Shown: piece after piece, positions 1-64,000 of the stretch
How positions within the stretch are numbered: position 1 is the first letter of the stretch
Layout: each line of letters begins with the position of its first letter
NCBI GenBank assembly: GCA_963920765.1
Contig: OY987246.1
Location: forward strand, 24,809,167 to 24,873,166
Source of the DNA: Ulota crispa
Lineage: Eukaryota > Streptophyta > Bryopsida > Orthotrichales > Orthotrichaceae
DNA: 64,000 bases
Direction: 5' to 3'
Notes under the pieces: model-generated
Told to the model about the DNA's origin: nothing
Seen by the model: the letters and a program-made list of their open reading frames with translations, nothing else
Databases searched by the model: none
Translations under genes and position numbers: made by a program

Positions 1-298
1 AGAATATCATGGCCACCAGCAGGCCTGGATATGGCAATACCCGGTGGCCCTTTGTCACCCATTTCTTGGGGTGCAAACCGTGTGGGAATGAAGCTACGCA
101 CGAGATTCAGCTCTATTTGAAGCAAATGGAAAGAGCCTTCAACTTTGGTGATAACCAGATTCTGGAGCCCTTTGGGGGTACCAGCACCAGACGTTGAACA
201 GTTCCAAGGAATTAGGCATGCTGAGGCATGATACGGCGAACCCGCTGGGGTTGGACTTGGCCGCTGGCGCTATTACTACCGGTGTCGAAGCCATGTGA
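1..298 (+). pseudogene. 3' end of GT34 xyloglucan 6-xylosyltransferase (XXT) gene, frame broken
   Basis: Seen: the frame from position 9 gives SRPGYGNTRWPFVTHFLGCKPCG and then LKQMERAFNFGDNQIL, which match the conserved C-terminal part of plant GT34 enzymes (usually RWPFVTHFVGCKPCG and MERAFNFADNQVL). These Golgi type II membrane enzymes add xylose from UDP-xylose to the glucan backbone of xyloglucan. From about 185 the expected tail continues in another frame as YQHQTLNSSKELGMLRHD and runs to TGA at 296-298. The frame ending RR-stop at 197 is therefore premature. The stretch between GCKPCG and LKQ is also less conserved than usual. This may be a decayed copy, or a real gene with a sequencing or assembly indel. 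The 5' part lies outside the window. The family call is firm; the functional state is uncertain. Confidence 0.75.
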
Positions 299-796
299 GT
301 TCCCATGCCATGTATGATCTTCAATGTAGAATATTGTTAAAGGAATATTTGCTGGAAAGGCAGGTTCTTCTCTCTTTTAATTTATATCCGACTTAAGCTT
401 ATTTGGACGCCCTCCCTCATAGAGCTCAGGCTGAGTCGCTCATTTTTTGTCTTTGTTATTCTAATTCACAACAGTGACCCGCGGTTGTCAGCCTCACTGC
501 TGTAAATTAGCAACTGCAGGCATTTTCTGTAGCGGTTGTGTCAGTTTGAGCACTACGGTAATTTATTGCGATGCTGCTATTTTGCAGCAGCTAGAGGTAG
601 CTACTTGCTTGTGTTCAAGTAGCTATTAATGTAACCTAAAATTCTATATCATTTGCTAGGGTTCAAACCGACGTACAATCGTGACATTTTCTTCGTTTTT
701 GATGACTGATGAAGGATGTCAGGAGGCTTGTATATTCATGCTGAAACATCCTGGATTTGTCAAGACTGGGTAGTAGGTACCCAATTAGTGCCCGTG
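299..796. other. 3' flank of the XXT remnant, no gene seen
   Basis: Moderate-GC single-copy-looking DNA directly after the XXT stop, probably the 3' UTR and downstream flank. No open frame, RNA gene or terminal repeat was recognised. Confidence 0.5.
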
Positions 797-1104
797 TAAG
801 GTAGTCTGCGCATAAACCGTCTGGGCATTAAAACTGCCCACCTCCTCAAATGTACCCTTGTTGTACATGTTTTTTTTCACAGGTTTTCAAAATGTATAGT
901 AGTGTACATTTGAGGAGGTGGGCGGTTTTGGAGACCTATGACCTTTCCACTTCAAAATTTCATAACTAATTTCATAAAGTTTCAAAAAAAATATGTAATA
1001 GTTTGGGTTGGATGTCAATTTATTAAAAAATAGTTTAAGAAGTTTCACCTCCCCAAAATTCAGTTTTAGCCCTTAAATTGACAGTTTATGAGCACACTAC
1101 CTTA
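797..1104. mobile_element. AGGTAG-ended hairpin MITE, copy A1
   Basis: The ends are inverted copies: TAAGGTAGTCTGCGCATAAA at the left and its complement (TTTATGAGCACACTACCTTA) at the right, about 40 bp with mismatches. TA stands outside AGGTAG...CTACCT on both sides, as expected for a TA target duplication. A second inverted pair lies inside: 832-855 and 903-928, each with CACCTCCTCAAATGTAC or its complement. The element is non-coding. Copies A2 (49,284) and A3 (58,163) share the ends, the inner palindrome and the motif TTTTGGGGAGGTG. Confidence 0.75.
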
Positions 1105-1297
1105 GTAGCCCCATGTTGTTTTTTCTTTGTCTATTTTTTGTTTATATATTTGGGGATACAAACTAGTCTACTATTACCGTAGTACCATTGACATCCACTT
1201 AAGCTTTGTACCTTTCTGAAAGAGAGGTCAATATTTATACTATGCAATCTATTGTAAGATTCTGGCTAATGTTTCGAAGCCTCCGACTCAAGTCTTA

Positions 1298-1429
1298 AAC
1301 GGCATATTCATTAAATTGGGAAATTCAGTTTCCCAAGTTGTACTCACCTTACATCTAGAGTTCAATTTAAGGTGGTCACCTTAAATTCCCAAAATCAGGG
1401 TTTCCTCTCAAATTAATGGATACGGCGTT
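1298..1429. mobile_element. AACGC-ended MITE, short copy B1
   Basis: The ends are AACGGCATATTCATTAAATT and the inverted partner AATTAATGGATACGGCGTT. The flanks are CTTA and CTTT, close to a 4-bp target duplication. A shortened relative of B2, 250 bp downstream. Confidence 0.55.
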
Positions 1430-1685
1430 CTTTGAAGTTTGAAGTGTTTGGACTCTTGATCTTGAACTATTTTGAAATGAATCAACCTAATGTAAAGTGT
1501 CTAATACTTGTTGCTTCTGAATTGCTCTTGGCTTCGAAGCTTTTGACATTTCGTTTATTTATTTATACTTCGTTTTGGTATCTCCATATACCCTTTTTTT
1601 TTAACAGCTCTTATTTCAAAAGATCATAGTTTATACGTAAATGAAGGCGATTTCTTTTTCTTCGTTAACACACCACACTACCACT

Positions 1686-1934
1686 AACGCATTATTCATT
1701 AAATTGAGAAAAAGCTTTGGGATTTTTGAATTTTTCATTTTTAAGAATTTTTAGGTGATTTAGACTAAATATTATGATGATTTCTTCAAGGCTTTACATC
1801 AATGATGAAATACCTTACAAGAATTATAAAAAAATTTGCTTTAAATCATCAAATATTGTCACAAATGTAAAATCTAGTATTCTCAAAATATGTTTTGGAA
1901 AACTTCTTTTTCCCAATTTAATGGATAATGCGTT
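1686..1934. mobile_element. AACGC-ended MITE, copy B2
   Basis: The terminal inverted repeats are AACGCATTATTCATTAAATT at the left and AATTTAATGGATAATGCGTT at the right. CACT flanks both sides (1682-1685 and 1935-1938), a 4-bp target duplication. It is 249 bp and non-coding. Inverted, its interior resembles 6,765-6,997. Confidence 0.7.
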
Positions 1935-2282
1935 CACTGATATTCAGCATCCCATTGATTTTAGATTTTAGATTTCTACTTTTTAGAATGCCTGCTTTTT
2001 GAAGTTTTTTTTGAAAGGCCAAAAGATAAAAAATTCAAAACTTTAAATGAAAACACTTGTACTTTCTGAACCATAGATTATTTACCCAAAAAAGACTTTC
2101 AAAAATCTCTGATGCTCATGTTATTGTCATAGGTGTGTCAAAACAAGTATTTGTGGATTATTTTGTCAATATATGACTCAGCTTTATAATTGCAAGACGC
2201 TGTTGAAGGTGTATTTTGTATCATCAAATACCCTTGAACAAGAAGCATGCATTTCAGAAGAAACAATGTAATAAAGATCCAT

Positions 2283-3274
2283 TTAACTCCCAAAGGACCA
2301 AGTCCTTTTTTCTGTAAAAATCATTGAAAATTACCACGGGGATGAGTAAAAAAGCAAGATTTTTTTTTATGATTCAACCATAGGATCTTGTCTGAGACTA
2401 TGGGAGGTCCCTTGTGGGGAAAAATTTGGTCAGCTCATTTTGAATGAAGAAGAGTGAGATGCTGACATTCAAACTATAAAAAAAAAGTATTTTTCCTTCT
2501 GGCACAAACTTTCACAAGTTTTTGACCACTCTTACAGTGAAAAAAAATGCTCTACACAAAGTTGAGATATAATTCCTCCATGTGAAAGACAAAGTTAGGC
2601 ATGTGTGAGAGAACTTTATGATGAATTGGAGGACTACAACATACTAAATAAAATCTTGCAATGTTGGAAGCTCATGAAATTTGCAAATTCACTAGGCAAA
2701 ATTGGAGGCATTATGTACATTTCAAAAATTTGAATTACACTAATCCAAATGGTAAAATGCAAGGAATCTTAACCCCTCAATGCCCTGGCTTCCAAAAAAA
2801 TATTGAAATGGGGCGCAATTCACACCCTTGGGGCATTGAGGGGTTAACCTACTACAACTTGGAAAAAAACCAAAATAATGAACAAAATGCACAAACTGCT
2901 CAAAAAATCAAAGTTCCAAATTATAGAAGGGGCAAAAGGAATGGGGGGTTGGGATTCCCCAAGTATGGGCCCCTTCCACTCCTCTCCCCTTTGCCTAAGT
3001 GGTCACACCTTCTGCATGTAAGGATTGACCCTCTTTAGAGTCAACACCCTTTTACAAAGGAGAGGCCTTGCCTAAACTACCACTCTTCCCTTAGTTTTGA
3101 TAAACTCTTGCATAACTTCTTTGTTGAATGTCAAAATGAAGAAAAAATTAAATGCCCACATAGGTTTTTGAGTTCTCTACGTGTAGTAGGAGTTTCAAAA
3201 AATAACACAAACTAGTAAAATTGTAGGATCCCATTTTTCCCCTAAGGGGACTATCATGGTCCTTTAGGGGATAT
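2283..3274 (-). mobile_element. TTAA element of the 0.93-kb subfamily (E1), carrying a nested 79-bp element
   Basis: It starts TTAACTCCCAAAGGACCAAG and ends ATGGTCCTTTAGGGG, with the right TTAA decayed to ATAT. The strand given is relative to copies at 34,506 and 47,393, which run the other way. The region around 2,900-3,080 matches, inverted, the part near 63,480-63,600 of E15. A 79-bp element sits at 2,769-2,847. The open frame 2,661-3,038 crosses the nested insert and is not a gene. Confidence 0.7.
2769..2847. mobile_element. Minimal 79-bp TTAA element (E2) nested in E1
   Basis: TTAACCCCTCAATGCCC at the left is mirrored exactly by GGGCATTGAGGGGTTAA at the right. The whole is 79 bp including both TTAAs. 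A second element of exactly 79 bp lies at 58,457-58,535. Confidence 0.8.
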
Positions 3275-5910
3275 CTACTAATCTTTAACAAATACTAAAT
3301 TGAATTACACAAATATACACAATCAAGTTGTAAAATACATTCTAACAATAACACAAAGTGCTCTAGTATGAATAATAATGTCAACGCTACATGAATAAAT
3401 ATTTGCAGTGACATATATGAATTGATTGAATGTGCCCAAATTACCAAAAAAATGTTCAAGTGACAAAAAAAAATTGATCAAATTGACACGTCCAAAACTC
3501 CAAATTGACAAAAAATGTCCAAATTGACATGTTCCTTTGTAATGCAAGATGGCAAGGGTTTGTTTTATTATGACACAATAAGAAAAATTGCAACCTAGTA
3601 GAAAATATAAATTATTTTTGTAGACTTCTACAATAAAGCTCGCAAGAGTGAAGGGAGAGGTGTGAAGAGGAATTGAAGGAAGTGTGGAGTTGGATAGTGA
3701 CAAATTGACCAATGGAGACAAGATGACCAGTCACATAATTTGAATCACAAAGTTTTCATAATTGGCAAAAAAAATTTATTTTTAAAAAGTTATGAAATTT
3801 CCAAGTTCTTAAACTCTTCAGTTATGAAATTTATGGCATTAAAATTAAAACCACAATTTGTTTTGACGTTATAAAAAACAATTAAAGTACAAAAAAAGAT
3901 TTTTTTTACAAACTATTAGAAGAAAGTTCTTTTATTGCGTGGCATTTTTGTGTACTAAGATTAATGCAAAGTAATTTAAATTTGAAGGAAACTTTAAATA
4001 CTTTTCAATGAAAATTGTCCAAATCAACTTGAATATAACCTCAAACTATGGAAGAATTATCTTACGTTAAAATGAAGGTTATGTGTATCATGTTATTTCT
4101 ATATGAATATCGGATGGCAAACAAACTCTTGAAGTGAAGATGACACTTCATGTTTTGCAAGAAATTAGGTCTAAAAAGGAGCAAGGAGTCTCAAGCAATT
4201 AGTAATAACTTTGAATGATATGAAAGAAGAGTAATGTTTTTCATGAATGGAAAATTAAAGGTGATGAAAATATGCATAAGTACATGCAAAGTTTACATAT
4301 ATCCAATTTTGAAAAGTCAAAAACTACGATTCCTCAAAATTGGCAATGTACACATTGTGTCTTTTAGGATTTAGAGTTGCAAGTGACATCTCATAAGGAA
4401 ATCATCATCAAAGTATTCATACTACATTTTTTCAAAACAAAAAAGACAAGCGTTAGAGTTTTGAAAGCTCTTGAGGTGTAGGCAAGCTAATGTAGGATAT
4501 TAGTCCTTTAGAGAATTGAAATCTTAAGGAAGTCCAATCCTCAATTGACACATTTCTTTGAATCATAGATTTTTGTTTAAAGAGCGCAAGTCAATTCTGC
4601 ATCGTAATGTGTTTGCTGAAAGGATTGTAAAACAAAAAAACTCTGAAAATTTGGATATTTAACTTGGTAATTATCCCAAAGATTTAGAGTCTTTTGGAAG
4701 ATTTTTTTGGAAGCAAAGGAGTGGGTGGTAGTCTAAAAGAAAGGTGTTTTTCAATAGCAATATTGTAGTGAGTCACATTTCATGTTGGAATCTCATTTGC
4801 TATCATTATTGCATCAAAGTGTGTTCTTTTGTGCTTCTTGCAACTATATAGGTGTAACTACTTACAAAATTTGGTGAATTTCAATGTGTAAGAGTTGATG
4901 AATGACTTCCAAAGTGAATTCACAATGAATGAATACATAGTTAAGCATCATTTTAAGGACTAGTGGATTGTTCATGTATAGAGAGAACCATTACAAAAGA
5001 CCAATTGATGCAACTATTTGAGTTTGTCTTGTGCTTGTGATTGGTATCTTTTGTTTTTATCATACTAGAATGGAACCATTATGGATAATTGGTTGGTGAA
5101 AATAGTTAATGACAACAATAGTTGTCATTGAAAAATAGTACTATTATAACAAAAATTTCCATCTACATGCTTTTTATACCATTTCATTGAATAGCATGCT
5201 TAATTCCCTTGTGGAATCGTAATTTCAAACATTGACTAATAAGCTTGAACCTATGATAAGGAAGAAGGTTAATACTAAATGTACTTGGCCTTTGCAATAT
5301 TGAGAATTGTAGTCCATGGTATTCAGTTAAACTAGGTCCATTCACAAAGCAAAGTTCGCAAGGAAATGTACACAATTGAGCTATTGAAGCATAATAATAC
5401 AATGGTTTTGTTGATATAAATTGAAATTTCAATTGAAAGGCATATGCAAGTTGTCAACTCACCTTTTAACAAATCTTGAATATTGAGACTTTATTATATA
5501 AAGTTTTTTAAATTTAAATTAAATTGATAAAAAGATATAGAAATACTAAATAAAAAATGTTTTGAATATAGGTTAAGTTATTGTAATTGCTTCAAATGAC
5601 ACACAATAAAATGTATTTTACAAATGAAGAATGATTATTTTCTTGTGTTTACTTTGAATTTTCTCACATCATATTTTTTATAAAATACTAGTCCTGAAAT
5701 GACAATCCCTGAGTTTTTAAAATTTTGTGAAAGCTATTGATGGCCAATTACTTGAGTTAGAAGGTTTTATACAATTTGAACCTTCAGATTCAAATCATAA
5801 AATGGGAAATAAATTGTTATGAAATTTCATTTAGGTTTTATATTAAAAGCCATGAAAAATTATCTACATATCACAGTAACTTGGAGTCAAAAAAGGTAAA
5901 TTATTTAAGT
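3275..5910. other. AT-rich non-coding stretch
   Basis: No credible gene. On the minus strand about 3,470-3,540 holds the GTCAATTTGGACA-type repeat also seen at 18,350-18,440 and 54,515-54,640. The open frame 3,323-3,721 (-) covers this repeat and shows no recognisable domain. The rest is AT-rich with no structure I could identify. Confidence 0.5.
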
Positions 5911-6352
5911 TTAACCCCTAAAGGATGGTTGTCCCTTCAAAGGTCAAATGGGATTTTGGGCATGTACTTATGGCTAAACTACTCCGTGTGATTTTTGAAA
6001 CTTTTATGGAAGATAGGGAATTCAAAGATCTGCATGGGCATCTAACCTTTTCTTCATTTCGACATTTATTGCAAATGTTATGCATGAATTTCTAGAAAAT
6101 GGGGGAGAGCAAGCAGCCCAAAAACTTCTTCAAAATTTTCATTTTTTTAAAACAAAAGCTTGAAATTGGTTCTTCAAAATTTATGTATATGGGGGAGCTT
6201 TGAATCATTCAATTTTGATTGATGAGTGAGTAGTTATGAAGAGTTTTAGTTTGTGGGTAGGTATGGAGTGTCTCAAAACCATACCTACTTGCAAACTAAA
6301 ACTTCTTATAACTTTCATCTCATCAATCAAAATTGAATGATTCAAAGCTTCC

Positions 6353-6406
<54 letters not shown>

Positions 6407-6681
6407 TAAATAAAGCTAAAGAACCAATTTCAAACCTTTATTCTAAAAAAACTCAATTTTAAAGAAGTTTTTGGGCTGTTAGCCCTTGCTTGTTTTCTAG
6501 AAATCCATGCATAACTTCTTCAATAAATGCTAGAATGAAGAAAAGATTAGATGCCCCCACAGATCTTTAAATTACCCATTTTCCATACAAGTTTCAAAAA
6601 TTACACAAAGTAGTTTAGTTGTAAGTACGTGCCCAAAATCCCATTCGACCCCCAAGGGGTCAATGGTCTTTTAGGGTTTAA
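5911..6681. mobile_element. 771-bp foldback TTAA element (E3)
   Basis: Almost the whole element is one inverted repeat. The left arm (5,911 to about 6,277) starts TTAACCCCTAAAGGATGG. The right arm (about 6,286-6,681) is its diverged complement and ends at TTAA 6,678-6,681. The loop is only about 10 bp (near 6,278-6,285). Each arm matches the first 370 bp or so of the 0.93-kb copies at 34,506 and 47,393, so this is an end-duplicated foldback derivative. A (TA)n tract interrupts the right arm. Confidence 0.8.
6356..6401. repeat. (TA)n microsatellite in the right arm of E3
   Basis: About 23 uninterrupted TA units. The matching place in the left arm has only a short TGTATATGG, so the tract grew after the foldback formed. 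Confidence 0.95.
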
Positions 6682-6764
6682 AATTAAAAGAAGATTTGGC
6701 TATGTATTTTTGGAGGAATTAAAATTATTTATTACAGGAATTGTTGTAAACACAATAATTGTTA

Positions 6765-6997
6765 GTTCAAGAAAAACACTTTCTCAAAATAGGTTTTGTT
6801 ATACTATATTTTACATTTGTGAGAATATTTTAGTGACTTAAAAGTATGTTTTTTGTAATTCCTTCAAGATATTTCATCATTGATGTAAGGTCTTGAAGAA
6901 ATCATCATAAAATTCATTTTAAATCACCTAAAAACTCTTAAAAATGAAAAGTTCAAAAGTCCCAATTTGGGGTTTTTTCTCAAATTAACAAAAATCG
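6765..6997 (-). mobile_element. AACGC-family MITE remnant (B3), inverted
   Basis: Read on the minus strand, this stretch follows B2 (1,690-1,925) almost throughout: TTTGAGAAAAAAC, CATTTTTAAGAGTTTTTAGGTG, then the CTTCAAG and TCAATGATGAAAT blocks. The outermost AACGC ends are worn. Boundaries are approximate. Confidence 0.55.
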
Positions 6998-9900
6998 CTT
7001 TTGTAGCTACAATTCAAGTGTCATATACCATGATGTAATTGTAGATGGTTATTGATTAAAGTTTGCTCATTAATCATATTTTGAAATGACTAATGCTGCA
7101 ATTGATTAAAGATAACAAAGAGTTTGTTCTTCTCAATTTATAGAAACTAGCATTTGAATTCAACAATTTCTAATGATTGGAAAGTACACTCAAGATCTAA
7201 ACATTCAACCTAAGACGTTGATAGTATTGAAGTAATATGGAATGAGATCTTGTCATTGGAGCTATATATTCTTAATATGCAACATGACATCTATTTAAAT
7301 TTTAAATAATAAAGAACTTGCTGATGTTGCTCAAAACACCTAAAATCAAGGTTTGATTTCAAAGAGTCTTAAAAGTTTCAATGTAATAAGCTCAAATGTA
7401 TGAAAATCCTTTACTGATTTTAAATTGGTCTTACTTTTTGTCGGAATGTATACTATATTGTCCTTTATAGTAAGAATATTGGGCGTCATCTTGTAATAAA
7501 AACTTATGAACAAAAAAACACATGGTGGATTTCATGTGGAAGATTTGTATTTATTTTCCTATGGGTCTCACATTTTTCTATAGATCTTAATATTGTTTAC
7601 TTGTTAAACTTTCATATTACAAACTCATTGTATGAAAAAAATATGTATTTGAAGGTTTGTGAAAAAAATTGTAATTGCTACAAAGAAGTGCCTGTGAGAC
7701 CCTTGTGGTATTGATAAACTTATTGTGGACAAGCATTACATTTTGTGATTTGCAAGGTTTCATTTGTAAAAAACAACCAGTTTGAACAAAATCACATGAA
7801 AAACTAAGAGAGATTGAAAATAAAATATCAGTCAACAACAATGTGCAAAACAAAAATATAGCTTTAATCAAAGTGTTAGATTAATTTATTTTCTTACCTT
7901 TTTACCTTAGGAAGAATCCACTTTTGCATTACTTTTTGTTCTTCAACTTTTATACATTTTAACTTCAATTTTTTTTATTCTATGAAGAAGCTGAATTTCT
8001 TAAATTAATTTCCAATTTTATAACTAGTATCTTTGAGTACTTTTTGCTTTTAAATGTTTCTAGAGGTTTGTCTATTTTTTTTTAAAAAATTTGTTGTGTT
8101 GGCTAAAATAGAAATTTCTACCTTCTTTTGAATTACACTAAATTTTACAATTTGCAAAACCACAAGTTTGATATCAATCTTGTTGTTAAACCAATATAAT
8201 CTCAATGCTTAGAGTGATTGATATCAATTTAAATTTTCTTTCAAAACCATTCATCTACTTGATATCATTCTTACTTTTCATAAGTCATAGTACATGGAAA
8301 TCTAGTTTTTTGAACTTGTAACTAGATACCAAATATCTCATGTGCCACAATAGTGTTGCTAGTTCTTTCAGTATGTTTGAGTATAATTACTATTACCGTC
8401 TCTAACTAATTTTGGACTACATAGTTTAGAAATAATAATTTATATGAGAACATCAAGAGGATTATGGGAAATATTAGGAGACTTATGCAAAACATCCAAA
8501 GACCAATACTTTTTAGCATCAAGAGATCTCTCTATGTTTTGCACAAAAAGTCTAGAATAATATAAATACTCAAAGTTTAGTTAGAACAACATACTATATT
8601 TAAATGAAAACATAATATTTTTTAATAGGATTGCAAACTAAATTACTTCTAATAGCAAAAAGTATCTCTACACTATGAATTTTTAAAAATTGTATGAACC
8701 AAATACTCTACATAAAATCGGTGCATAAATTTTATTAATAAGTGAACTTCTTTGACACTCAAGAGTCTAATTATTTTATCAACAAAGTGTTATGAACCAT
8801 CAATGGCTCACAATATTTGGAAATTGATAAGACACTAGGAGCAGCGTTCCCAAAATTGGCTAAATTTAGCTAGATGTCTACAAAAAAAATTGTGCGCTAC
8901 ATGTATATAGAATTTTTTTTGAAAAATTTGGAAATTTGAGAAAGAAATCATACTTGGAAAATACCAAATTGAAATTTGCTATTTCCTCTTGCTCCAAAAT
9001 TAGCATCCATCCCTTTCGCCAACTTCAAAGATGTAGCTCCTTAGCTATCTCAAGAGTACACCTATTGCTACAGCAGCAACATCTCCACCATAGAAATGGC
9101 AACCTCCAATTTTCTCTTGCACAAAAATTACAAGTTGAGGTTAGTGGTGGGGTTAGTTGGAACAATGGAATTTAATTAGGTTTAGTAGTTTACTAGTTGA
9201 GGTGTTGATCTTTGTTGCAAACCTACAATGAGGCAATGCCACTTGTGTACTTGTTGTTGTGCACTAAATTGTGCAACCCAATGCTCAATTGCTTGTTAAT
9301 GTTTGGATTAGGTTCAATTGTGCGGGATGTGCATCTGTGCGGTAGAATTGTAGCAAAGGGTAAGCATGCTTTGCAATTCTAAAGTTGAACCTTAACTACA
9401 ACAACCTTTACTAGATTTTACTTGAACTTGCTGGGAAAATTGAAGTGCGGAGTTTGAGGCAGGTGCAACTGCAATATTTCATTGTTTATGTCAATTTTAA
9501 CCCATACTATTGTGGCTTGATTTTGTTAATATGCAAATAACTAATAATGCAAAACAGGCAATCTTGCTTATGCAAGGTGGGTTCAATTTCCAAATTGGTG
9601 ACACTATTTTGTGACAATGTTTGTTATACATCATTTAAAATTTTGTACTGCAATTGCCAATATTTTACATATTCCAAGATTGGTTAGCAATTGCAATAAA
9701 CCGATTAACCAAAAGTAGCCATCAATAAACTCCACAATTTTCTTTAGGTTTGCAAGTCAAACTATACTTTAGAAAAAAAAAATCTAAAATTCTACTTTTT
9801 TTTCTCTAAGTTATCTACCATGCTCTAACTATTTTCCTTCCATATTGCAATAATAGCTCCTTTTTTCCCACGGTTATAGCCATTTGGCTAAAAACCCTAA

Positions 9901-11091
9901 ACCAATTCTAAGAATGCTGACTAAGAGTGAAGATGCTTTTCTAACTTTTAATTTGTTGAAAACCAAATTGTTCAAAAATGAGAATTTTAATTAGAATTTC
10001 AAAGAAAAGATAGTCTAGATTGAAGTAGGTTACTTTCTCACATAATCACATAGTCTTGAGAAATGAATTTGCATAATATTGAGAGTGTTTTATGCAAAGT
10101 AAACTCTCCTAATATTATTTTCTCATGTAAGGCCGCTCAAAATCAACAAAAAAACTTTGAAGTTCTACTGCTCCAATAATTTTGTAAAAAAACCAATCAC
10201 ACCTACCATCACTAGTTTAAATCTTAATAATTGTTAACAATGACATTCTTCTATTAGAATGATATTTAGAAAAATGAGGTCAATTTGTTATACCTATAGT
10301 GCATTATATAGTGCATAATGTAGGTTAAGCCAATATATGAAATTGACTTCACTAATATAAGGAAAGTAAAGCTCAAGTAAACTTTGTTGAGGTTTTAAAA
10401 TTTAATCTTCTTGCAAGAAAACTAGTCAAATCCTCTAATCTAGTAATTGTACTACCAAAAAAGAGCCTGCTTTGCAACTTACTCAACAATATATGAAACG
10501 AAAGCTTCCATAATGCATTTTTCATGGAAGGACTACAATTGCATTTTAGTATTGTGCTCAACAAGGGAAATAGATCTAACAAAAAAACTATCCTTGTTTA
10601 CTCAGGCACTATACATACATAGTGTTTAAATTAGATGCATTTAGCCATATTTAAAAATAGAAACCTATTGTGATGAACTAACAATCCATTACTAGTTTAA
10701 ATGGTAATACTAGCCTTTTTTAATAAAAAAAATGTTGGTGTATAATTTGATGGAAGTTGTCATGTATGTGGCAAGATGAAGCCATTTTATTATGACAAAG
10801 CCCATTCTAACCTCTTTTATTGAAAATTAATGATGAATTTATTTGTTATGTTGCTCTAAAAAAATGTCTCAAAGAGCCATCCATTGATTAACCTAGCATA
10901 GCACATGTACGGCTATGTACATTGAAGATACAGTTTTATTTCCCTTGCATTTTGTCATGGCTTGCCACTTTGGAAGTTAATCACAATAGCATGCTAAGTA
11001 AAAAGTCAAACACTTTACCAACATTCAAAGTCTACGTTTTAAAATTCTATGGAGCAATAAAATCATAGTGAAAATATGACAAAAAAGCTCA
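6998..11091. other. AT-rich non-coding stretch
   Basis: Long AT-rich DNA with only short open frames lacking any recognisable domain. Nothing that I could assign; probably old decayed repeat DNA. Confidence 0.5.
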
Positions 11092-11836
11092 TTAACCCTT
11101 GAAAGCCCCAGAGGACCAAAAGTGTCCTCACATGATTTCAAAAGCTTGTTTGATGCACTAGATCTAGTTTTTTTATCTTGCTATAGACTACAATTATAAA
11201 GGCATTCAAGTTGTTCATGCCAATGGACTTATGGTGAGGCAAGCTAAATATTATACAAGTGCCTCAAGAGATTTGACTGGGTGAAACACCATATGGGGCG
11301 TGCTAGCAAACATTGTTTTACAAGTTGCAACTAATCAATATCCCTTGCAAGCTTCCTTGTGTGTGCTTTGTGGTAGCAGGAAATCTGCTATCAAGAGTTC
11401 AAACATGTTTTAAACCCTTATTGTAGCAACCCTCACCAATTGTGCCAGTCATTGTTTTTTGTGCAGTAGCATTTTGAAGCCCTCAAACTTGACATAAAAA
11501 GAAGTACAACCTTCAATAACTTGCAAGTGTGTTCATTCACATCTAATCTTACTACTTACAAAAATTTAGATGAATCAAGGGCTTACAGAATTTTGTAAAA
11601 ATCATCAAATTGAGATTTTGTCATCACGTATTGTTTGGTCAAATGTCATAATCTCACATCTCCCACCTGCAATTGTTCCCAAAATTTGGAAGCCACTTTC
11701 TAAATTGTAGTTGCTCTAATATTTTCAATGGTCACTTTTTGTGGATCATTTGATTGACTAAGATACAATACATCCGTGTTGTAGGTCTCCCAAAACCTTG
11801 ATTTTGGCAAAAATGGCCTGAACGTGTAGGAGTTAA
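11092..11836. mobile_element. Possible TTAA element (E4)
   Basis: TTAACCCTTGAAAGCCCCAG at the left, and at the right the complement of TTAACTCCTACACGTTCAGG, both with TTAA at the edge. It is 745 bp, a size between the other subfamilies. The end similarity is weaker than elsewhere. Confidence 0.4.
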
Positions 11837-14636
11837 GCCACTATTGTGATTTGTTGCTTAAGATATAGAAGTAATGACTATATCCTTGTGTTTATGTACA
11901 ATTTTAGATATTAAATTCAATAACATTCTATTTTGAGTTTTAAGACAAAAAAAAAACATAAATCATAAAACACATTCAAAAAAAGAACTTAAAAAGAACT
12001 TGACTAACTATTGTTTCTTTTGGAAATTGTATGTTTTCTCACATTCAATACAAAAAAATCAAAGGTGATTCCAATAAATGCCATTTGTTGTTGTTGGAGC
12101 TTGGAGGTTTACTTTGTAAACTAGAAAAAAAAACAAGAGTAAAATTATTCTTCAAAAAGTATCCATTAATTAATTAATGACAATTGTCATTGTTTGATTT
12201 TAGAAAAATATGGGCTAACTTCTATGTTAGCTTTCAAATTAAAGAGCTTGTAAACAACAAATAAGGTTTCAATACAAGCTCATTTGTCAAATTTTAGTTA
12301 TTCAATTTAAAGCCAATTTGGAAGTTAAACCTAAGCTCCTCCACAAAGCTCTAATGTAGCTATAGCTTTTTAAATTAGAAACTAATTTCTAAACCCTAAT
12401 ACAAAACATGTCTACATAGAATTCACAATGAATGTGGCAATAGAGAATTTCAAGTTGGGCAAAAGCAAAATAACCTCCACATTTTTCACATATTTCAAAG
12501 GAGGCAAAGTCAACAAACAACAAGGACCTTGCAAGGGAAGGATTGTAAGGAGAGTGACTAGAGAATGATTGATTAGAATGAAAAACTAGCATTTGACAAC
12601 TTTTCTAGATTGATTTGTGTGACCAACTTAGGAAGCTAGCAATGTAGAGTACATCTTGCACAATTTTGTCCTTAACTTGGGCAATTGAGCCTTTGTGCAT
12701 GTTGTATGCCATGTAGAAAATATTAATTGCATCAACATCAATCATGGCGTCTCTTGTCTAGCCTAGCTGCCCAATACTCTCAATACTCCTATATTCCTAT
12801 CACACAACACCAGGTTAAGTCTAATGGCTATCTAAGTATTGCTTTTCTATCATGATTAATCTATGTTTGTATTTGCAAATACTATTGTGGAGATTATTGA
12901 AAAGATTATTGAATAATCTTTGTCAAAGCCTAGGCAAATCTACTTTGCTAAATTTCTCCTAGTACCAATACTAGGATCCACTAACTCTTGTGATTGAGCC
13001 TTTTTGCTTGCAATTCTAAGATCCACTCTAGTATTTGATTTTTGCTATTGGTGTGAGATTTGGATCAATCACATGCTTGGATTTTATCTATAGTTGAAAA
13101 ATTTCAATAAAGACTTGTATCATGCAGGTGTTTACAAAATTAAGTTACTTTAGCTAGTTATAGAAATCACATTCTAGAATATTTTGGAACCACTAGAATG
13201 TAGTTCTTGTTTGGAAGACAATGTGAATCAAGTGAAATAAGAGCTTTTGCATGTTTGCTCCTTTCAACACCTCTTCTAACTATCAATGCTTAGCCCAAAA
13301 AAATTGCACATTTTTAATGGAGGGATATCCAATAGCTAGCATGCAAATAAGTATCTTTACCAATTGCCATGTTTGACTAAATCATATTGTATTTGTGAAA
13401 ATGTTGCATTATGATGTGTTATTTTTGTAAGAAAATTCCAAAGTTCAATATATAAAAAACAATCTTGACTATACATGTGTAGAGGTATTGTTGTTGTGTT
13501 AGTGGATCACTTCTATACAAGTGCATGTATTTCACAAATCACAATGTACTTTACATTTGTCACATAATTAATGACCTAAATTGTGACTAGTCTTTTTAAA
13601 CTTACAAAAACATTTTTATGACTTTTTTTTGTGGTACATGGTGTTTCATACATATGATGTTTACCATTGTATTTATGAAAATATTGTACATGAATTTTTT
13701 TATTTTTGTAAAATAAATCAAGTCTTGTCATATAAATAAAAACTTAGATTGGTTGCATCCAAGGTTTTTCATTGTTTGTGTCAATGGACAATTTAATATT
13801 GACATGTTTTTTATGCACTTTGCATTTGTCACAAATTGTGAGTTGACTTTTTCAACTTGCCTATTGCCATTTATGACATTTTTGTATGCTATGTGACATT
13901 TTTAATTATTTAAAATTTAGGTTTGGAATAAAAAAAAGGCAAATCTAGGTTTAACACCAAAATAGGGATTAGGAAGCATTTTGATATCATACTTGACCAA
14001 AAATGAATTCATTGATTTATTTTATATATGACTGTTCCATTTTAGGAGAATCTCTTCATGCTATTTTTAAAGACCATTTATCAACATTTTTCTTCATCTT
14101 ATGAAATAGTTTGTAGTTGTAGACTTCAAAACATTTATCATTAAACATTACTTGTTCATAAAAGATTTTTAATTTAATATTCACTTGCTCTTGTTGGCAA
14201 ATGACAAAGAATTTTAATATTCAATTATCACAAATATTTTTAAAACCACACAATTAAACAAAAGATAATTTTGGTATTGACTATATACTCAATTCATTGC
14301 AAATGCAACTCAAGGTGACAAAATCCCTACCAAAACAGCATTTGGCCAATATGGATTTCAATAGATGGATATTGTAGCCCAAGAGTAAGAGCAACTTCAA
14401 AGGGTTCAAGACAAGATTGTCATTTTAGACACTAGGATCCAACCTAGTGTCACACTAAATGTTTGATGAAAATTGTCACAGTTGTTGACAATGTTAGATA
14501 GGTCACTCTTTGGTAAAAAAAAGTTACTTTCCTTTTTGTACTTGTACTTTTCACCACTAATTAGAAAGGGTTGTCCAACATGGCTTTTTGCAATTGATGA
14601 CATAGATGAGTGCCTCCAAGTCAACAAAGGCAAATG
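11837..14636. other. AT-rich non-coding stretch
   Basis: No gene, RNA or element ends recognised. Short open frames here look random. Confidence 0.5.
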
Positions 14637-14868
14637 CTAGTACAAGGGCAACCGCAATTACAAGGATAACCATTGGTACAAGGGCAATTGATGGTACAAT
14701 GGCAAGTGATGGTACAAGGGCAAGTGATGATACAAGGGCAAGTGATAGTACAAGGGCAAGTGATGCTACAAGGGCAAGTGATGGTACAAAGGCAAGTGAT
14801 GGTACACGGGCAAGTGACGTCTAGTACAAGGGCAAATGATGGTACAAAGGCAACTGATGGTACAAGGC
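14637..14868. repeat. 18-bp minisatellite, unit GATGGTACAAGGGCAAGT
   Basis: About a dozen imperfect copies of an 18-bp unit. As 18 is divisible by three, two forward frames stay open and would read as repeats of GTRASD or VQGQVM. No upstream exon or conserved domain supports translation. Confidence 0.9.
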
Positions 14869-17013
14869 AACCTTGGATGTGAATTGGGCTTGCATTCCTT
14901 TATTCATTAAGTTGACATGCGTGAGTGTGTGCTCTATGGAGGTTGATAAATTGATGAGTTATAGGCAATTATCATGTGCTTACTTGTATTGCAACGTGTT
15001 TTAAGATATTTTTGTGTTACAATATTTGAAGCATTATGTAATAAAAAGTGGATGATTTGAAACATCATCCATTATCTTTGATCATTTTCACTTGGAACTC
15101 ACAGTACAAGCAAAGGTGAAAACAATGCATTGTGTGAAGACAAGAGGCATTATTGACCACAAGTAATTTTTATTTTTTGCACATAGATGTTTAAAGGACG
15201 TAATTCATACATGCTAAATTTACTTTGCAATTGTTGCCAATTTTGAAATTAGATGTAACAATAGGTTAGCAAATTTCTAACTATGTGTTTCAAAAAACAT
15301 GTATCATATTATATAAAAACACATGTCTATATAGTTTAGGGTTCATCCAAAATTTGATCCTAAATCAAACTTCAATATACCTCAAAGTTTGAACTAGCTT
15401 AAACAATATGAAGAGCATTTGGTAGCTAAATTACACAAGTATCATCACTTAAAACTTGCCAACATGTGGATTTGTGTCTTCCGTTGGTTTAATTATACAA
15501 AGATCTTTGTCTCAAATGGCAACATTTTTTGATTGATGAATTTTGAATTCAACCTCAAATGTCAAATTGGTCCATTATTTGCAATTCCATTAGGTGTTGC
15601 AACATTTGTGTTTGAACCTCCCTCTAATGTTGAATTTGGAGCTTCTTCCACTAATAGTGGTCTACTAGAAGAAGCACCCACATCTCAAGGGCACTTATTT
15701 ATTTTGGCTGAGGATCTATTGCCCACTCCATGTATTCCATTGCTTTGCCCCATAAGTGGAAGATGTCTCTCAAATTGGCAAATTAACAAATAGCTCTTTG
15801 TGGTCTTGAGCCATAAAATCTAGGTCTCTTCCGAAGTAGTTGTGTTAAAAGCAATTACATCATCAGCTTTTGAAAATTTCATTATTATTCTAAAGTCACT
15901 CTTTCAAAATTTAGCATCTTTTTGAAATGAAGCCAACATCTAGCCAATTTGCTTGTTTCTTCATAACAACTTCTATATATGCCTCACAAGCAATGAAAAA
16001 GCATATTCTATTTCTTTCTACAAATGGAAAATTGTAGAGGACCTCCTATACCACTATGTGACATTGCTTAAAGTTTGGCTATGCACAATATATCAAACTT
16101 TCTCTATTTGTGTGCCAATTAATATGTTGACTTTTTGGTGGGAAGTATTTATCAAAGTAATACTGCTTTGCAATTTCTTTACATTGAGCCAATCTCTAGG
16201 GTTTGGCTCCTCCTTCCAACCCTTGAAAGCCAACATCTGTAGATTGTTCAACACATGCCTCCCATTCTTCTATGTCTTGCCTTGTCTCTTTCTTTTTTGT
16301 GTCTCTAATTGCCTTGTTCATGTGCAAAAAGCTAGATTATTTAACCATCATAGCCAAAACAATTGCACTAGCCATGACAAAGATTGAGGTTTGGAATTTT
16401 GAGCAGAACACAATGCAATGATGAAACGGTTTGGCAACAAAATTAAATATAATCTTTGACACTTGAGTTTCAAGCATGCAACCTTTATTGGATGTAAGAC
16501 AAGAAGTCTAAATATAATTTTTGGATGGGCAATTGGATATTCAAGAGAATTAAGTAATTGTACACAATTTGCAAAAAAACAAGTATGTGGAAAAGGGCAA
16601 TCATGCATACTAAAAGGTTGTTGTAGGTATTGATAGGGTAATTGTGGATCTTCCAAGGGCAATTGCAAGTATTTCAAAGACAAAACAATTGAGGGTTTAA
16701 AAGATAACTATAGGTTCTCAAAGCAATAGCAATTAATCCTAAGTAGGTTTCAAGTACACAATTGGCATATCACATATGCACTATTGTTTTAGGGCAAGCA
16801 ATTGTCACCAAGCCATTCCAAAGAAGAGACCTTACCATTTTTTGTATACTACTTTTACTCCATTGTGCCAAAACCTATTTTCAAGATTTCAACATAGCCC
16901 CTTGTCTTTGCTTGTGTGAAAGGGCATTACATAGGTCCATTGGATTAGTGGAGTTTGACATGATGTGAAGGAAGGAAGTTCTTGTCCATTTTTTTTGTTA
17001 TTTCAAATTTTAG
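14869..17013. other. AT-rich non-coding stretch
   Basis: Open frames of up to 144 codons (15,953-16,387 on +, 16,348-16,683 on -) overlap in opposite directions. They have Cys/Phe/Leu-rich random composition and no domain. I see no gene. Confidence 0.5.
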
Positions 17014-17723
17014 AAACCCGGGTAGATCACTTAGGGCATTTTAGAAACCATGTGCGGCATAATATAGGGAGGGGTTTATTCTTTGAAGATAAAAATTATG
17101 AAAAAATTACAAATAAAGAAGGGGCCTTTAAAATTGCTCAGGGCAATATAAGTAATATAGGGTCACAACAAATGTATTGCTTTAGTTTTTTGTATAACTA
17201 ATTTAGGGGTCAAAAATTTGAGGGTATCCTATGTTCTGTACTCTTGTCTATACTTTGTTAAGTATATGGTAATCAAAGCTGGGGTTGGTATACAAGGAGT
17301 CATGGTGTCTTGGATGAAAGTGACAGCAATTTAAGTGGATGAACATTTGTATAGGGTGGACTTGCAATTTCCTATTAGGCTTTTCTTGGTTTGAGCAATT
17401 TAGGCTGTTGCAGTTTTACACTTGCATTTTGGCGCATTTTTTCAAACGTGTTATTTTTGCTTGTGAGACAGCGATGTGTTTTCTACTTGGTTTTCTAATC
17501 AATCAAGGTAAAAAAATCACCTTATAAATAAAATAGCTAGGAAAAAAATGGAAAACTTTTACCCTTATAAGTAATTATAGAGTGCAAAATATAAACCATT
17601 TTGGCAAATTATATAATTAAAGACACATTTTTATTCTTGTCCAAGAGGTAAATAGCCCCCTAAAAAATATCCCATTGCCGCACGGGGGGTACCCAACATA
17701 CTAAGAGTGATCTACCCAAGTTT
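17014..17723. mobile_element. Terminal-inverted-repeat element, GGGTAGATCACT ends
   Basis: AAACCCGGGTAGATCACT at the left and AGTGATCTACCCAAGTTT at the right are complementary. The similarity continues inward in patches (GTGCGGCA with TGCCGCAC, and the G-rich and C-rich blocks near 17,070 and 17,655), so the inverted repeats are about 80-90 bp. It is 710 bp, non-coding, with no clear target duplication. Superfamily unknown. Confidence 0.65.
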
Positions 17724-18053
17724 GGAAATAAAATACAACTTGTAGAGTTTGTACAAAATGTTTAGTTCAAACAAACAAGCCTAGAAACAGAGAGACTTTT
17801 GGAAATTAGACAATAAATTTGTGTTTGACAAAGACATGAGTGGATGTATTTCAATTGAAGATAGTGAATTGACCAAGTTGTAAAAGAAATTGAAGATTGA
17901 CCACAACCATGATCCACAAACATCACTAGTGGAATACACACATTTTGCATATAGCATGTGCAATTATGCATGAAGCATTATAGCAAAGAACGCGCTGTTT
18001 GTTTATTTGGGAAAAAACATACATAGTGGGATTTTTGGATTTTTTTCTCCAAA

Positions 18054-18291
18054 GAACACCATACTTATTGAATTGGGAATTTGTTGACTGTTTTCCAATG
18101 GAATGAGATATATATCATTTAGAAATACATTCCTTTTGGACAGAAAGCTCATTAACTTTTGAAAATTTGGAAAAAAGTTCATTAACTAGGTTTTTAGTGA
18201 CCTCCTTAATTTGAACTAAGGTGGCAATTTTGGATTAAGGTGAGGTATAAAATAGTACCCATAGTTTTTCCAAATTAATGAATAACACGTT
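18054..18291. mobile_element. AACGC-family MITE, copy B4
   Basis: The ends are AACACCATACTTATTGAATT and the inverted partner AATTAATGAATAACACGTT. AAAG flanks both sides (18,050-18,053 and 18,292-18,295), a 4-bp target duplication as in B2. 238 bp, non-coding. Confidence 0.6.
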
Positions 18292-18328
18292 AAAGCAATA
18301 TGCTATGTTTAGAGAGTATGTTTTAATT

Positions 18329-18460
18329 CACTACAAGAAAATGTTGTCATTTTGTTCATTTTTTGTAGATTTGGACATTTTGATTTAGACACTTTTTTGT
18401 CAATTTGGACAGGTTTAGTCAATTTGGACGTGTTGATTTCAACATTGTTTTCTTTTAGTG
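18329..18460 (+). mobile_element. Orphan CACTA-like end with GTCAATTTGGACA repeats
   Basis: CACTACAAGAAAATGTTGTC begins like the 54,908 CACTA terminus and is followed by several GTCAATTTGGACA-type repeats, typical of a CACTA subterminal region. No partner terminus (…TTCTTGTAGTG) was found in a matching position. Confidence 0.5.
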
Positions 18461-21400
18461 ATTTTGGAGGAAAATTATACAAGGAATTGAAGGTCCAAGC
18501 CTCAAGGGGGTCACACCCCCTTATGCTTGGATATCACATGCAACAATGGGTATTTAAAGGGGGTATTTATCTTCTATAAGGTAGTTGTTTCCTTCCTATC
18601 TTTAAATAAAGAGCTACTTTTATGTGTTTTAGGGTACCCTATGTTTATTTCTAGATGGTTAGGGAGGCTAACTTTTGGCACCTTATTTTTATTACAATCT
18701 GCAAAGTACTAAAACCTGGCGCAAGAATGCAACAAAGTTTCTATCCTACATTCTTATTTTCCACGTGGAATATTGCAAAAAAGAACTAAACCCTAACTCT
18801 AGAGTTTACTACCGCTGTCCTCCAAAAACTTGCACCAAAATTTTAAACACTGAAAGAACCCTAAATTGCTTCAAATGATCACACAATTATAAAATGTGAA
18901 CCGTCAGCAAACCTTACAAAAGTAAAACAAAAACGTCAAAACTCTTAAACACCCTAAATTGACCATGTGATGCTTGCAAAATGCGTTGAGAGGTAAATTT
19001 TGATAAGAAGATAACACAAAAACTATGAATTGTAAAGCGCCCAAAAACTACTTGACTTTCATGCTTGTTGTAAGCATAGTGAACACAAATCCAAATTAAA
19101 GCAATAAGCGCGGTGAACACAACTCCAAAAAGACAATAACACAAATAGAAAAAAGTAGAAAGCGCCACTTCAAAGTTTGTAGTCTATGCAATTAGAGAAT
19201 TCAAGAACAAAAATAACACATAAGCTTACAGCACAAAAGCAAACTAAATTGCATACAAGAATCCAAAGTGCATGAACCCTCAACAATGGTAGGAACCCAA
19301 AATGTATGCAAGAATCCAAAAACCTCAAATCCTTACCAACAATAGGTTAGTAGTGTTTCTAGAGTTTTCAACCCTATTCTTGCTAACAATGCTAGCATGA
19401 GTAGCATCCTTGCCATGTGTCCAATGAAACCCTAAACCCTAAAAGATTTCCCTCCACTATATTTGAAAGTTGGATAGAAGTGCAATATTTTTCATCCAAA
19501 TTGGTCATACAATTATAATCAAACTTATCCTACTAAGCACTTTTAGGGGGATCCTATTTTCCATACCATATTTTTTTCTACAATATACAAAAATAGAGGT
19601 ATTATTCACTAGTACCATATTTGACATATAATGAAGCAAGAGACACATTTTCAACGCTATGATAAATCTAACAAAAATATAAAATTTATCTCTAATGAGT
19701 AAAATTATCCCTATTTTTTATCTCACCTAGTTTCTAAAATTTTAATGGCACCCCCCTCCCCCCCGGATCGAAGCTTTAGTAGAGAATGTAACAATATGCA
19801 ATGGAGGTGATGAATGCATATGAAGAGTTCAAAAATTTCTAGTGAATAAAATTTGCAATTCTATATGTGAATGAAGAATGTTGTAGCAACATGCACATTC
19901 AACGTGAAGCTTGTTATGGAGTTGTTGTTACCTAAATTGCCAAGCGTTGAATTGTTTGATGTTAAAAAAAACTGATTCAAAATGGAGTGGTAAAATTCAA
20001 CTGTCGAAAGAATGTCTTAAGTAAAATCAAGGGGCTTTTCCCGGCCAACAGATGCATTTCTCGAGGTAATGAAACAAGACCAAGGAATTGCCATAGCATG
20101 GGTTGATTTTGAGACTAAAATAGTGCATCTTTTGTAATATGAGAAGGAATGTGCGTATGGAAGGATGCACAAGGTGCAAAAAAAGGAATGACTGCAACTT
20201 TGGCTTACATTAATTTTGCAAGTAAAACACCCAAGGTTAGAGAGAAAATCCAAGGTTAGAGAGAAAATTCAAGTCTCCATAGAGGATATTGTTGTCCATT
20301 GATCATCTAACAATTACCAAGTTTTGAGGAGTACATAGCAAGACCATGGAAGCATACACTTTGTGGTGTAATGGTGATTCATTGCAAGAAATATTACTTT
20401 TAGATTCCAAGGTTTCTCTATCCCATAATACAAATAAAACTAATCATATCTTGACTCTTGTGGAAGAAGAAGCAAAGAGAATCACATAGTTTCATAAATA
20501 CAAGTTATAGCTTACTTGGACCTTGTGTGTATCTTGTAAGGTTGCTCTACAGAAACCTAGTTCTACACAACAATCCATCACCAAAGAATATATTTCTCAT
20601 TTTAAATTCTTGATTTCAATAATATCTACATCAAGATATGCAATTGGAGAATTGCAAGTTGTGTGCCCAAAGGAGCCCCTTCTTATTATAGCTATCCAAG
20701 CTCAAAAGAAAAGGCACAAAATATGAGGAATTGGTAGTGATCTGCTTTCATTTTATTCTTTTTGTTTGGGCCATCTAGATTTGAAACATGCATTAAACAT
20801 ACGCAAACAGCCTACAAGTATGATCCAAAATTAGATTATGTTCTACTAGCAAGTTGGCGTGATTAATAAATAAAATCTAAATCATAGTTTCTTTTGGGAT
20901 GAAGTTGGGATGCAATATTATGATACAAAAATTAACCCAATGTGAAAATCTAATAAAAAATCAAGACCCACTTGTGTGGTGGTTGTTGGGGTCTTAGGGC
21001 CAACTTTACACTATAGTCAAAGGTCAAGAAGCAATTTTCACCAATTAGATTGCAAGAAACCAAGAATTTGGCCTCTCAACCCGGCCTTCACATTAGAGGC
21101 CAAAATCCAAAGTTCATCATCCTCCAAAATGCCTACATGGCATTACTTTTTAATCCACAGTGACAACCACTCTCAAAAGAAGTTTGGATCAAGCAAAAAT
21201 GGAGATCCAAACTATGGTCAAGAAGAGATCAAATTGTTTTCACAAAATAATCAAAATTTGAAAAGATTTCAGACATTGGATTGGAAGGATGAACAAATGC
21301 TATGAGTTTGGACTTTGGGCTTGACCTTTGGAGACTTCACACTATGACCATTCAAGTCAAGAGGATGTGGAAGTTCACTGCCAAGAGTTTGAATTTTGGA

Positions 21401-21549
21401 CTTGGCCTTCCCACTTAGCCTTTGCATGCTTCACACTATGGTTGGCCAAAGATTTCAAAAACAACATTTATTGTTTATTTTTAGTCCATTTTTTTGGCCT
21501 CTCAATTCCACAAAAGCTTGACTTGGTTAACCGTGGTGTGAAGTAGCCT
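18461..21549. other. Non-coding stretch with small oddities
   Basis: No gene recognised. It holds a C-run (about 19,749-19,764) and two to three telomere-like AAACCCT units near 19,425-19,442, too few to mean much. Around 21,060-21,460 there are loosely repeated phrases (GGCCTTCACA..., CTTCACACTATG). Confidence 0.45.
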
Positions 21550-21910
21550 TTAACCCTTAAACTTTGAGAAGGACATTTTTTGTCCTCTAGCTCCAAAAAT
21601 AAAGATTTTGTACTACAAAAAAGCTATTTTCATTTGTTTTTTTTTCAAAAGTGATTATAAACACCATGATCCATCATGGAATGCAAAAAATCATCTCATT
21701 AGATGCACTCATATCTTTAGGAAACACAAATTGTGAGAAGATTCAAAGACATGGTGTTAGATCCCTTCTTGCAATTTTCATGAGGGCACCATGCATTGTT
21801 GACTTTTGCAGCAGCAAAAAATAATATTATAATTGCTGAACACTTGCTGCTATTATAAAGAGTACCGTAGCCAGGTTGGTCACGGTGACCAGCCAAGGTT
21901 TAAGGGTTAA
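21550..21910. mobile_element. TTAA element, 0.37-kb subfamily (E5)
   Basis: TTAACCCTTAAACTTTGAGA at the left and AAGGTTTAAGGGTTAA at the right, with TTAA on both edges, 361 bp. The interior is homologous to E6 (31,985-32,363): shared blocks include CATGATTCATCAT, CAAAAAATCATCT, AATTGTGAGAA and ATGGTGTTAG. Confidence 0.8.
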
Positions 21911-22444
21911 ATGGATGAAAACACCTAAGTATTTCTCAATTTCTGCCCCCACATGCTCCTCACCTACAATTGAACAGAAGTCTACACTCCAAGAAAAGCT
22001 CATAGTTCATCTAAATTAGTCCTAGTACCTAGCAGGGTTTTTTTTTCATTTTTTATGATGTGCCAAAGTGGCAATTTACAATGTTATAGTGGTGCTCCAA
22101 ATTTCAACATTCATCCACATATTGGATAGAAAATACCACATTAGCACATAATACATGTCTATAATTTGGTTTTTATCCACAATTTGGCAATTTCATCCAA
22201 GTTTTTTTTTTTAAAATTTGAAGCTTTTTTGGCGATTTTCATCCAAGTAATCATGTTTTTTTTTTTCTACAAGCTTGGTGCTAGTCAAAAAAATCTGGTG
22301 CTTTTTTGCTCCAAATCGCCAAAAAAAAGAACATTGGTACCTAGCTCTAAGGTAAATTTACATGTATAGGACTAATTGAACTTCAAAATATTATCTTTTC
22401 TATTAGAGAAATAGAAGTTGAAAATGTTAAAAAAAAAACAAATA

Positions 22445-23026
22445 CTCCCTCTGTCCCATTATAAAGCTCCAAAAAACTTCTCCATGAGGGATTAACTGAA
22501 TTTTTAGTCATTATGCTAGTGACAAATGCATTCCAAAATCAATATACCACCTACCAAATATCTACAAAATCTCAAGTTTTTATGTTGCAATTTAGACACC
22601 CAAATTCTATGCAAAAAATACCATATATGTGCATAGTTTGTGAAGCTTGTCGACTCCTCATTATTTTAGTCTTTGTACTAATGACACATGCATTCTAAAA
22701 TCAATATACCATTTACCAAATGTGTGCAAAATCTCTAACTTTGATGTTTCCATTTGGGCACCCAAATTCCAAGCAAAAAATACCATATTTGTACATGTTG
22801 CTAACTCCTCTTTATTGATGATTTAAATATTAGTAGCAACAATGGTACCTCATATGGGCAAGGCCAAGCTTGTTAGGAGAGAAATGCTCTTTAATTGCTT
22901 AACTTGCCCCCATGAGATCATTGGACATGACAAACGCTTTCTCAGCAATTGAAATTAGCAGAAGGGAGCTTTATAGTGGGACAAGAACTCTGCCTAATTT
23001 GGAGCTTTATATTGGGACAGAGGGAG
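22445..23026. mobile_element. Stowaway-like MITE with Tc1/mariner signature (S1)
   Basis: CTCCCTCTGTCCCATTATAA at the left and the complement TTATATTGGGACAGAGGGAG at the right, flanked by TA (22,443-22,444 and 23,027-23,028). CTCCCTC-GTCCC ends with a TA duplication define Stowaway elements of plants. 582 bp, with an internal direct repeat. Confidence 0.85.
22502..22815. repeat. Direct tandem pair inside S1, period about 162 bp
   Basis: The block starting at TTAGTCATTATGCTAGTGAC near 22,504 recurs near 22,666 as TTAGTCTTTGTACTAATGAC and continues in parallel (CAATATACCA, CTACCAAAT/TTACCAAAT, CACCCAAATTC, AAAAAATACCATAT). Confidence 0.8.
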
Positions 23027-23028
23027 TA

Positions 23029-23928
23029 CTTGTTTGGAAACGTTTTGTAAATTCTGTCATTCTTTTCAACTTGAGAGTATTCTATAGGTGCACCTTGAGT
23101 TGTCTTTAAAATAATCCAAAAAATTCACCAGAAGCTTTGTTGCTTTTAAATCATGTTTGCCCCCAGTGCAAAAGTTGAGACATCAAACATGATGGTTTGG
23201 TTTTAGCTCACACTGGTAATACTTGAAAAGGATAGGGATGGTGGGGGCTAAGGATAAGCACCCACCCTGAGGAAAGCCATGGTCGGTGGAAGGTTCAATC
23301 GGAAAGGGGGTGGGGTGGGGGCAAACGGACTCAGGTACATCTACCTAGTAATGTGTCTCACTCACGTCCCCTTCATGCTACAGAAGTATTCGCCACATCC
23401 TGCTCAGCATCAAGTTGTAATCTGGCATCCTTATGAACTGGAAACCTCCGACGATTTCCCTCATCTAGTACGTCTATGCCTCTTCACGTTCTAAGGAAGA
23501 CCATCCCGGGCTACCAGAAGCATACAGACTCATACCGATAGTACGTTGCATCGAAGATGCAGATACAGGTTTGATCCGCTGAAAAGTGACCAGAAAATAC
23601 CGCATTATGCTGGATCAATCAAAATTTTAAGCACCAAATCCATGTGACAGGAGAAAGTTTAAATAAAACTCCCGTTCTAAATCTGCACTAAGATAATCTC
23701 ACACCCTGTAATTTTTCACTAAAATATATAGATTGATCACTAAAACTTAATCTACATCGGATGTGGTATTGCACATATGATCCTCCGATTCCTAAATTTT
23801 ACAGAGCCGCGACCTGAAGCACTTAAAAAAGGAGTAGCATACACAGGGAGACAATGTAGACCCCATGGGTAAGAGTGCAACAAAAATACCCCAGACTCAA
23901 ACGCCCAAGCAAAGTATATTATCCACAT
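23029..23928. other. Flank and probable 3' UTR of the PQBP1-like gene
   Basis: Higher GC than the preceding DNA. The part nearest 23,929 is likely the 3' UTR of the minus-strand gene. No further gene seen. Confidence 0.45.
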
Positions 23929-26900
23929 CTAATCAGCATCACCCAAGCCATCGCTCCCATCTCCTCTTTTGTGAATAAGTGCATAATTAGGGCCAGCTGG
24001 CTTGCCTTGCTGTCCAGCGAGTTCAGCATTTCGTCGCAAAACAGCGCCAGGTGATGGATACGGTCGTTGTTGAAATAATGGCCCCTGGAAACATATGAAA
24101 AAAACCATCAGCCAAAGACAAAAAATCACAGGCAACACCTTCACGTTCTCTAAGTAGTACTATAATTGAAAGCAAGGACACGGATATGTCCTAAACAGCT
24201 GCAATCAAATCATACACAGAAAGAAGTCTGCCGAACATGTAGAAAGAAATAGATTCTCTCGTTCTTCACTGAAGATTTCGAAGTTATCTCAAGTCAACTG
24301 ATTGCAGCTTCGCAATAGAGAGTACTACAAGACTTACTGTGGCGGTTGTATCCGCTGCTTTAGGTTGCTGTCCCTTGAGACCGATTCCCCTGAACATCAC
24401 AAAACGAAGCACGGGAAAGATCCCGTGAGTAAAGACTAGCCACTACTCGTTAACCATAGAAGACTTCACTACAGAAAAAAATGCATTCACCCGTAATCTT
24501 CACTACCTTTAAAATGAGGATTTTCAAACTTAAACAGCAGATACAAACATCAATTCAACGAATGATTGTGTATCTCTAACTCACCTGACTACTTCAACTA
24601 TTGTAGAACAAAAACGGAAAATAAATGAAAATCACATAATAGTTCCAAAATTTATGAGAAGTCAAATAACAAATCAGTTCCGAGCATATGGAATTCAGTG
24701 CTAAGACTTACCAGCCACCACGAGGAGCATCTGAGTAAGAGCTTGGGTCCATAGGGTCAAGAACATCACTATCTGCAGGACCTCTCTTTCTTGGATCCCT
24801 TTTATTCACCTTTACTATAGGTGGCTTCAAACCCAACCTGGATTCAAAACAACAATCCTTAGATCCACATCAATACTCGGGCTAACCCAAAAATTAATTT
24901 AAAGTGCCGAGCCACACAGGATCAGTATCAAGAAGAACCACACACTGTGCAGACAACTACGATTATCCAAGTGAAAGCAGCGTATATGTCCCCGTTATGT
25001 AATGCATATCACAGCAAGTGGCGAAGTCTTTCACAAGAGATGATCGGAATCACTTTTGTTTTGGGTCCTTCTTCACAACGTCAACTCCTACTGCTGCTGC
25101 GATATCTGCCTGCCACTTGTGCTTGAATTCAGGTTCCTGCTCTTCCGCATCCTCAAGTCCCTCGATCGCACTAGCAGCAGCCGAAGCCGCAGCTGAGCGT
25201 TTTGCACCAGGTGAAACATGCTGTGGGGGGATAGGGATGTTGAAAACTCTGTTTGAACACAGTAACCACATCTTAGTCTCATTCTTTTACCATGTAGTCA
25301 TACATGCACAGGAATTGCATCACATATCATATATCTGATTTTTGCCAATGAACATAGGCGCTAAAATGTATTCAGTTTGTAAAGGGTAAAGAACGGAGTA
25401 CACAACCACCAGTATAGGTGTTCATTGGTTTTTCTCTTAACAAGACAGGTACAGCACTCCAGGATTGCAATTGAATGCGTAAGGACGAACCAAAACCAGC
25501 TCACAGGTGAAAATAACAATCGTATACATCAATAAAGGTTCGCACCTGGTACAGTGATTACAGTAACCCCAGGCCTGAACGAGCCCTCGACCCCATCCTT
25601 GACAACCGAGGCACTTTTTAAACTTTGAGCCATTGATTGCAGCTGAGGATACATCGCCATTGCCAGTTGAAGCATGATACTCAGAACTACCCTCTGCAGC
25701 AGTTCGAAAGTCTCCCCTGGGCCTCTCCCAACTGGTTTCATTTGTCTTCGTGTTATAATAATACTTTTGACCTGTAATGAAGAACTAAAAAATCAGCTCC
25801 CAATCACTCCCAGAGACTTTAGTTGTAAACTATGTATACGTTGTTATAGTTGAGATGAGAACAATTAACGATAATAAAAATGAATTCTACTTGATTGCAG
25901 ATAATCCCAAATCATTGATGTATAGGAAAAATAGTCTATTAATTTGCTCACAGTATCTTTTACATTCTTACACTCTCCAATTACCAAAGAACTTCAGAGT
26001 CCCACCTTATCTGGCAACAAATGCAAGGAGGACCTCTTCCTAAGCAGAAATATAACAACATAATCAACTGCACTAGATGCATACGAATTGGATAGACCCG
26101 ACAAACCACAACGTACAACAAACACTAGTCTAACCACATGAGGTACACTACTTTGCAATTCGACAGTATGTTCGATGGATCAGAAAGATAAATACTGAAG
26201 TATCCAAACGTAAAACCCACTAATGCAAATATAAAAGCCTACTACAAAAAAAAAACACACCGACTTCTAGTGCCTGAGAAAACATAGGCTGTGGACTAAG
26301 AACCCACACAAGCGCTTGCAGAACAGACTATAGAGAATACCTGAAGTGGAATCAGTGGCCTCTTGCCAATCTGAAGGCAACTGTGATAGAGAAGGTGGAG
26401 GAGGGGGTGGAGGAAGTAGCGCTTTGGAAGCCGGACGTTCCCACTGGCTTTTTCCTGTAGACTGGTTGTAGTAGTAGATGGCCCCACTCTCTGGATCTTT
26501 CCCTCCCACCTGAAAAAACATCATAATGTCAGGAAAACAGCCAGTTTCACTTAAAATCATGTGGTGAAACCAATTTTAAAATAAGAAATACCACGAGCAA
26601 AGCAAACCTTATTGAAAAGTAAACGCCCATCCACCACAATATTGTAAGAGAGAGGCCACAGTGAACGCTAATAAAAGACTGCCAAGAATACTCCACTCAA
26701 CAATTAACTACATCATTGTATCTAAACTGGAGGCATCCGATTCAAGACGATCTGTCATTGTTGAAGTATAGCAATTGCATACCCAGCCTGGAGGCAGCGC
26801 ATCTGCTGCTTCATTAACCGAGGTATTCTGCACAAGAAGAGGTTCCAAATGCTCAGTGTGAAACATTCAATAATACATCAGACACATCAACGAAAGAATC

Positions 26901-29900
26901 CACCAGAACCGCAGAATCTTGAGCAAACCGGGGCTTTTAAAACCGTTCCCTAGGACCACAAAGAAAACAGGTTAGTGCCAACTATAAGAATAGAGCAACA
27001 TCGCTAAGCAAGTAAAGCAAACAGAATTCTCTCAAAGCAATTTGAAAGCAAAGGAGAATCACCACATTTGAGGTATTATTGTCTATCCCATCCTTGAGTA
27101 TGCCGCGTGCTTTCAACCTCTCTTTGAGGAAATTCGGCAAATCTCCTTTATCTCCTACTCCATCCACGTCCTTGAGGTCCAGTGGATCAACATCCCTTCC
27201 GAGTGTCCCAGATTGTTCATCGACAGCCCTGAGAGCATTGATTCTAGCACCCACTACATTAAATCGATCACCCCCATCAGGAACGCCCAACGAGCCTTCA
27301 AAATGTCGAGGATGTCTTCCATCGAAAGTAGACCTAGCAGAGGGGCCATTAAAATCTGGCTTAAATGGATTAGGATCTGCAGGTAATGTGAACATTGGCG
27401 GACGTAAACCATTGTAATAAGCGCCCCCTCCTGGCACGCCGTAACCGTTACCAATTTCCATATTATCTGCAGCACAGGAAGTTCACACACAGAAATGTCT
27501 CAGATACGAATGTCCTAAACTAGTGACACATGTTTTGAAAATCACCCACCCTTTCAAAAATGAGAGGAATAAAGGCAAGCGAATTTCGGATGATACAAAA
27601 ACAGCTCGGACGCAAAAGATCACACATTTGACTTATCGAGCAGGCTGCTTACTTAAGCTACTAGAGGTATCAAAACCACACGTAATGCAATCTAAATAGT
27701 TATAAGACACTGACAAATAGACGTCCAAATCTTTGACTTCGGTTCAAAGAAAGTATCACAAAAGATGCACAAATTCTCCTTATATTAGTGTCACAGAATC
27801 TGCCATATAACCCCATCACCATCACGACCTTGCTCTAGTTGGGTGGGCCTTCCCCGCTTAGAAGCCATCTCCAAACGGTGCTCAGAGGTCATCTTCAAAA
27901 GCTTCTCCTGCATCCACAAGTCAGCCACACTTCACCGACCACACCCTCTTCCCACATACCTTTCTATTCTTACAATTGACCCTCAACTTACCAGACAAAT
28001 ACTTAAGCGGCTAACCTCTCGGCGTATAGTTCCAGACTAAACTGAAATGTTTGATTTAATGGAAAACAAGGAAACAAAGTCACAAAACCCAAATATGTTG
28101 AGATACCATGACTACAGCACTGTAAATTGGCTTAGAGTATAGAGACAATCGATCAAAAATCCAGGTAGCTTGTCCGCTTGAACCAAGCACTATTTGATCA
28201 CTTCCATTATGACAGATGGAAAGATAGCTAATGATGTCAGGCCGCTGAAAAAAAGCGTAAAGCAATTAATGCTCAATCTAAACAGAAAGGAAGTCCAGTT
28301 TATCTTTGTTTGGTTAAATTATTATTAGTCAATGAGAATCCAAATACTTTAAGAGTGTACTGCATCCCTCCTATCTCGTTTGATCATAGGACTCCACAGC
28401 TGTGCCCTCCATAGATAGTTTCACATCAAGCATCAGATAGGGCAGTGTAAGTTCTCACCTTAAGTGCATTCTCATCGTGACGGGCTGCAAGAACATCTCG
28501 TTCACTCATATCCAAGGCGTCGAAAGGCCCATTATTGTCTCGCCTGTTTATTGGAAGAAAAAAAACGTTATCTCGAGGAAACAGAACGCACTGCAACTTC
28601 TTTAGAGGAATTAAAGGTTTACAACTTCACTTCAAAGGCCAATGTCAGGTGTCAAAAAGTCCCACAGAAATCTCAAAAATATAAACAAGCACAGAAAATA
28701 GTACAAACAGCTACCAAAGATGTCTTGTTCTAATAAGTATAATACACATAACTTCTATATACACAAGCATGTCTTGAAACGGTATACAAACCTGTGTTGA
28801 GCAATAATCTCGTGGGCACTAGCTTCCTGTTCTCTCAACACTGCCTCCTGCACTGCAGCTTCCATCCCAAACCCAGCAACATCTCTGTTATTGAAAAAGG
28901 CATGTCCATTTTGTGCAAACCCTGAGTTCGGTCCTTGCTTCCACTGATCCTGTGGAGGTCCTCCTTGCCATCCACCTGTTGTACGTTCTTGATATTCAAC
29001 ATCGGTACGAGCTTGCTCCTCAGGTACTGGATCCCAACGAGACTTCCGTTTCCTGGGCTGCTGTTGATCCTTTGGTTTCTCTTGCGCTGCAGAATTCTCT
29101 CGAAACTGGTCAGGGTTTGATTGACCCTGCAGATGTGACGTTGGGGCATCGTGAAATCCAGTTTGTCGTTTGTGATGCGTTTGCTGCTCAGGACCTTGCG
29201 AATGTAGCGGGTAACCTTGACGAGGTGGTTCCTGTGCTGCTGGAGTAAAACCCTGATGGTTCCAAGGGGGTCGCTGAGGTTGCATATGAGGCATCTGCAT
29301 ATGTGCTGGAGTTTGCCCTTGAGGTGCCCAGTGAGGAGGACCCCCTCCTCCAGGTCCTCCTTGCATCAGTTGAGGAAAATTATCTCGAGGATGCGCTTGG
29401 TGCTGACCATGAGATGAAAATTGCGATGATTGAGAGTCCGGTAATCCACCCAAATCTGAATGCGGTTGATGCGGCTTACTTAATGGGACACCCCCACTCG
29501 ACGGTCCACTCTTCTTCTCTAAAGGCAACCCATGAGAGACGGGGTCGTTTTGAGAAAAAGGGGCATGCAGCTGGGGCTGGGGCTGGAACTGCCCTTCGTG
29601 TTGTTGGCCTTGAGGAAGCGGGAAAGGCGGAGGAGGTAGTCCAGCATGAGACGGCGTAGGACCACCATGAGCAGGTAGAGGGGCTACAGCAGTGGGCGGG
29701 GGTCCCTGGAAGGGCGAGTCAGGACGATTTCCAGGTGGGTGAGGTTGAAAGGGAAACTGTTGAGGAGGAAATTGCTGAGGATGGTTAAAAGGAGGTCTAG
29801 AGAAAGGAGGCTGCCCTGGGTTACCTTGGCCACCAGAGTTGCTGGGATATTGCTGCGGCTGAAAATTATGAAACTGCCCAGGGTGCTGATGATTTGGTCG

Positions 29901-31553
29901 AGGAGGGAATGGGCCATTCGGGGGACCGCGGGGAAAGTGCTGGGAAGCATTCTGCATGTTCGGCTGAAATGGAGGTCCTTGCTGATGTGTCAGTACAGAT
30001 CCGGGAGGCCGAAAATGGTTCATTTGCTGAAATGGAGGTCGATGATGTCCCATGAAAGGCGGCCCCTGCGCATGCGGCTGAAACTGCAAACCTGGAGAAG
30101 ATTCTCCAGCAATACCAGGTGCTACAGGCCGCACGGAGTGGTTGATTTCGGAGCCATCATCTGCTGGAGCACCTAGCGGTGGAGGATTTTCAGATGCAGG
30201 CACTTGACCCCCTTTCATCCCTGTCAAAACACACGGTCTTCAGCTTATATTTACACATCAATTTCATAAAAGGCACAACAAATTAGACCCCGTCACTGAC
30301 GTTACGAAGTAAATGCGACCACTATAGATTTACCATGTTGTGCTCACCATACGTAACACTAAACAAATAATTCTACAGTATTGCACGTAAAAATTTGTAC
30401 CATTGTTGTTCAAGCGAACCAAGAGGAGCAATATAAATTTACATCATGCAACAACTCAGGCGCGTCACGATCCCAAAGCGTGTTATGATTCAGAATAGAA
30501 TGGTCAAGCAACAGGTGTGTAGAAAGTAAGCTTTAAAAAGGGTCGTCGATGTGCCAAGCGGGGAAAAAGACCACACATTGTCCTCTAAAAAATCTCATTC
30601 AGATCCTCTAGACCAGGGTTCTGAGAAAAGCGCTGTTTCCTCATTCGAACGAGTATAGAAAGCCAAACGACAACCAAGCTCCTGAACAATCTCTATGCTA
30701 CAGTTCTTCGAACATTGACAGCGCGTAGCAAAGAATAAGGATATTTGGATGGAGCGAAGCAAGAACGCTCATCAATCCTCGGATCACTCTGCGATAGTAG
30801 CTGTGCTAAATGCCCTAAATTTTTAGGTTAGGCACCTGGAGAAATTCTGTTTTCAATCATGTTTTACCGACAACAGTCAAAATTTGATTTGCAGCCTCGG
30901 TCATTCTTTCCATCAGATCAATTCCGTCTTACGTGCCGTTCAAGATACCGTTTCCTAACCAGTGCATGGAACCTTGCCCATAATACTCTAATATCATCAC
31001 TCGTTGACCCTGATCTGGAGAGCTAAAACTCCATGGAAAATACCAGAGAGTAATCACACCCTCTCCGAGTTCAATTGGCTCCACTAGTGTCATTTGGGAG
31101 TGACAAACTATTGAGCTGAAAATATTGTAACAATTCTTCACACGATTAACAATCACGCACTGTGAGAGCCTCATGCTCCAGCTAATTAAAATGCATTGAA
31201 CTTCGCGTGGACATTCTTGAACCAATACAGAAAGTGTGCCAACCACGGGGATAGCATCAACTAAACATCGTCGTCACAATCTCTCACAATAAAGATCAAA
31301 AAGGAAAGGAGCAGCAAAATAACTCCAATAGGACAAAAAAACCTCCAGAGCTAACTGAATCGAACTCCACACTCAACCTAAATTCTTACTAAACGAAAGC
31401 AAACCAGCAATTTGCACAAAGAAAGAGCCGCATTTCAACACCACAATGCAGAGAAGACCAAGAAAGGGAAGTAAATGAGGAATGAAAAGAAAGGAGAACG
31501 GATTACGTACAGGCCGGCATTGTAAGGTCGCGGCCTCGGCCCCGGCCCGCCAT
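23929..31553 (-). CDS. PQBP1: PQBP1-like WW-domain splicing factor, 12 coding exons
   Basis: Coding exons (join): 31511-31553, 28792-30220, 28459-28543, 27829-27907, 27063-27466, 26783-26827, 26341-26509, 25546-25771, 25054-25248, 24712-24837, 24338-24389, 23929-24084. All use GT-AG sites with matching phases and give about 1,002 residues. In order: [15 protein letters not shown] start (split over intron 1); Pro/Gln-rich region to about 440 with basic [20 protein letters not shown] near 470; [11 protein letters not shown] in exon 5; WW domain 1 (about 691-721, GW...YYY...W) and WW domain 2 (about 739-769); C2C2 motif (Cys 805, 808, 822, 825, [21 protein letters not shown]); tail with [13 protein letters not shown]. 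In human PQBP1 the WW domain binds proline-rich partners and the YPSPGAVLR tail binds U5-15kD (TXNL4A), linking it to pre-mRNA splicing in the nucleus. It is longer than usual plant homologues, mostly through the Pro/Gln region. Exon 4 is the least certain. Confidence 0.88.
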
Positions 31554-31984
31554 GGGAGAGTGCGCAGAGTAGGAGGAGACGCCGCAGAAGAGGAATAACC
31601 GAGAACGAGAGGCGAAGCCAATATTGGACAGAGTAACTTAACTTAACTCGGAGATTTGCAACGAGCGAGGAGAACTTCGATCCACCTGCGAGCACCACGA
31701 CCGTCCCTGCCAAGGGACGAGAATCGAGAGAGACGACTCTGTGCCGGATTAGGGTTTGCGAGGACAACTACCAGCACTCGTCGTCGGGCATCTGCGTTCA
31801 TCGACACCACATTCATCCTCTCTGTCTCTGCCTGGACTCTGGACCCGAAGAGCTCTTCCTTGCGAATTGGAAGCAAGGCTAAACCGGCTTCCCCGGCCCT
31901 GTTTCCGTGCCCTACCCATTCTCATGTCATGTCTGTAGGTGAACCAGTGGATTGTGGATTGTGGATTGAAATTGAGTTTTGGTC
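31554..31984 (-). promoter_or_regulatory. 5' UTR and promoter region of the PQBP1-like gene
   Basis: A comparatively GC-rich block directly upstream of the start codon, ending at the first TTAA element. Open frames on both strands here (for example 31,656-31,988 +) look like by-products of the GC content. I cannot place a TATA box or start site. Confidence 0.45.
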
Positions 31985-32363
31985 TTAACCCCTAAACGCC
32001 CATGAGGACGATTATCGTCCTGGAAAAAAATTCTGTACAAAAAAAAAAAACAGTCGTTTTTCATCTGTTTTTTTTCCAAAGTGACCGTAAATACATGATT
32101 CATCATAGAAAGCAAAAAATCATCTTATTAAATATGCTTATAGGTAACCCAAATTGTGAGAAAATTCAAAATCATGGTGTTAGGTCCCAAGCTACCCTTA
32201 TTGTAATTTTCATAGGGTTGGCATGCACTATTGACTTTTGAAACTTTTAGAAACAATACTATTGGTGCCCATCAATCAAAACACTGTTGAAGCTACAGTA
32301 TAATTACTGTTGAACCTATAGTGCGGACAGGCCTCGGCCACCTAGCGGTCCTTTAAGGGTTAA
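31985..32363. mobile_element. TTAA element, 0.37-kb subfamily (E6)
   Basis: TTAACCCCTAAACGCCCATG at the left and GGTCCTTTAAGGGTTAA at the right, 379 bp, homologous along its length to E5 (21,550). Its right TTAA (32,360-32,363) is also the left TTAA of E7. It lies 432 bp upstream of the PQBP1-like start codon. Confidence 0.85.
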
Positions 32364-32590
32364 CCCCTGAATGTCACAAAAGCCCTTTGCGGCCATATGT
32401 ATGGCCGTATGTATAGACGTATTTGAGCTACTCTAAGGGCTTTTGAATTTTTTTTATGCACCACCATTGTACAACCCTTCAATATGTATGATTGTAACAC
32501 TTAATTTCTAGTTGATTCAAACTTTTGAATATTGGTTTCAATTGTATTTGGTACCGTAGCTGCAGAGCCCAAGGGCCCTATAGGGGTTAA
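32360..32590. mobile_element. TTAA element, 0.23-kb subfamily (E7)
   Basis: TTAACCCCTGAATGTCAC at the left and GGGCCCTATAGGGGTTAA at the right, 231 bp. It matches E10 (37,230-37,460, also 231 bp) almost throughout, including the short palindromic cluster of GGCCATATGTATGGCC type. It shares its edge TTAAs with neighbours on both sides. Confidence 0.85.
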
Positions 32591-32650
32591 CCCCTAAATG
32601 CCCAAGGCACCCAATTTGAGTGTCCAAAAAACTATCAGAAATTTTGAGAC
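32587..32650 (+). mobile_element. Left end of a further TTAA element (E8), right end not found
   Basis: TTAACCCCTAAATGCCCAAG begins at the TTAA shared with E7 and is a typical left terminus. I could not place its right end, which may be decayed or deleted. Confidence 0.5.
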
Positions 32651-34505
32651 CTTCTCAAAGGCAGAGATTTCTCAAAGGCAGAGTTTTAATGGATTGAACT
32701 TCTTCTTTTTTGCAAAAACTATATTTGGAGGTTAACTACTTCCACATTTGATTTGGAAGTTTTACAAATTAGGTTTGAATTAATTTTTGTAAAAGCTAAT
32801 CCCAAAGCATACTTGCTAAACATTGAACAATGCCACAGCACTACCTATGACCAATTGCCTCATTAGATGAATAGGCAGCTAGTTGGAAAGAGAAAGAGGC
32901 ACAAATTGAAGGGCTCAATATTGCTAAACTTGACGTGCTTGTAGTTAGGCTAATTTTCACCAATGAAAGTCAACAAGAATCCTCTGGAGACAACTCTCAG
33001 AGATAACTCCTTCAATCCTCACAAATCCTACACTCTACAAATCCTCAGGTAGCTGCACTCATAAGTGTGGAAATAAGGATTTTGGAGTAGGTAAAGCAAT
33101 TGACTAACTTTGAAAAAATACTATAAGTTAGCGAGAGTAAATTAAAAATATTTGCATTAATTTCAAGGTTCCAACTGCAAGCATTTGTTCACAAAGATTT
33201 TTCAAAGTCCAAAACCACTAAAAATATAAAGCCTTGTGTAAGAGAAGCTAAAAACAAGGCTAAACGGTTCTTAAATAGTGAGATGGGGTACTCAAAAACG
33301 TCATGTTAATCATCCACAACCATCACTTCATCACACACAACCAATATTTTTTGTATTTGTTAATCCTGATAGTGTCTTGGCATGCTAATGGAGACACCCA
33401 TGAGCATGGGTGCTCCTACCTTACACTCTATAGATCTACACTCTACATCAAAAATGTCTATTGTATTACTAAACTTAGATATTTTGCTACCAATTTGTGC
33501 CAGGTGTAAGGTAATCGTATCGTTCACCAAGCGTCACCCAATGCCGACCCCTAGTTTTGAGTTGTGCAGCACTCACTATTGAACTCATAGTGGAGTAGTG
33601 AATGCCATTTGCACAAGCAAGTCATGTCACATGTTAGCTTAGGAGCTAGTTTGAGAGGGTTGGAATTGGGACAATCAAGCACATGTATAGGAACTCATCC
33701 AAGTAGTTTCAAGGGTAGTCTAGAGTTGCTAATAGGGACCCTATGAGTTGCAACTTTGCCCTTTAATATAAAATAATTTACAATAATTTTTTCCACAAAA
33801 ATTGCGTTCCATGATAGCTTGTTGAAAGGCTAACCCTATAGATTTTTTTCTGGAATTTTCCAAAACCTTGAGGTACCCCAAACCCTTAAACGCTCGGGTA
33901 TAGGTACATTTATCTTAGTTGCAATGTCTGCCACAAGACCATAGATACATCCTTGGAGTACTAGGAACTTTGTTGGGAACTTGGGGAACATAATGGGTCT
34001 TAGTCAACCCATTATTCAAGTTGGGCAAGATCTTCTTTTGAGCAATGAGGGACTTCACACAGAAAATTCATCATCTAACAAAATCCAAAAGTGTTTTTGG
34101 ACTAAGAAAGCCATTCACCATTGAATTTTCTTTCATTCATAATGATTTTTGATCAATAAGTGAAGCTAAAAAAATTCTTTATATTAGGCGTTTGCACTTT
34201 GACAATTACGTTGTAGGCTCATTTGTGAAACTCATAATCATAGATTTGGAAGGAGGGCCATTAGTTTTCAAGTAACAACAATAAGCACTAAGGCATTCTC
34301 AGTGGTTGTTTCCCAATTTTGTAACCAAAAGTTGCCAATTTGCATTAGAATTTTTGTGCAGCTCCAAAGAAAGCAAAAAATTCCACTCATCAACATTCAA
34401 TCACAAATATCTTAAAATCTGCGTGGCCATTTTGGATTTTTTTAGGTAGCGCCATCTAGAAATCTTAAAGTTCAAGATTCTATGGTTACAATTTTGTTTT
34501 GATGT
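32651..34505. other. AT-rich non-coding stretch
   Basis: No gene recognised. 33,380-33,425 ends in GGGTGCTCCTACCTTA, matching the right terminus of the 45,081 element, without a matching left end. CCCTTAAACGCTCGGG near 33,884 looks like a worn TTAA-family end. Confidence 0.45.
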
Positions 34506-35449
34506 TTAACCCCTAAAGGCCCAACTGTCCCGTGGGGGGATAGTTGAGATTTTGGGCATGTACCTATAACTAATCTAGTTTTTGTGATTTTTTAAAACTT
34601 TTATTGAAGGTGGGGAATTCCAAGACCTACGCGGAAATCTAATTTTTTTTGTCATTTTGACATTTGACAAAGAAGATATGCAAGAATTTCTGCTGCCTAA
34701 GGGAGGGAGGGCAATTCGGGCAACCCAAAAACTTCTTAAAATTTGTATTTTCTAAAAATAAAAATCTGAAATTGGTTCTTTAGATTTTTTCATATGTGGG
34801 AAGCTTTGAATCATTCAACTTCAATTGATGAGATGAAAGTTTTGAGATGTTTTAGTTTGTAGGCAGTTATGGATTCTCTACTCTAAAATAAACTTTGATG
34901 TCCTTTATTTTCCACAATTTTTAGTATTTTGGAAAAAAAACTAAACCTAAGGAAGTAGATTGTTTATCACAACATTATGACCGTTGAGATTTTCATTTTT
35001 CATTTCGATGATTAAATTCTTAACAATTTAGTGATTTGACTCATTCTCTACTTCTTTTTACTTATTATTTTCCCCCATGTGTTGTATAGTTCCAATTGAT
35101 TTGAAAATTCTCCCACACATACCTAACTTGGTATGCTACATGGAAAAAATAAACCTCAACTTTGTGTAGAGTAATTTTTTTCATGTAAGTGTGGACAAAG
35201 GCTTCTAAATTTTTTTGGACAGCACAAAAAAAAAAAACCTTTTTTTTCACTTTAGATGCAAATATCTCCCTCCTTTCCATCTAGAATGACATGATTTTTT
35301 CCCACAAGTACCTCTTCTAGTTTAAGGCAAGATCCTATGTTTGGATTTGCAAAACAAACTTTACTTCTTACTTTTCTACTCATTCCCCCCAAAGTGGCAA
35401 TTAGCAGTGACTTTCACTGGAGAAAACTGCTTGGGCTTTTAGGGGTTAA
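34506..35449 (+). mobile_element. TTAA element, complete 0.93-kb subfamily copy (E9)
   Basis: TTAACCCCTAAAGGCCCAAC at the left and GCTTGGGCTTTTAGGGGTTAA at the right, TTAA on both edges, 944 bp. Collinear with E14 (47,393-48,329) over the whole length. No open frame worth a transposase. Good reference copy. Confidence 0.9.
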
Positions 35450-37229
35450 TAACGATTTTACAATGACAATTCAAAAACTTCAAAATAACCTTCCAAAAAG
35501 AGGTAAGCTATTTTGTGAGCGTAGAACAGTGAGCCTATGAGTGGTGAGCCAAAATTTTGTGAGCGGGAATCAATTTTGAACACAAAATTAATGAAAAAAC
35601 TTAAAAAACAACTCATTTTCAAGAAATGAATGTTTATAATGTGCAATTATAAGGTCCTATGTACACCTTTATAGGTGAATTTTAATATTTTGATGAAAAA
35701 ATTATGCTCACGACTCATGGCTCACGAATCCTTGCTCACAATTTAGCATTTCCCCTTCCAAAAATAAGAAAAACACTCTTGGACATTTAGTTAACATAAA
35801 ATGACCCCTAAATCGAGCCAATTTAGAATGAAGTTCCCATCAAGTTTGGGCACTTTCCATGTATTGATGGGCTCTTGTATGTTGAGTTCCTACCTTTTAA
35901 TGAATGGTTTTACACATGTGTAATGACATAAACATGAAGATATTATCATCAACTACAGAAAAGAAAACACCAAAATGACCAATTAAGTTTGGAAATATTT
36001 GTAAAAGTCTATTTTGCAGTTAGTTATAAGTGGTGACACCTCATATTATAAAATATAATTCCTTAAAAAAAACATAAGTAGGGTAATTCCTAATTGTTGA
36101 AGTAACAACAACTTGGATTTATGATTCATATGGTTCAATGTTTTCAAACCAAATTGTTATATAGGCATGCTTTATGGGGTTGTTTCATTAAATCATGTTG
36201 AATCAATTTGATACATGTTTTGCCAATAATGCCAAAATGAGAAGGAGTCAATTCAATGCAACTAGACTAGATCTCAAAAATACAATTTGTAAATGTTTAC
36301 AAAACCTTTCAAGCCTATTTTTTGTAAAGAATCCTTCCATTGGTGTTGTTTTTTTAGTACTATTGTGTTTGATTATAATATTGTACATATTTAAATCTTC
36401 ATACATTGGTATTCAATGTAAATGAATACAGATGCCTATTTCAAAACACAAGGCAAAAGATTTGGATTCAATTTATGTGTGCACTCAAATTCGGGCGCCA
36501 AAATGACTTTCAAGAATTTAATTTTTTATTTGACGAGTAATATTGGTTTTAATCTCCAAAGAAGCTTTCAGTAACTTCAATTATTTTAAGTGAGTAATAG
36601 TTTTATAAAATACAACTTACAAGATATGTCAACTCTCACTTTCAAGAAAAAGTTGTGAACCACAACCTACACATCATATTTATGTGGTTGGGTTTGCTAA
36701 TATCTCATACAATTTAAGACTCATTTTTTTAAGTCCTTCTAAAATTGATTTTGATTTAAGCATTAGTAGTTTTTATAATAATTTATGGTAGTACACTTAA
36801 TACTTTACAATTCAATTAAGGATATTTTCTTTTCAAGAACTGCATGTTAATTGTTTAATTTTTTTTGCAAAGGGCCATCTTTTGATTACATTAGTAGGTT
36901 TGTTTCAAATGAAACAAACCTGGTATTTAGTTCAAAAGAGTATTGAAAATCTATACTCTACAAATAATTCAAATTTAGCAAAAAAAAACTTAGTGAAGAA
37001 TGAGAGTCAAAACTCCTCTTACCCAAAGAAAAATGTTTGAATTCATCCAAAATATAAATTCCAAGAAAAGAGGACAAAATCTCATCAATTTGATAATATG
37101 ATAAGGCAATTCCATACTCTCCTAAGTGATAATGTGATAAGAGTTCAATACTCATAACTGAGAAAGTGTTGGCCACGAAGTCTATACAAATACGTAATTC
37201 TATTTAACTTTCAATAGAAACATTTTTCA
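35450..37229. other. AT-rich non-coding stretch
   Basis: A small phrase, GTGAGC(C/G), recurs near 35,515-35,570 and in complementary form near 35,706-35,745 (CTCACGACTCATGGCTCACG). Otherwise nothing recognised. Confidence 0.4.
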
Positions 37230-37460
37230 TTAACCCTTGAACGTCACAAAAGTCCTTTGCGACCGTATGTACGGCCATATACACAGACGTATTTGAGCTG
37301 CTACGAGGGTTTTCCAAAAAAAATTATGCACCCACCATCATACAACCTTCTAATATGTATGGTTGTAACACTTCATTTTCAACTGATTCAAACTTCTAAA
37401 TATTGATTGCAACTGTATTTGGTATTGTATCTCTTGAGCCCAAGGGCCCTTCCGGGTTAA
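37230..37460. mobile_element. TTAA element, 0.23-kb subfamily (E10)
   Basis: TTAACCCTTGAACGTCAC at the left and GGGCCCTTCCGGGTTAA at the right, 231 bp. The same length as and collinear with E7. Confidence 0.85.
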
Positions 37461-37617
37461 TACATTTAAAAAAATTAAGGAATTTTTGGCAAAACCATGC
37501 AGCACATTAAAAAGAAATGACAAAATGACACTAGCAACAAGTAATACCTTTTTTTATTCAAGTGTTGACTTCTTGTAAAATTCTACACTGACTGTGCATT
37601 AATGATATTATTCCACC

Positions 37618-37980
37618 TCAGATTTCAGAAATACCCACCAACCACATGACGACACGTGGCACTTTGACTACAAGTTCGACGACGAAGATGGTCTTCTGGA
37701 AAGGAAGCAGGGTGTGAAAAGGCCTTACCTGACTTCTGCGAAGAGCCTGCAAGGATTTCATGAGAAGTCTGAATCGAATGCCATGATCCTTCTCCCTCCA
37801 GCCCTGCTCCTGCATGTCAAGCACAAATTTCCGTCGTTTCCTTGCTGCCATGGTTGTGCCAGATGCCTTTTCTTGTAGAAGGATGCTGGAGCTTGCATGC
37901 TTCACAAGTGTCTGAACTGATACAATGGTATTTGAACCAGTGCAGTTGCCAGAAGAATTCCTCATTTTCTTCGCATGCAT
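37618..37980 (-). other. Possible divergent coding segment of unknown identity
   Basis: The minus strand is open for 120 codons from an ATG at 37,980. It has a basic stretch (MAARKRRKFVLDMQEQGW) and a good donor CAG|GTAAGG near 37,727, after the residues ALRRSQ. The plus strand is also open over 37,645-37,880 (HDDTWHFDYKFDDEDG...) after an acceptor-like CCTCAG. Base composition is gene-like rather than repeat-like. It could be the first exon of a gene leaving the MSL1 promoter region in the other direction, or a relic exon. No family recognised. Confidence 0.3.
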
Positions 37981-38422
37981 GCTTCCATTGTGGCGAAGTG
38001 TTTCATTAACTCGAACCTAGTTTCTAAAAATCAGATTTTTCTGGTAGGAGATCTGAAAAGACAAGGATGAACGGCATTCAGAGTAATGTAGCGTTCTTGA
38101 CGGGCATCATTTTGCAATGTCAACTCAAATTTCTATGAACTGGTGATTTGGTGCATCTGTTTTGCTTAACAACGGTTCTCTAGTTTTCATTCTTTTGAAA
38201 AATGGCATCAGACATGCATGTATCAAGGAGTCGTGCCTGGGGTTGGTAAAGCTCATAAGTTAGTTTTACAACTAAACCCTAATATCAGGTTCTCATCTGA
38301 GAAGGTTTTCTTAATTGTGCGTAGCACTGAGGTTGGCAAGCATGACCAGGTGGAAGTTTCAGGAAGTTTTTTACCGGCTGGTGCAGCCCTGAGAAATTTG
38401 GTGATGAGATTGGTATGGAGTG
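37981..38422 (+). promoter_or_regulatory. Upstream region and 5' UTR of the MSL1-like gene
   Basis: About 440 bp between the open segment and the MSL1-like start codon. Two in-frame TGA codons lie close before the ATG at 38,423, so the protein does not extend further upstream without an extra exon. No core promoter motif can be fixed. Confidence 0.4.
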
Positions 38423-41400
38423 ATGGCTCTGCGGATGCGGGACATCATTCAAATGGATGCGGCTGCAAGCAGATTGCAGCCACTGACAATAAAGCCCTTG
38501 AAGCTGCGAACCACTGCAAGGCATGCCACTCCGGGTAACCACCACTTGGTATGGAACGGGAAGCAGCACAAACATCACCATCCATGGGGGTCTCATTGCA
38601 AGTTGGCTCTGCAACACACTCCGAGCTGGCTCGTGGACACCAGCTGTGTGTCCCTCGGCACGACATTCAGAAGAAGGGATCCACGCTTTCTTGAATGCAG
38701 GGCTACCGCTTCTCTTATAAAATACGGCTTTGGGTTTATAAAAGGGTGTGGACATGCCAGAAGGCTGGTCATGTATCTGCTTCCCAGGTGCGTGGGCATT
38801 GCCAGGGACAGAGAAGGTGCTTTGGTGATTGTGCGGCCTGGGAGCACAGCTGTCGTGTGCTCCATTGTGGCTTGGATTGTGCTCCCAAACTTGTTGCGTC
38901 GAGTGTACTCCTACATGGAAACTGCTCCAACCCCGACCACAAAGATGTTGATGGGACGGACGCCGCTGGACAAGGTGCTGGAAAGGGTGCCATATGAGCT
39001 TAGTATGTGTGGAGCTCTGGAGGACCCCGCCCGTTTGCTTGCAGCAATTGTTGCCTTCTCCCACATGTAAGTGTGACCAGACCACCATTTGTCACTGATT
39101 CTCAAGTTAGTGCGCATCCAAAGCTGTGCTGAATGTTTGATCTTGTTGTTGTTTTATAGCAGTGCAATACATATGCTGTCAAGTAGAGGATATGTGACAA
39201 TACAAGACCCTAATTCTGTTTAGAGATCAGTAGGCACTGGCAGTTTTGGAGACAGGGTTAGGTCTCTAATGGTTTTTATATCCTCTGCCCTTGAACACAA
39301 AAAGTTCCACATGCTGTCTCTGCTTCAATGTGCCGTTTTGATGGGATGTCAGGGCATACACGGTAGCTCCCACATCCGTGGCGGCAAATTATCTAACACA
39401 GATCTGGAGTGGAGCCACAGTGGTGAGCATGGTTTGGTTCCTGTACCGCTGGAAAACCAATGTGTTTGCACGAATTGTCACGGGGAAGTCGTTTGCAGGA
39501 CCTGACAAGGAGCGATACCTGACCATGGATCATTTGTCGTCGCTAGGGTTACTCATCTTGGGTTGCATGGCCGTAGCTGAAGCCTGTGGAATGGCAGTGC
39601 AATCAGTCTTGACTATGGGAGGTATAGGAGGTGAGTACCAATTCCTAAGCTAGATTTGGTTGTCGTCTTTCCCTTGAAAATGATATTCAACGTTTAAGGT
39701 TTTTCTTCGTCCACGTGGTAATGTTTTATTATGCGCATTGATGATTTCTTTTGGGAAAGAGCATCTGAGTATACGAAGTACATCGTTGTTCGTCAAAGGC
39801 AATTTGATGGTGCAGGAGTAGCGACGGCTTTTGCTGCCAAGGACGTGATGGGGAACATGCTTTGTGGCGTCGGACTCCAGTTCTCCAGGCCGTTTTCTAT
39901 CGGTGACTTCATAACAGTACACTCCTTAACTATCCCTCAGTAGACGCTTCATTCACGCTGGTCTCTGAGATAGAATTCAATTACTCTCTCCTCCCTTCTC
40001 CTAGATCTAAGTCTAATAGCTGCTCATCCCCACTTTACAGATCTGTATCATAGTGTGATCACCTTACATTTGGTGAAAAACTTTCATTTCTCTCCAAGTC
40101 TAAAGGACCTTAGAAGTATCACCAGAAAGTAGTGCTAAGGGATTATGGGGAGTCCAAAAGATTACAATTAATGCAGGTTGATAAATGATCTACCAATTTC
40201 CTCGCACAGCCACTTATATATGTCAACAAGGTATAATTTTCAGGTCACACAGACAATCCCTTCATGAGATCCAGAAATGGTGTCTGAATATGGTATACAA
40301 AAAAAATTAGAAGCTCAAAGTTCAAGTTGTAGATTTTTCAAATCCATCCCCTTATTTCAAAGTCCTAATCTTAAAAAACTTGCAAAGCGTATCAATTAAG
40401 CGCACGGTTTTTCCTTTAGGTACATGCTTGCAAGTAAGTGATCTTACCTTTATTGTAATCTTTCAAACTCCTCCATGATCCCTCCCCTTGATCCCTCAGC
40501 AACACATTTTGGTGGTGTAGTAATTTGAGTTGCCTTACCTGGCGCCTCCATTCAGTTCAATTCCTTTAAGTAGATCAATGCTCTGAGAAGAAAATTGTGT
40601 GGAACATGTAGCTCATCCATGAAAGAGGGTCCAGAGCGGGGCGGCCAGTAGCGTCGTATTCAGATCTTGAACTGTTTTTTGAAGGACCGTCTTCAATTCC
40701 AGCCATAGATGTGAGCTCCTCTATTACTGACATGAATGAGTAGGTTTTCATGTAAGTGATGAGTTAATACGCATGGTTTGTGTCAGAACCAATTCAAAGC
40801 CTTTTGTACTTCTAACGTGCAAAATTGACTACTTTTATTTTGAAGGATTCTAAAATGGTGAAGTTTTCTGGGTGGGATGGCAGGCGGGACCTGTGACTGG
40901 TCAGGTGGTAGAGATGGGCTTACACTCTACTCTGTTATTGAACACAGACAAGTTCCCCATCATTGTCCCAAACTCGTTCTTCTCCAGCCAGGTGATTCCC
41001 TGACGGCTCCCTAACTAAAACCATTCCTGAGTATGAAAATCCAACGTTCCTTGCAATGACACCAAAACAAATCCAAGTACTTCTTCCAAACCATGGCTGG
41101 CAGGTGATTGTTAACAAATCTCGTGTGCAATGGAGAGGCATGGCATTTTCTCTGCCCATCCGGCTTCAGGATTTAGACAGAGTGCCCGTCATATCGGCTG
41201 AAGTGCGCAAGATGCTGACCGAACACTCGAAAGTGTACTTGGAGACTGAACTTCCTCGGTGTCACGTTAATAGAGTTGGAGGATTATCGCTGGAACTCAA
41301 CGTAACCTGCAATCTCAAACCTATGGTACTGTGCTCAATGCTAACCTCCTTGCATTATGGTCATGTATTTTTTCCATTGGCCACATTGGCTTTGCAGATT

Positions 41401-42005
41401 TGGTCCCCAAGTTCTATTCAGGTTTTAAATAACCGACTCATCTATCACCATGCAAATTTAAATTTCTCTGTGGTTGTGTAATAGTAAGTACACGGAACTA
41501 AGTAACTTGATATGAAATGACTGGATTTGTTCCAAGGCTTACAAGATGAAACGGTACAAGTGAAAGACTTTAGAGGTTGCTGACACCAGTGGTCCCTACT
41601 GTGAGTTGAATGATTGGAGCAAATACACTGCTACATCTGCTAAAGTTTCTGATTTGACACGTCGTATTCTCATTCATTTGTGGCTATAAACTTTTTGGGG
41701 TAGAAGTTTTGCTAAAATTAGAGACACGGCTTCGTTTAAGTCGCGTTAAGGGCCAAGGGAAAATCAGGATGATGGAGGTCGTAGGCAAAGCTTAGGCACA
41801 TTGCATTGCTGACTTTGCTCAGAAGAGCACGATTCCAATTGATTTTCTAATTAAATGAGCCTGGGCTTTCATGCAGGGAACAGATGAATTTCTAACTACA
41901 GAGGAAGCTCTCCTGATAGAGGTTGCACAGATCATTGTCAAGTCTGGAGCACTGCTTGGTTCTGATACAAGTCCTTGTACTCTCTCAGGGTGTTCAGGGT
42001 CATAA
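38423..42005 (+). CDS. MSL1: MscS-like mechanosensitive channel, MSL1 type
   Basis: Coding exons: 38423-39066, 39353-39630, 39816-39916, 40885-40991, 41104-41325, 41877-42005; about 493 residues, like Arabidopsis MSL1 (about 497). The N-terminal 120 residues are basic and suggest an organelle transit peptide. Then come membrane segments (VCSIVAWIVLPNLL; GLLILGCMAVAEACG), the pore helix VQSVLTMGGIGG-VATAFAAKDVMGNML (split between exons 2 and 3), FSRPFSIGDFIT, and the cytoplasmic beta domain GPVTGQVVEMG...FPIIVPNSFFSSQVIVNKSR. MSL1 acts as a tension-gated ion channel in the inner mitochondrial membrane; location here is inferred. By these coordinates exon 4 is 107 bases, one short of the 108 needed, around 40,915-40,925. 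This may be my count or a real 1-bp change. Confidence 0.87.
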
Positions 42006-43239
42006 GCTTCTTATTTTATCTCTTGGCTTTGCACTCTTGCAACAGAAACTAGAATCTTTTTGCATTGCATCTTGAACGCAAGATTTAAAGCTTCACGACA
42101 ACTAGGGTTTTTTTTTTTAATCTTTTCACTCATGCTCCACAGCGATTGCGAGATTTTTTGAAATAAATAATTTGGAGTATTAATAGTGAATGTTGAAGAA
42201 GGCATAGCCGCTCCATTATACTAAGATGTTGTGGTGATTCAAAAATCAGTGAAAGGAAAAATGTTTTTAAACCGAAGGTCAACATCAAGAAAGAGTCACT
42301 TGGGAATGTTCCACGTTGGTTATCACTAATGCAGAGTTTAAGCATGTGTGGCAAGTCTAGTATTTTGTAATAAATATAAAAAATCTTAAATAAAATTGTC
42401 ATTTTCAGTCAGAATGTACAAGCTTTACAGAATCGACATGGAAACAAGTTAAAAACTACAAGATAATTATCATTGGAAATTTGGCCATAGTTTGTTCGAG
42501 TTGCATATTAATTTAGAATCCAAATTATTATTTTGTGAGCTAGGCCAATCTGTTTAAATTTTGTTGTTTAACCTTTAATGTGCAAATGAATAGAAGTAGT
42601 TCTCTATATACATGGCAACAAAGTAATTGATTTAGAGTGATGGAAGGAAACAAAATAAAAATATCAATACAAGAAAGACATTGTGTCTTGCATTTGAGTT
42701 ATATGTTTTGAATATTGTTGAAAAAAACTATGCTTCCAAAGTGTATTTTATTGGTTTCAATCCACAAGAGAGGAGGTTTTGCATTGAGAGTTGCTACCTT
42801 GAGGAAGTTTGAGTAGGTACCTTACTTAAAAGATAAGGCAATGCTACAAGGACAAAGCCTCTTGTAATGTACTTGCTTGTTTATAATTTACTTACTAAAT
42901 ATAATGGTTGATTCTTTCATTCTCTCGAGTGTGAAAAAGCTTGAGATTGATGTATTTTTAGTGAATCTTACAACAATAAATGTCATTTGAATTAGTTTAC
43001 TAGTTTGTTATTTTCTTGATTTTATAGCACAAAAATCAGTATTTTTCATCCACAATAATACTTACAAGGATGGAGCATGTAGATCTAAAGCTTCTGAGAT
43101 GACATAAATTACATTCTCAAAAGATTCCATTCATGAAATCTTCATTTTTGAAAAAAAATCTTCTTCCATCTCTAGGTGAACTAGTTAGGCGTCTTACACA
43201 AAAATCATGAGGAACGTCATTATCAAAATAGTCACATAG
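42006..43239. other. 3' flank of MSL1, then AT-rich DNA
   Basis: The first few hundred bases are probably 3' UTR. At about 42,758-42,880 there is a repeat whose inverted copy lies at 53,640-53,755 (shared AACTTCCTCAAGGTA and TGCATTGAGAG). No gene. Confidence 0.45.
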
Positions 43240-44394
43240 TTAACCCCAAAGCTCTGGGGCCTTTATTTTGTCAAAAGACACTCAAAACTGCCATTTCTGT
43301 TGTAAAGAGTAAAAGAGTTTAAAAATTGGTCTTTTTGCATATTTAACTATAGGATCTTGTACTATACTAGTATAAGAATGTGGAAAAAAAAAATTCAAAA
43401 TTTTTGACTGCACAGTTTGCAACATATTTGCGCTTAACCCTTAAACGTCCCAAGGCATAAGAGATACGTTGCCATATACTTGGCATTTGCTACCAATAAG
43501 AAATTTTAACTTGGGATCTCAAATAGTTCATTAGAACTACGTTTATCTATATTCCAACTTCTTTGTTGATCTCAAATGTAGTAAAAGTGTGAATCCATTC
43601 CAAATACAAGAAAAATACCCTATATTGTATTGGTCGCAAAGGGCCTTTCGAACGTCTAAGGGTTTAAGTATAAAACACACAAAAAATTGCACCTTGCATG
43701 ACTAGATTATTTGACTTTGAACCTTTTAAATTAAAATTTTGGCACCACAAAGCTTGAAGTTTTACTTTTTTATGGGAGAAAACTGAGTTGAGAATCTTTG
43801 GAAAAAAACCAAAACCAAAAACACTTAATTTTCATTTTTAATAAAAAGTTTAGGTAGAAGAAGGTATTAGATTGAACAAAAACTTATATTGTTAATAACC
43901 TTGCAATGGAATTGATACTCAATAATTTCATTGGTGAGATTGTTCTAGCAAGCAAACTTCACCCTTTTCAACAATTTTTTTTGAAAAAATGTTAAACTTG
44001 CATTCAAAAATGAAGTTTATAACTTCTTTTTTTCAAGAAGATGCTTGAATTGCCCAAAAAACAAGATTGTCCATAAAATTCTCATAACTAGTCAAAATGG
44101 AATGATTCAAAGCTCTAGACGTAGACAAAACTATAACTTATGAGAGAAAAAACCTAGTTTTTTTTCAAGTTTTTGTAAAAAAACATTGCTACTCCATCTC
44201 CCCAAATTTGTGCTTATCTAGGTATAACTTTTGCTCCCACACATAGATCATAATAAAAATTATGTTCCCCAAAAGCTAATGTGTTCTTCTATCTTCAAAA
44301 AAAAATTCAAAAAATTAGGACAAAATTGAGGCCATAGGTACTTAAACAGAATCCCATTTGTTCCCCGAGGGGACAACAAGGCTTTAGGGGTTAA
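43240..44394 (-). mobile_element. TTAA element, 0.93-kb subfamily (E11), carrying nested E12
   Basis: TTAACCCCAAAGCTCTGGGG at the left and ACAAGGCTTTAGGGGTTAA at the right. It is 1,155 bp, or about 925 bp without the nested 0.23-kb element, and inverted relative to E9 and E14. Confidence 0.8.
43434..43667. mobile_element. TTAA element, 0.23-kb subfamily (E12), nested in E11
   Basis: TTAACCCTTAAACGTCCCAA at the left and GAACGTCTAAGGGTTTAA at the right, 234 bp, with TTAA at both edges. Collinear with E19 (61,515): shared GCATTTGCTACCAAT and TGTTGATCTCAAATGTA. Confidence 0.85.
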
Positions 44395-44534
44395 GGAATA
44401 GAGCAAAATTATTTTCTAAACATATTTAGATGTAATTCATCCATTTTGTGTTGCTTCTATAATAAGTAATACAAAACATTCATCATGCACCCAATAGATA
44501 CTTATTCTCTTACGGGTTGATATTTGATACCTCT

Positions 44535-45081
44535 TTAACCCCTAAACACCCAAGGAGGTAAGGGCAAAACATAGATGCATTATAAAGTGATACTTATGTA
44601 ATTTTGATGAAGTTTGCTTCAAAAGAGAAAACAAGAATCAAGATGTTTAGTAATTATCTATATAGTCAAACATTCAAAAAAGGTTATGGATTTTTATTTC
44701 ATAAATTTAGAAGCATTTACCATTTAATATTCACCAAAATTACAAATTTTATTCATAGATTTTAAAATTTGATATGATTGGTTGAAAACATACATTCTAT
44801 TATAAACCTCAAAAATGCAATGTTTTTGAAGGAGATAACCTCATTAGTTTCCCGAAATAGTAAATTTTATAACACTAGCAAATATTTGAAGTGTTTGTCT
44901 TTGAAAATTTCTCCTTGATGGAGTTTAACTTGGATTGACATGAATCAAGTTGGGTTGGAAAATAGACTTGATTTTGTATTTATTTTATTTTATTTTTTTG
45001 AAAAATATATTTTTCATCTCAAGCAGCCTACAAAAAACGGGTAGCGATCAAAAAATGGTCGATTGAGCGCTTAGGGGTTAA
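44535..45081. mobile_element. TTAA element, 0.55-kb form (E13)
   Basis: TTAACCCCTAAACACCCAAG at the left and GAGCGCTTAGGGGTTAA at the right, 547 bp. Its right TTAA overlaps the first bases of the AGGTAGG element that follows, as if it inserted at a TTAA made by that junction. Confidence 0.7.
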
Positions 45082-45391
45082 GGTAGGAACACCCAAGCGT
45101 CAATGTCCCCATAACTGTCACCTCTAAAATCTTGGAAAATTTGTGGAAATGAATAGATGTAATTACAAGATATACAACATGTGAACATGAAACCTTAGTG
45201 TTTGTTATGGGTGCAATGGTAGTTTGCTCTTTAAAAATTCACAACTTATTCTCACAATATTTAAGTAATACATTTGAAAGTGCAAACTTGTTTTTTTTCT
45301 GTTCCTAATAGGATCCTATAATTTGCTAGTTGTTTATTAATAGTCATCATGTTCAAAACCCTTAGTTTGACATTTATGGGTGCTCCTACCT
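45081..45391. mobile_element. AGGTAG-ended MITE, GGAACACCC subtype
   Basis: AGGTAGGAACACCCAAGCG at the left and the complement TATGGGTGCTCCTACCT at the right, with TA on both sides (45,079-45,080 and 45,392-45,393). The ends begin like family A but the interior differs. 311 bp. Confidence 0.65.
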
Positions 45392-45499
45392 TACATTGCA
45401 AAAGCCATTAATACTAGCGGGGTGACTACGGGGGCTTGTGGCAAGGGTATAGAAAATAAACAACCAGTAAGTATATAACATACAAAAACTAGAAATGTA

Positions 45500-46081
45500 C
45501 TCCCTTTGTCTTAGAAAAAAAAACATGAGTTTGAGAATTTGTTAGGGGTTAAGAAATATTACCAACAAATTGTAATTGGAAGTTATTGGATATTATGTTT
45601 AAACTATTTCAAACACAATTTTAATTTTTTCAAGAATTAATGTTTTATAAAAAGAAAAGGAATTTAGTGCCTAAGTTCTGAAATTTCAAGTGTTTTGTTA
45701 TTGTTGCCAAAAATTAGATAAACAATTGATATGAAGTGTTTCAATACAATTGAAAGAAAAAAATAAGTTAGCCTAATTGCCCAAGTTGTCTCATCTATCA
45801 ATAAACCAAATCTTAATGTTGATACTATTGATGATTTTAGGTTAATGATAGACACAATTTGCAAACAAAAATCACTAAATCAAGTTTGCAATGCTAATAT
45901 TAGCAATTAATGAGCTCCATAAAATGCCCAAAAATTTCACCAAACATGCCAAGTAGTTAATGTTTATTTTAGAGATAAGCAAAGGTTTTTTTGTGACAGA
46001 AATTAAGTCAACATACTAACATGGGTTTTTTTTATGACAAAAAATAAGTCAAAAAACAAGTTTTTTTTGAGAAAGAGAGAG
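45500..46081. mobile_element. Stowaway-like MITE (S2)
   Basis: CTCCCTTTGTCTTAGAAAAA at the left, complement TTTTTTGAGAAAGAGAGAG at the right, TA at 45,498-45,499 and 46,082-46,083. 582 bp, the same length as S1. The ends are more worn than in S1, and the interior similarity is not obvious by eye. Confidence 0.6.
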
Positions 46082-46083
46082 TA

Positions 46084-47392
46084 TCATTTTTTTCCCTTTT
46101 CAAGCCAAGTTCAAGGATTTTGGACCCTTTTGCTTTTATGAAACGGTTCAAAAATTTTAAATTTTGTCTATTTTATTAACTGTTGTGCACAAAGTCATTA
46201 ATGGATAGTACACTTGCCTAAATACAAAAAAACAATATGTTCAACGTTACTCCACAATTTGTTTCAATTAGTGCTACGTTTTAAATATATAGCCCAAGAC
46301 TTTTACACACTAATATGGGTGAATTTCATTTATTGGTGTGAGGATGTGGCATGCCTCCCATTCTTGTTCTCCATGTAAATTTTGACCATACTCTTAGTTG
46401 CCTCTCACGTAGCAACTTGGTAGCACAACCTCTATAATGCAACATCCTTCACACACTTTCAAATAGTTGAGCAAAGTACTTGTAAAATCTTCTTGAATTT
46501 TTGACCAATTGAGGCACAATATTTGAGATGATGTTCAAATATTGCAACCCATGAAATACTAATTTATTTTAAGTTATTGTCAACTGCTTTATAAGTGTCC
46601 CTAGCAAATTTGCTTATTTCTTGAAATGGTGCAAGTCTTGTGAAATAACGTGTAGTTCTAAAATCAAACACTTACGTTAAACCAAAAGATGCACATTAAT
46701 TCCTCATCTTTCCAGTTTTTAGATGATTTCAATGTAGAACGTTGCAAGTCCACTAGACGTTCTCAAAGTCACATAATAAACCTTAATTTAATTCTTGATT
46801 ATGAATGCTTTGAAGCTCGACTACAAAATAAGTAGCTTGGATAGTTACTTTCTTTCTATGTTGAATTTCTCAAGGCAAGTTTAATTGCGATTTTCATGGC
46901 CCTTTGAAAGCAACATCTCACATTCTTGGTATGCATTTACTTCAACCATCCTCTAACAAAACTCTTTTAGAACGAACAAAAAAAATACCAAACATGCAAT
47001 AATAATTTTCATGATTATCCCCACTTTTTTGTAAAATTATTCTAAAAAAATTAATTAAGTTTTCAATTACAGTACATATCTAACAGAATCGTATAAATCG
47101 TAATTTTTTCTAAAAAAATATGTGATAATCCAAGATGAAGATTCTTAAATTGGAAAATTTACAAGTTAAAAAAAAAAACATTTTGTCGTAAGAGAAACTA
47201 ATAAGTATTTCACAACAAGGAAATAACTAGACTTCATCCAAGCTAGAAAATGATATTTTTTAAACTATATTTCTTGCAGAAGGATTAGAAAACATAAATA
47301 TTTTAGCTTACAACAATAGCAAGAAGATCACATGTAGGTGTTAGGTAAATTCAACCAATGTCTAGGAAGAAGCACCATTTAATAGAAAGTTA
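46084..47392. other. AT-rich non-coding stretch
   Basis: Nothing recognised. Confidence 0.5.
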
Positions 47393-48329
47393 TTAACCCC
47401 TAAAGGACCATTGTCCCTTTGGGGGACAAATGGGATTTTGGACATGTACGTTTAGATAAGCTTCTTTGTGTGATTTTTGAAACATTTGTGGAAGATGGGG
47501 AATTCAAACATCTATGTGGACATCTAATTTTTTCTTCATTCTAACAATTAACAAAGAAGTTGGGCAAATATTGATCAAAATTAGGGGAGGAAGGGCTGTT
47601 TGGGCAGCCCAAAAAATATTTTTATAAATTGCACTTTTTAAAAATAAAATTTTGGAATTGGTTCTTTATATATATTTTATACTTGGGAAGCTTTGAATCA
47701 TTCAATTTCAATCAATGAGATGAAAGTTATGAGGAGTTTTTGTTTGCAAGGAATTATGGATTCTCTATTGTAAAATAAAGTTTGGATTCCTTTATCTTAC
47801 TCAAATTTTCAATTTTTTGGAAAAAGTATTAAACCAAAGGAAGTAGGTTGTTTATTACAACATTATAACCGTTGGGATTTGCAATTTTCATTTCCATAAT
47901 TAGATTCTTAACAATTTAGTGTTTTGACTTATTCTCTACTTTTCATTTACTATTTTTTTCCCATGTGTTGTGCAATTCCAATTGATTTGAAAATTCTCTC
48001 ACATATACCTAACTTGATCTTCTACATGGTAAATTAAAAGCACAACTTTGGGTAGAGCAATTTTTTTCATGTAAGAGTGGTCAAAGACTTTTGAAAGTTA
48101 CAAACAGTAAGGAAAAAAACCTTTTCCCTTCACTTTAGATGTAAATATCTTCCTCCTCTCCATCTAGAATGACCTGATTTTCTCCCACAAGTACCTCTTC
48201 TAGTCTAAGACAAGATCCCATGGTTGGATTTCCAAAAAAAAAAAAAAAATCTACCTTCTTACTTATCCTATAGAAGTGGCAATTTTATGTGATTTTGGCA
48301 AAAAAAGGGCTTGGTCCTCTAGGGGTTAA
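47393..48329 (+). mobile_element. TTAA element, complete 0.93-kb subfamily copy (E14)
   Basis: TTAACCCCTAAAGGACCATT at the left and GGGCTTGGTCCTCTAGGGGTTAA at the right, TTAA on both edges, 937 bp, collinear with E9. No transposase frame. Confidence 0.9.
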
Positions 48330-49283
48330 ATGACTTTACATCAAACTTTTTCATATTATTTAGCAAGCTAAATGATTGCAGTTCAGATGGAATTGTCTCA
48401 TTATATAATTCTCTATTAACATCATAAGTTCTAATAGAGAAGGGGAAAGGAGAGGAAAATGCATCCAAAGGTAAGTTTGAGGAGGGGAGAGAAAAAAGCA
48501 CATTAAGGCTCCAGCCAATCACAAGTTATTACATGGGCACACACAATTAACAAAGGAAAAAAATGCTAGTCACAAGGTTCTAATCAACACAAATTGGAGG
48601 GAAAAAATGCCAATGCCCAAATTATGATTTTGCAAGACCAAATAATAGAAGATTTTAAAGGAAAGAGGATGAAAATTGATGATTGTGAAAGAGACAAAGT
48701 GCATTCTTGCGAGAAGAGGAAAAACGTCTTGAACGTTGGGATCTAAATGAGATAAATAAATACATGGGACCATTGGTTAGGGAGAAATTTTGGTTTCACC
48801 TAGTACTCAATTTGGCATTTCTTGTTTTCAACCGGTTTTTCATAAGATTACATCAAAAAAATCTATATTTATCATGTTATGTAGTATAATTGGTATTCTT
48901 TTTGTGAATTTTAACTGATTTTGAAACCGATCATTTCAAATTCTTCCAAATTTTTTTTGCAATTTCAACCGGCGGACAAGACACCACATGCCGGTCTCCC
49001 CGAACATTGCATGAGATGGTGAGACCACGACATGCCCTTTTTTTGTGGTCTATCTAGCACTAGATTTGCACCATGATCTAACTGTAAGCTTATACAACAT
49101 GAGCCAGAAATCTGGGAAATGGACGAAATCCCCAGATTAGTTGCGCATCGTATAATGAACAAAATCTGACGATTTCCATCCAGAATATATACAAATATAC
49201 CATGTATTTTGGTGGAAATACAGTATGAGAAACGAGGGGTGTGGCGTGTGGACCAGGTTAGGGCAAAAGACATGGAGGTGGAG
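48330..49283. other. Non-coding stretch
   Basis: AT-rich to about 48,960, then more balanced. The open frame 48,965-49,399 (-) runs into the following MITE and shows no domain. The phrase ACACCAC(A/T)TGC(C/T)GGTCTC occurs near 48,980 and near 49,813. Confidence 0.4.
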
Positions 49284-49616
49284 TAAGGTACGAGGCTCGT
49301 AAACCGACCATCTAAGAGCTGAAACTGACTTTTGGGGAGGTGGAACTTCTTGATGTATTTTTCAGTAAATTTTTCTTGAAAGACAAGAGAAATTGGCATT
49401 TAACTCAAATTATTTTATATTTTTTTAGAGTAATGTGAAATTAGTTATAAAATTTTGAAGTGGAAAGGTCATAGGGCTCTAAAATGATGCACCTCCTCAA
49501 ATATACATCCGCTGCACATTATGGAAAGGCTATGAATAAGTCATGTACTGACAGAGATCATTTGGGGAGGTGAGCGGAATTAGTGTCCTAAGGCAATTCG
49601 AGCCTCTTACCTTAGT
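49284..49616. mobile_element. AGGTAG-ended hairpin MITE, copy A2
   Basis: TAAGGTACGAGGCTCGTAAA at the left; AATTCGAGCCTCTTACCTTA at the right is the inverted partner. TA lies outside both ends. The inner CACCTCCTCAAATATAC and CATTTGGGGAGGTG pair is present. 333 bp. Confidence 0.75.
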
Positions 49617-50480
49617 GCCCCTGGCCCCTGCAGGGCAGTCGTGCACTAGAACCAAGATTCATGTATTCTTGGGACTTTGGAGGGAGAGCCTCTCAAGATA
49701 AATGGACCATCACAGCACCACAGCACCAGCACTCTAACAGGCATGACCGGAGTGCGTCTAGAGTCTCTACAAATTAAGCCCCTAGAGAATTTTTAAATTT
49801 GTCTGGGGTGAGAACACCACTTGCTGGTCTCATGCATGGCACCGGATGCAAAATGCTATTTCCCAGGGGGACCGCTGTCGGGTTGAGAGGAGCGCGCCTT
49901 GGGAACATACAAGGTGTCTTGCTGCGATCGTGCGTTGCCAATTAAAATCGTTTTTAATCTTGATCTTCTCTTCAAATCTTCAGTCTTCAGTTTTCCGTTG
50001 ACCTATCTTGTGGCTGGCTCTAAGGGTATAAGGGTCAAAGTAGGGATAAGAGCCCACTGGATACGGGACGGGTAGATCGGGACAGCAGACACAAGCTGCC
50101 GTCCGTATGACGGGATCCTAAAATCAAATTCACGATCTGCTGGCCAAAACTCTAGATCGTGAGAATAGAGCAAGTCTCGACCATGTGGGTGATCAATCCC
50201 ACTTTGTCACCACGACAATAAATGAGGTTAAATTTGGTTTAACCCAAACTGCCCGCAACAAGATTTACAAAACAGAATGGAAATGAATTGACAAACGAGC
50301 CTCCAAAACCGGCTAGGAATAACAAAGCCACATCCCACATATACATAAAAAATAAACCCAAAACATTCCTCTTGAAATCTTCATATCTTCAGATCTTCAA
50401 GTCTTCATGTCTTCAAGTCTTCATGTTTTAATAAAAACAATGGGGAAAATCACAAATAACAAGTCTTAAAAAAGCAGCGA
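49617..50480. other. Mixed-GC stretch of unknown nature
   Basis: GC is clearly above the surrounding DNA. It contains a run of related CTTCA-type repeats (about 50,375-50,430, ATCTTCA/GTCTTCA). No open frame with a domain and no element ends that I can defend. Confidence 0.4.
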
Positions 50481-51330
50481 CCTTCTATCTAGTGCCACAG
50501 ATGGTTCAAAGATTCAAATGCTAAGTATAATAGCAATTTGAAAAGCTCTTTTAATCCTCTAACATCCCTCCAAATTTCAACTCAATTTAAGATACTGTCC
50601 AAAAGTTATGTGGGTTCAAAGTAGAGGCTCTTTTTCATCCTTACAAACTAAACACTGCCTCTATAAACCTCTATAAGTTTTGTTCTATAAATCACTCATA
50701 GAAACGTAATATTAATTTAGAAAGATGATATCATTGGCTACAATCCATAAAATTTTCACTTCAAAACAAAACTCTGTCCAAAAGCTCTAGTCAATCAAAG
50801 TGTGGGTCTCAATATTTTAGCGAGCACCCAAACCCGCAACTTCTACCCACTATAACTTCTTCAATAAAACTCCAAATGAAATGATTAAAGACAATTTGAA
50901 AAACTATGACAACAAACTATCACTCCTAAAAATCTGAGAAGAAAATCTCATATTGTCCAAAAGTTGTAGCTCTTCAAAGTCTCGGCTTTCTTCTAACAAA
51001 AGGGTAGCCACCTGCAAACCTTCACACTTCCATAACTTTTTCGTCCAAGCTTCAAACCTCAAGTTTAAAGACTTTCTAAAAAGCCAATATTAAGATAAAC
51101 ACTCCCTCTAAATTTTGTTGCAAAATGAAATACAGATCATAAGTTATAGCTTGTCAAAATCTCAGCCTTTCTTCATAGTTTGGCTTTTTGACTCCAAAAT
51201 TCAAACACTCATAACTTTTGCATCATAACTCCAAATCAAACTTGCAAATTTATTTTGGAAATATAATTACACAAGAAACAATCTCCTCAAATTTCAATTC
51301 AAAATCATGTATACACAAAAAAAAATCTCA
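50481..51330. repeat. Very degenerate tandem repeat, about 160-180 bp period
   Basis: The phrase CATAACTT(C/T)T..CAT..AACTCCAAAT and a following AATCTCAG/AAAGTCTCGG block recur near 50,865, 51,030 and 51,210, with weaker earlier copies. Not coding in any frame. Confidence 0.5.
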
Positions 51331-51654
51331 CATCAAAGTTTTGGAATTTTTCCCCTTCTTCCCACCAACATTCATACACTAACTTCCAACAATTAAGGAA
51401 TCTTTTCTCCATAATTTTGACCCTATCTAAAGTAGGGAGGTGGGGCACATCAGCCCATGCCCTCCCTATCCTAACCCCACCATAAATGCCAAACCTTTTT
51501 TCCTTTCACACCTTTCCTATTGACTTCTAAACCTTTAGTATTTTTATTTAAACAAAGGCAAAATATATGAGCTTCTAAAACACCTAGATAAACATATGAA
51601 AATAATTAAATTACAAAATAAATACCATCGTAAAATGGCCACGTGCCCTTGCGA

Positions 51655-51950
51655 GCATATAATAGCGTCAAACGCTTGTCTTCAGTCGCCAAGTCGTGGA
51701 CTTGGTTGGCTAGAGAAGCGATCGTCTCTAGTCGCCCGCCGGTCCGGGTTCGAATCCCATCGGACTTGTCGAGCGGTGATGGCGGCTCACGGCTTGGCAG
51801 CTAGTGAGACAGGAAATTGGCCCAGCCAACCCGCTACCTACCCCCTGAGCTATGCATGTGACAAGACGGCGCAACGCACTGGAATCTATGGCCGCTGCAC
51901 TGTCACCAAACCGTGGTCTTCATCACGACCACCTCTTTTGCCTCAACTAT
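51655..51950 (+). repeat. Possible tRNA-derived SINE or tRNA-like GC island
   Basis: A GC-rich 300-bp island in AT-rich DNA. It holds a perfect Pol III B-box core GGTTCGAATCC (about 51,748-51,758). About 40 bp earlier lies a rough A-box-like GGTTGGCTAGAGAAG and an inverted CTAGAG...CTCTAG. The T-arm pairing is imperfect, so it is not an intact tRNA. The open frame 51,596-51,961 across it is not convincing. Confidence 0.45.
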
Positions 51951-51961
51951 TGATTTATTGA

Positions 51962-52734
51962 AATCAATACAAACATAAATATATAACGAGTATCTACATG
52001 ATGGAGATATCACCATCGGGACACCGCAACTCATAATCCTCTTGGGATTGCCCCTTTGCCATCCTCCCAGCCTTGATGCACCCCTCGTCCCCTCTTCTAT
52101 TTTTGGGTACATGAAACTCCTTTGGATTTTGGAACAAGGCACACGTAAGAGCCCCTTATACTGCACAAGCACGAAGGGTTTTATTATGTGTGCAATTCTT
52201 GTAGCAAACTCTAAGAGGAGTTTGAAATCCCATTATGTAATCAGTTTTGGCGTTGTCAAGGAACACATGAGGCTAATCATAAGATGGATTGAAGAATTGC
52301 AAAATGATTTGTTTGAGTATCAATTGCATTTACTAACTTGTCTCATAGAAACTAGCTCTTTGGGCTCTGCAAGTTTCTTGTGAGTGTTGTATAGAAACCA
52401 TTCTTGTGTTGAGGCTGTGAGCTTCTTGTTTTGTTTTGCAAGTAGATTGAAGACAATTTTCTCATATTATGCTTAAATGTCCCACCTTTGCTATACCATT
52501 ACTTACAAGTCTTCTATACCCGTTGAATTGACGGGGTGATATAGGATCAAGGATTCCAAATATATTTCACAAAGAACTTTGACTCTATTCAATACTACTT
52601 TGGACCTTCTAATACATCATTCTAATTTAATTTACATCTTGCTTGCTAAATCCTTTGTTCCATTTGTAGACTCACCATCAATACTATGACCAAATTTTAA
52701 CGATTTAAAGGTGGTCATCCATCCTTCATACTAT
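51962..52734. other. Non-coding stretch
   Basis: No gene recognised. Short opposing frames at 51,903-52,172 (-) and 52,042-52,383 (+) overlap and lack domains. Confidence 0.4.
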
Positions 52735-52960
52735 CCCCATGACTATCCCCATAACCATCACCCCCCTCTATAACCATCACCCATGGCCCCTCCATGGCCA
52801 TACCCCCGTGGCCCCTCCATGGCCATACCCCCGTGGCCCCTCATGGCCATCCCCATGGCCCCCTCATGGCCATCCCTCCAAAACCCCCTCATGGCCATCC
52901 CCCCATGACCCCTCATGGCCATCCTCCATGACCCCTTCATGGCCCTTCCCTGATCCCCCA
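52735..52960. repeat. C-rich minisatellite, CCCCTCATGGCCATCC type
   Basis: About a dozen imperfect units of 14-22 bp built on CATGGCCAT with C-runs, degenerating to ATCCCCATC units up to about 53,055. Strong C bias on the plus strand. Open frames (Pro/Trp/His repeats) are by-products. Confidence 0.85.
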
Positions 52961-53059
52961 TCCCCATCTCAATCCGTGACCTGCAATCTCACCCATCCCA
53001 TCCTAAACCCGATCCCCATCTCCATCCTCTAGTCTCGATCCCAATCCCGATCTCTAATC

Positions 53060-54828
53060 AAGAAATGAAATTTGGTTATAAAAATAGTCTTTCATCTAAT
53101 CAATCTTCATCCACATGACTAACCACTACAGACATAACCGCCATCAAATTTAATTATAGACATAGATGTATCTTCATCCCAACAATACTAAGGAAGCCTT
53201 AAGATTATCACATATGGTCCTTTAACTAATTGGCAATGGGTAAGAATTCTAGTGGCCCTCTAAACGGATTGACATTTGTGTCATGTTTGAGATTATTGTG
53301 GTACAAATGTAGGCCTAGGCGCATTTTGTGTGCCTTGTGAAGTTGGCAAAGGGCCAAGACATTTACCAAAGTTGAGTAAAACATATTTTATTTTTGACAA
53401 ACAAAATTTTTGTCAATTCTTCTCATGTGAATAGGAATAAAAATAAGCAAAGGAGAAGGATTGTCTAGTTGTCAAAAAAAACCCTTACATGTTGATATCC
53501 ACAACAATTTGTCATCAACTCTTTAGTAAAGTTGCATGGATGAATTTTTGATCCAATTTTATGCTCAATTTTAAATTGAAAAACTCTTAATTATACTTTT
53601 CATTGGTATATTATTTGTCCCATTTGGTACAACAAGCTAGGCTTCAAGAAAGTTTGTCCCATAGCGCAAGCCCTTGTCTTTGAATAAGTTACCTACTCAA
53701 ACTTCCTCAAGGTAACCTCTCTCAATGCAAAGCCTCCTCCCTCTCTTCCACAACCAACATGTATGCAGTTTTCAAAATTTTAATTAAATTAGGTTATAAA
53801 ACAATGTTGCCCTTCTACCATTGGTCACATTGAGTTGCTAAGTTTAGCAAATTTCTTAACAAATACAACCTTTTTAAAATACAGTTTTCATCCTTATTTA
53901 AGTTTGTCAATCAGTCTTCTTTTACCAATTATTCTCGCTTCTAGACATCAATGTTGATTTATTGTTTGTCTTTTCTAGACTCTACTAAAATTGACCATAA
54001 ACGGTTGCTCTTAGCCCCCATCCTCAACTCTTGGACATATCTAATGCAAAAATGTTCACCAAGTATTTTGTATTTATCAACCACAAATTTTTCTCCTAGA
54101 GAAACACCAGAAGCGTTTTAAAATCCACAACTAAATGTGATGCAATTGTATAAAAAAATTAAAATGAGTTGATGTTGTAATTTATTTCCCCTCAATCCTA
54201 GCATCTGTGAGGCCAATTCTAAAAGCTTTAATCATTGATTAGAAATTTAAAAAACTGGCAATTCATTCCCTAGGATAAAATTTAATAGGAAGGAATGTTG
54301 AATGTATTCTAAACTAGTTCAAAGCTAATAACAAAATCGATTGATTATGTTGTGTTTATTATTAAAACTGGGGTTTAATAAGAAATTGCTAATTGACTTC
54401 AAAGTTTAATCAACATCACATTGACGTGCCTTAAATTGTCATGAATTTTTATTGAGTCCTGAAAGGTCCAGGGATAGTCAAAATTTCTCAAGATGTATAT
54501 ATCTACAAGGGAAAAGTGTCAATTTGGACATTTATTGTCAATTTGAATATGTCAATCAATTTGGTCTTTTTTTTGTTACTTTGGACATTTTTTTGTCAAT
54601 TTGGACACATTTAGTCAATTTGGATGTGTCATTGCAGATAATTTTTCTTATAGCATTATAAAAATGAATCACAAATGCAATTTGGAAGAATGATTTAGTA
54701 AATGACTTTTCAACAAAAAAAACATAATCTATGATTTATAGATCAGTTCTACACAATTGAATCTACTTTCATAGTTGTTAACAAGGATCGCTATTCTCCA
54801 TATCTATTGAAGTTGTTATTAACCCCTG
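53060..54828. other. AT-rich stretch with two dispersed repeats
   Basis: About 53,640-53,755 is the inverted relative of 42,758-42,880. About 54,508-54,640 begins CTACAAGGGAAAAGTGTCA and is followed by GTCAATTTGGACA repeats as at 18,329, a worn CACTA-like end. No gene. Confidence 0.5.
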
Positions 54829-55380
54829 AAGGGTTATCCCCTTGAGGGACAAATGGATTTTGGGCATGTATAGGTAACTAATTTGTGTGATTCTTTAAAT
54901 CTTTTATCACTACAAGAAAAAGGGCCTTTTTTTACCAGGTTTTATGACCACAGAAGAACAAAAAATGGCCATTTGACTTGACTACAGAGAGGCTACAACT
55001 TTGAGTCAAGCTTGGAATTTGACCTAAATGGTTCCCAAAGAAGCGTTCTCGACAATGTTTGGGACCTCAAATGAAACCTGACTTGAAATTCTCAATTTCT
55101 TAACTACACTTAGTCATATATTTATGACTAATATGACTACATGTAGTTAATTTTACCCATATAAAAGTTAAATTGTGACTACGTTTAGTTATGTATATAA
55201 AAAAATCTCTTGATTATTGTAACTGTGGTTTGAAATTTTATGCACTTTTTATGACACATTTTAGTCAAGTTTATTTAGAACTTTGACTAAAATCTCCTAA
55301 AATACAATTATGACTACTATTAGTCATATTTAGTATATTTTATGACTAATTTTCCTAATAAGTATTGTACAAAGTCATGT

Positions 55381-55545
55381 ACATATGCTTAGTTAATGAT
55401 GACTATCAAATATGACTATGTTCAGTCAACTTTGCTCAAAATCATACACTTGTGCAAGCATTTTTATTTTAAATATACACATGCTTAGTCAATGATGACT
55501 ATCAAATATGACTATGTTTAGTCAACTATGTCCAAAATCATTATT
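55381..55545. repeat. CACTA subterminal direct repeat, period about 97 bp
   Basis: The block ATGCTTAGT(T/C)AATGATGAC followed by ATCAAATATGACTATGTT occurs twice (near 55,385 and 55,481), within the TGACTA-rich left subterminal region. Confidence 0.8.
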
Positions 55546-57699
55546 TTTTATAAAAATTGTTATTTCGAATCAAAGCAAGACTATATATAGTCAAATATAG
55601 ATTATTCAATGACTACTACAAGTCATAGAATGTTTGTTAAAACTCTTGCAAAGTATAGTTGAAGACTATGGGTAGTTACATTGTATGAATTAACTTGAGT
55701 AGTTAATCATCTTTGACTATGTGGAGTCATAACTAGATGATTGAATAAATACTACTAGCCATATAAAAATAGTATCTACTATAAGTTCTATAGGTGAAGC
55801 AGCAACTATAAATATTGCTCTAGGGTCTTCTTCTATATTGCTTACATTTCCATGTACCCACGTTTGTCAAGTATCTTCTGCACATTGGTTCATTCTTCAT
55901 AGTTGAACCTATAATCACAAAAGTAAAGCATAAGTTAAAACAACATATAAGAAGATGTTGCAAGTTTTGATTTTGAATTTCAACAAGTTAATAATCTTTG
56001 AAATCACTAGCATACAAGACAATAACAAGAGAAACAAATAAGGAAAATTCAAATACAAATACTTAAAGTTTAGATGCAACTTGAAGTTATGGACACAAAT
56101 GTTTGTGAACTTTTAAAAAGACACAAAATCTCTCAATACAATCACCACCTCTATTGACAAGTAAATCTTCAAAATCTACAAATATAAAAGTTCACGTGTC
56201 TCAACATTGCACACATTGTCAAGTTGTGATGCTTTTGCTTACTAAACTTTGACTACCATTCAAAATACAAATAAAACATCTCCATAAAAGCTTAAACATT
56301 AATCATTATATTGAGGCTAGGATTTTACTTATGTGATTAGTATAGATAGCATTAAGGAGCTTCTACATTAACAAAATAGAATATATCTATACTATAAATT
56401 ATGTAAACAAGTAGAAAACGTGCATAAAATATTTTCTTACTCTTTCTATAATCACAAACAAAGGATACACTTATGCAATAAAACTTAGGCACACATGCAA
56501 AGTAAGTACAATACATTATTTTTTACAATCTCATCTATACAAGTCCAAAATACAAGCACAATCCTAATAAAATTAAACACAAAAAACTTGGACATGTCTA
56601 AAGAGACAATTTGGGTGTTTAAAATACATGTGATTATTATGCATAACATTGCTACCTATAAAAAAGACATGACTATAATTGAGGATATACCAAGATTTAA
56701 AAAGGTAGATGATCTACAACCCCTATTACACTTGTCAATACGTGGTTGTAACTACATAAGGTAATTAAAAGGAGAGTTCTAAACTAGGGAAATAACATGG
56801 CAACTTACAAGAAGGTAGTTCCTTGTGAATGTTGCAGCTGCAAAACACCCACAAAAAAAGTTTGAACTATCAAAAAGAATTTCTGGTACAAAAGTCCAAA
56901 TAATATCTCCATTTAGTTCTTCTTGCATGTTGGACAAAATGCTTACATAGTTCCCTAATTTCTAACCAACATACAATACAACATTCAATGAGAAAGATCT
57001 AAATCATACTACTAAAATCACAAGGTCCTTTGTAATATCACAGAAACATCTATGTAATATTGCACACTGCCTCTAATCTTTACCATCAAAACTCAAGTCC
57101 TTCAAATTGTATAATATACCAATCATACTCCTTAAAAAGGCACCAAAACTATTCAAATGTTAATCAATCTTGCATGAATTCAAAACACATGTTTGGTAAT
57201 AGAAAACAGATAAAACTCTTCCATAAAAAATTGCACACTCACAACCAATGATAATCCTAAGGACAATAGGAATTCGATTATTTAAAGAGGGATCACACTG
57301 CAAGATGCCAATAGTCAATGCTTTTATTACGTTCAATGGCTTCATACATCAATTGTCAAGCAATTCCAATGCGCTTAAACTAGGACACAATAAACTCTAA
57401 GAAGCAGTTTTAATACGCTTGAACCAAGATACAACAAAACTTGTGAAGAGCTTCAAGCTAGCACCTTTGAAAGCAGGAACAACAACAAAAGAAAGTATAT
57501 CAAGTTCAAAGCGAGTTGGCCAAAAATGTCATGTTCTAAGGCAGGAGAAAGCATACTGAGTTAAAAGGTAGTTGACCAAAAACCCAATTTTGTAAGACAA
57601 AAGCAATAGCGAAATGGAAATGAACTGTGAGAAAAAGACAAGTGCAAAGAGCTGCTCTAGATATTGCAACACTAATGCAGTGGTAGGAAAGAGCCAATT

Positions 57700-57950
57700 A
57701 GGGTTACAGGGAAGGAATAGGAAGACAACACCAGTGGTTGCGGAGAAGGGCGAGGCTATGGTAGGAGGAGCAGCGGAGCAGAGAGCCAGAGAGAAGGGCT
57801 GGGAGCTGCAGCCAGAGAGGGAGAGAAGGGCAAGGAGTAGCAAAGAGGGAGACAGCAGCTAGAGAGAAGGGTGGGGAGCAGCAGCGAGAGAGATGGGCAG
57901 GGAAGAGACCCAGAGAGACGGGCGGTGGTTGCAAAGAAGGGTAGGGCCAG
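57700..57950. repeat. Purine-rich degenerate repeat inside the CACTA element
   Basis: Imperfect units of GAGAGAAGGGxxGGGAGCAGCAGC character, far higher in GC than the rest of the element. The phrase GTGGTTGC(G/A)(G/A)AGAAGG occurs near 57,737, 57,925 and 58,818. Overlapping frames on both strands are low-complexity. It may be captured foreign DNA. Confidence 0.6.
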
Positions 57951-58162
57951 GATTTTTGGTGTGCTTGTTGAGGTATAGCAGCCTAAACCGCAGACCTGCA
58001 TTCGGGAAGGAAAAAAAGCTAAAATTGGACAAAATGAATGATATGTGCACATTCATCCACTTTTTCATTAACATAAATTGTTTTCATCCAAAATCTAGTA
58101 GACATTATGTTTGCTCAAGGAGATTGTTGGGAATTGAAAACATAGCAAAGACACAAAAGAGA

Positions 58163-58566
58163 TTAGGTAGGAGGCTCATAAACCGTCCATCTAAGTGCTG
58201 AAACTAGATTTTGGGGAGGTGAAACTTTTTTGAAATATTTTTTAGTAAATTTTCCTTGAAAAACAAGAGGAATTGGCATCTAACTCAAGTTGTTTCATAA
58301 TTTTTGGGGCTTTGTGGACATAGTTATGAAATTTTGAAGTTGAAGTGCATAGGGCTCTAAAATTGTCCACCTCCTCAAATGTACTCCACTTGCACATTTC
58401 TGAAGCCTATGAAGACAGCATGTACAAAGAGCGTACATTTGAGAAAGTGGACGGTTTTAACCTTTACATGCCCAAATCATCAAACTTTGGTGTTTGGAAC
58501 ACCAAAATTTGGTGCCTTGGGCATTTAGGGATTAATGCTTGGACGGTTTCAGAGCCTTCTACCTTA
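58163..58566. mobile_element. AGGTAG-ended hairpin MITE, copy A3, with nested 79-bp element
   Basis: TTAGGTAGGAGGCTCATAAA at the left, inverted partner TTCAGAGCCTTCTACCTTA at the right. It contains the conserved CACCTCCTCAAATGTAC and TTTTGGGGAGGTG motifs. 404 bp, or 329 bp without the nested TTAA element, close to A2 (333 bp). Confidence 0.8.
58457..58535. mobile_element. Minimal 79-bp TTAA element (E16), nested in A3
   Basis: TTAACCTTTACATGCCCAAA at the left and CCTTGGGCATTTAGGGATTAA at the right, 79 bp including both TTAAs, the same length as E2. It interrupts the right half of the A3 inner palindrome. Confidence 0.75.
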
Positions 58567-58841
58567 TAACCAAAGTATGCAAGCCAAGTAGGTTTTCCCG
58601 CTACACTCACGGACAAGTAAAGATAGAAAACAAAAGTCTTTCTCTACTATTGGTCCATGGGATTCCTTTACTAAAGTAAATTCCAGTGAATTCTAGTTAA
58701 CTATGTGGAGAGCGTATATAAGCCAAAGACGTTTCTAGGTAAGATTTAGGCAAAAATTTGCCAAGAAATTAAACACTAACATAGGATATTGGAGAAGAGG
58801 ACTTAAAGATAGCATTGGTGGTTGCGGAGAAGGACAAGACA

Positions 58842-58870
58842 AAGGAAACTTTTTTTTTTTTTTTTTTTCT
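58842..58870. repeat. Poly-T tract
   Basis: A run of about 20 T followed by CTCTTTTTC, close to the end of the G-rich captured-looking block. Confidence 0.7.
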
Positions 58871-59049
58871 CTTTTTCAACCCGGGATTGTTTTGGTTTGA
58901 GAATTTTATACTTGCTCATAGGGTCACAATTAAAAACATACCCTTTTTTTTGGAGTTCCCAAAGTTGTTAAATTTATATAACCGTAAAAATAAATATTTC
59001 AACAACTTATGGTGCCCTTAACAATTAAACATATACTAGGGCCAATTCA

Positions 59050-59960
59050 CATTATGGCCTACCAAGTAGAGAGGCCGTAGAATTGAGTGGCCAAATTTTC
59101 TTGAGAGGTCAAAGAAATGGGTTGAAATTAGGTAAGAAAATCATGAAACTACTAAAATCACAATGATCTCTAGAATATCACATGTGCACCTCTATAATAT
59201 CACATCTCTAGTCTTTGTGATATCAATTAACAATACTACTACAATCACAAAGATCTTCATAATACCACATACACACAATTTGCAATACCACATCATACAA
59301 CTAAAATCATAGCAATTTGTGTAGTATCACATCCTAATTTTTGTAATATCATGTTTTCAATCTTTGTGATATTATATTGCTAAAATTAGCATACTATCAT
59401 ACTACTAAAATCACAAGGCTCTCCATAATATCACATTTTTTACAAAATGTGATATTATAGAGTTCACCAATAGCCACTGCACTTTTGTAATGTTGCATTG
59501 TGTTAAATTGTAATATTATATAGGTACAATGATATTATGAAGGTTAAGCAAAGTGATGTCATAGAAGTTTTAGTTTGAATCTTTTTTTTTGCCTTCAATG
59601 TATTCATCATTGCATGTATTTCATACCTTAAAATTTGTATTGGACATTTCAATTTACAATTATTACTCTATATTCTATCTAAATATATGAAAATCTTATT
59701 CATGTATCACTACAACAAAATGACGTTTTATGGGTTTGAGTTATGGTTGTTGTGAGTCATTTATAATTACAAATGACTCACAACAGTCATAATTTAGAGT
59801 CATAAAATGCCCATTTTGTTGTCATATATGGTATAGTGATTGCATAGCGTAGCAAGCTCCAACAACTAGTCATACTACTAAAATCACAAAAATCTCTCTA
59901 ATATCACATCTACACCTTTGTAATATCATATCTCTAGTCTCTTTTGATATTATCACAAAG
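59050..59960. repeat. Cluster of TAATATCACA motifs inside the CACTA element
   Basis: The phrases ACTACTAAAATCACAA and TAATATCACAT, with complements TGTGATAT(C/T), recur roughly every 40-60 bp. A related copy lies near 57,010-57,050. The cluster is split by a small CACTA-ended hairpin at 59,708-59,838. Confidence 0.7.
59708..59838. mobile_element. 131-bp palindromic CACTA-ended hairpin
   Basis: CACTACAACAAAATGACG at the left. The right side carries CATTTTGTTG and ends TAGTG. The centre is an inverted pair of GTTGTGAGTCATTTATAATT. No clear target duplication. It may be a CACTA-derived miniature element. Confidence 0.6.
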
Positions 59961-60070
59961 ATACAATTTGAAAACCTACCAAAATTTTTACTTTGCATTC
60001 TATCTAACATATGAAAATCCTACTACAATTCTAATGCTAAATGCATAGTGTAGCAAGCACCAACCGCTAC

Positions 60071-61518
60071 TTAATCCCCAAAGGACTAAGCTATATTTTC
60101 ATCAAAACTGCTCCAAAATTACCACTTCTAAAACCAGTACCAAATTTTAGGAAAGAACACTTTTTCATACACAAAACTGTAAGACTGTGTGGAACAAAAG
60201 TTTCAAAATATGTAAAAAAAATTCAAAAAATTTCTCCATGTAGATTGTAAGATACTTATGAGTTTGAATTAACAAAAAGCCATTTTTTATCCTTGCAAAA
60301 ACTTGGGCAGTTATACTTCACAAGGTCACATTTGTATGAATTGTTTTCAAAATGCTTATAACTCTTTGGATTCATTCTTCAAAGCAAGTTGGATGTATAC
60401 TTGAAAATTTTTAAATCATTTGGAATTGTACAACATATGGAAAATAATAGTAAGTAAAAAGAAGTAGAGAATGTTCAAAACACTAAATTGTTGAATTAAT
60501 TTGTGGAAATGGATAATGCCAATCCCAACAATTTTGCAATTGTAACAAATAAATTACGTTATTTTTTATTTTATTTTTTCATAAATATTGAAAATTGAGT
60601 AAAATAAATGACTTCAGTTTTTTTTTCAATAGAAAATCTATTACTACTCGCAAACAAAAAGTGCTCATAATTTTTTATCTCATCAATCAAAATGGAATGA
60701 TTCAAAGCTTTCCACATACACATAATCCCCTAAAGGACCATTGTCCCTTTGGGGGACAAATGGGATTTCAAGCATGTACCTCTAGCTTAACTACTTTACG
60801 TGATTTTTTAAAACTTCATCAAAGGTGAGGATTTCAAAGATCTACTTGGGAATGTAATTTTTTCTTCATTCCAACATTTATAGAAGAAGTTAAAAATGAA
60901 AATTGAGAAACCACACCTACTTGCAAATTAAAACTTCTCATAACTTTCATCTCATCTATCAAAATTGAATGATTCAAAGCTCCCCACATCTATGTAAGTC
61001 TAAAGAACTTATATCAGATTTTTATTTGAAAAAATGAAATTTTTAAAGATTTTTTTGGTTGCCTGGGGAGCATCATTTTCTAGATTTTCATTTTCAACTT
61101 CTTCAATAGATGTCGGAATGATGAAAAAGTTACATTCCCACATAGATCTTTGAAACCCTCACCTTTGATAAAAGTTTCAAAAAATCACGCAAAGTAGCTT
61201 AGCCATAGGTACATGCCTAAAATCCCATTTGTCCCCAAAAGGGACAATGGTCCTTTAGGGGTTAAACTAGTTTTAAGTTTTTATTTTGAAAAACTGAAAT
61301 TTTTCTAATCTATCCAAACTTCCTGGCCAAGAAAAGAAGTAACATATTTGGCCATAACTTTTTGCTCATAATTCCAAATGCATTGAAATTTAGTGCATAT
61401 GAAAGATATTCCTCATACACACCTTCTAAAACCAACCTAAAGCATGAAAATCTCCAATTTCATGCGCTTGCCTAATATTGCTATGTTGCCAAAAATATAG
61501 CTTGGTCCTTTAGGGATT
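60071..61518 (-). mobile_element. TTAA element, 0.93-kb subfamily (E18), carrying nested E17
   Basis: The left end is TTAATCCCCAAAGGACTAAG; the right end ATAGCTTGGTCCTTTAGGG has its TTAA decayed. Its interior at 60,400-60,560 matches E9 (34,980-35,110) inverted. About 907 bp without the nested foldback. Confidence 0.7.
60723..61265. mobile_element. Foldback TTAA element, about 543 bp (E17), nested in E18
   Basis: The left arm starts ATCCCCTAAAGGACCATTGT and the right arm ends ACAATGGTCCTTTAGGGGTTAA. Arms of about 200-250 bp are complementary, sharing CCCCACATAGATC-type and ACATTTAT-type blocks. Like E3, each arm derives from the first part of the 0.93-kb element, but the two foldbacks have different arm lengths. 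Confidence 0.8.
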
Positions 61519-61758
61519 TGCCTTTAAAGGACATAGCTACTATAATACATAGTATGGACACTGCTCTATAATTAGCATTTGCTACCAATGTATTTTTAAT
61601 ATTTGGGATCTTAACTACCTCACTAGAACACCATTGATCTATATTCTAACTTTTGTGTTGATCTCAAATGTAATAAAGGTGTGGATGCACTCCAAATACA
61701 AGAGGAATACCTTGTATTTTACTAGTCGCAAAGGGCTACTTTGTCCTTTAAGGGTTAA
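61515..61758. mobile_element. TTAA element, 0.23-kb subfamily (E19)
   Basis: The left end is worn (ATTTGCCTTTAAAGGACAT); the right end is TTTGTCCTTTAAGGGTTAA. Collinear with E12. It abuts E18 directly. Confidence 0.7.
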
Positions 61759-63600
61759 GGTTATAAAAAATGTTCAAAGTGTGGGTTTGGCTCAAGTCTA
61801 AAACTATCCGCTTTGGAGAAGAATGTGTTTTTAGAGCATTGTAGGTACCTCAAAAAGAATCATCCATATCATTATATGAAAACAATCTTAAAATTTGATA
61901 CAAAACCTTGGCTTAATTTTTTTCAAGTGATGTTGTAACCATGGCATTTGGTATATTATAGCTTTTGTAACTTGTTTTCAAATAAAGGCCAAGCAAGTTG
62001 AATAAAATGATTGTAGTTATAAGAAATCTGTTAGATGACTAAAGACAATCATGTATTATACAAACCTGACTAGTTTTGGTCATAGACTGGTATAAGCATA
62101 AAACCAATGTCTAATGTGAGGCATGTAGGACAACAATTTGACTTCAAGTAGTCATAATTAAGCTTTTGGATGACTGAAAGTAGTCGTATGTTATATAGTA
62201 TACACTATCATAACAAATGAGGCTTTAAGCATATAGCTTCACATGGTCTTGCATCAAATTCCAAAATATATTTAGAGAACAATAAAAATTGCCAACACAC
62301 TTGCATGTCTATGTTGGTGTTGGATGATAAGAGGAATGGAACAATAGGGAAGGCATTCATCATATCAAAATTTTAGAAGGCATAAAGAATATAAAAATCA
62401 AACCTTAACTTCTAAAGACCTAAGGGCTGTTTTCACAAAAAACTGTAAACAATTGTGTTTTCTGAGTATTTTGAGGTAAAATGAAATTTGAATTTTTTTT
62501 GATACTTTAACCTTACAAAATTTTAGTAAAACATTTCTGTAATGTGTGCAAAAAAATTCAACCCATTTGACCGCATGGATTGAAAAATTATAAGATTCAA
62601 AGTTCTAAAAAAAGATTTTTTTTGTCCTTGCCCGATAGGGTCAATAGACCTTGAGCTTCTTTGGAGTAAAATTTTGGTTGGCATGAATTAAAGTTTTTTG
62701 CCCATTGACATCTGTATCTTACATACATACATAAAAAAAATTAAGGGCAAATTATAAGTCTAACTTACTCTAAATTGCATTGCAATTCAAGGAGGTTTAA
62801 AAACTTGATAATACATTAGGAAGTTTAGAATTTCTTGTGCATGGTGTAGTTTTTTTTTGAAAATCTAAATGGAGGAAAGATTGCTCCAATAATGTTTTAC
62901 AAATCTCTCTTTTTTCATAGCAATAAGAAAATCAATGTATACAATTCAAATTATTTTCTTTTTTGTCCACGGCCTTCATGCTTTCTACTAAGTGAATGCA
63001 CATCACCACACAAGCCTTGCAATAATTGAAAAAGAAGACAAAAATTGAAAATGAAAGGTATATAAGACCTTAGCCCAATATGGCTTGGGACCTACCTTAC
63101 CCAAAAATGACATGACTAGTGCCATTCATGTAGTCATCAATAGCATTCATCTTTGTTCACATCTACATGAGAACTTGTTCTCAATGATGTTCCCACCCAA
63201 ATCCTTAAAAATGTAGCTAGATTTCCCAACTTTATGACTAGAACTTGACTGTGAGTCATATGTCTCAAGCAATTAACCAAGTTTTTTCAAATTTGACTAG
63301 CATTTCCTAAATTTGACTAGCAAGACTATACAAAGTCAAGTGGCCCAAGTCAAACAATGCCTCTTTTCTTGTAGTGTATTAAAGGTGGGAAATTCCAAGA
63401 TCTATGCAAGCATCTATTTTTTTCTTCATTTTGACATTAGATGAAGAAGTTATCAAGAATTTTTTGATACTAGGCAAGAAGGGGGAATTTAGGTATGGCC
63501 TCTTTTTTGTAAGTGGGTGTTGACTCTAAAGAGGGTCAATTGTTGTGGGCAGAAGGTATGGACACTTGGGCAAAGGAGAGTGGAGTGGAAGGTGCCAATC

Positions 63601-64000
63601 TTAACTCCTAAAGGCCCAAGCCCTTTATTTTGTGAAAATCACTCAAAACTGCCACTTTTGGGGGAGTGAGGAGAAATGTAATTTTTTTTTTTTTGGAAAT
63701 CCAACTAGAAGATCTTGCCCTAGATTATGGGAGGTACTTGCGGGAAAAAAATCAGCTCATTCTAGTTGTAGAGGAGTGAGATAATGACATTTGAAGTGAA
63801 AACAAAAGTTTTTTTCCTTGCTGTCCAAAAATTTTAGAAGCCTTTGACGGCTCCTATATCAAAAAAATTGCTCTATGCAAAGTTGAGGTTTATTTTTCCC
63901 ATGTAGAAGACCAATTTAGGTAAATGAGGGAGAATTTTCAAATGAAATGGAGGAGTGGATCATACTTTGTAAAATCTTGCAATGCCGTAAGGTCATGAAA
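63601..64000 (-). mobile_element. TTAA element, 0.93-kb subfamily (E20), cut by the window edge
   Basis: TTAACTCCTAAAGGCCCAAG at the left, then the same order of blocks as E1 and inverted E9/E14 (GCCACTTTTGGGGG, ATCTTGCCCTAG, GGGAGGTACTTG, CAAAGTTGAGGT). The rest lies outside the window. Confidence 0.75.

Follow-up and report, generated by a model that had tools for sequence, protein, structure and literature searches.

TTAA-flanked elements with CCC-containing ends in the moss Ulota crispa and their relation to piggyBac transposons

The window analysed here is a stretch of 64,000 nucleotides from Ulota crispa (contig OY987246.1, positions 24,809,167 to 24,873,166), in which elements bounded by TTAA and a CCC-containing terminal motif recur. 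Pairing of ends by hand gives 17 elements, 14 of them top-level and three nested; the 14 top-level elements span 9,218 of the 64,000 bases (14.4%). Ends at 54819, 32587 and 61758 are left without a partner. The elements are listed below in window coordinates, with a strand sign where a strand is assigned.

2283-3274 (-): group P, 992 bp; left end 3'-type, right end 5'-type; hosts 2769-2847
2769-2847: 79 bp; inverted ends CCCCTCAATGCCC, flanked by TTAA left and right; lies inside the 2283 element
5911-6681: group P element, 771 bp; two 5'-type ends with 244-nt inverted arms
11092-11836: group D element, 745 bp; a copy at locus L008 contains a nested TTAA element
21550-21910: group D, 361 bp; flanked by TTAA left and right
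31985-32363: group D element, 379 bp; its right TTAA is common to the next element (32360)
32360-32590: group B, 231 bp; copied in full at 37230-37460 and L005:1501-1732; adjoins a further left end at 32587
34506-35449 (+): group P, 944 bp; left end 5'-type, right end 3'-type; source of the genome-wide empty-site matches
37230-37460: group B element, 231 bp; full-length copy of 32360-32590
43240-44394 (-): group P, 1155 bp, diverged; left end 3'-type, right end 5'-type; hosts 43434-43666
43434-43666: TTAA element of 233 bp inside 43240-44394; related elements at 61562-61756 and L008:1532-1720
44535-45081: group D element, 547 bp
47393-48329 (+): group P, 937 bp; matched at either end by the complete piggyBac elements X25, X38 and X26
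54819-54904 (+): unpaired 5'-type group P end
58457-58535: 79-bp hairpin element inside another inverted-repeat element
60071-61520: group P element, 1450 bp including a nested copy; two 3'-type ends; right TTAA decayed
60723-61265: group P, 543 bp, nested; both ends 5'-type; TTAA decayed on the left
63601-64000 (-): group P element, 954 bp, continuing 554 bases beyond the window to 64554; ends as in the complete piggyBac elements

The terminal TTAA has decayed at 3274 (ATAT), 43666 (TAAA), 60723 (TAAT) and 61520 (CAAA). A preliminary description had placed elements at about 19 positions, 17 of which fall exactly at a motif-bearing end. The other two are displaced: 54829 corresponds to a left end found at 54819, and the right end of the 60071 element is 61520, five bases beyond the listed 61515. 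The shared end proposed there, TTAA-CCCYTAAA, is exact at eight left and six right window ends; the others deviate, and TTAA-CCCYTRAANGNCC with substitutions describes the ends better. Within group P, end-to-end identity is at best about 78% (34506, 47393 and 66014), and other pairs match only in pieces, at 57-83%. Given these low identities, no sign of recent movement is seen, and most element copies look old.

The host is a moss, in line with the earlier assignment to a land plant: a LEAFY exon in the genome shares 104 of 106 residues with a moss LEAFY (PDB 4bhk). No transposase had been visible in the preliminary description. The window has 26 ORFs of 110 aa or more; a Pfam search of ten of these returned a WW domain only. 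In the genome, the piggyBac transposase family (PF13843, DDE_Tnp_1_7) gives 120 match rows, from 116 scored candidates out of 528, with a best value of 1.3e-73. Ten of the 120 rows are free of stops, several of these being fragments. The catalytic DDD triad was checked in two copies (L011 and L012), neither of which is among the complete elements described below, with residue numbers counted from the alignment. Aligned to the piggyBac of PDB 6x67, the L011 frame keeps all three catalytic aspartates (D268, D346 and D447), and the first L012 frame keeps the first two (D268 and D346). Both have Cys/His-rich C-terminal tails by eye, with no separate Pfam match there. Across 30 transposase loci, median identities to three query frames are 33-38%; this divergence suggests that piggyBac has long been resident in the host rather than being one recent arrival.

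A DDE_Tnp_1_7 gene and both P-type ends, the latter shared with the window's elements of about 0.94 kb, are present in three complete elements of 8.3-8.8 kb bounded by TTAA. These three were assembled around the loci L025, L038 and L026, each of which has a PF13843 match.

X25: C5:24506226-24515054, complete, both P-type ends
X38: C8:11097229-11105483, complete, both P-type ends
X26: C9:12440860-12449389, complete, both P-type ends

Longer elements with the same ends, for which the preliminary description had proposed a search, thus exist and encode a piggyBac transposase. In a further locus, X34, the 5' end was not found. Element 63601 is matched to its very limits, with its base 1 aligning to base 8829 of X25 and its base 954 to base 1; it has about 510-544 bp of 3' end and about 190 bp of 5' end in common with the complete elements. 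For the 0.94 kb group as a whole, the shared portions are about 185-220 bp at the 5' end and 350-545 bp at the 3' end, and the coding middle of the long elements is missing. The short elements have 220-370 bp in their middle that do not align to X25, X38 or X26, and they are therefore not simple deletions of these three. As in a MITE, group P copies of 937-954 bp have both termini of coding elements, and we infer that these copies are non-coding. Several plus and minus end pairs lie about 0.92-0.96 kb apart in the genome-wide motif listing.

Upstream of the transposase, the long elements contain a conserved 5' block, with 37-49% amino-acid identity between copies. There is no Pfam match to it in three frames, and one frame compared with the PDB gave a chance-level match only (E 0.15). 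A second gene was considered and dropped: since L011 has a block of similar appearance, judged by eye, some 0.9 kb upstream of its transposase match, the 5' block is read as an N-terminal exon.

It may be asked whether the ends belong instead to another TTAA-targeting superfamily, Kolobok or Sola3, with piggyBac genes merely coexisting in the genome. TTAA duplication is not unique to piggyBac; Kolobok and Sola3 also use TTAA. In the DNA read in detail, groups B, C and D are without an attached transposase, and no coding element with their own ends was seen; their matches in the transposase records are a 74-bp stretch in L021 that lacks a TTAA end and short neighbours of E09 and X26. For group P, however, this explanation is refuted by the DDE_Tnp_1_7 gene lying between exactly these ends in three complete elements. 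E09, a piggyBac element of another lineage (5,027 bp), likewise has such a gene between TTAA-CCCYT ends of its own (TTAA-CCCCTCATCGCC and TTAA-CCCTTCATTGCC). A Kolobok or Sola3 origin is very unlikely.

Empty sites, a test proposed in the preliminary description, were sought in the genome with the joined flanks of eight elements as query, and every match row returned belongs to one insertion, 34506-35449. All 40 scored matches cross the joint, and each of the 20 paralogous empty sites fetched from among these 40 has exactly one TTAA and no gap at the site. The joined flanks of 2769-2847 give three paralogous alignments across the junction. In the case of 11092-11836, the window copy represents an empty site, because a TTAA element is nested in the L008 copy. 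Among six diverged empty sites in the DNA read in detail, however, only one has TTAA; the remaining five have TTAG, TACA, TAAA, CTTG and TTGA.

This geometry also fits a TA duplication inside TTAA by an element starting ACCC, and the ends could then come from TA-duplicating elements (Tc1/mariner or Stowaway-like), or from TWA-duplicating ones (PIF/Harbinger), with a strong preference for TTAA. The window does contain one Stowaway-like element, at 22436-23035. From empty sites alone, a TTAA-targeting element is indistinguishable from an A-starting element that duplicates TA and inserts only in TTAA; the choice between a 4-bp and a TA duplication is settled only by inference, through the type of transposase. 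Against such elements, the transposase inside the long copies is piggyBac, and the outer Ts of TTAA are conserved almost as strongly as the inner As. They are an extremely improbable source of these ends.

The motif itself was scored in the window as TTAACCCYTAAANGNCC, out of 15, with five local shuffles as control. At 13 or more, there are 26 window ends, against 0, 0, 1, 0 and 0 in the shuffles; a looser cut-off of 12 gives 37, against 1-5. Pairing of terminal inverted repeats (TIRs) anchored on TTAA, in the window and 3.8 kb to its right, gives 17 pairs, a number that includes alternative pairings of one end and at least one pair (55100-55150) that looks spurious. The runner-up among all 256 tetranucleotides as an anchor is AAAA, with seven pairs, and twenty local shuffles give 0-3. 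A stricter 18-base rule found two pairs only and missed most elements, and the shorter rule was used instead. The inverted repeats of the elements contain a CC[C/T]T terminal motif, as in the elements of PMC2872659.

Across the 275 Mb genome, CCCCTAAAGGNCC occurs 13,028 times, against nine for its reversed control, and TTAACCCYTAAA 39,919 times, against 792. TTAA lies immediately outside CCCCTAAAGGNCC in 10,998 of the 13,028 copies (84%). In the DNA read in detail, 26 of 35 ends are flanked by TTAA, although it was left out of the search pattern; a perfect TTAA is missing at the other nine, which is read as decay. Conservation beyond the motif is limited to these four bases, with no strong consensus at positions -5 to -10. 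The observation of a TTAA-flanked family with shared ends is confirmed. Part of the terminal motif is CCCTAAA, the plant telomere unit, yet chance or a telomere-like artefact can be dismissed, as TTAACCCTAAA is absent from the window, shuffles and reversed patterns yield little or nothing, and paired ends bound alignable repeats.

The window elements are almost certainly non-autonomous, MITE-like transposons of the piggyBac superfamily in a moss. The proposal of a non-autonomous piggyBac lineage is borne out for the group of about 0.94 kb, through the DDE_Tnp_1_7 gene in long elements with the same ends and the single-TTAA empty sites; for the smaller groups (79-745 bp), assigned from their ends alone, such an origin is probable. 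The elements of about 0.94 kb probably arose as deletion derivatives. Transposase from long copies would have bound their CCCYTAAAGG ends in trans, and the short copies would have been cut out and joined into TTAA, which would be duplicated, as T. ni piggyBac does. Because TTAA, the CCCYT terminal motif and the behaviour of the site are in common, the other groups are probably derivatives of other piggyBac lineages in the same genome.

The type of element is already known; the moss host and the scale are new: in one land plant, 120 transposase match rows are accompanied by 10,998 ends of a single motif with a perfect TTAA flank. In animals, piggyBac is in wide use as an insertion tool, and a moss host permits direct transposition tests in a plant. 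Moss markers could also be drawn from fixed TTAA insertions whose empty sites are clean. More broadly, the results indicate a blind spot in plant transposon surveys: one of 207 plant genomes, including four bryophytes, was built on five superfamilies and one special group, and its main text has neither piggyBac nor TTAA (PMC12550479). With about even chances, piggyBac in mosses forms an ancient and much diversified radiation, probably passed on by vertical descent and accounting for a large part of the DNA transposons of these plants; it would have been overlooked because plant pipelines assign inverted-repeat elements to five other superfamilies. Some of it may be filed elsewhere, for example under CACTA, whose share in another moss is reported to be large.

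The earlier view that piggyBac is not generally reported in land plants is too broad. The repeat table of the C-fern lists 1,230 PiggyBac copies covering 122,417 bp (PMC6890710), that of Stipa a single 75-bp copy (PMC8319324), and a MITE review includes PiggyBac among the MITE superfamilies of angiosperms (PMC10004981). A 2025 beetle paper calls piggyBac occasional in plants and names red algae (PMC12732532). No report of piggyBac in a moss was found in the literature searched, whose reach mostly excludes subscription papers; a moss draft genome paper gave no match to the terms searched (PMC6723128).

The C-fern and Stipa tables also concern land plants and a PiggyBac class, but as excerpted give the class label only, without transposase, ends or empty sites. 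Blepharisma, treated in a paper dealing with piggyBac (PMC9942856), likewise has a MITE-crowded genome, but this is a ciliate germline with developmental DNA removal. The CMITEs of Acropora corals are TTAA-flanked MITEs with CC[C/T]T ends that their authors relate to piggyBac-like elements, one family seeming to be derived from such an element (PMC2872659). As described there, they are about 100 bp long, their full copies number roughly a hundred and the host is an animal, whereas the moss group P elements are about 0.94 kb and have both ends in common with coding elements. The piggyBac of Trichoplusia ni (PDB 6x67 and 6x68) and piggyBat (PDB 9c0f) resemble the moss system in their DDE_Tnp_1_7 transposase with the same aspartates, their TTAA target and their CCC-ended inverted repeats. 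piggyBac is about 2.5 kb long (2472 bp in PMC10813416), whereas the moss elements of the matching group reach 8.3-8.8 kb with nested repeats, and the moss differs further from T. ni in being a plant host in which one motif has thousands of ends flanked by TTAA.

The preliminary description of this DNA had listed 19 positions of a TTAA-flanked, CCC-ended family and read it as piggyBac-like, with no transposase visible. Seventeen of the 19 are exact ends and the other two are shifted by 5-10 bases. Pairing of the ends by hand gives 14 top-level elements, spanning 9,218 of the 64,000 window bases, and three nested ones. Ends scoring at least 13/15 number 26 in the window, versus 0-1 in each of five shuffles, and TTAA anchors 17 end pairs (counting alternative pairings), compared with 7 for the next-best of 256 tetranucleotides and 0-3 in twenty shuffles. 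The window occupies C5:24809167-24873166 in a genome with 274,817,297 bases and 157 contigs. Across that genome, TTAACCCYTAAA occurs 19,961 + 19,958 times (reversed control, 397 + 395) and CCCCTAAAGGNCC 6,485 + 6,543 times (control, 3 + 6), the latter preceded by TTAA in 5,515 + 5,483 cases (control, 0 + 0). TTAA, absent from the first pattern used, lies directly outside 84% of CCCCTAAAGGNCC ends. Of 35 ends in sampled genome DNA, 26 have TTAA just outside the motif (for CCCCTAAAGG, 14 of 17); further out, no strong consensus is seen among them at positions -5 to -10. The short elements fall into four groups.

Group P: about 0.94 kb, e.g. 34506-35449, 47393-48329 and 63601-64554
Group B: 231 bp (90 genome matches to its end pattern)
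Group C: 79-bp hairpins
Group D: 361-745 bp

At 31985-32632, three TTAA elements or ends adjoin and neighbours have their TTAAs in common (31985-32363-32590), which suggests reuse of a duplicated site. Other repeats in the window are as follows.

22436-23035: inverted repeat (CTCCCTCTGTCCCATTATAAAG, 38-nt arms, 95%), which we take to be Stowaway-like, enclosing a 162-bp tandem repeat
797-1104 and 58162-58567: another inverted-repeat family with termini close to TAAGGTAG...AAACCGTC; inside the copy at 58162-58567 lies the 79-bp TTAA element at 58457
14674-14867: tandem array, 18-bp unit, 10.6 copies
52763-52944: tandem array of a CCATGG-rich 25/72-bp unit

Of 34 candidate pairs, among which some ends recur in alternative pairings, 33 yielded joined flanks, and these were checked against 250,744 bases of sampled genome DNA. 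Five alignments cross the joint with no gap close by, from three elements (2769-2847, three; 34506-35449, one; 63601-64554, one), and these diverged paralogues read TTAG, TTAA, TACA, TAAA and CTTG at the site. A group D copy at locus L008 carries a nested TTAA element for which 11092-11836 is the matching empty site; the two align gap-free over 107 bases, and the site reads TTGA. The joined flank of 34506-35449 is part of a high-copy repeat. Genome-wide it has 3,819 candidate matches, of which 40 were scored; every one of the 40 spans the joint, at 89-93% identity. For this single insertion, the 20 empty sites fetched from those 40 each keep exactly one TTAA and align there without interruption, as a piggyBac assignment had anticipated. 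Insertion at TTAA is precise; the empty sites alone fit both TTAA duplication and TA duplication within TTAA.

The transposase missing from the earlier view is present in the genome. The piggyBac family PF13843 (DDE_Tnp_1_7) gives at least 120 match rows (best E 1.3e-73), a few genes accounting for two rows each, and further matches are likely because only 116 of 528 candidates were scored; none of 14 control genomes matched. Two frames, from loci L011 and L012, were aligned to T. ni piggyBac (6x67) and piggyBat (9c0f): the L011 frame retains all three catalytic aspartates (D268, D346 and D447), and the first L012 frame retains D268 and D346. Long piggyBac elements also have a conserved coding block, acidic in composition, at a distance of 1 to several kb upstream of the transposase core. 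It has no Pfam match and probably represents an N-terminal exon set apart from the core by long introns.

L081:970-1935, minus strand: acidic block, conserved
L051:221-673: acidic block, conserved
L053:74-679: acidic block, conserved
L011:128-637: acidic block, by eye

Extension outwards from four transposase loci recovered three elements in full: X25 (8,829 bp), X38 (8,255 bp) and X26 (8,530 bp), with left ends TTAACCCCTAAAGGACC(A/G)TTGTC and right ends TTAACCCCTAAARGA(CCAAG or TTGAG); similarity among them begins and ends at TTAA, to within one base. The fourth, X34, matches them at its right end, and no left end was found in reading outwards from its locus. Another piggyBac lineage is represented by E09, with a 90% identical relative (L018) that has the same right boundary. 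X26 contains a self-complementary stretch of 876 bp at 94.7%; several mutually related ones of about 400 bp (75-82%) lie within X25, within X38 and next to the transposase of X34. The stretches are listed below in the coordinates of E25, E26, E34 and E38, which correspond to X25, X26, X34 and X38.

C3:13130262-13135288: E09, 5,027 bp, ends TTAA-CCCCTCATCGCC and TTAA-CCCTTCATTGCC
E26 485-1359: self-complementary stretch
E25 1074-1486 and 2534-2949: self-complementary stretches
E38 1469-1846 and 2929-3339: self-complementary stretches
E34 779-1185: self-complementary stretch

The alignment of 63601-64554 to the long elements begins at its own first base and at their last (X25, 544 bp, 77%; X38, 510 bp, 78%; X26, 516 bp, 73%), and a second one joins its last base to their first (187-191 bp, 78-87%); 34506-35449 and 47393-48329 follow the same pattern over 353-383 bp and 184-218 bp. 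Longer elements that encode DDE_Tnp_1_7 thus have both ends in common with group P, as well as the TTAA site, and the piggyBac interpretation was right: the family is real. By their alignments, the 0.94-kb elements look like derivatives minus the coding middle. Their middle 220-370 bp does not align to X25, X38 or X26, so relatives of these copies would be the source. The piggyBac transposase probably mobilised the short copies in trans, and we infer that groups B, C and D belong to other piggyBac lineages. The amplification appears to be old, since the three group P copies that can be aligned over their full length agree at about 78%, 110 of the 120 PF13843 rows contain stops, and the 30 transposase loci examined show medians of 33-38% identity against three query frames.

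The host is a moss, judging by its LEAFY DNA-binding exon, which shares 104 of 106 aligned residues with PDB 4bhk (FLORICAULA/LEAFY homolog 1), presumably a Physcomitrium protein, and scores 245 bits against it; the four other LEAFY chains matched reach at most 174 bits each. The plastid contig (C157) has rbcL, then tRNA-Arg(CCG), then an accD-like frame, a tRNA position that we assume fits a seed-free plant. A partial rbcL match within a 964-aa open frame lies on a different contig (C97:118173-118940). Besides the LEAFY gene, PF01698 (SAM domain of LEAFY) matches five further loci.

C1:33973746-33973937 (L042): PF01698 match
C3:21851572 (L043): PF01698 match
C10:3335821: PF01698 match
C5:13921926: PF01698 match
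C2:25193267: PF01698 match

A frame upstream of the L042 match resembles, by eye, a BED-type zinc finger, so genes of transposon origin may include a SAM_LFY-like domain.

A literature search with most subscription journals outside its reach found no published report of piggyBac in a moss. In the available portions of the sources, 1,230 copies in a fern are labelled PiggyBac (PMC6890710), a grass has one 75-bp copy (PMC8319324), a review places PiggyBac among MITE superfamilies of angiosperms (PMC10004981), and piggyBac in plants is called occasional, as in red algae (PMC12732532). The main text of a MITE survey of 207 genomes, four of them bryophytes, mentions neither piggyBac nor TTAA (PMC12550479), and for one moss assembly TIR elements are put at 29% of the genome, with CACTA ranking first (PMC11704416). 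piggyBac with MITE derivatives is a known kind of system, and the unexpected host and large scale are what is new; in corals, going by the accessible part of that account, as in this moss, piggyBac is accompanied by MITE derivatives (PMC2872659).
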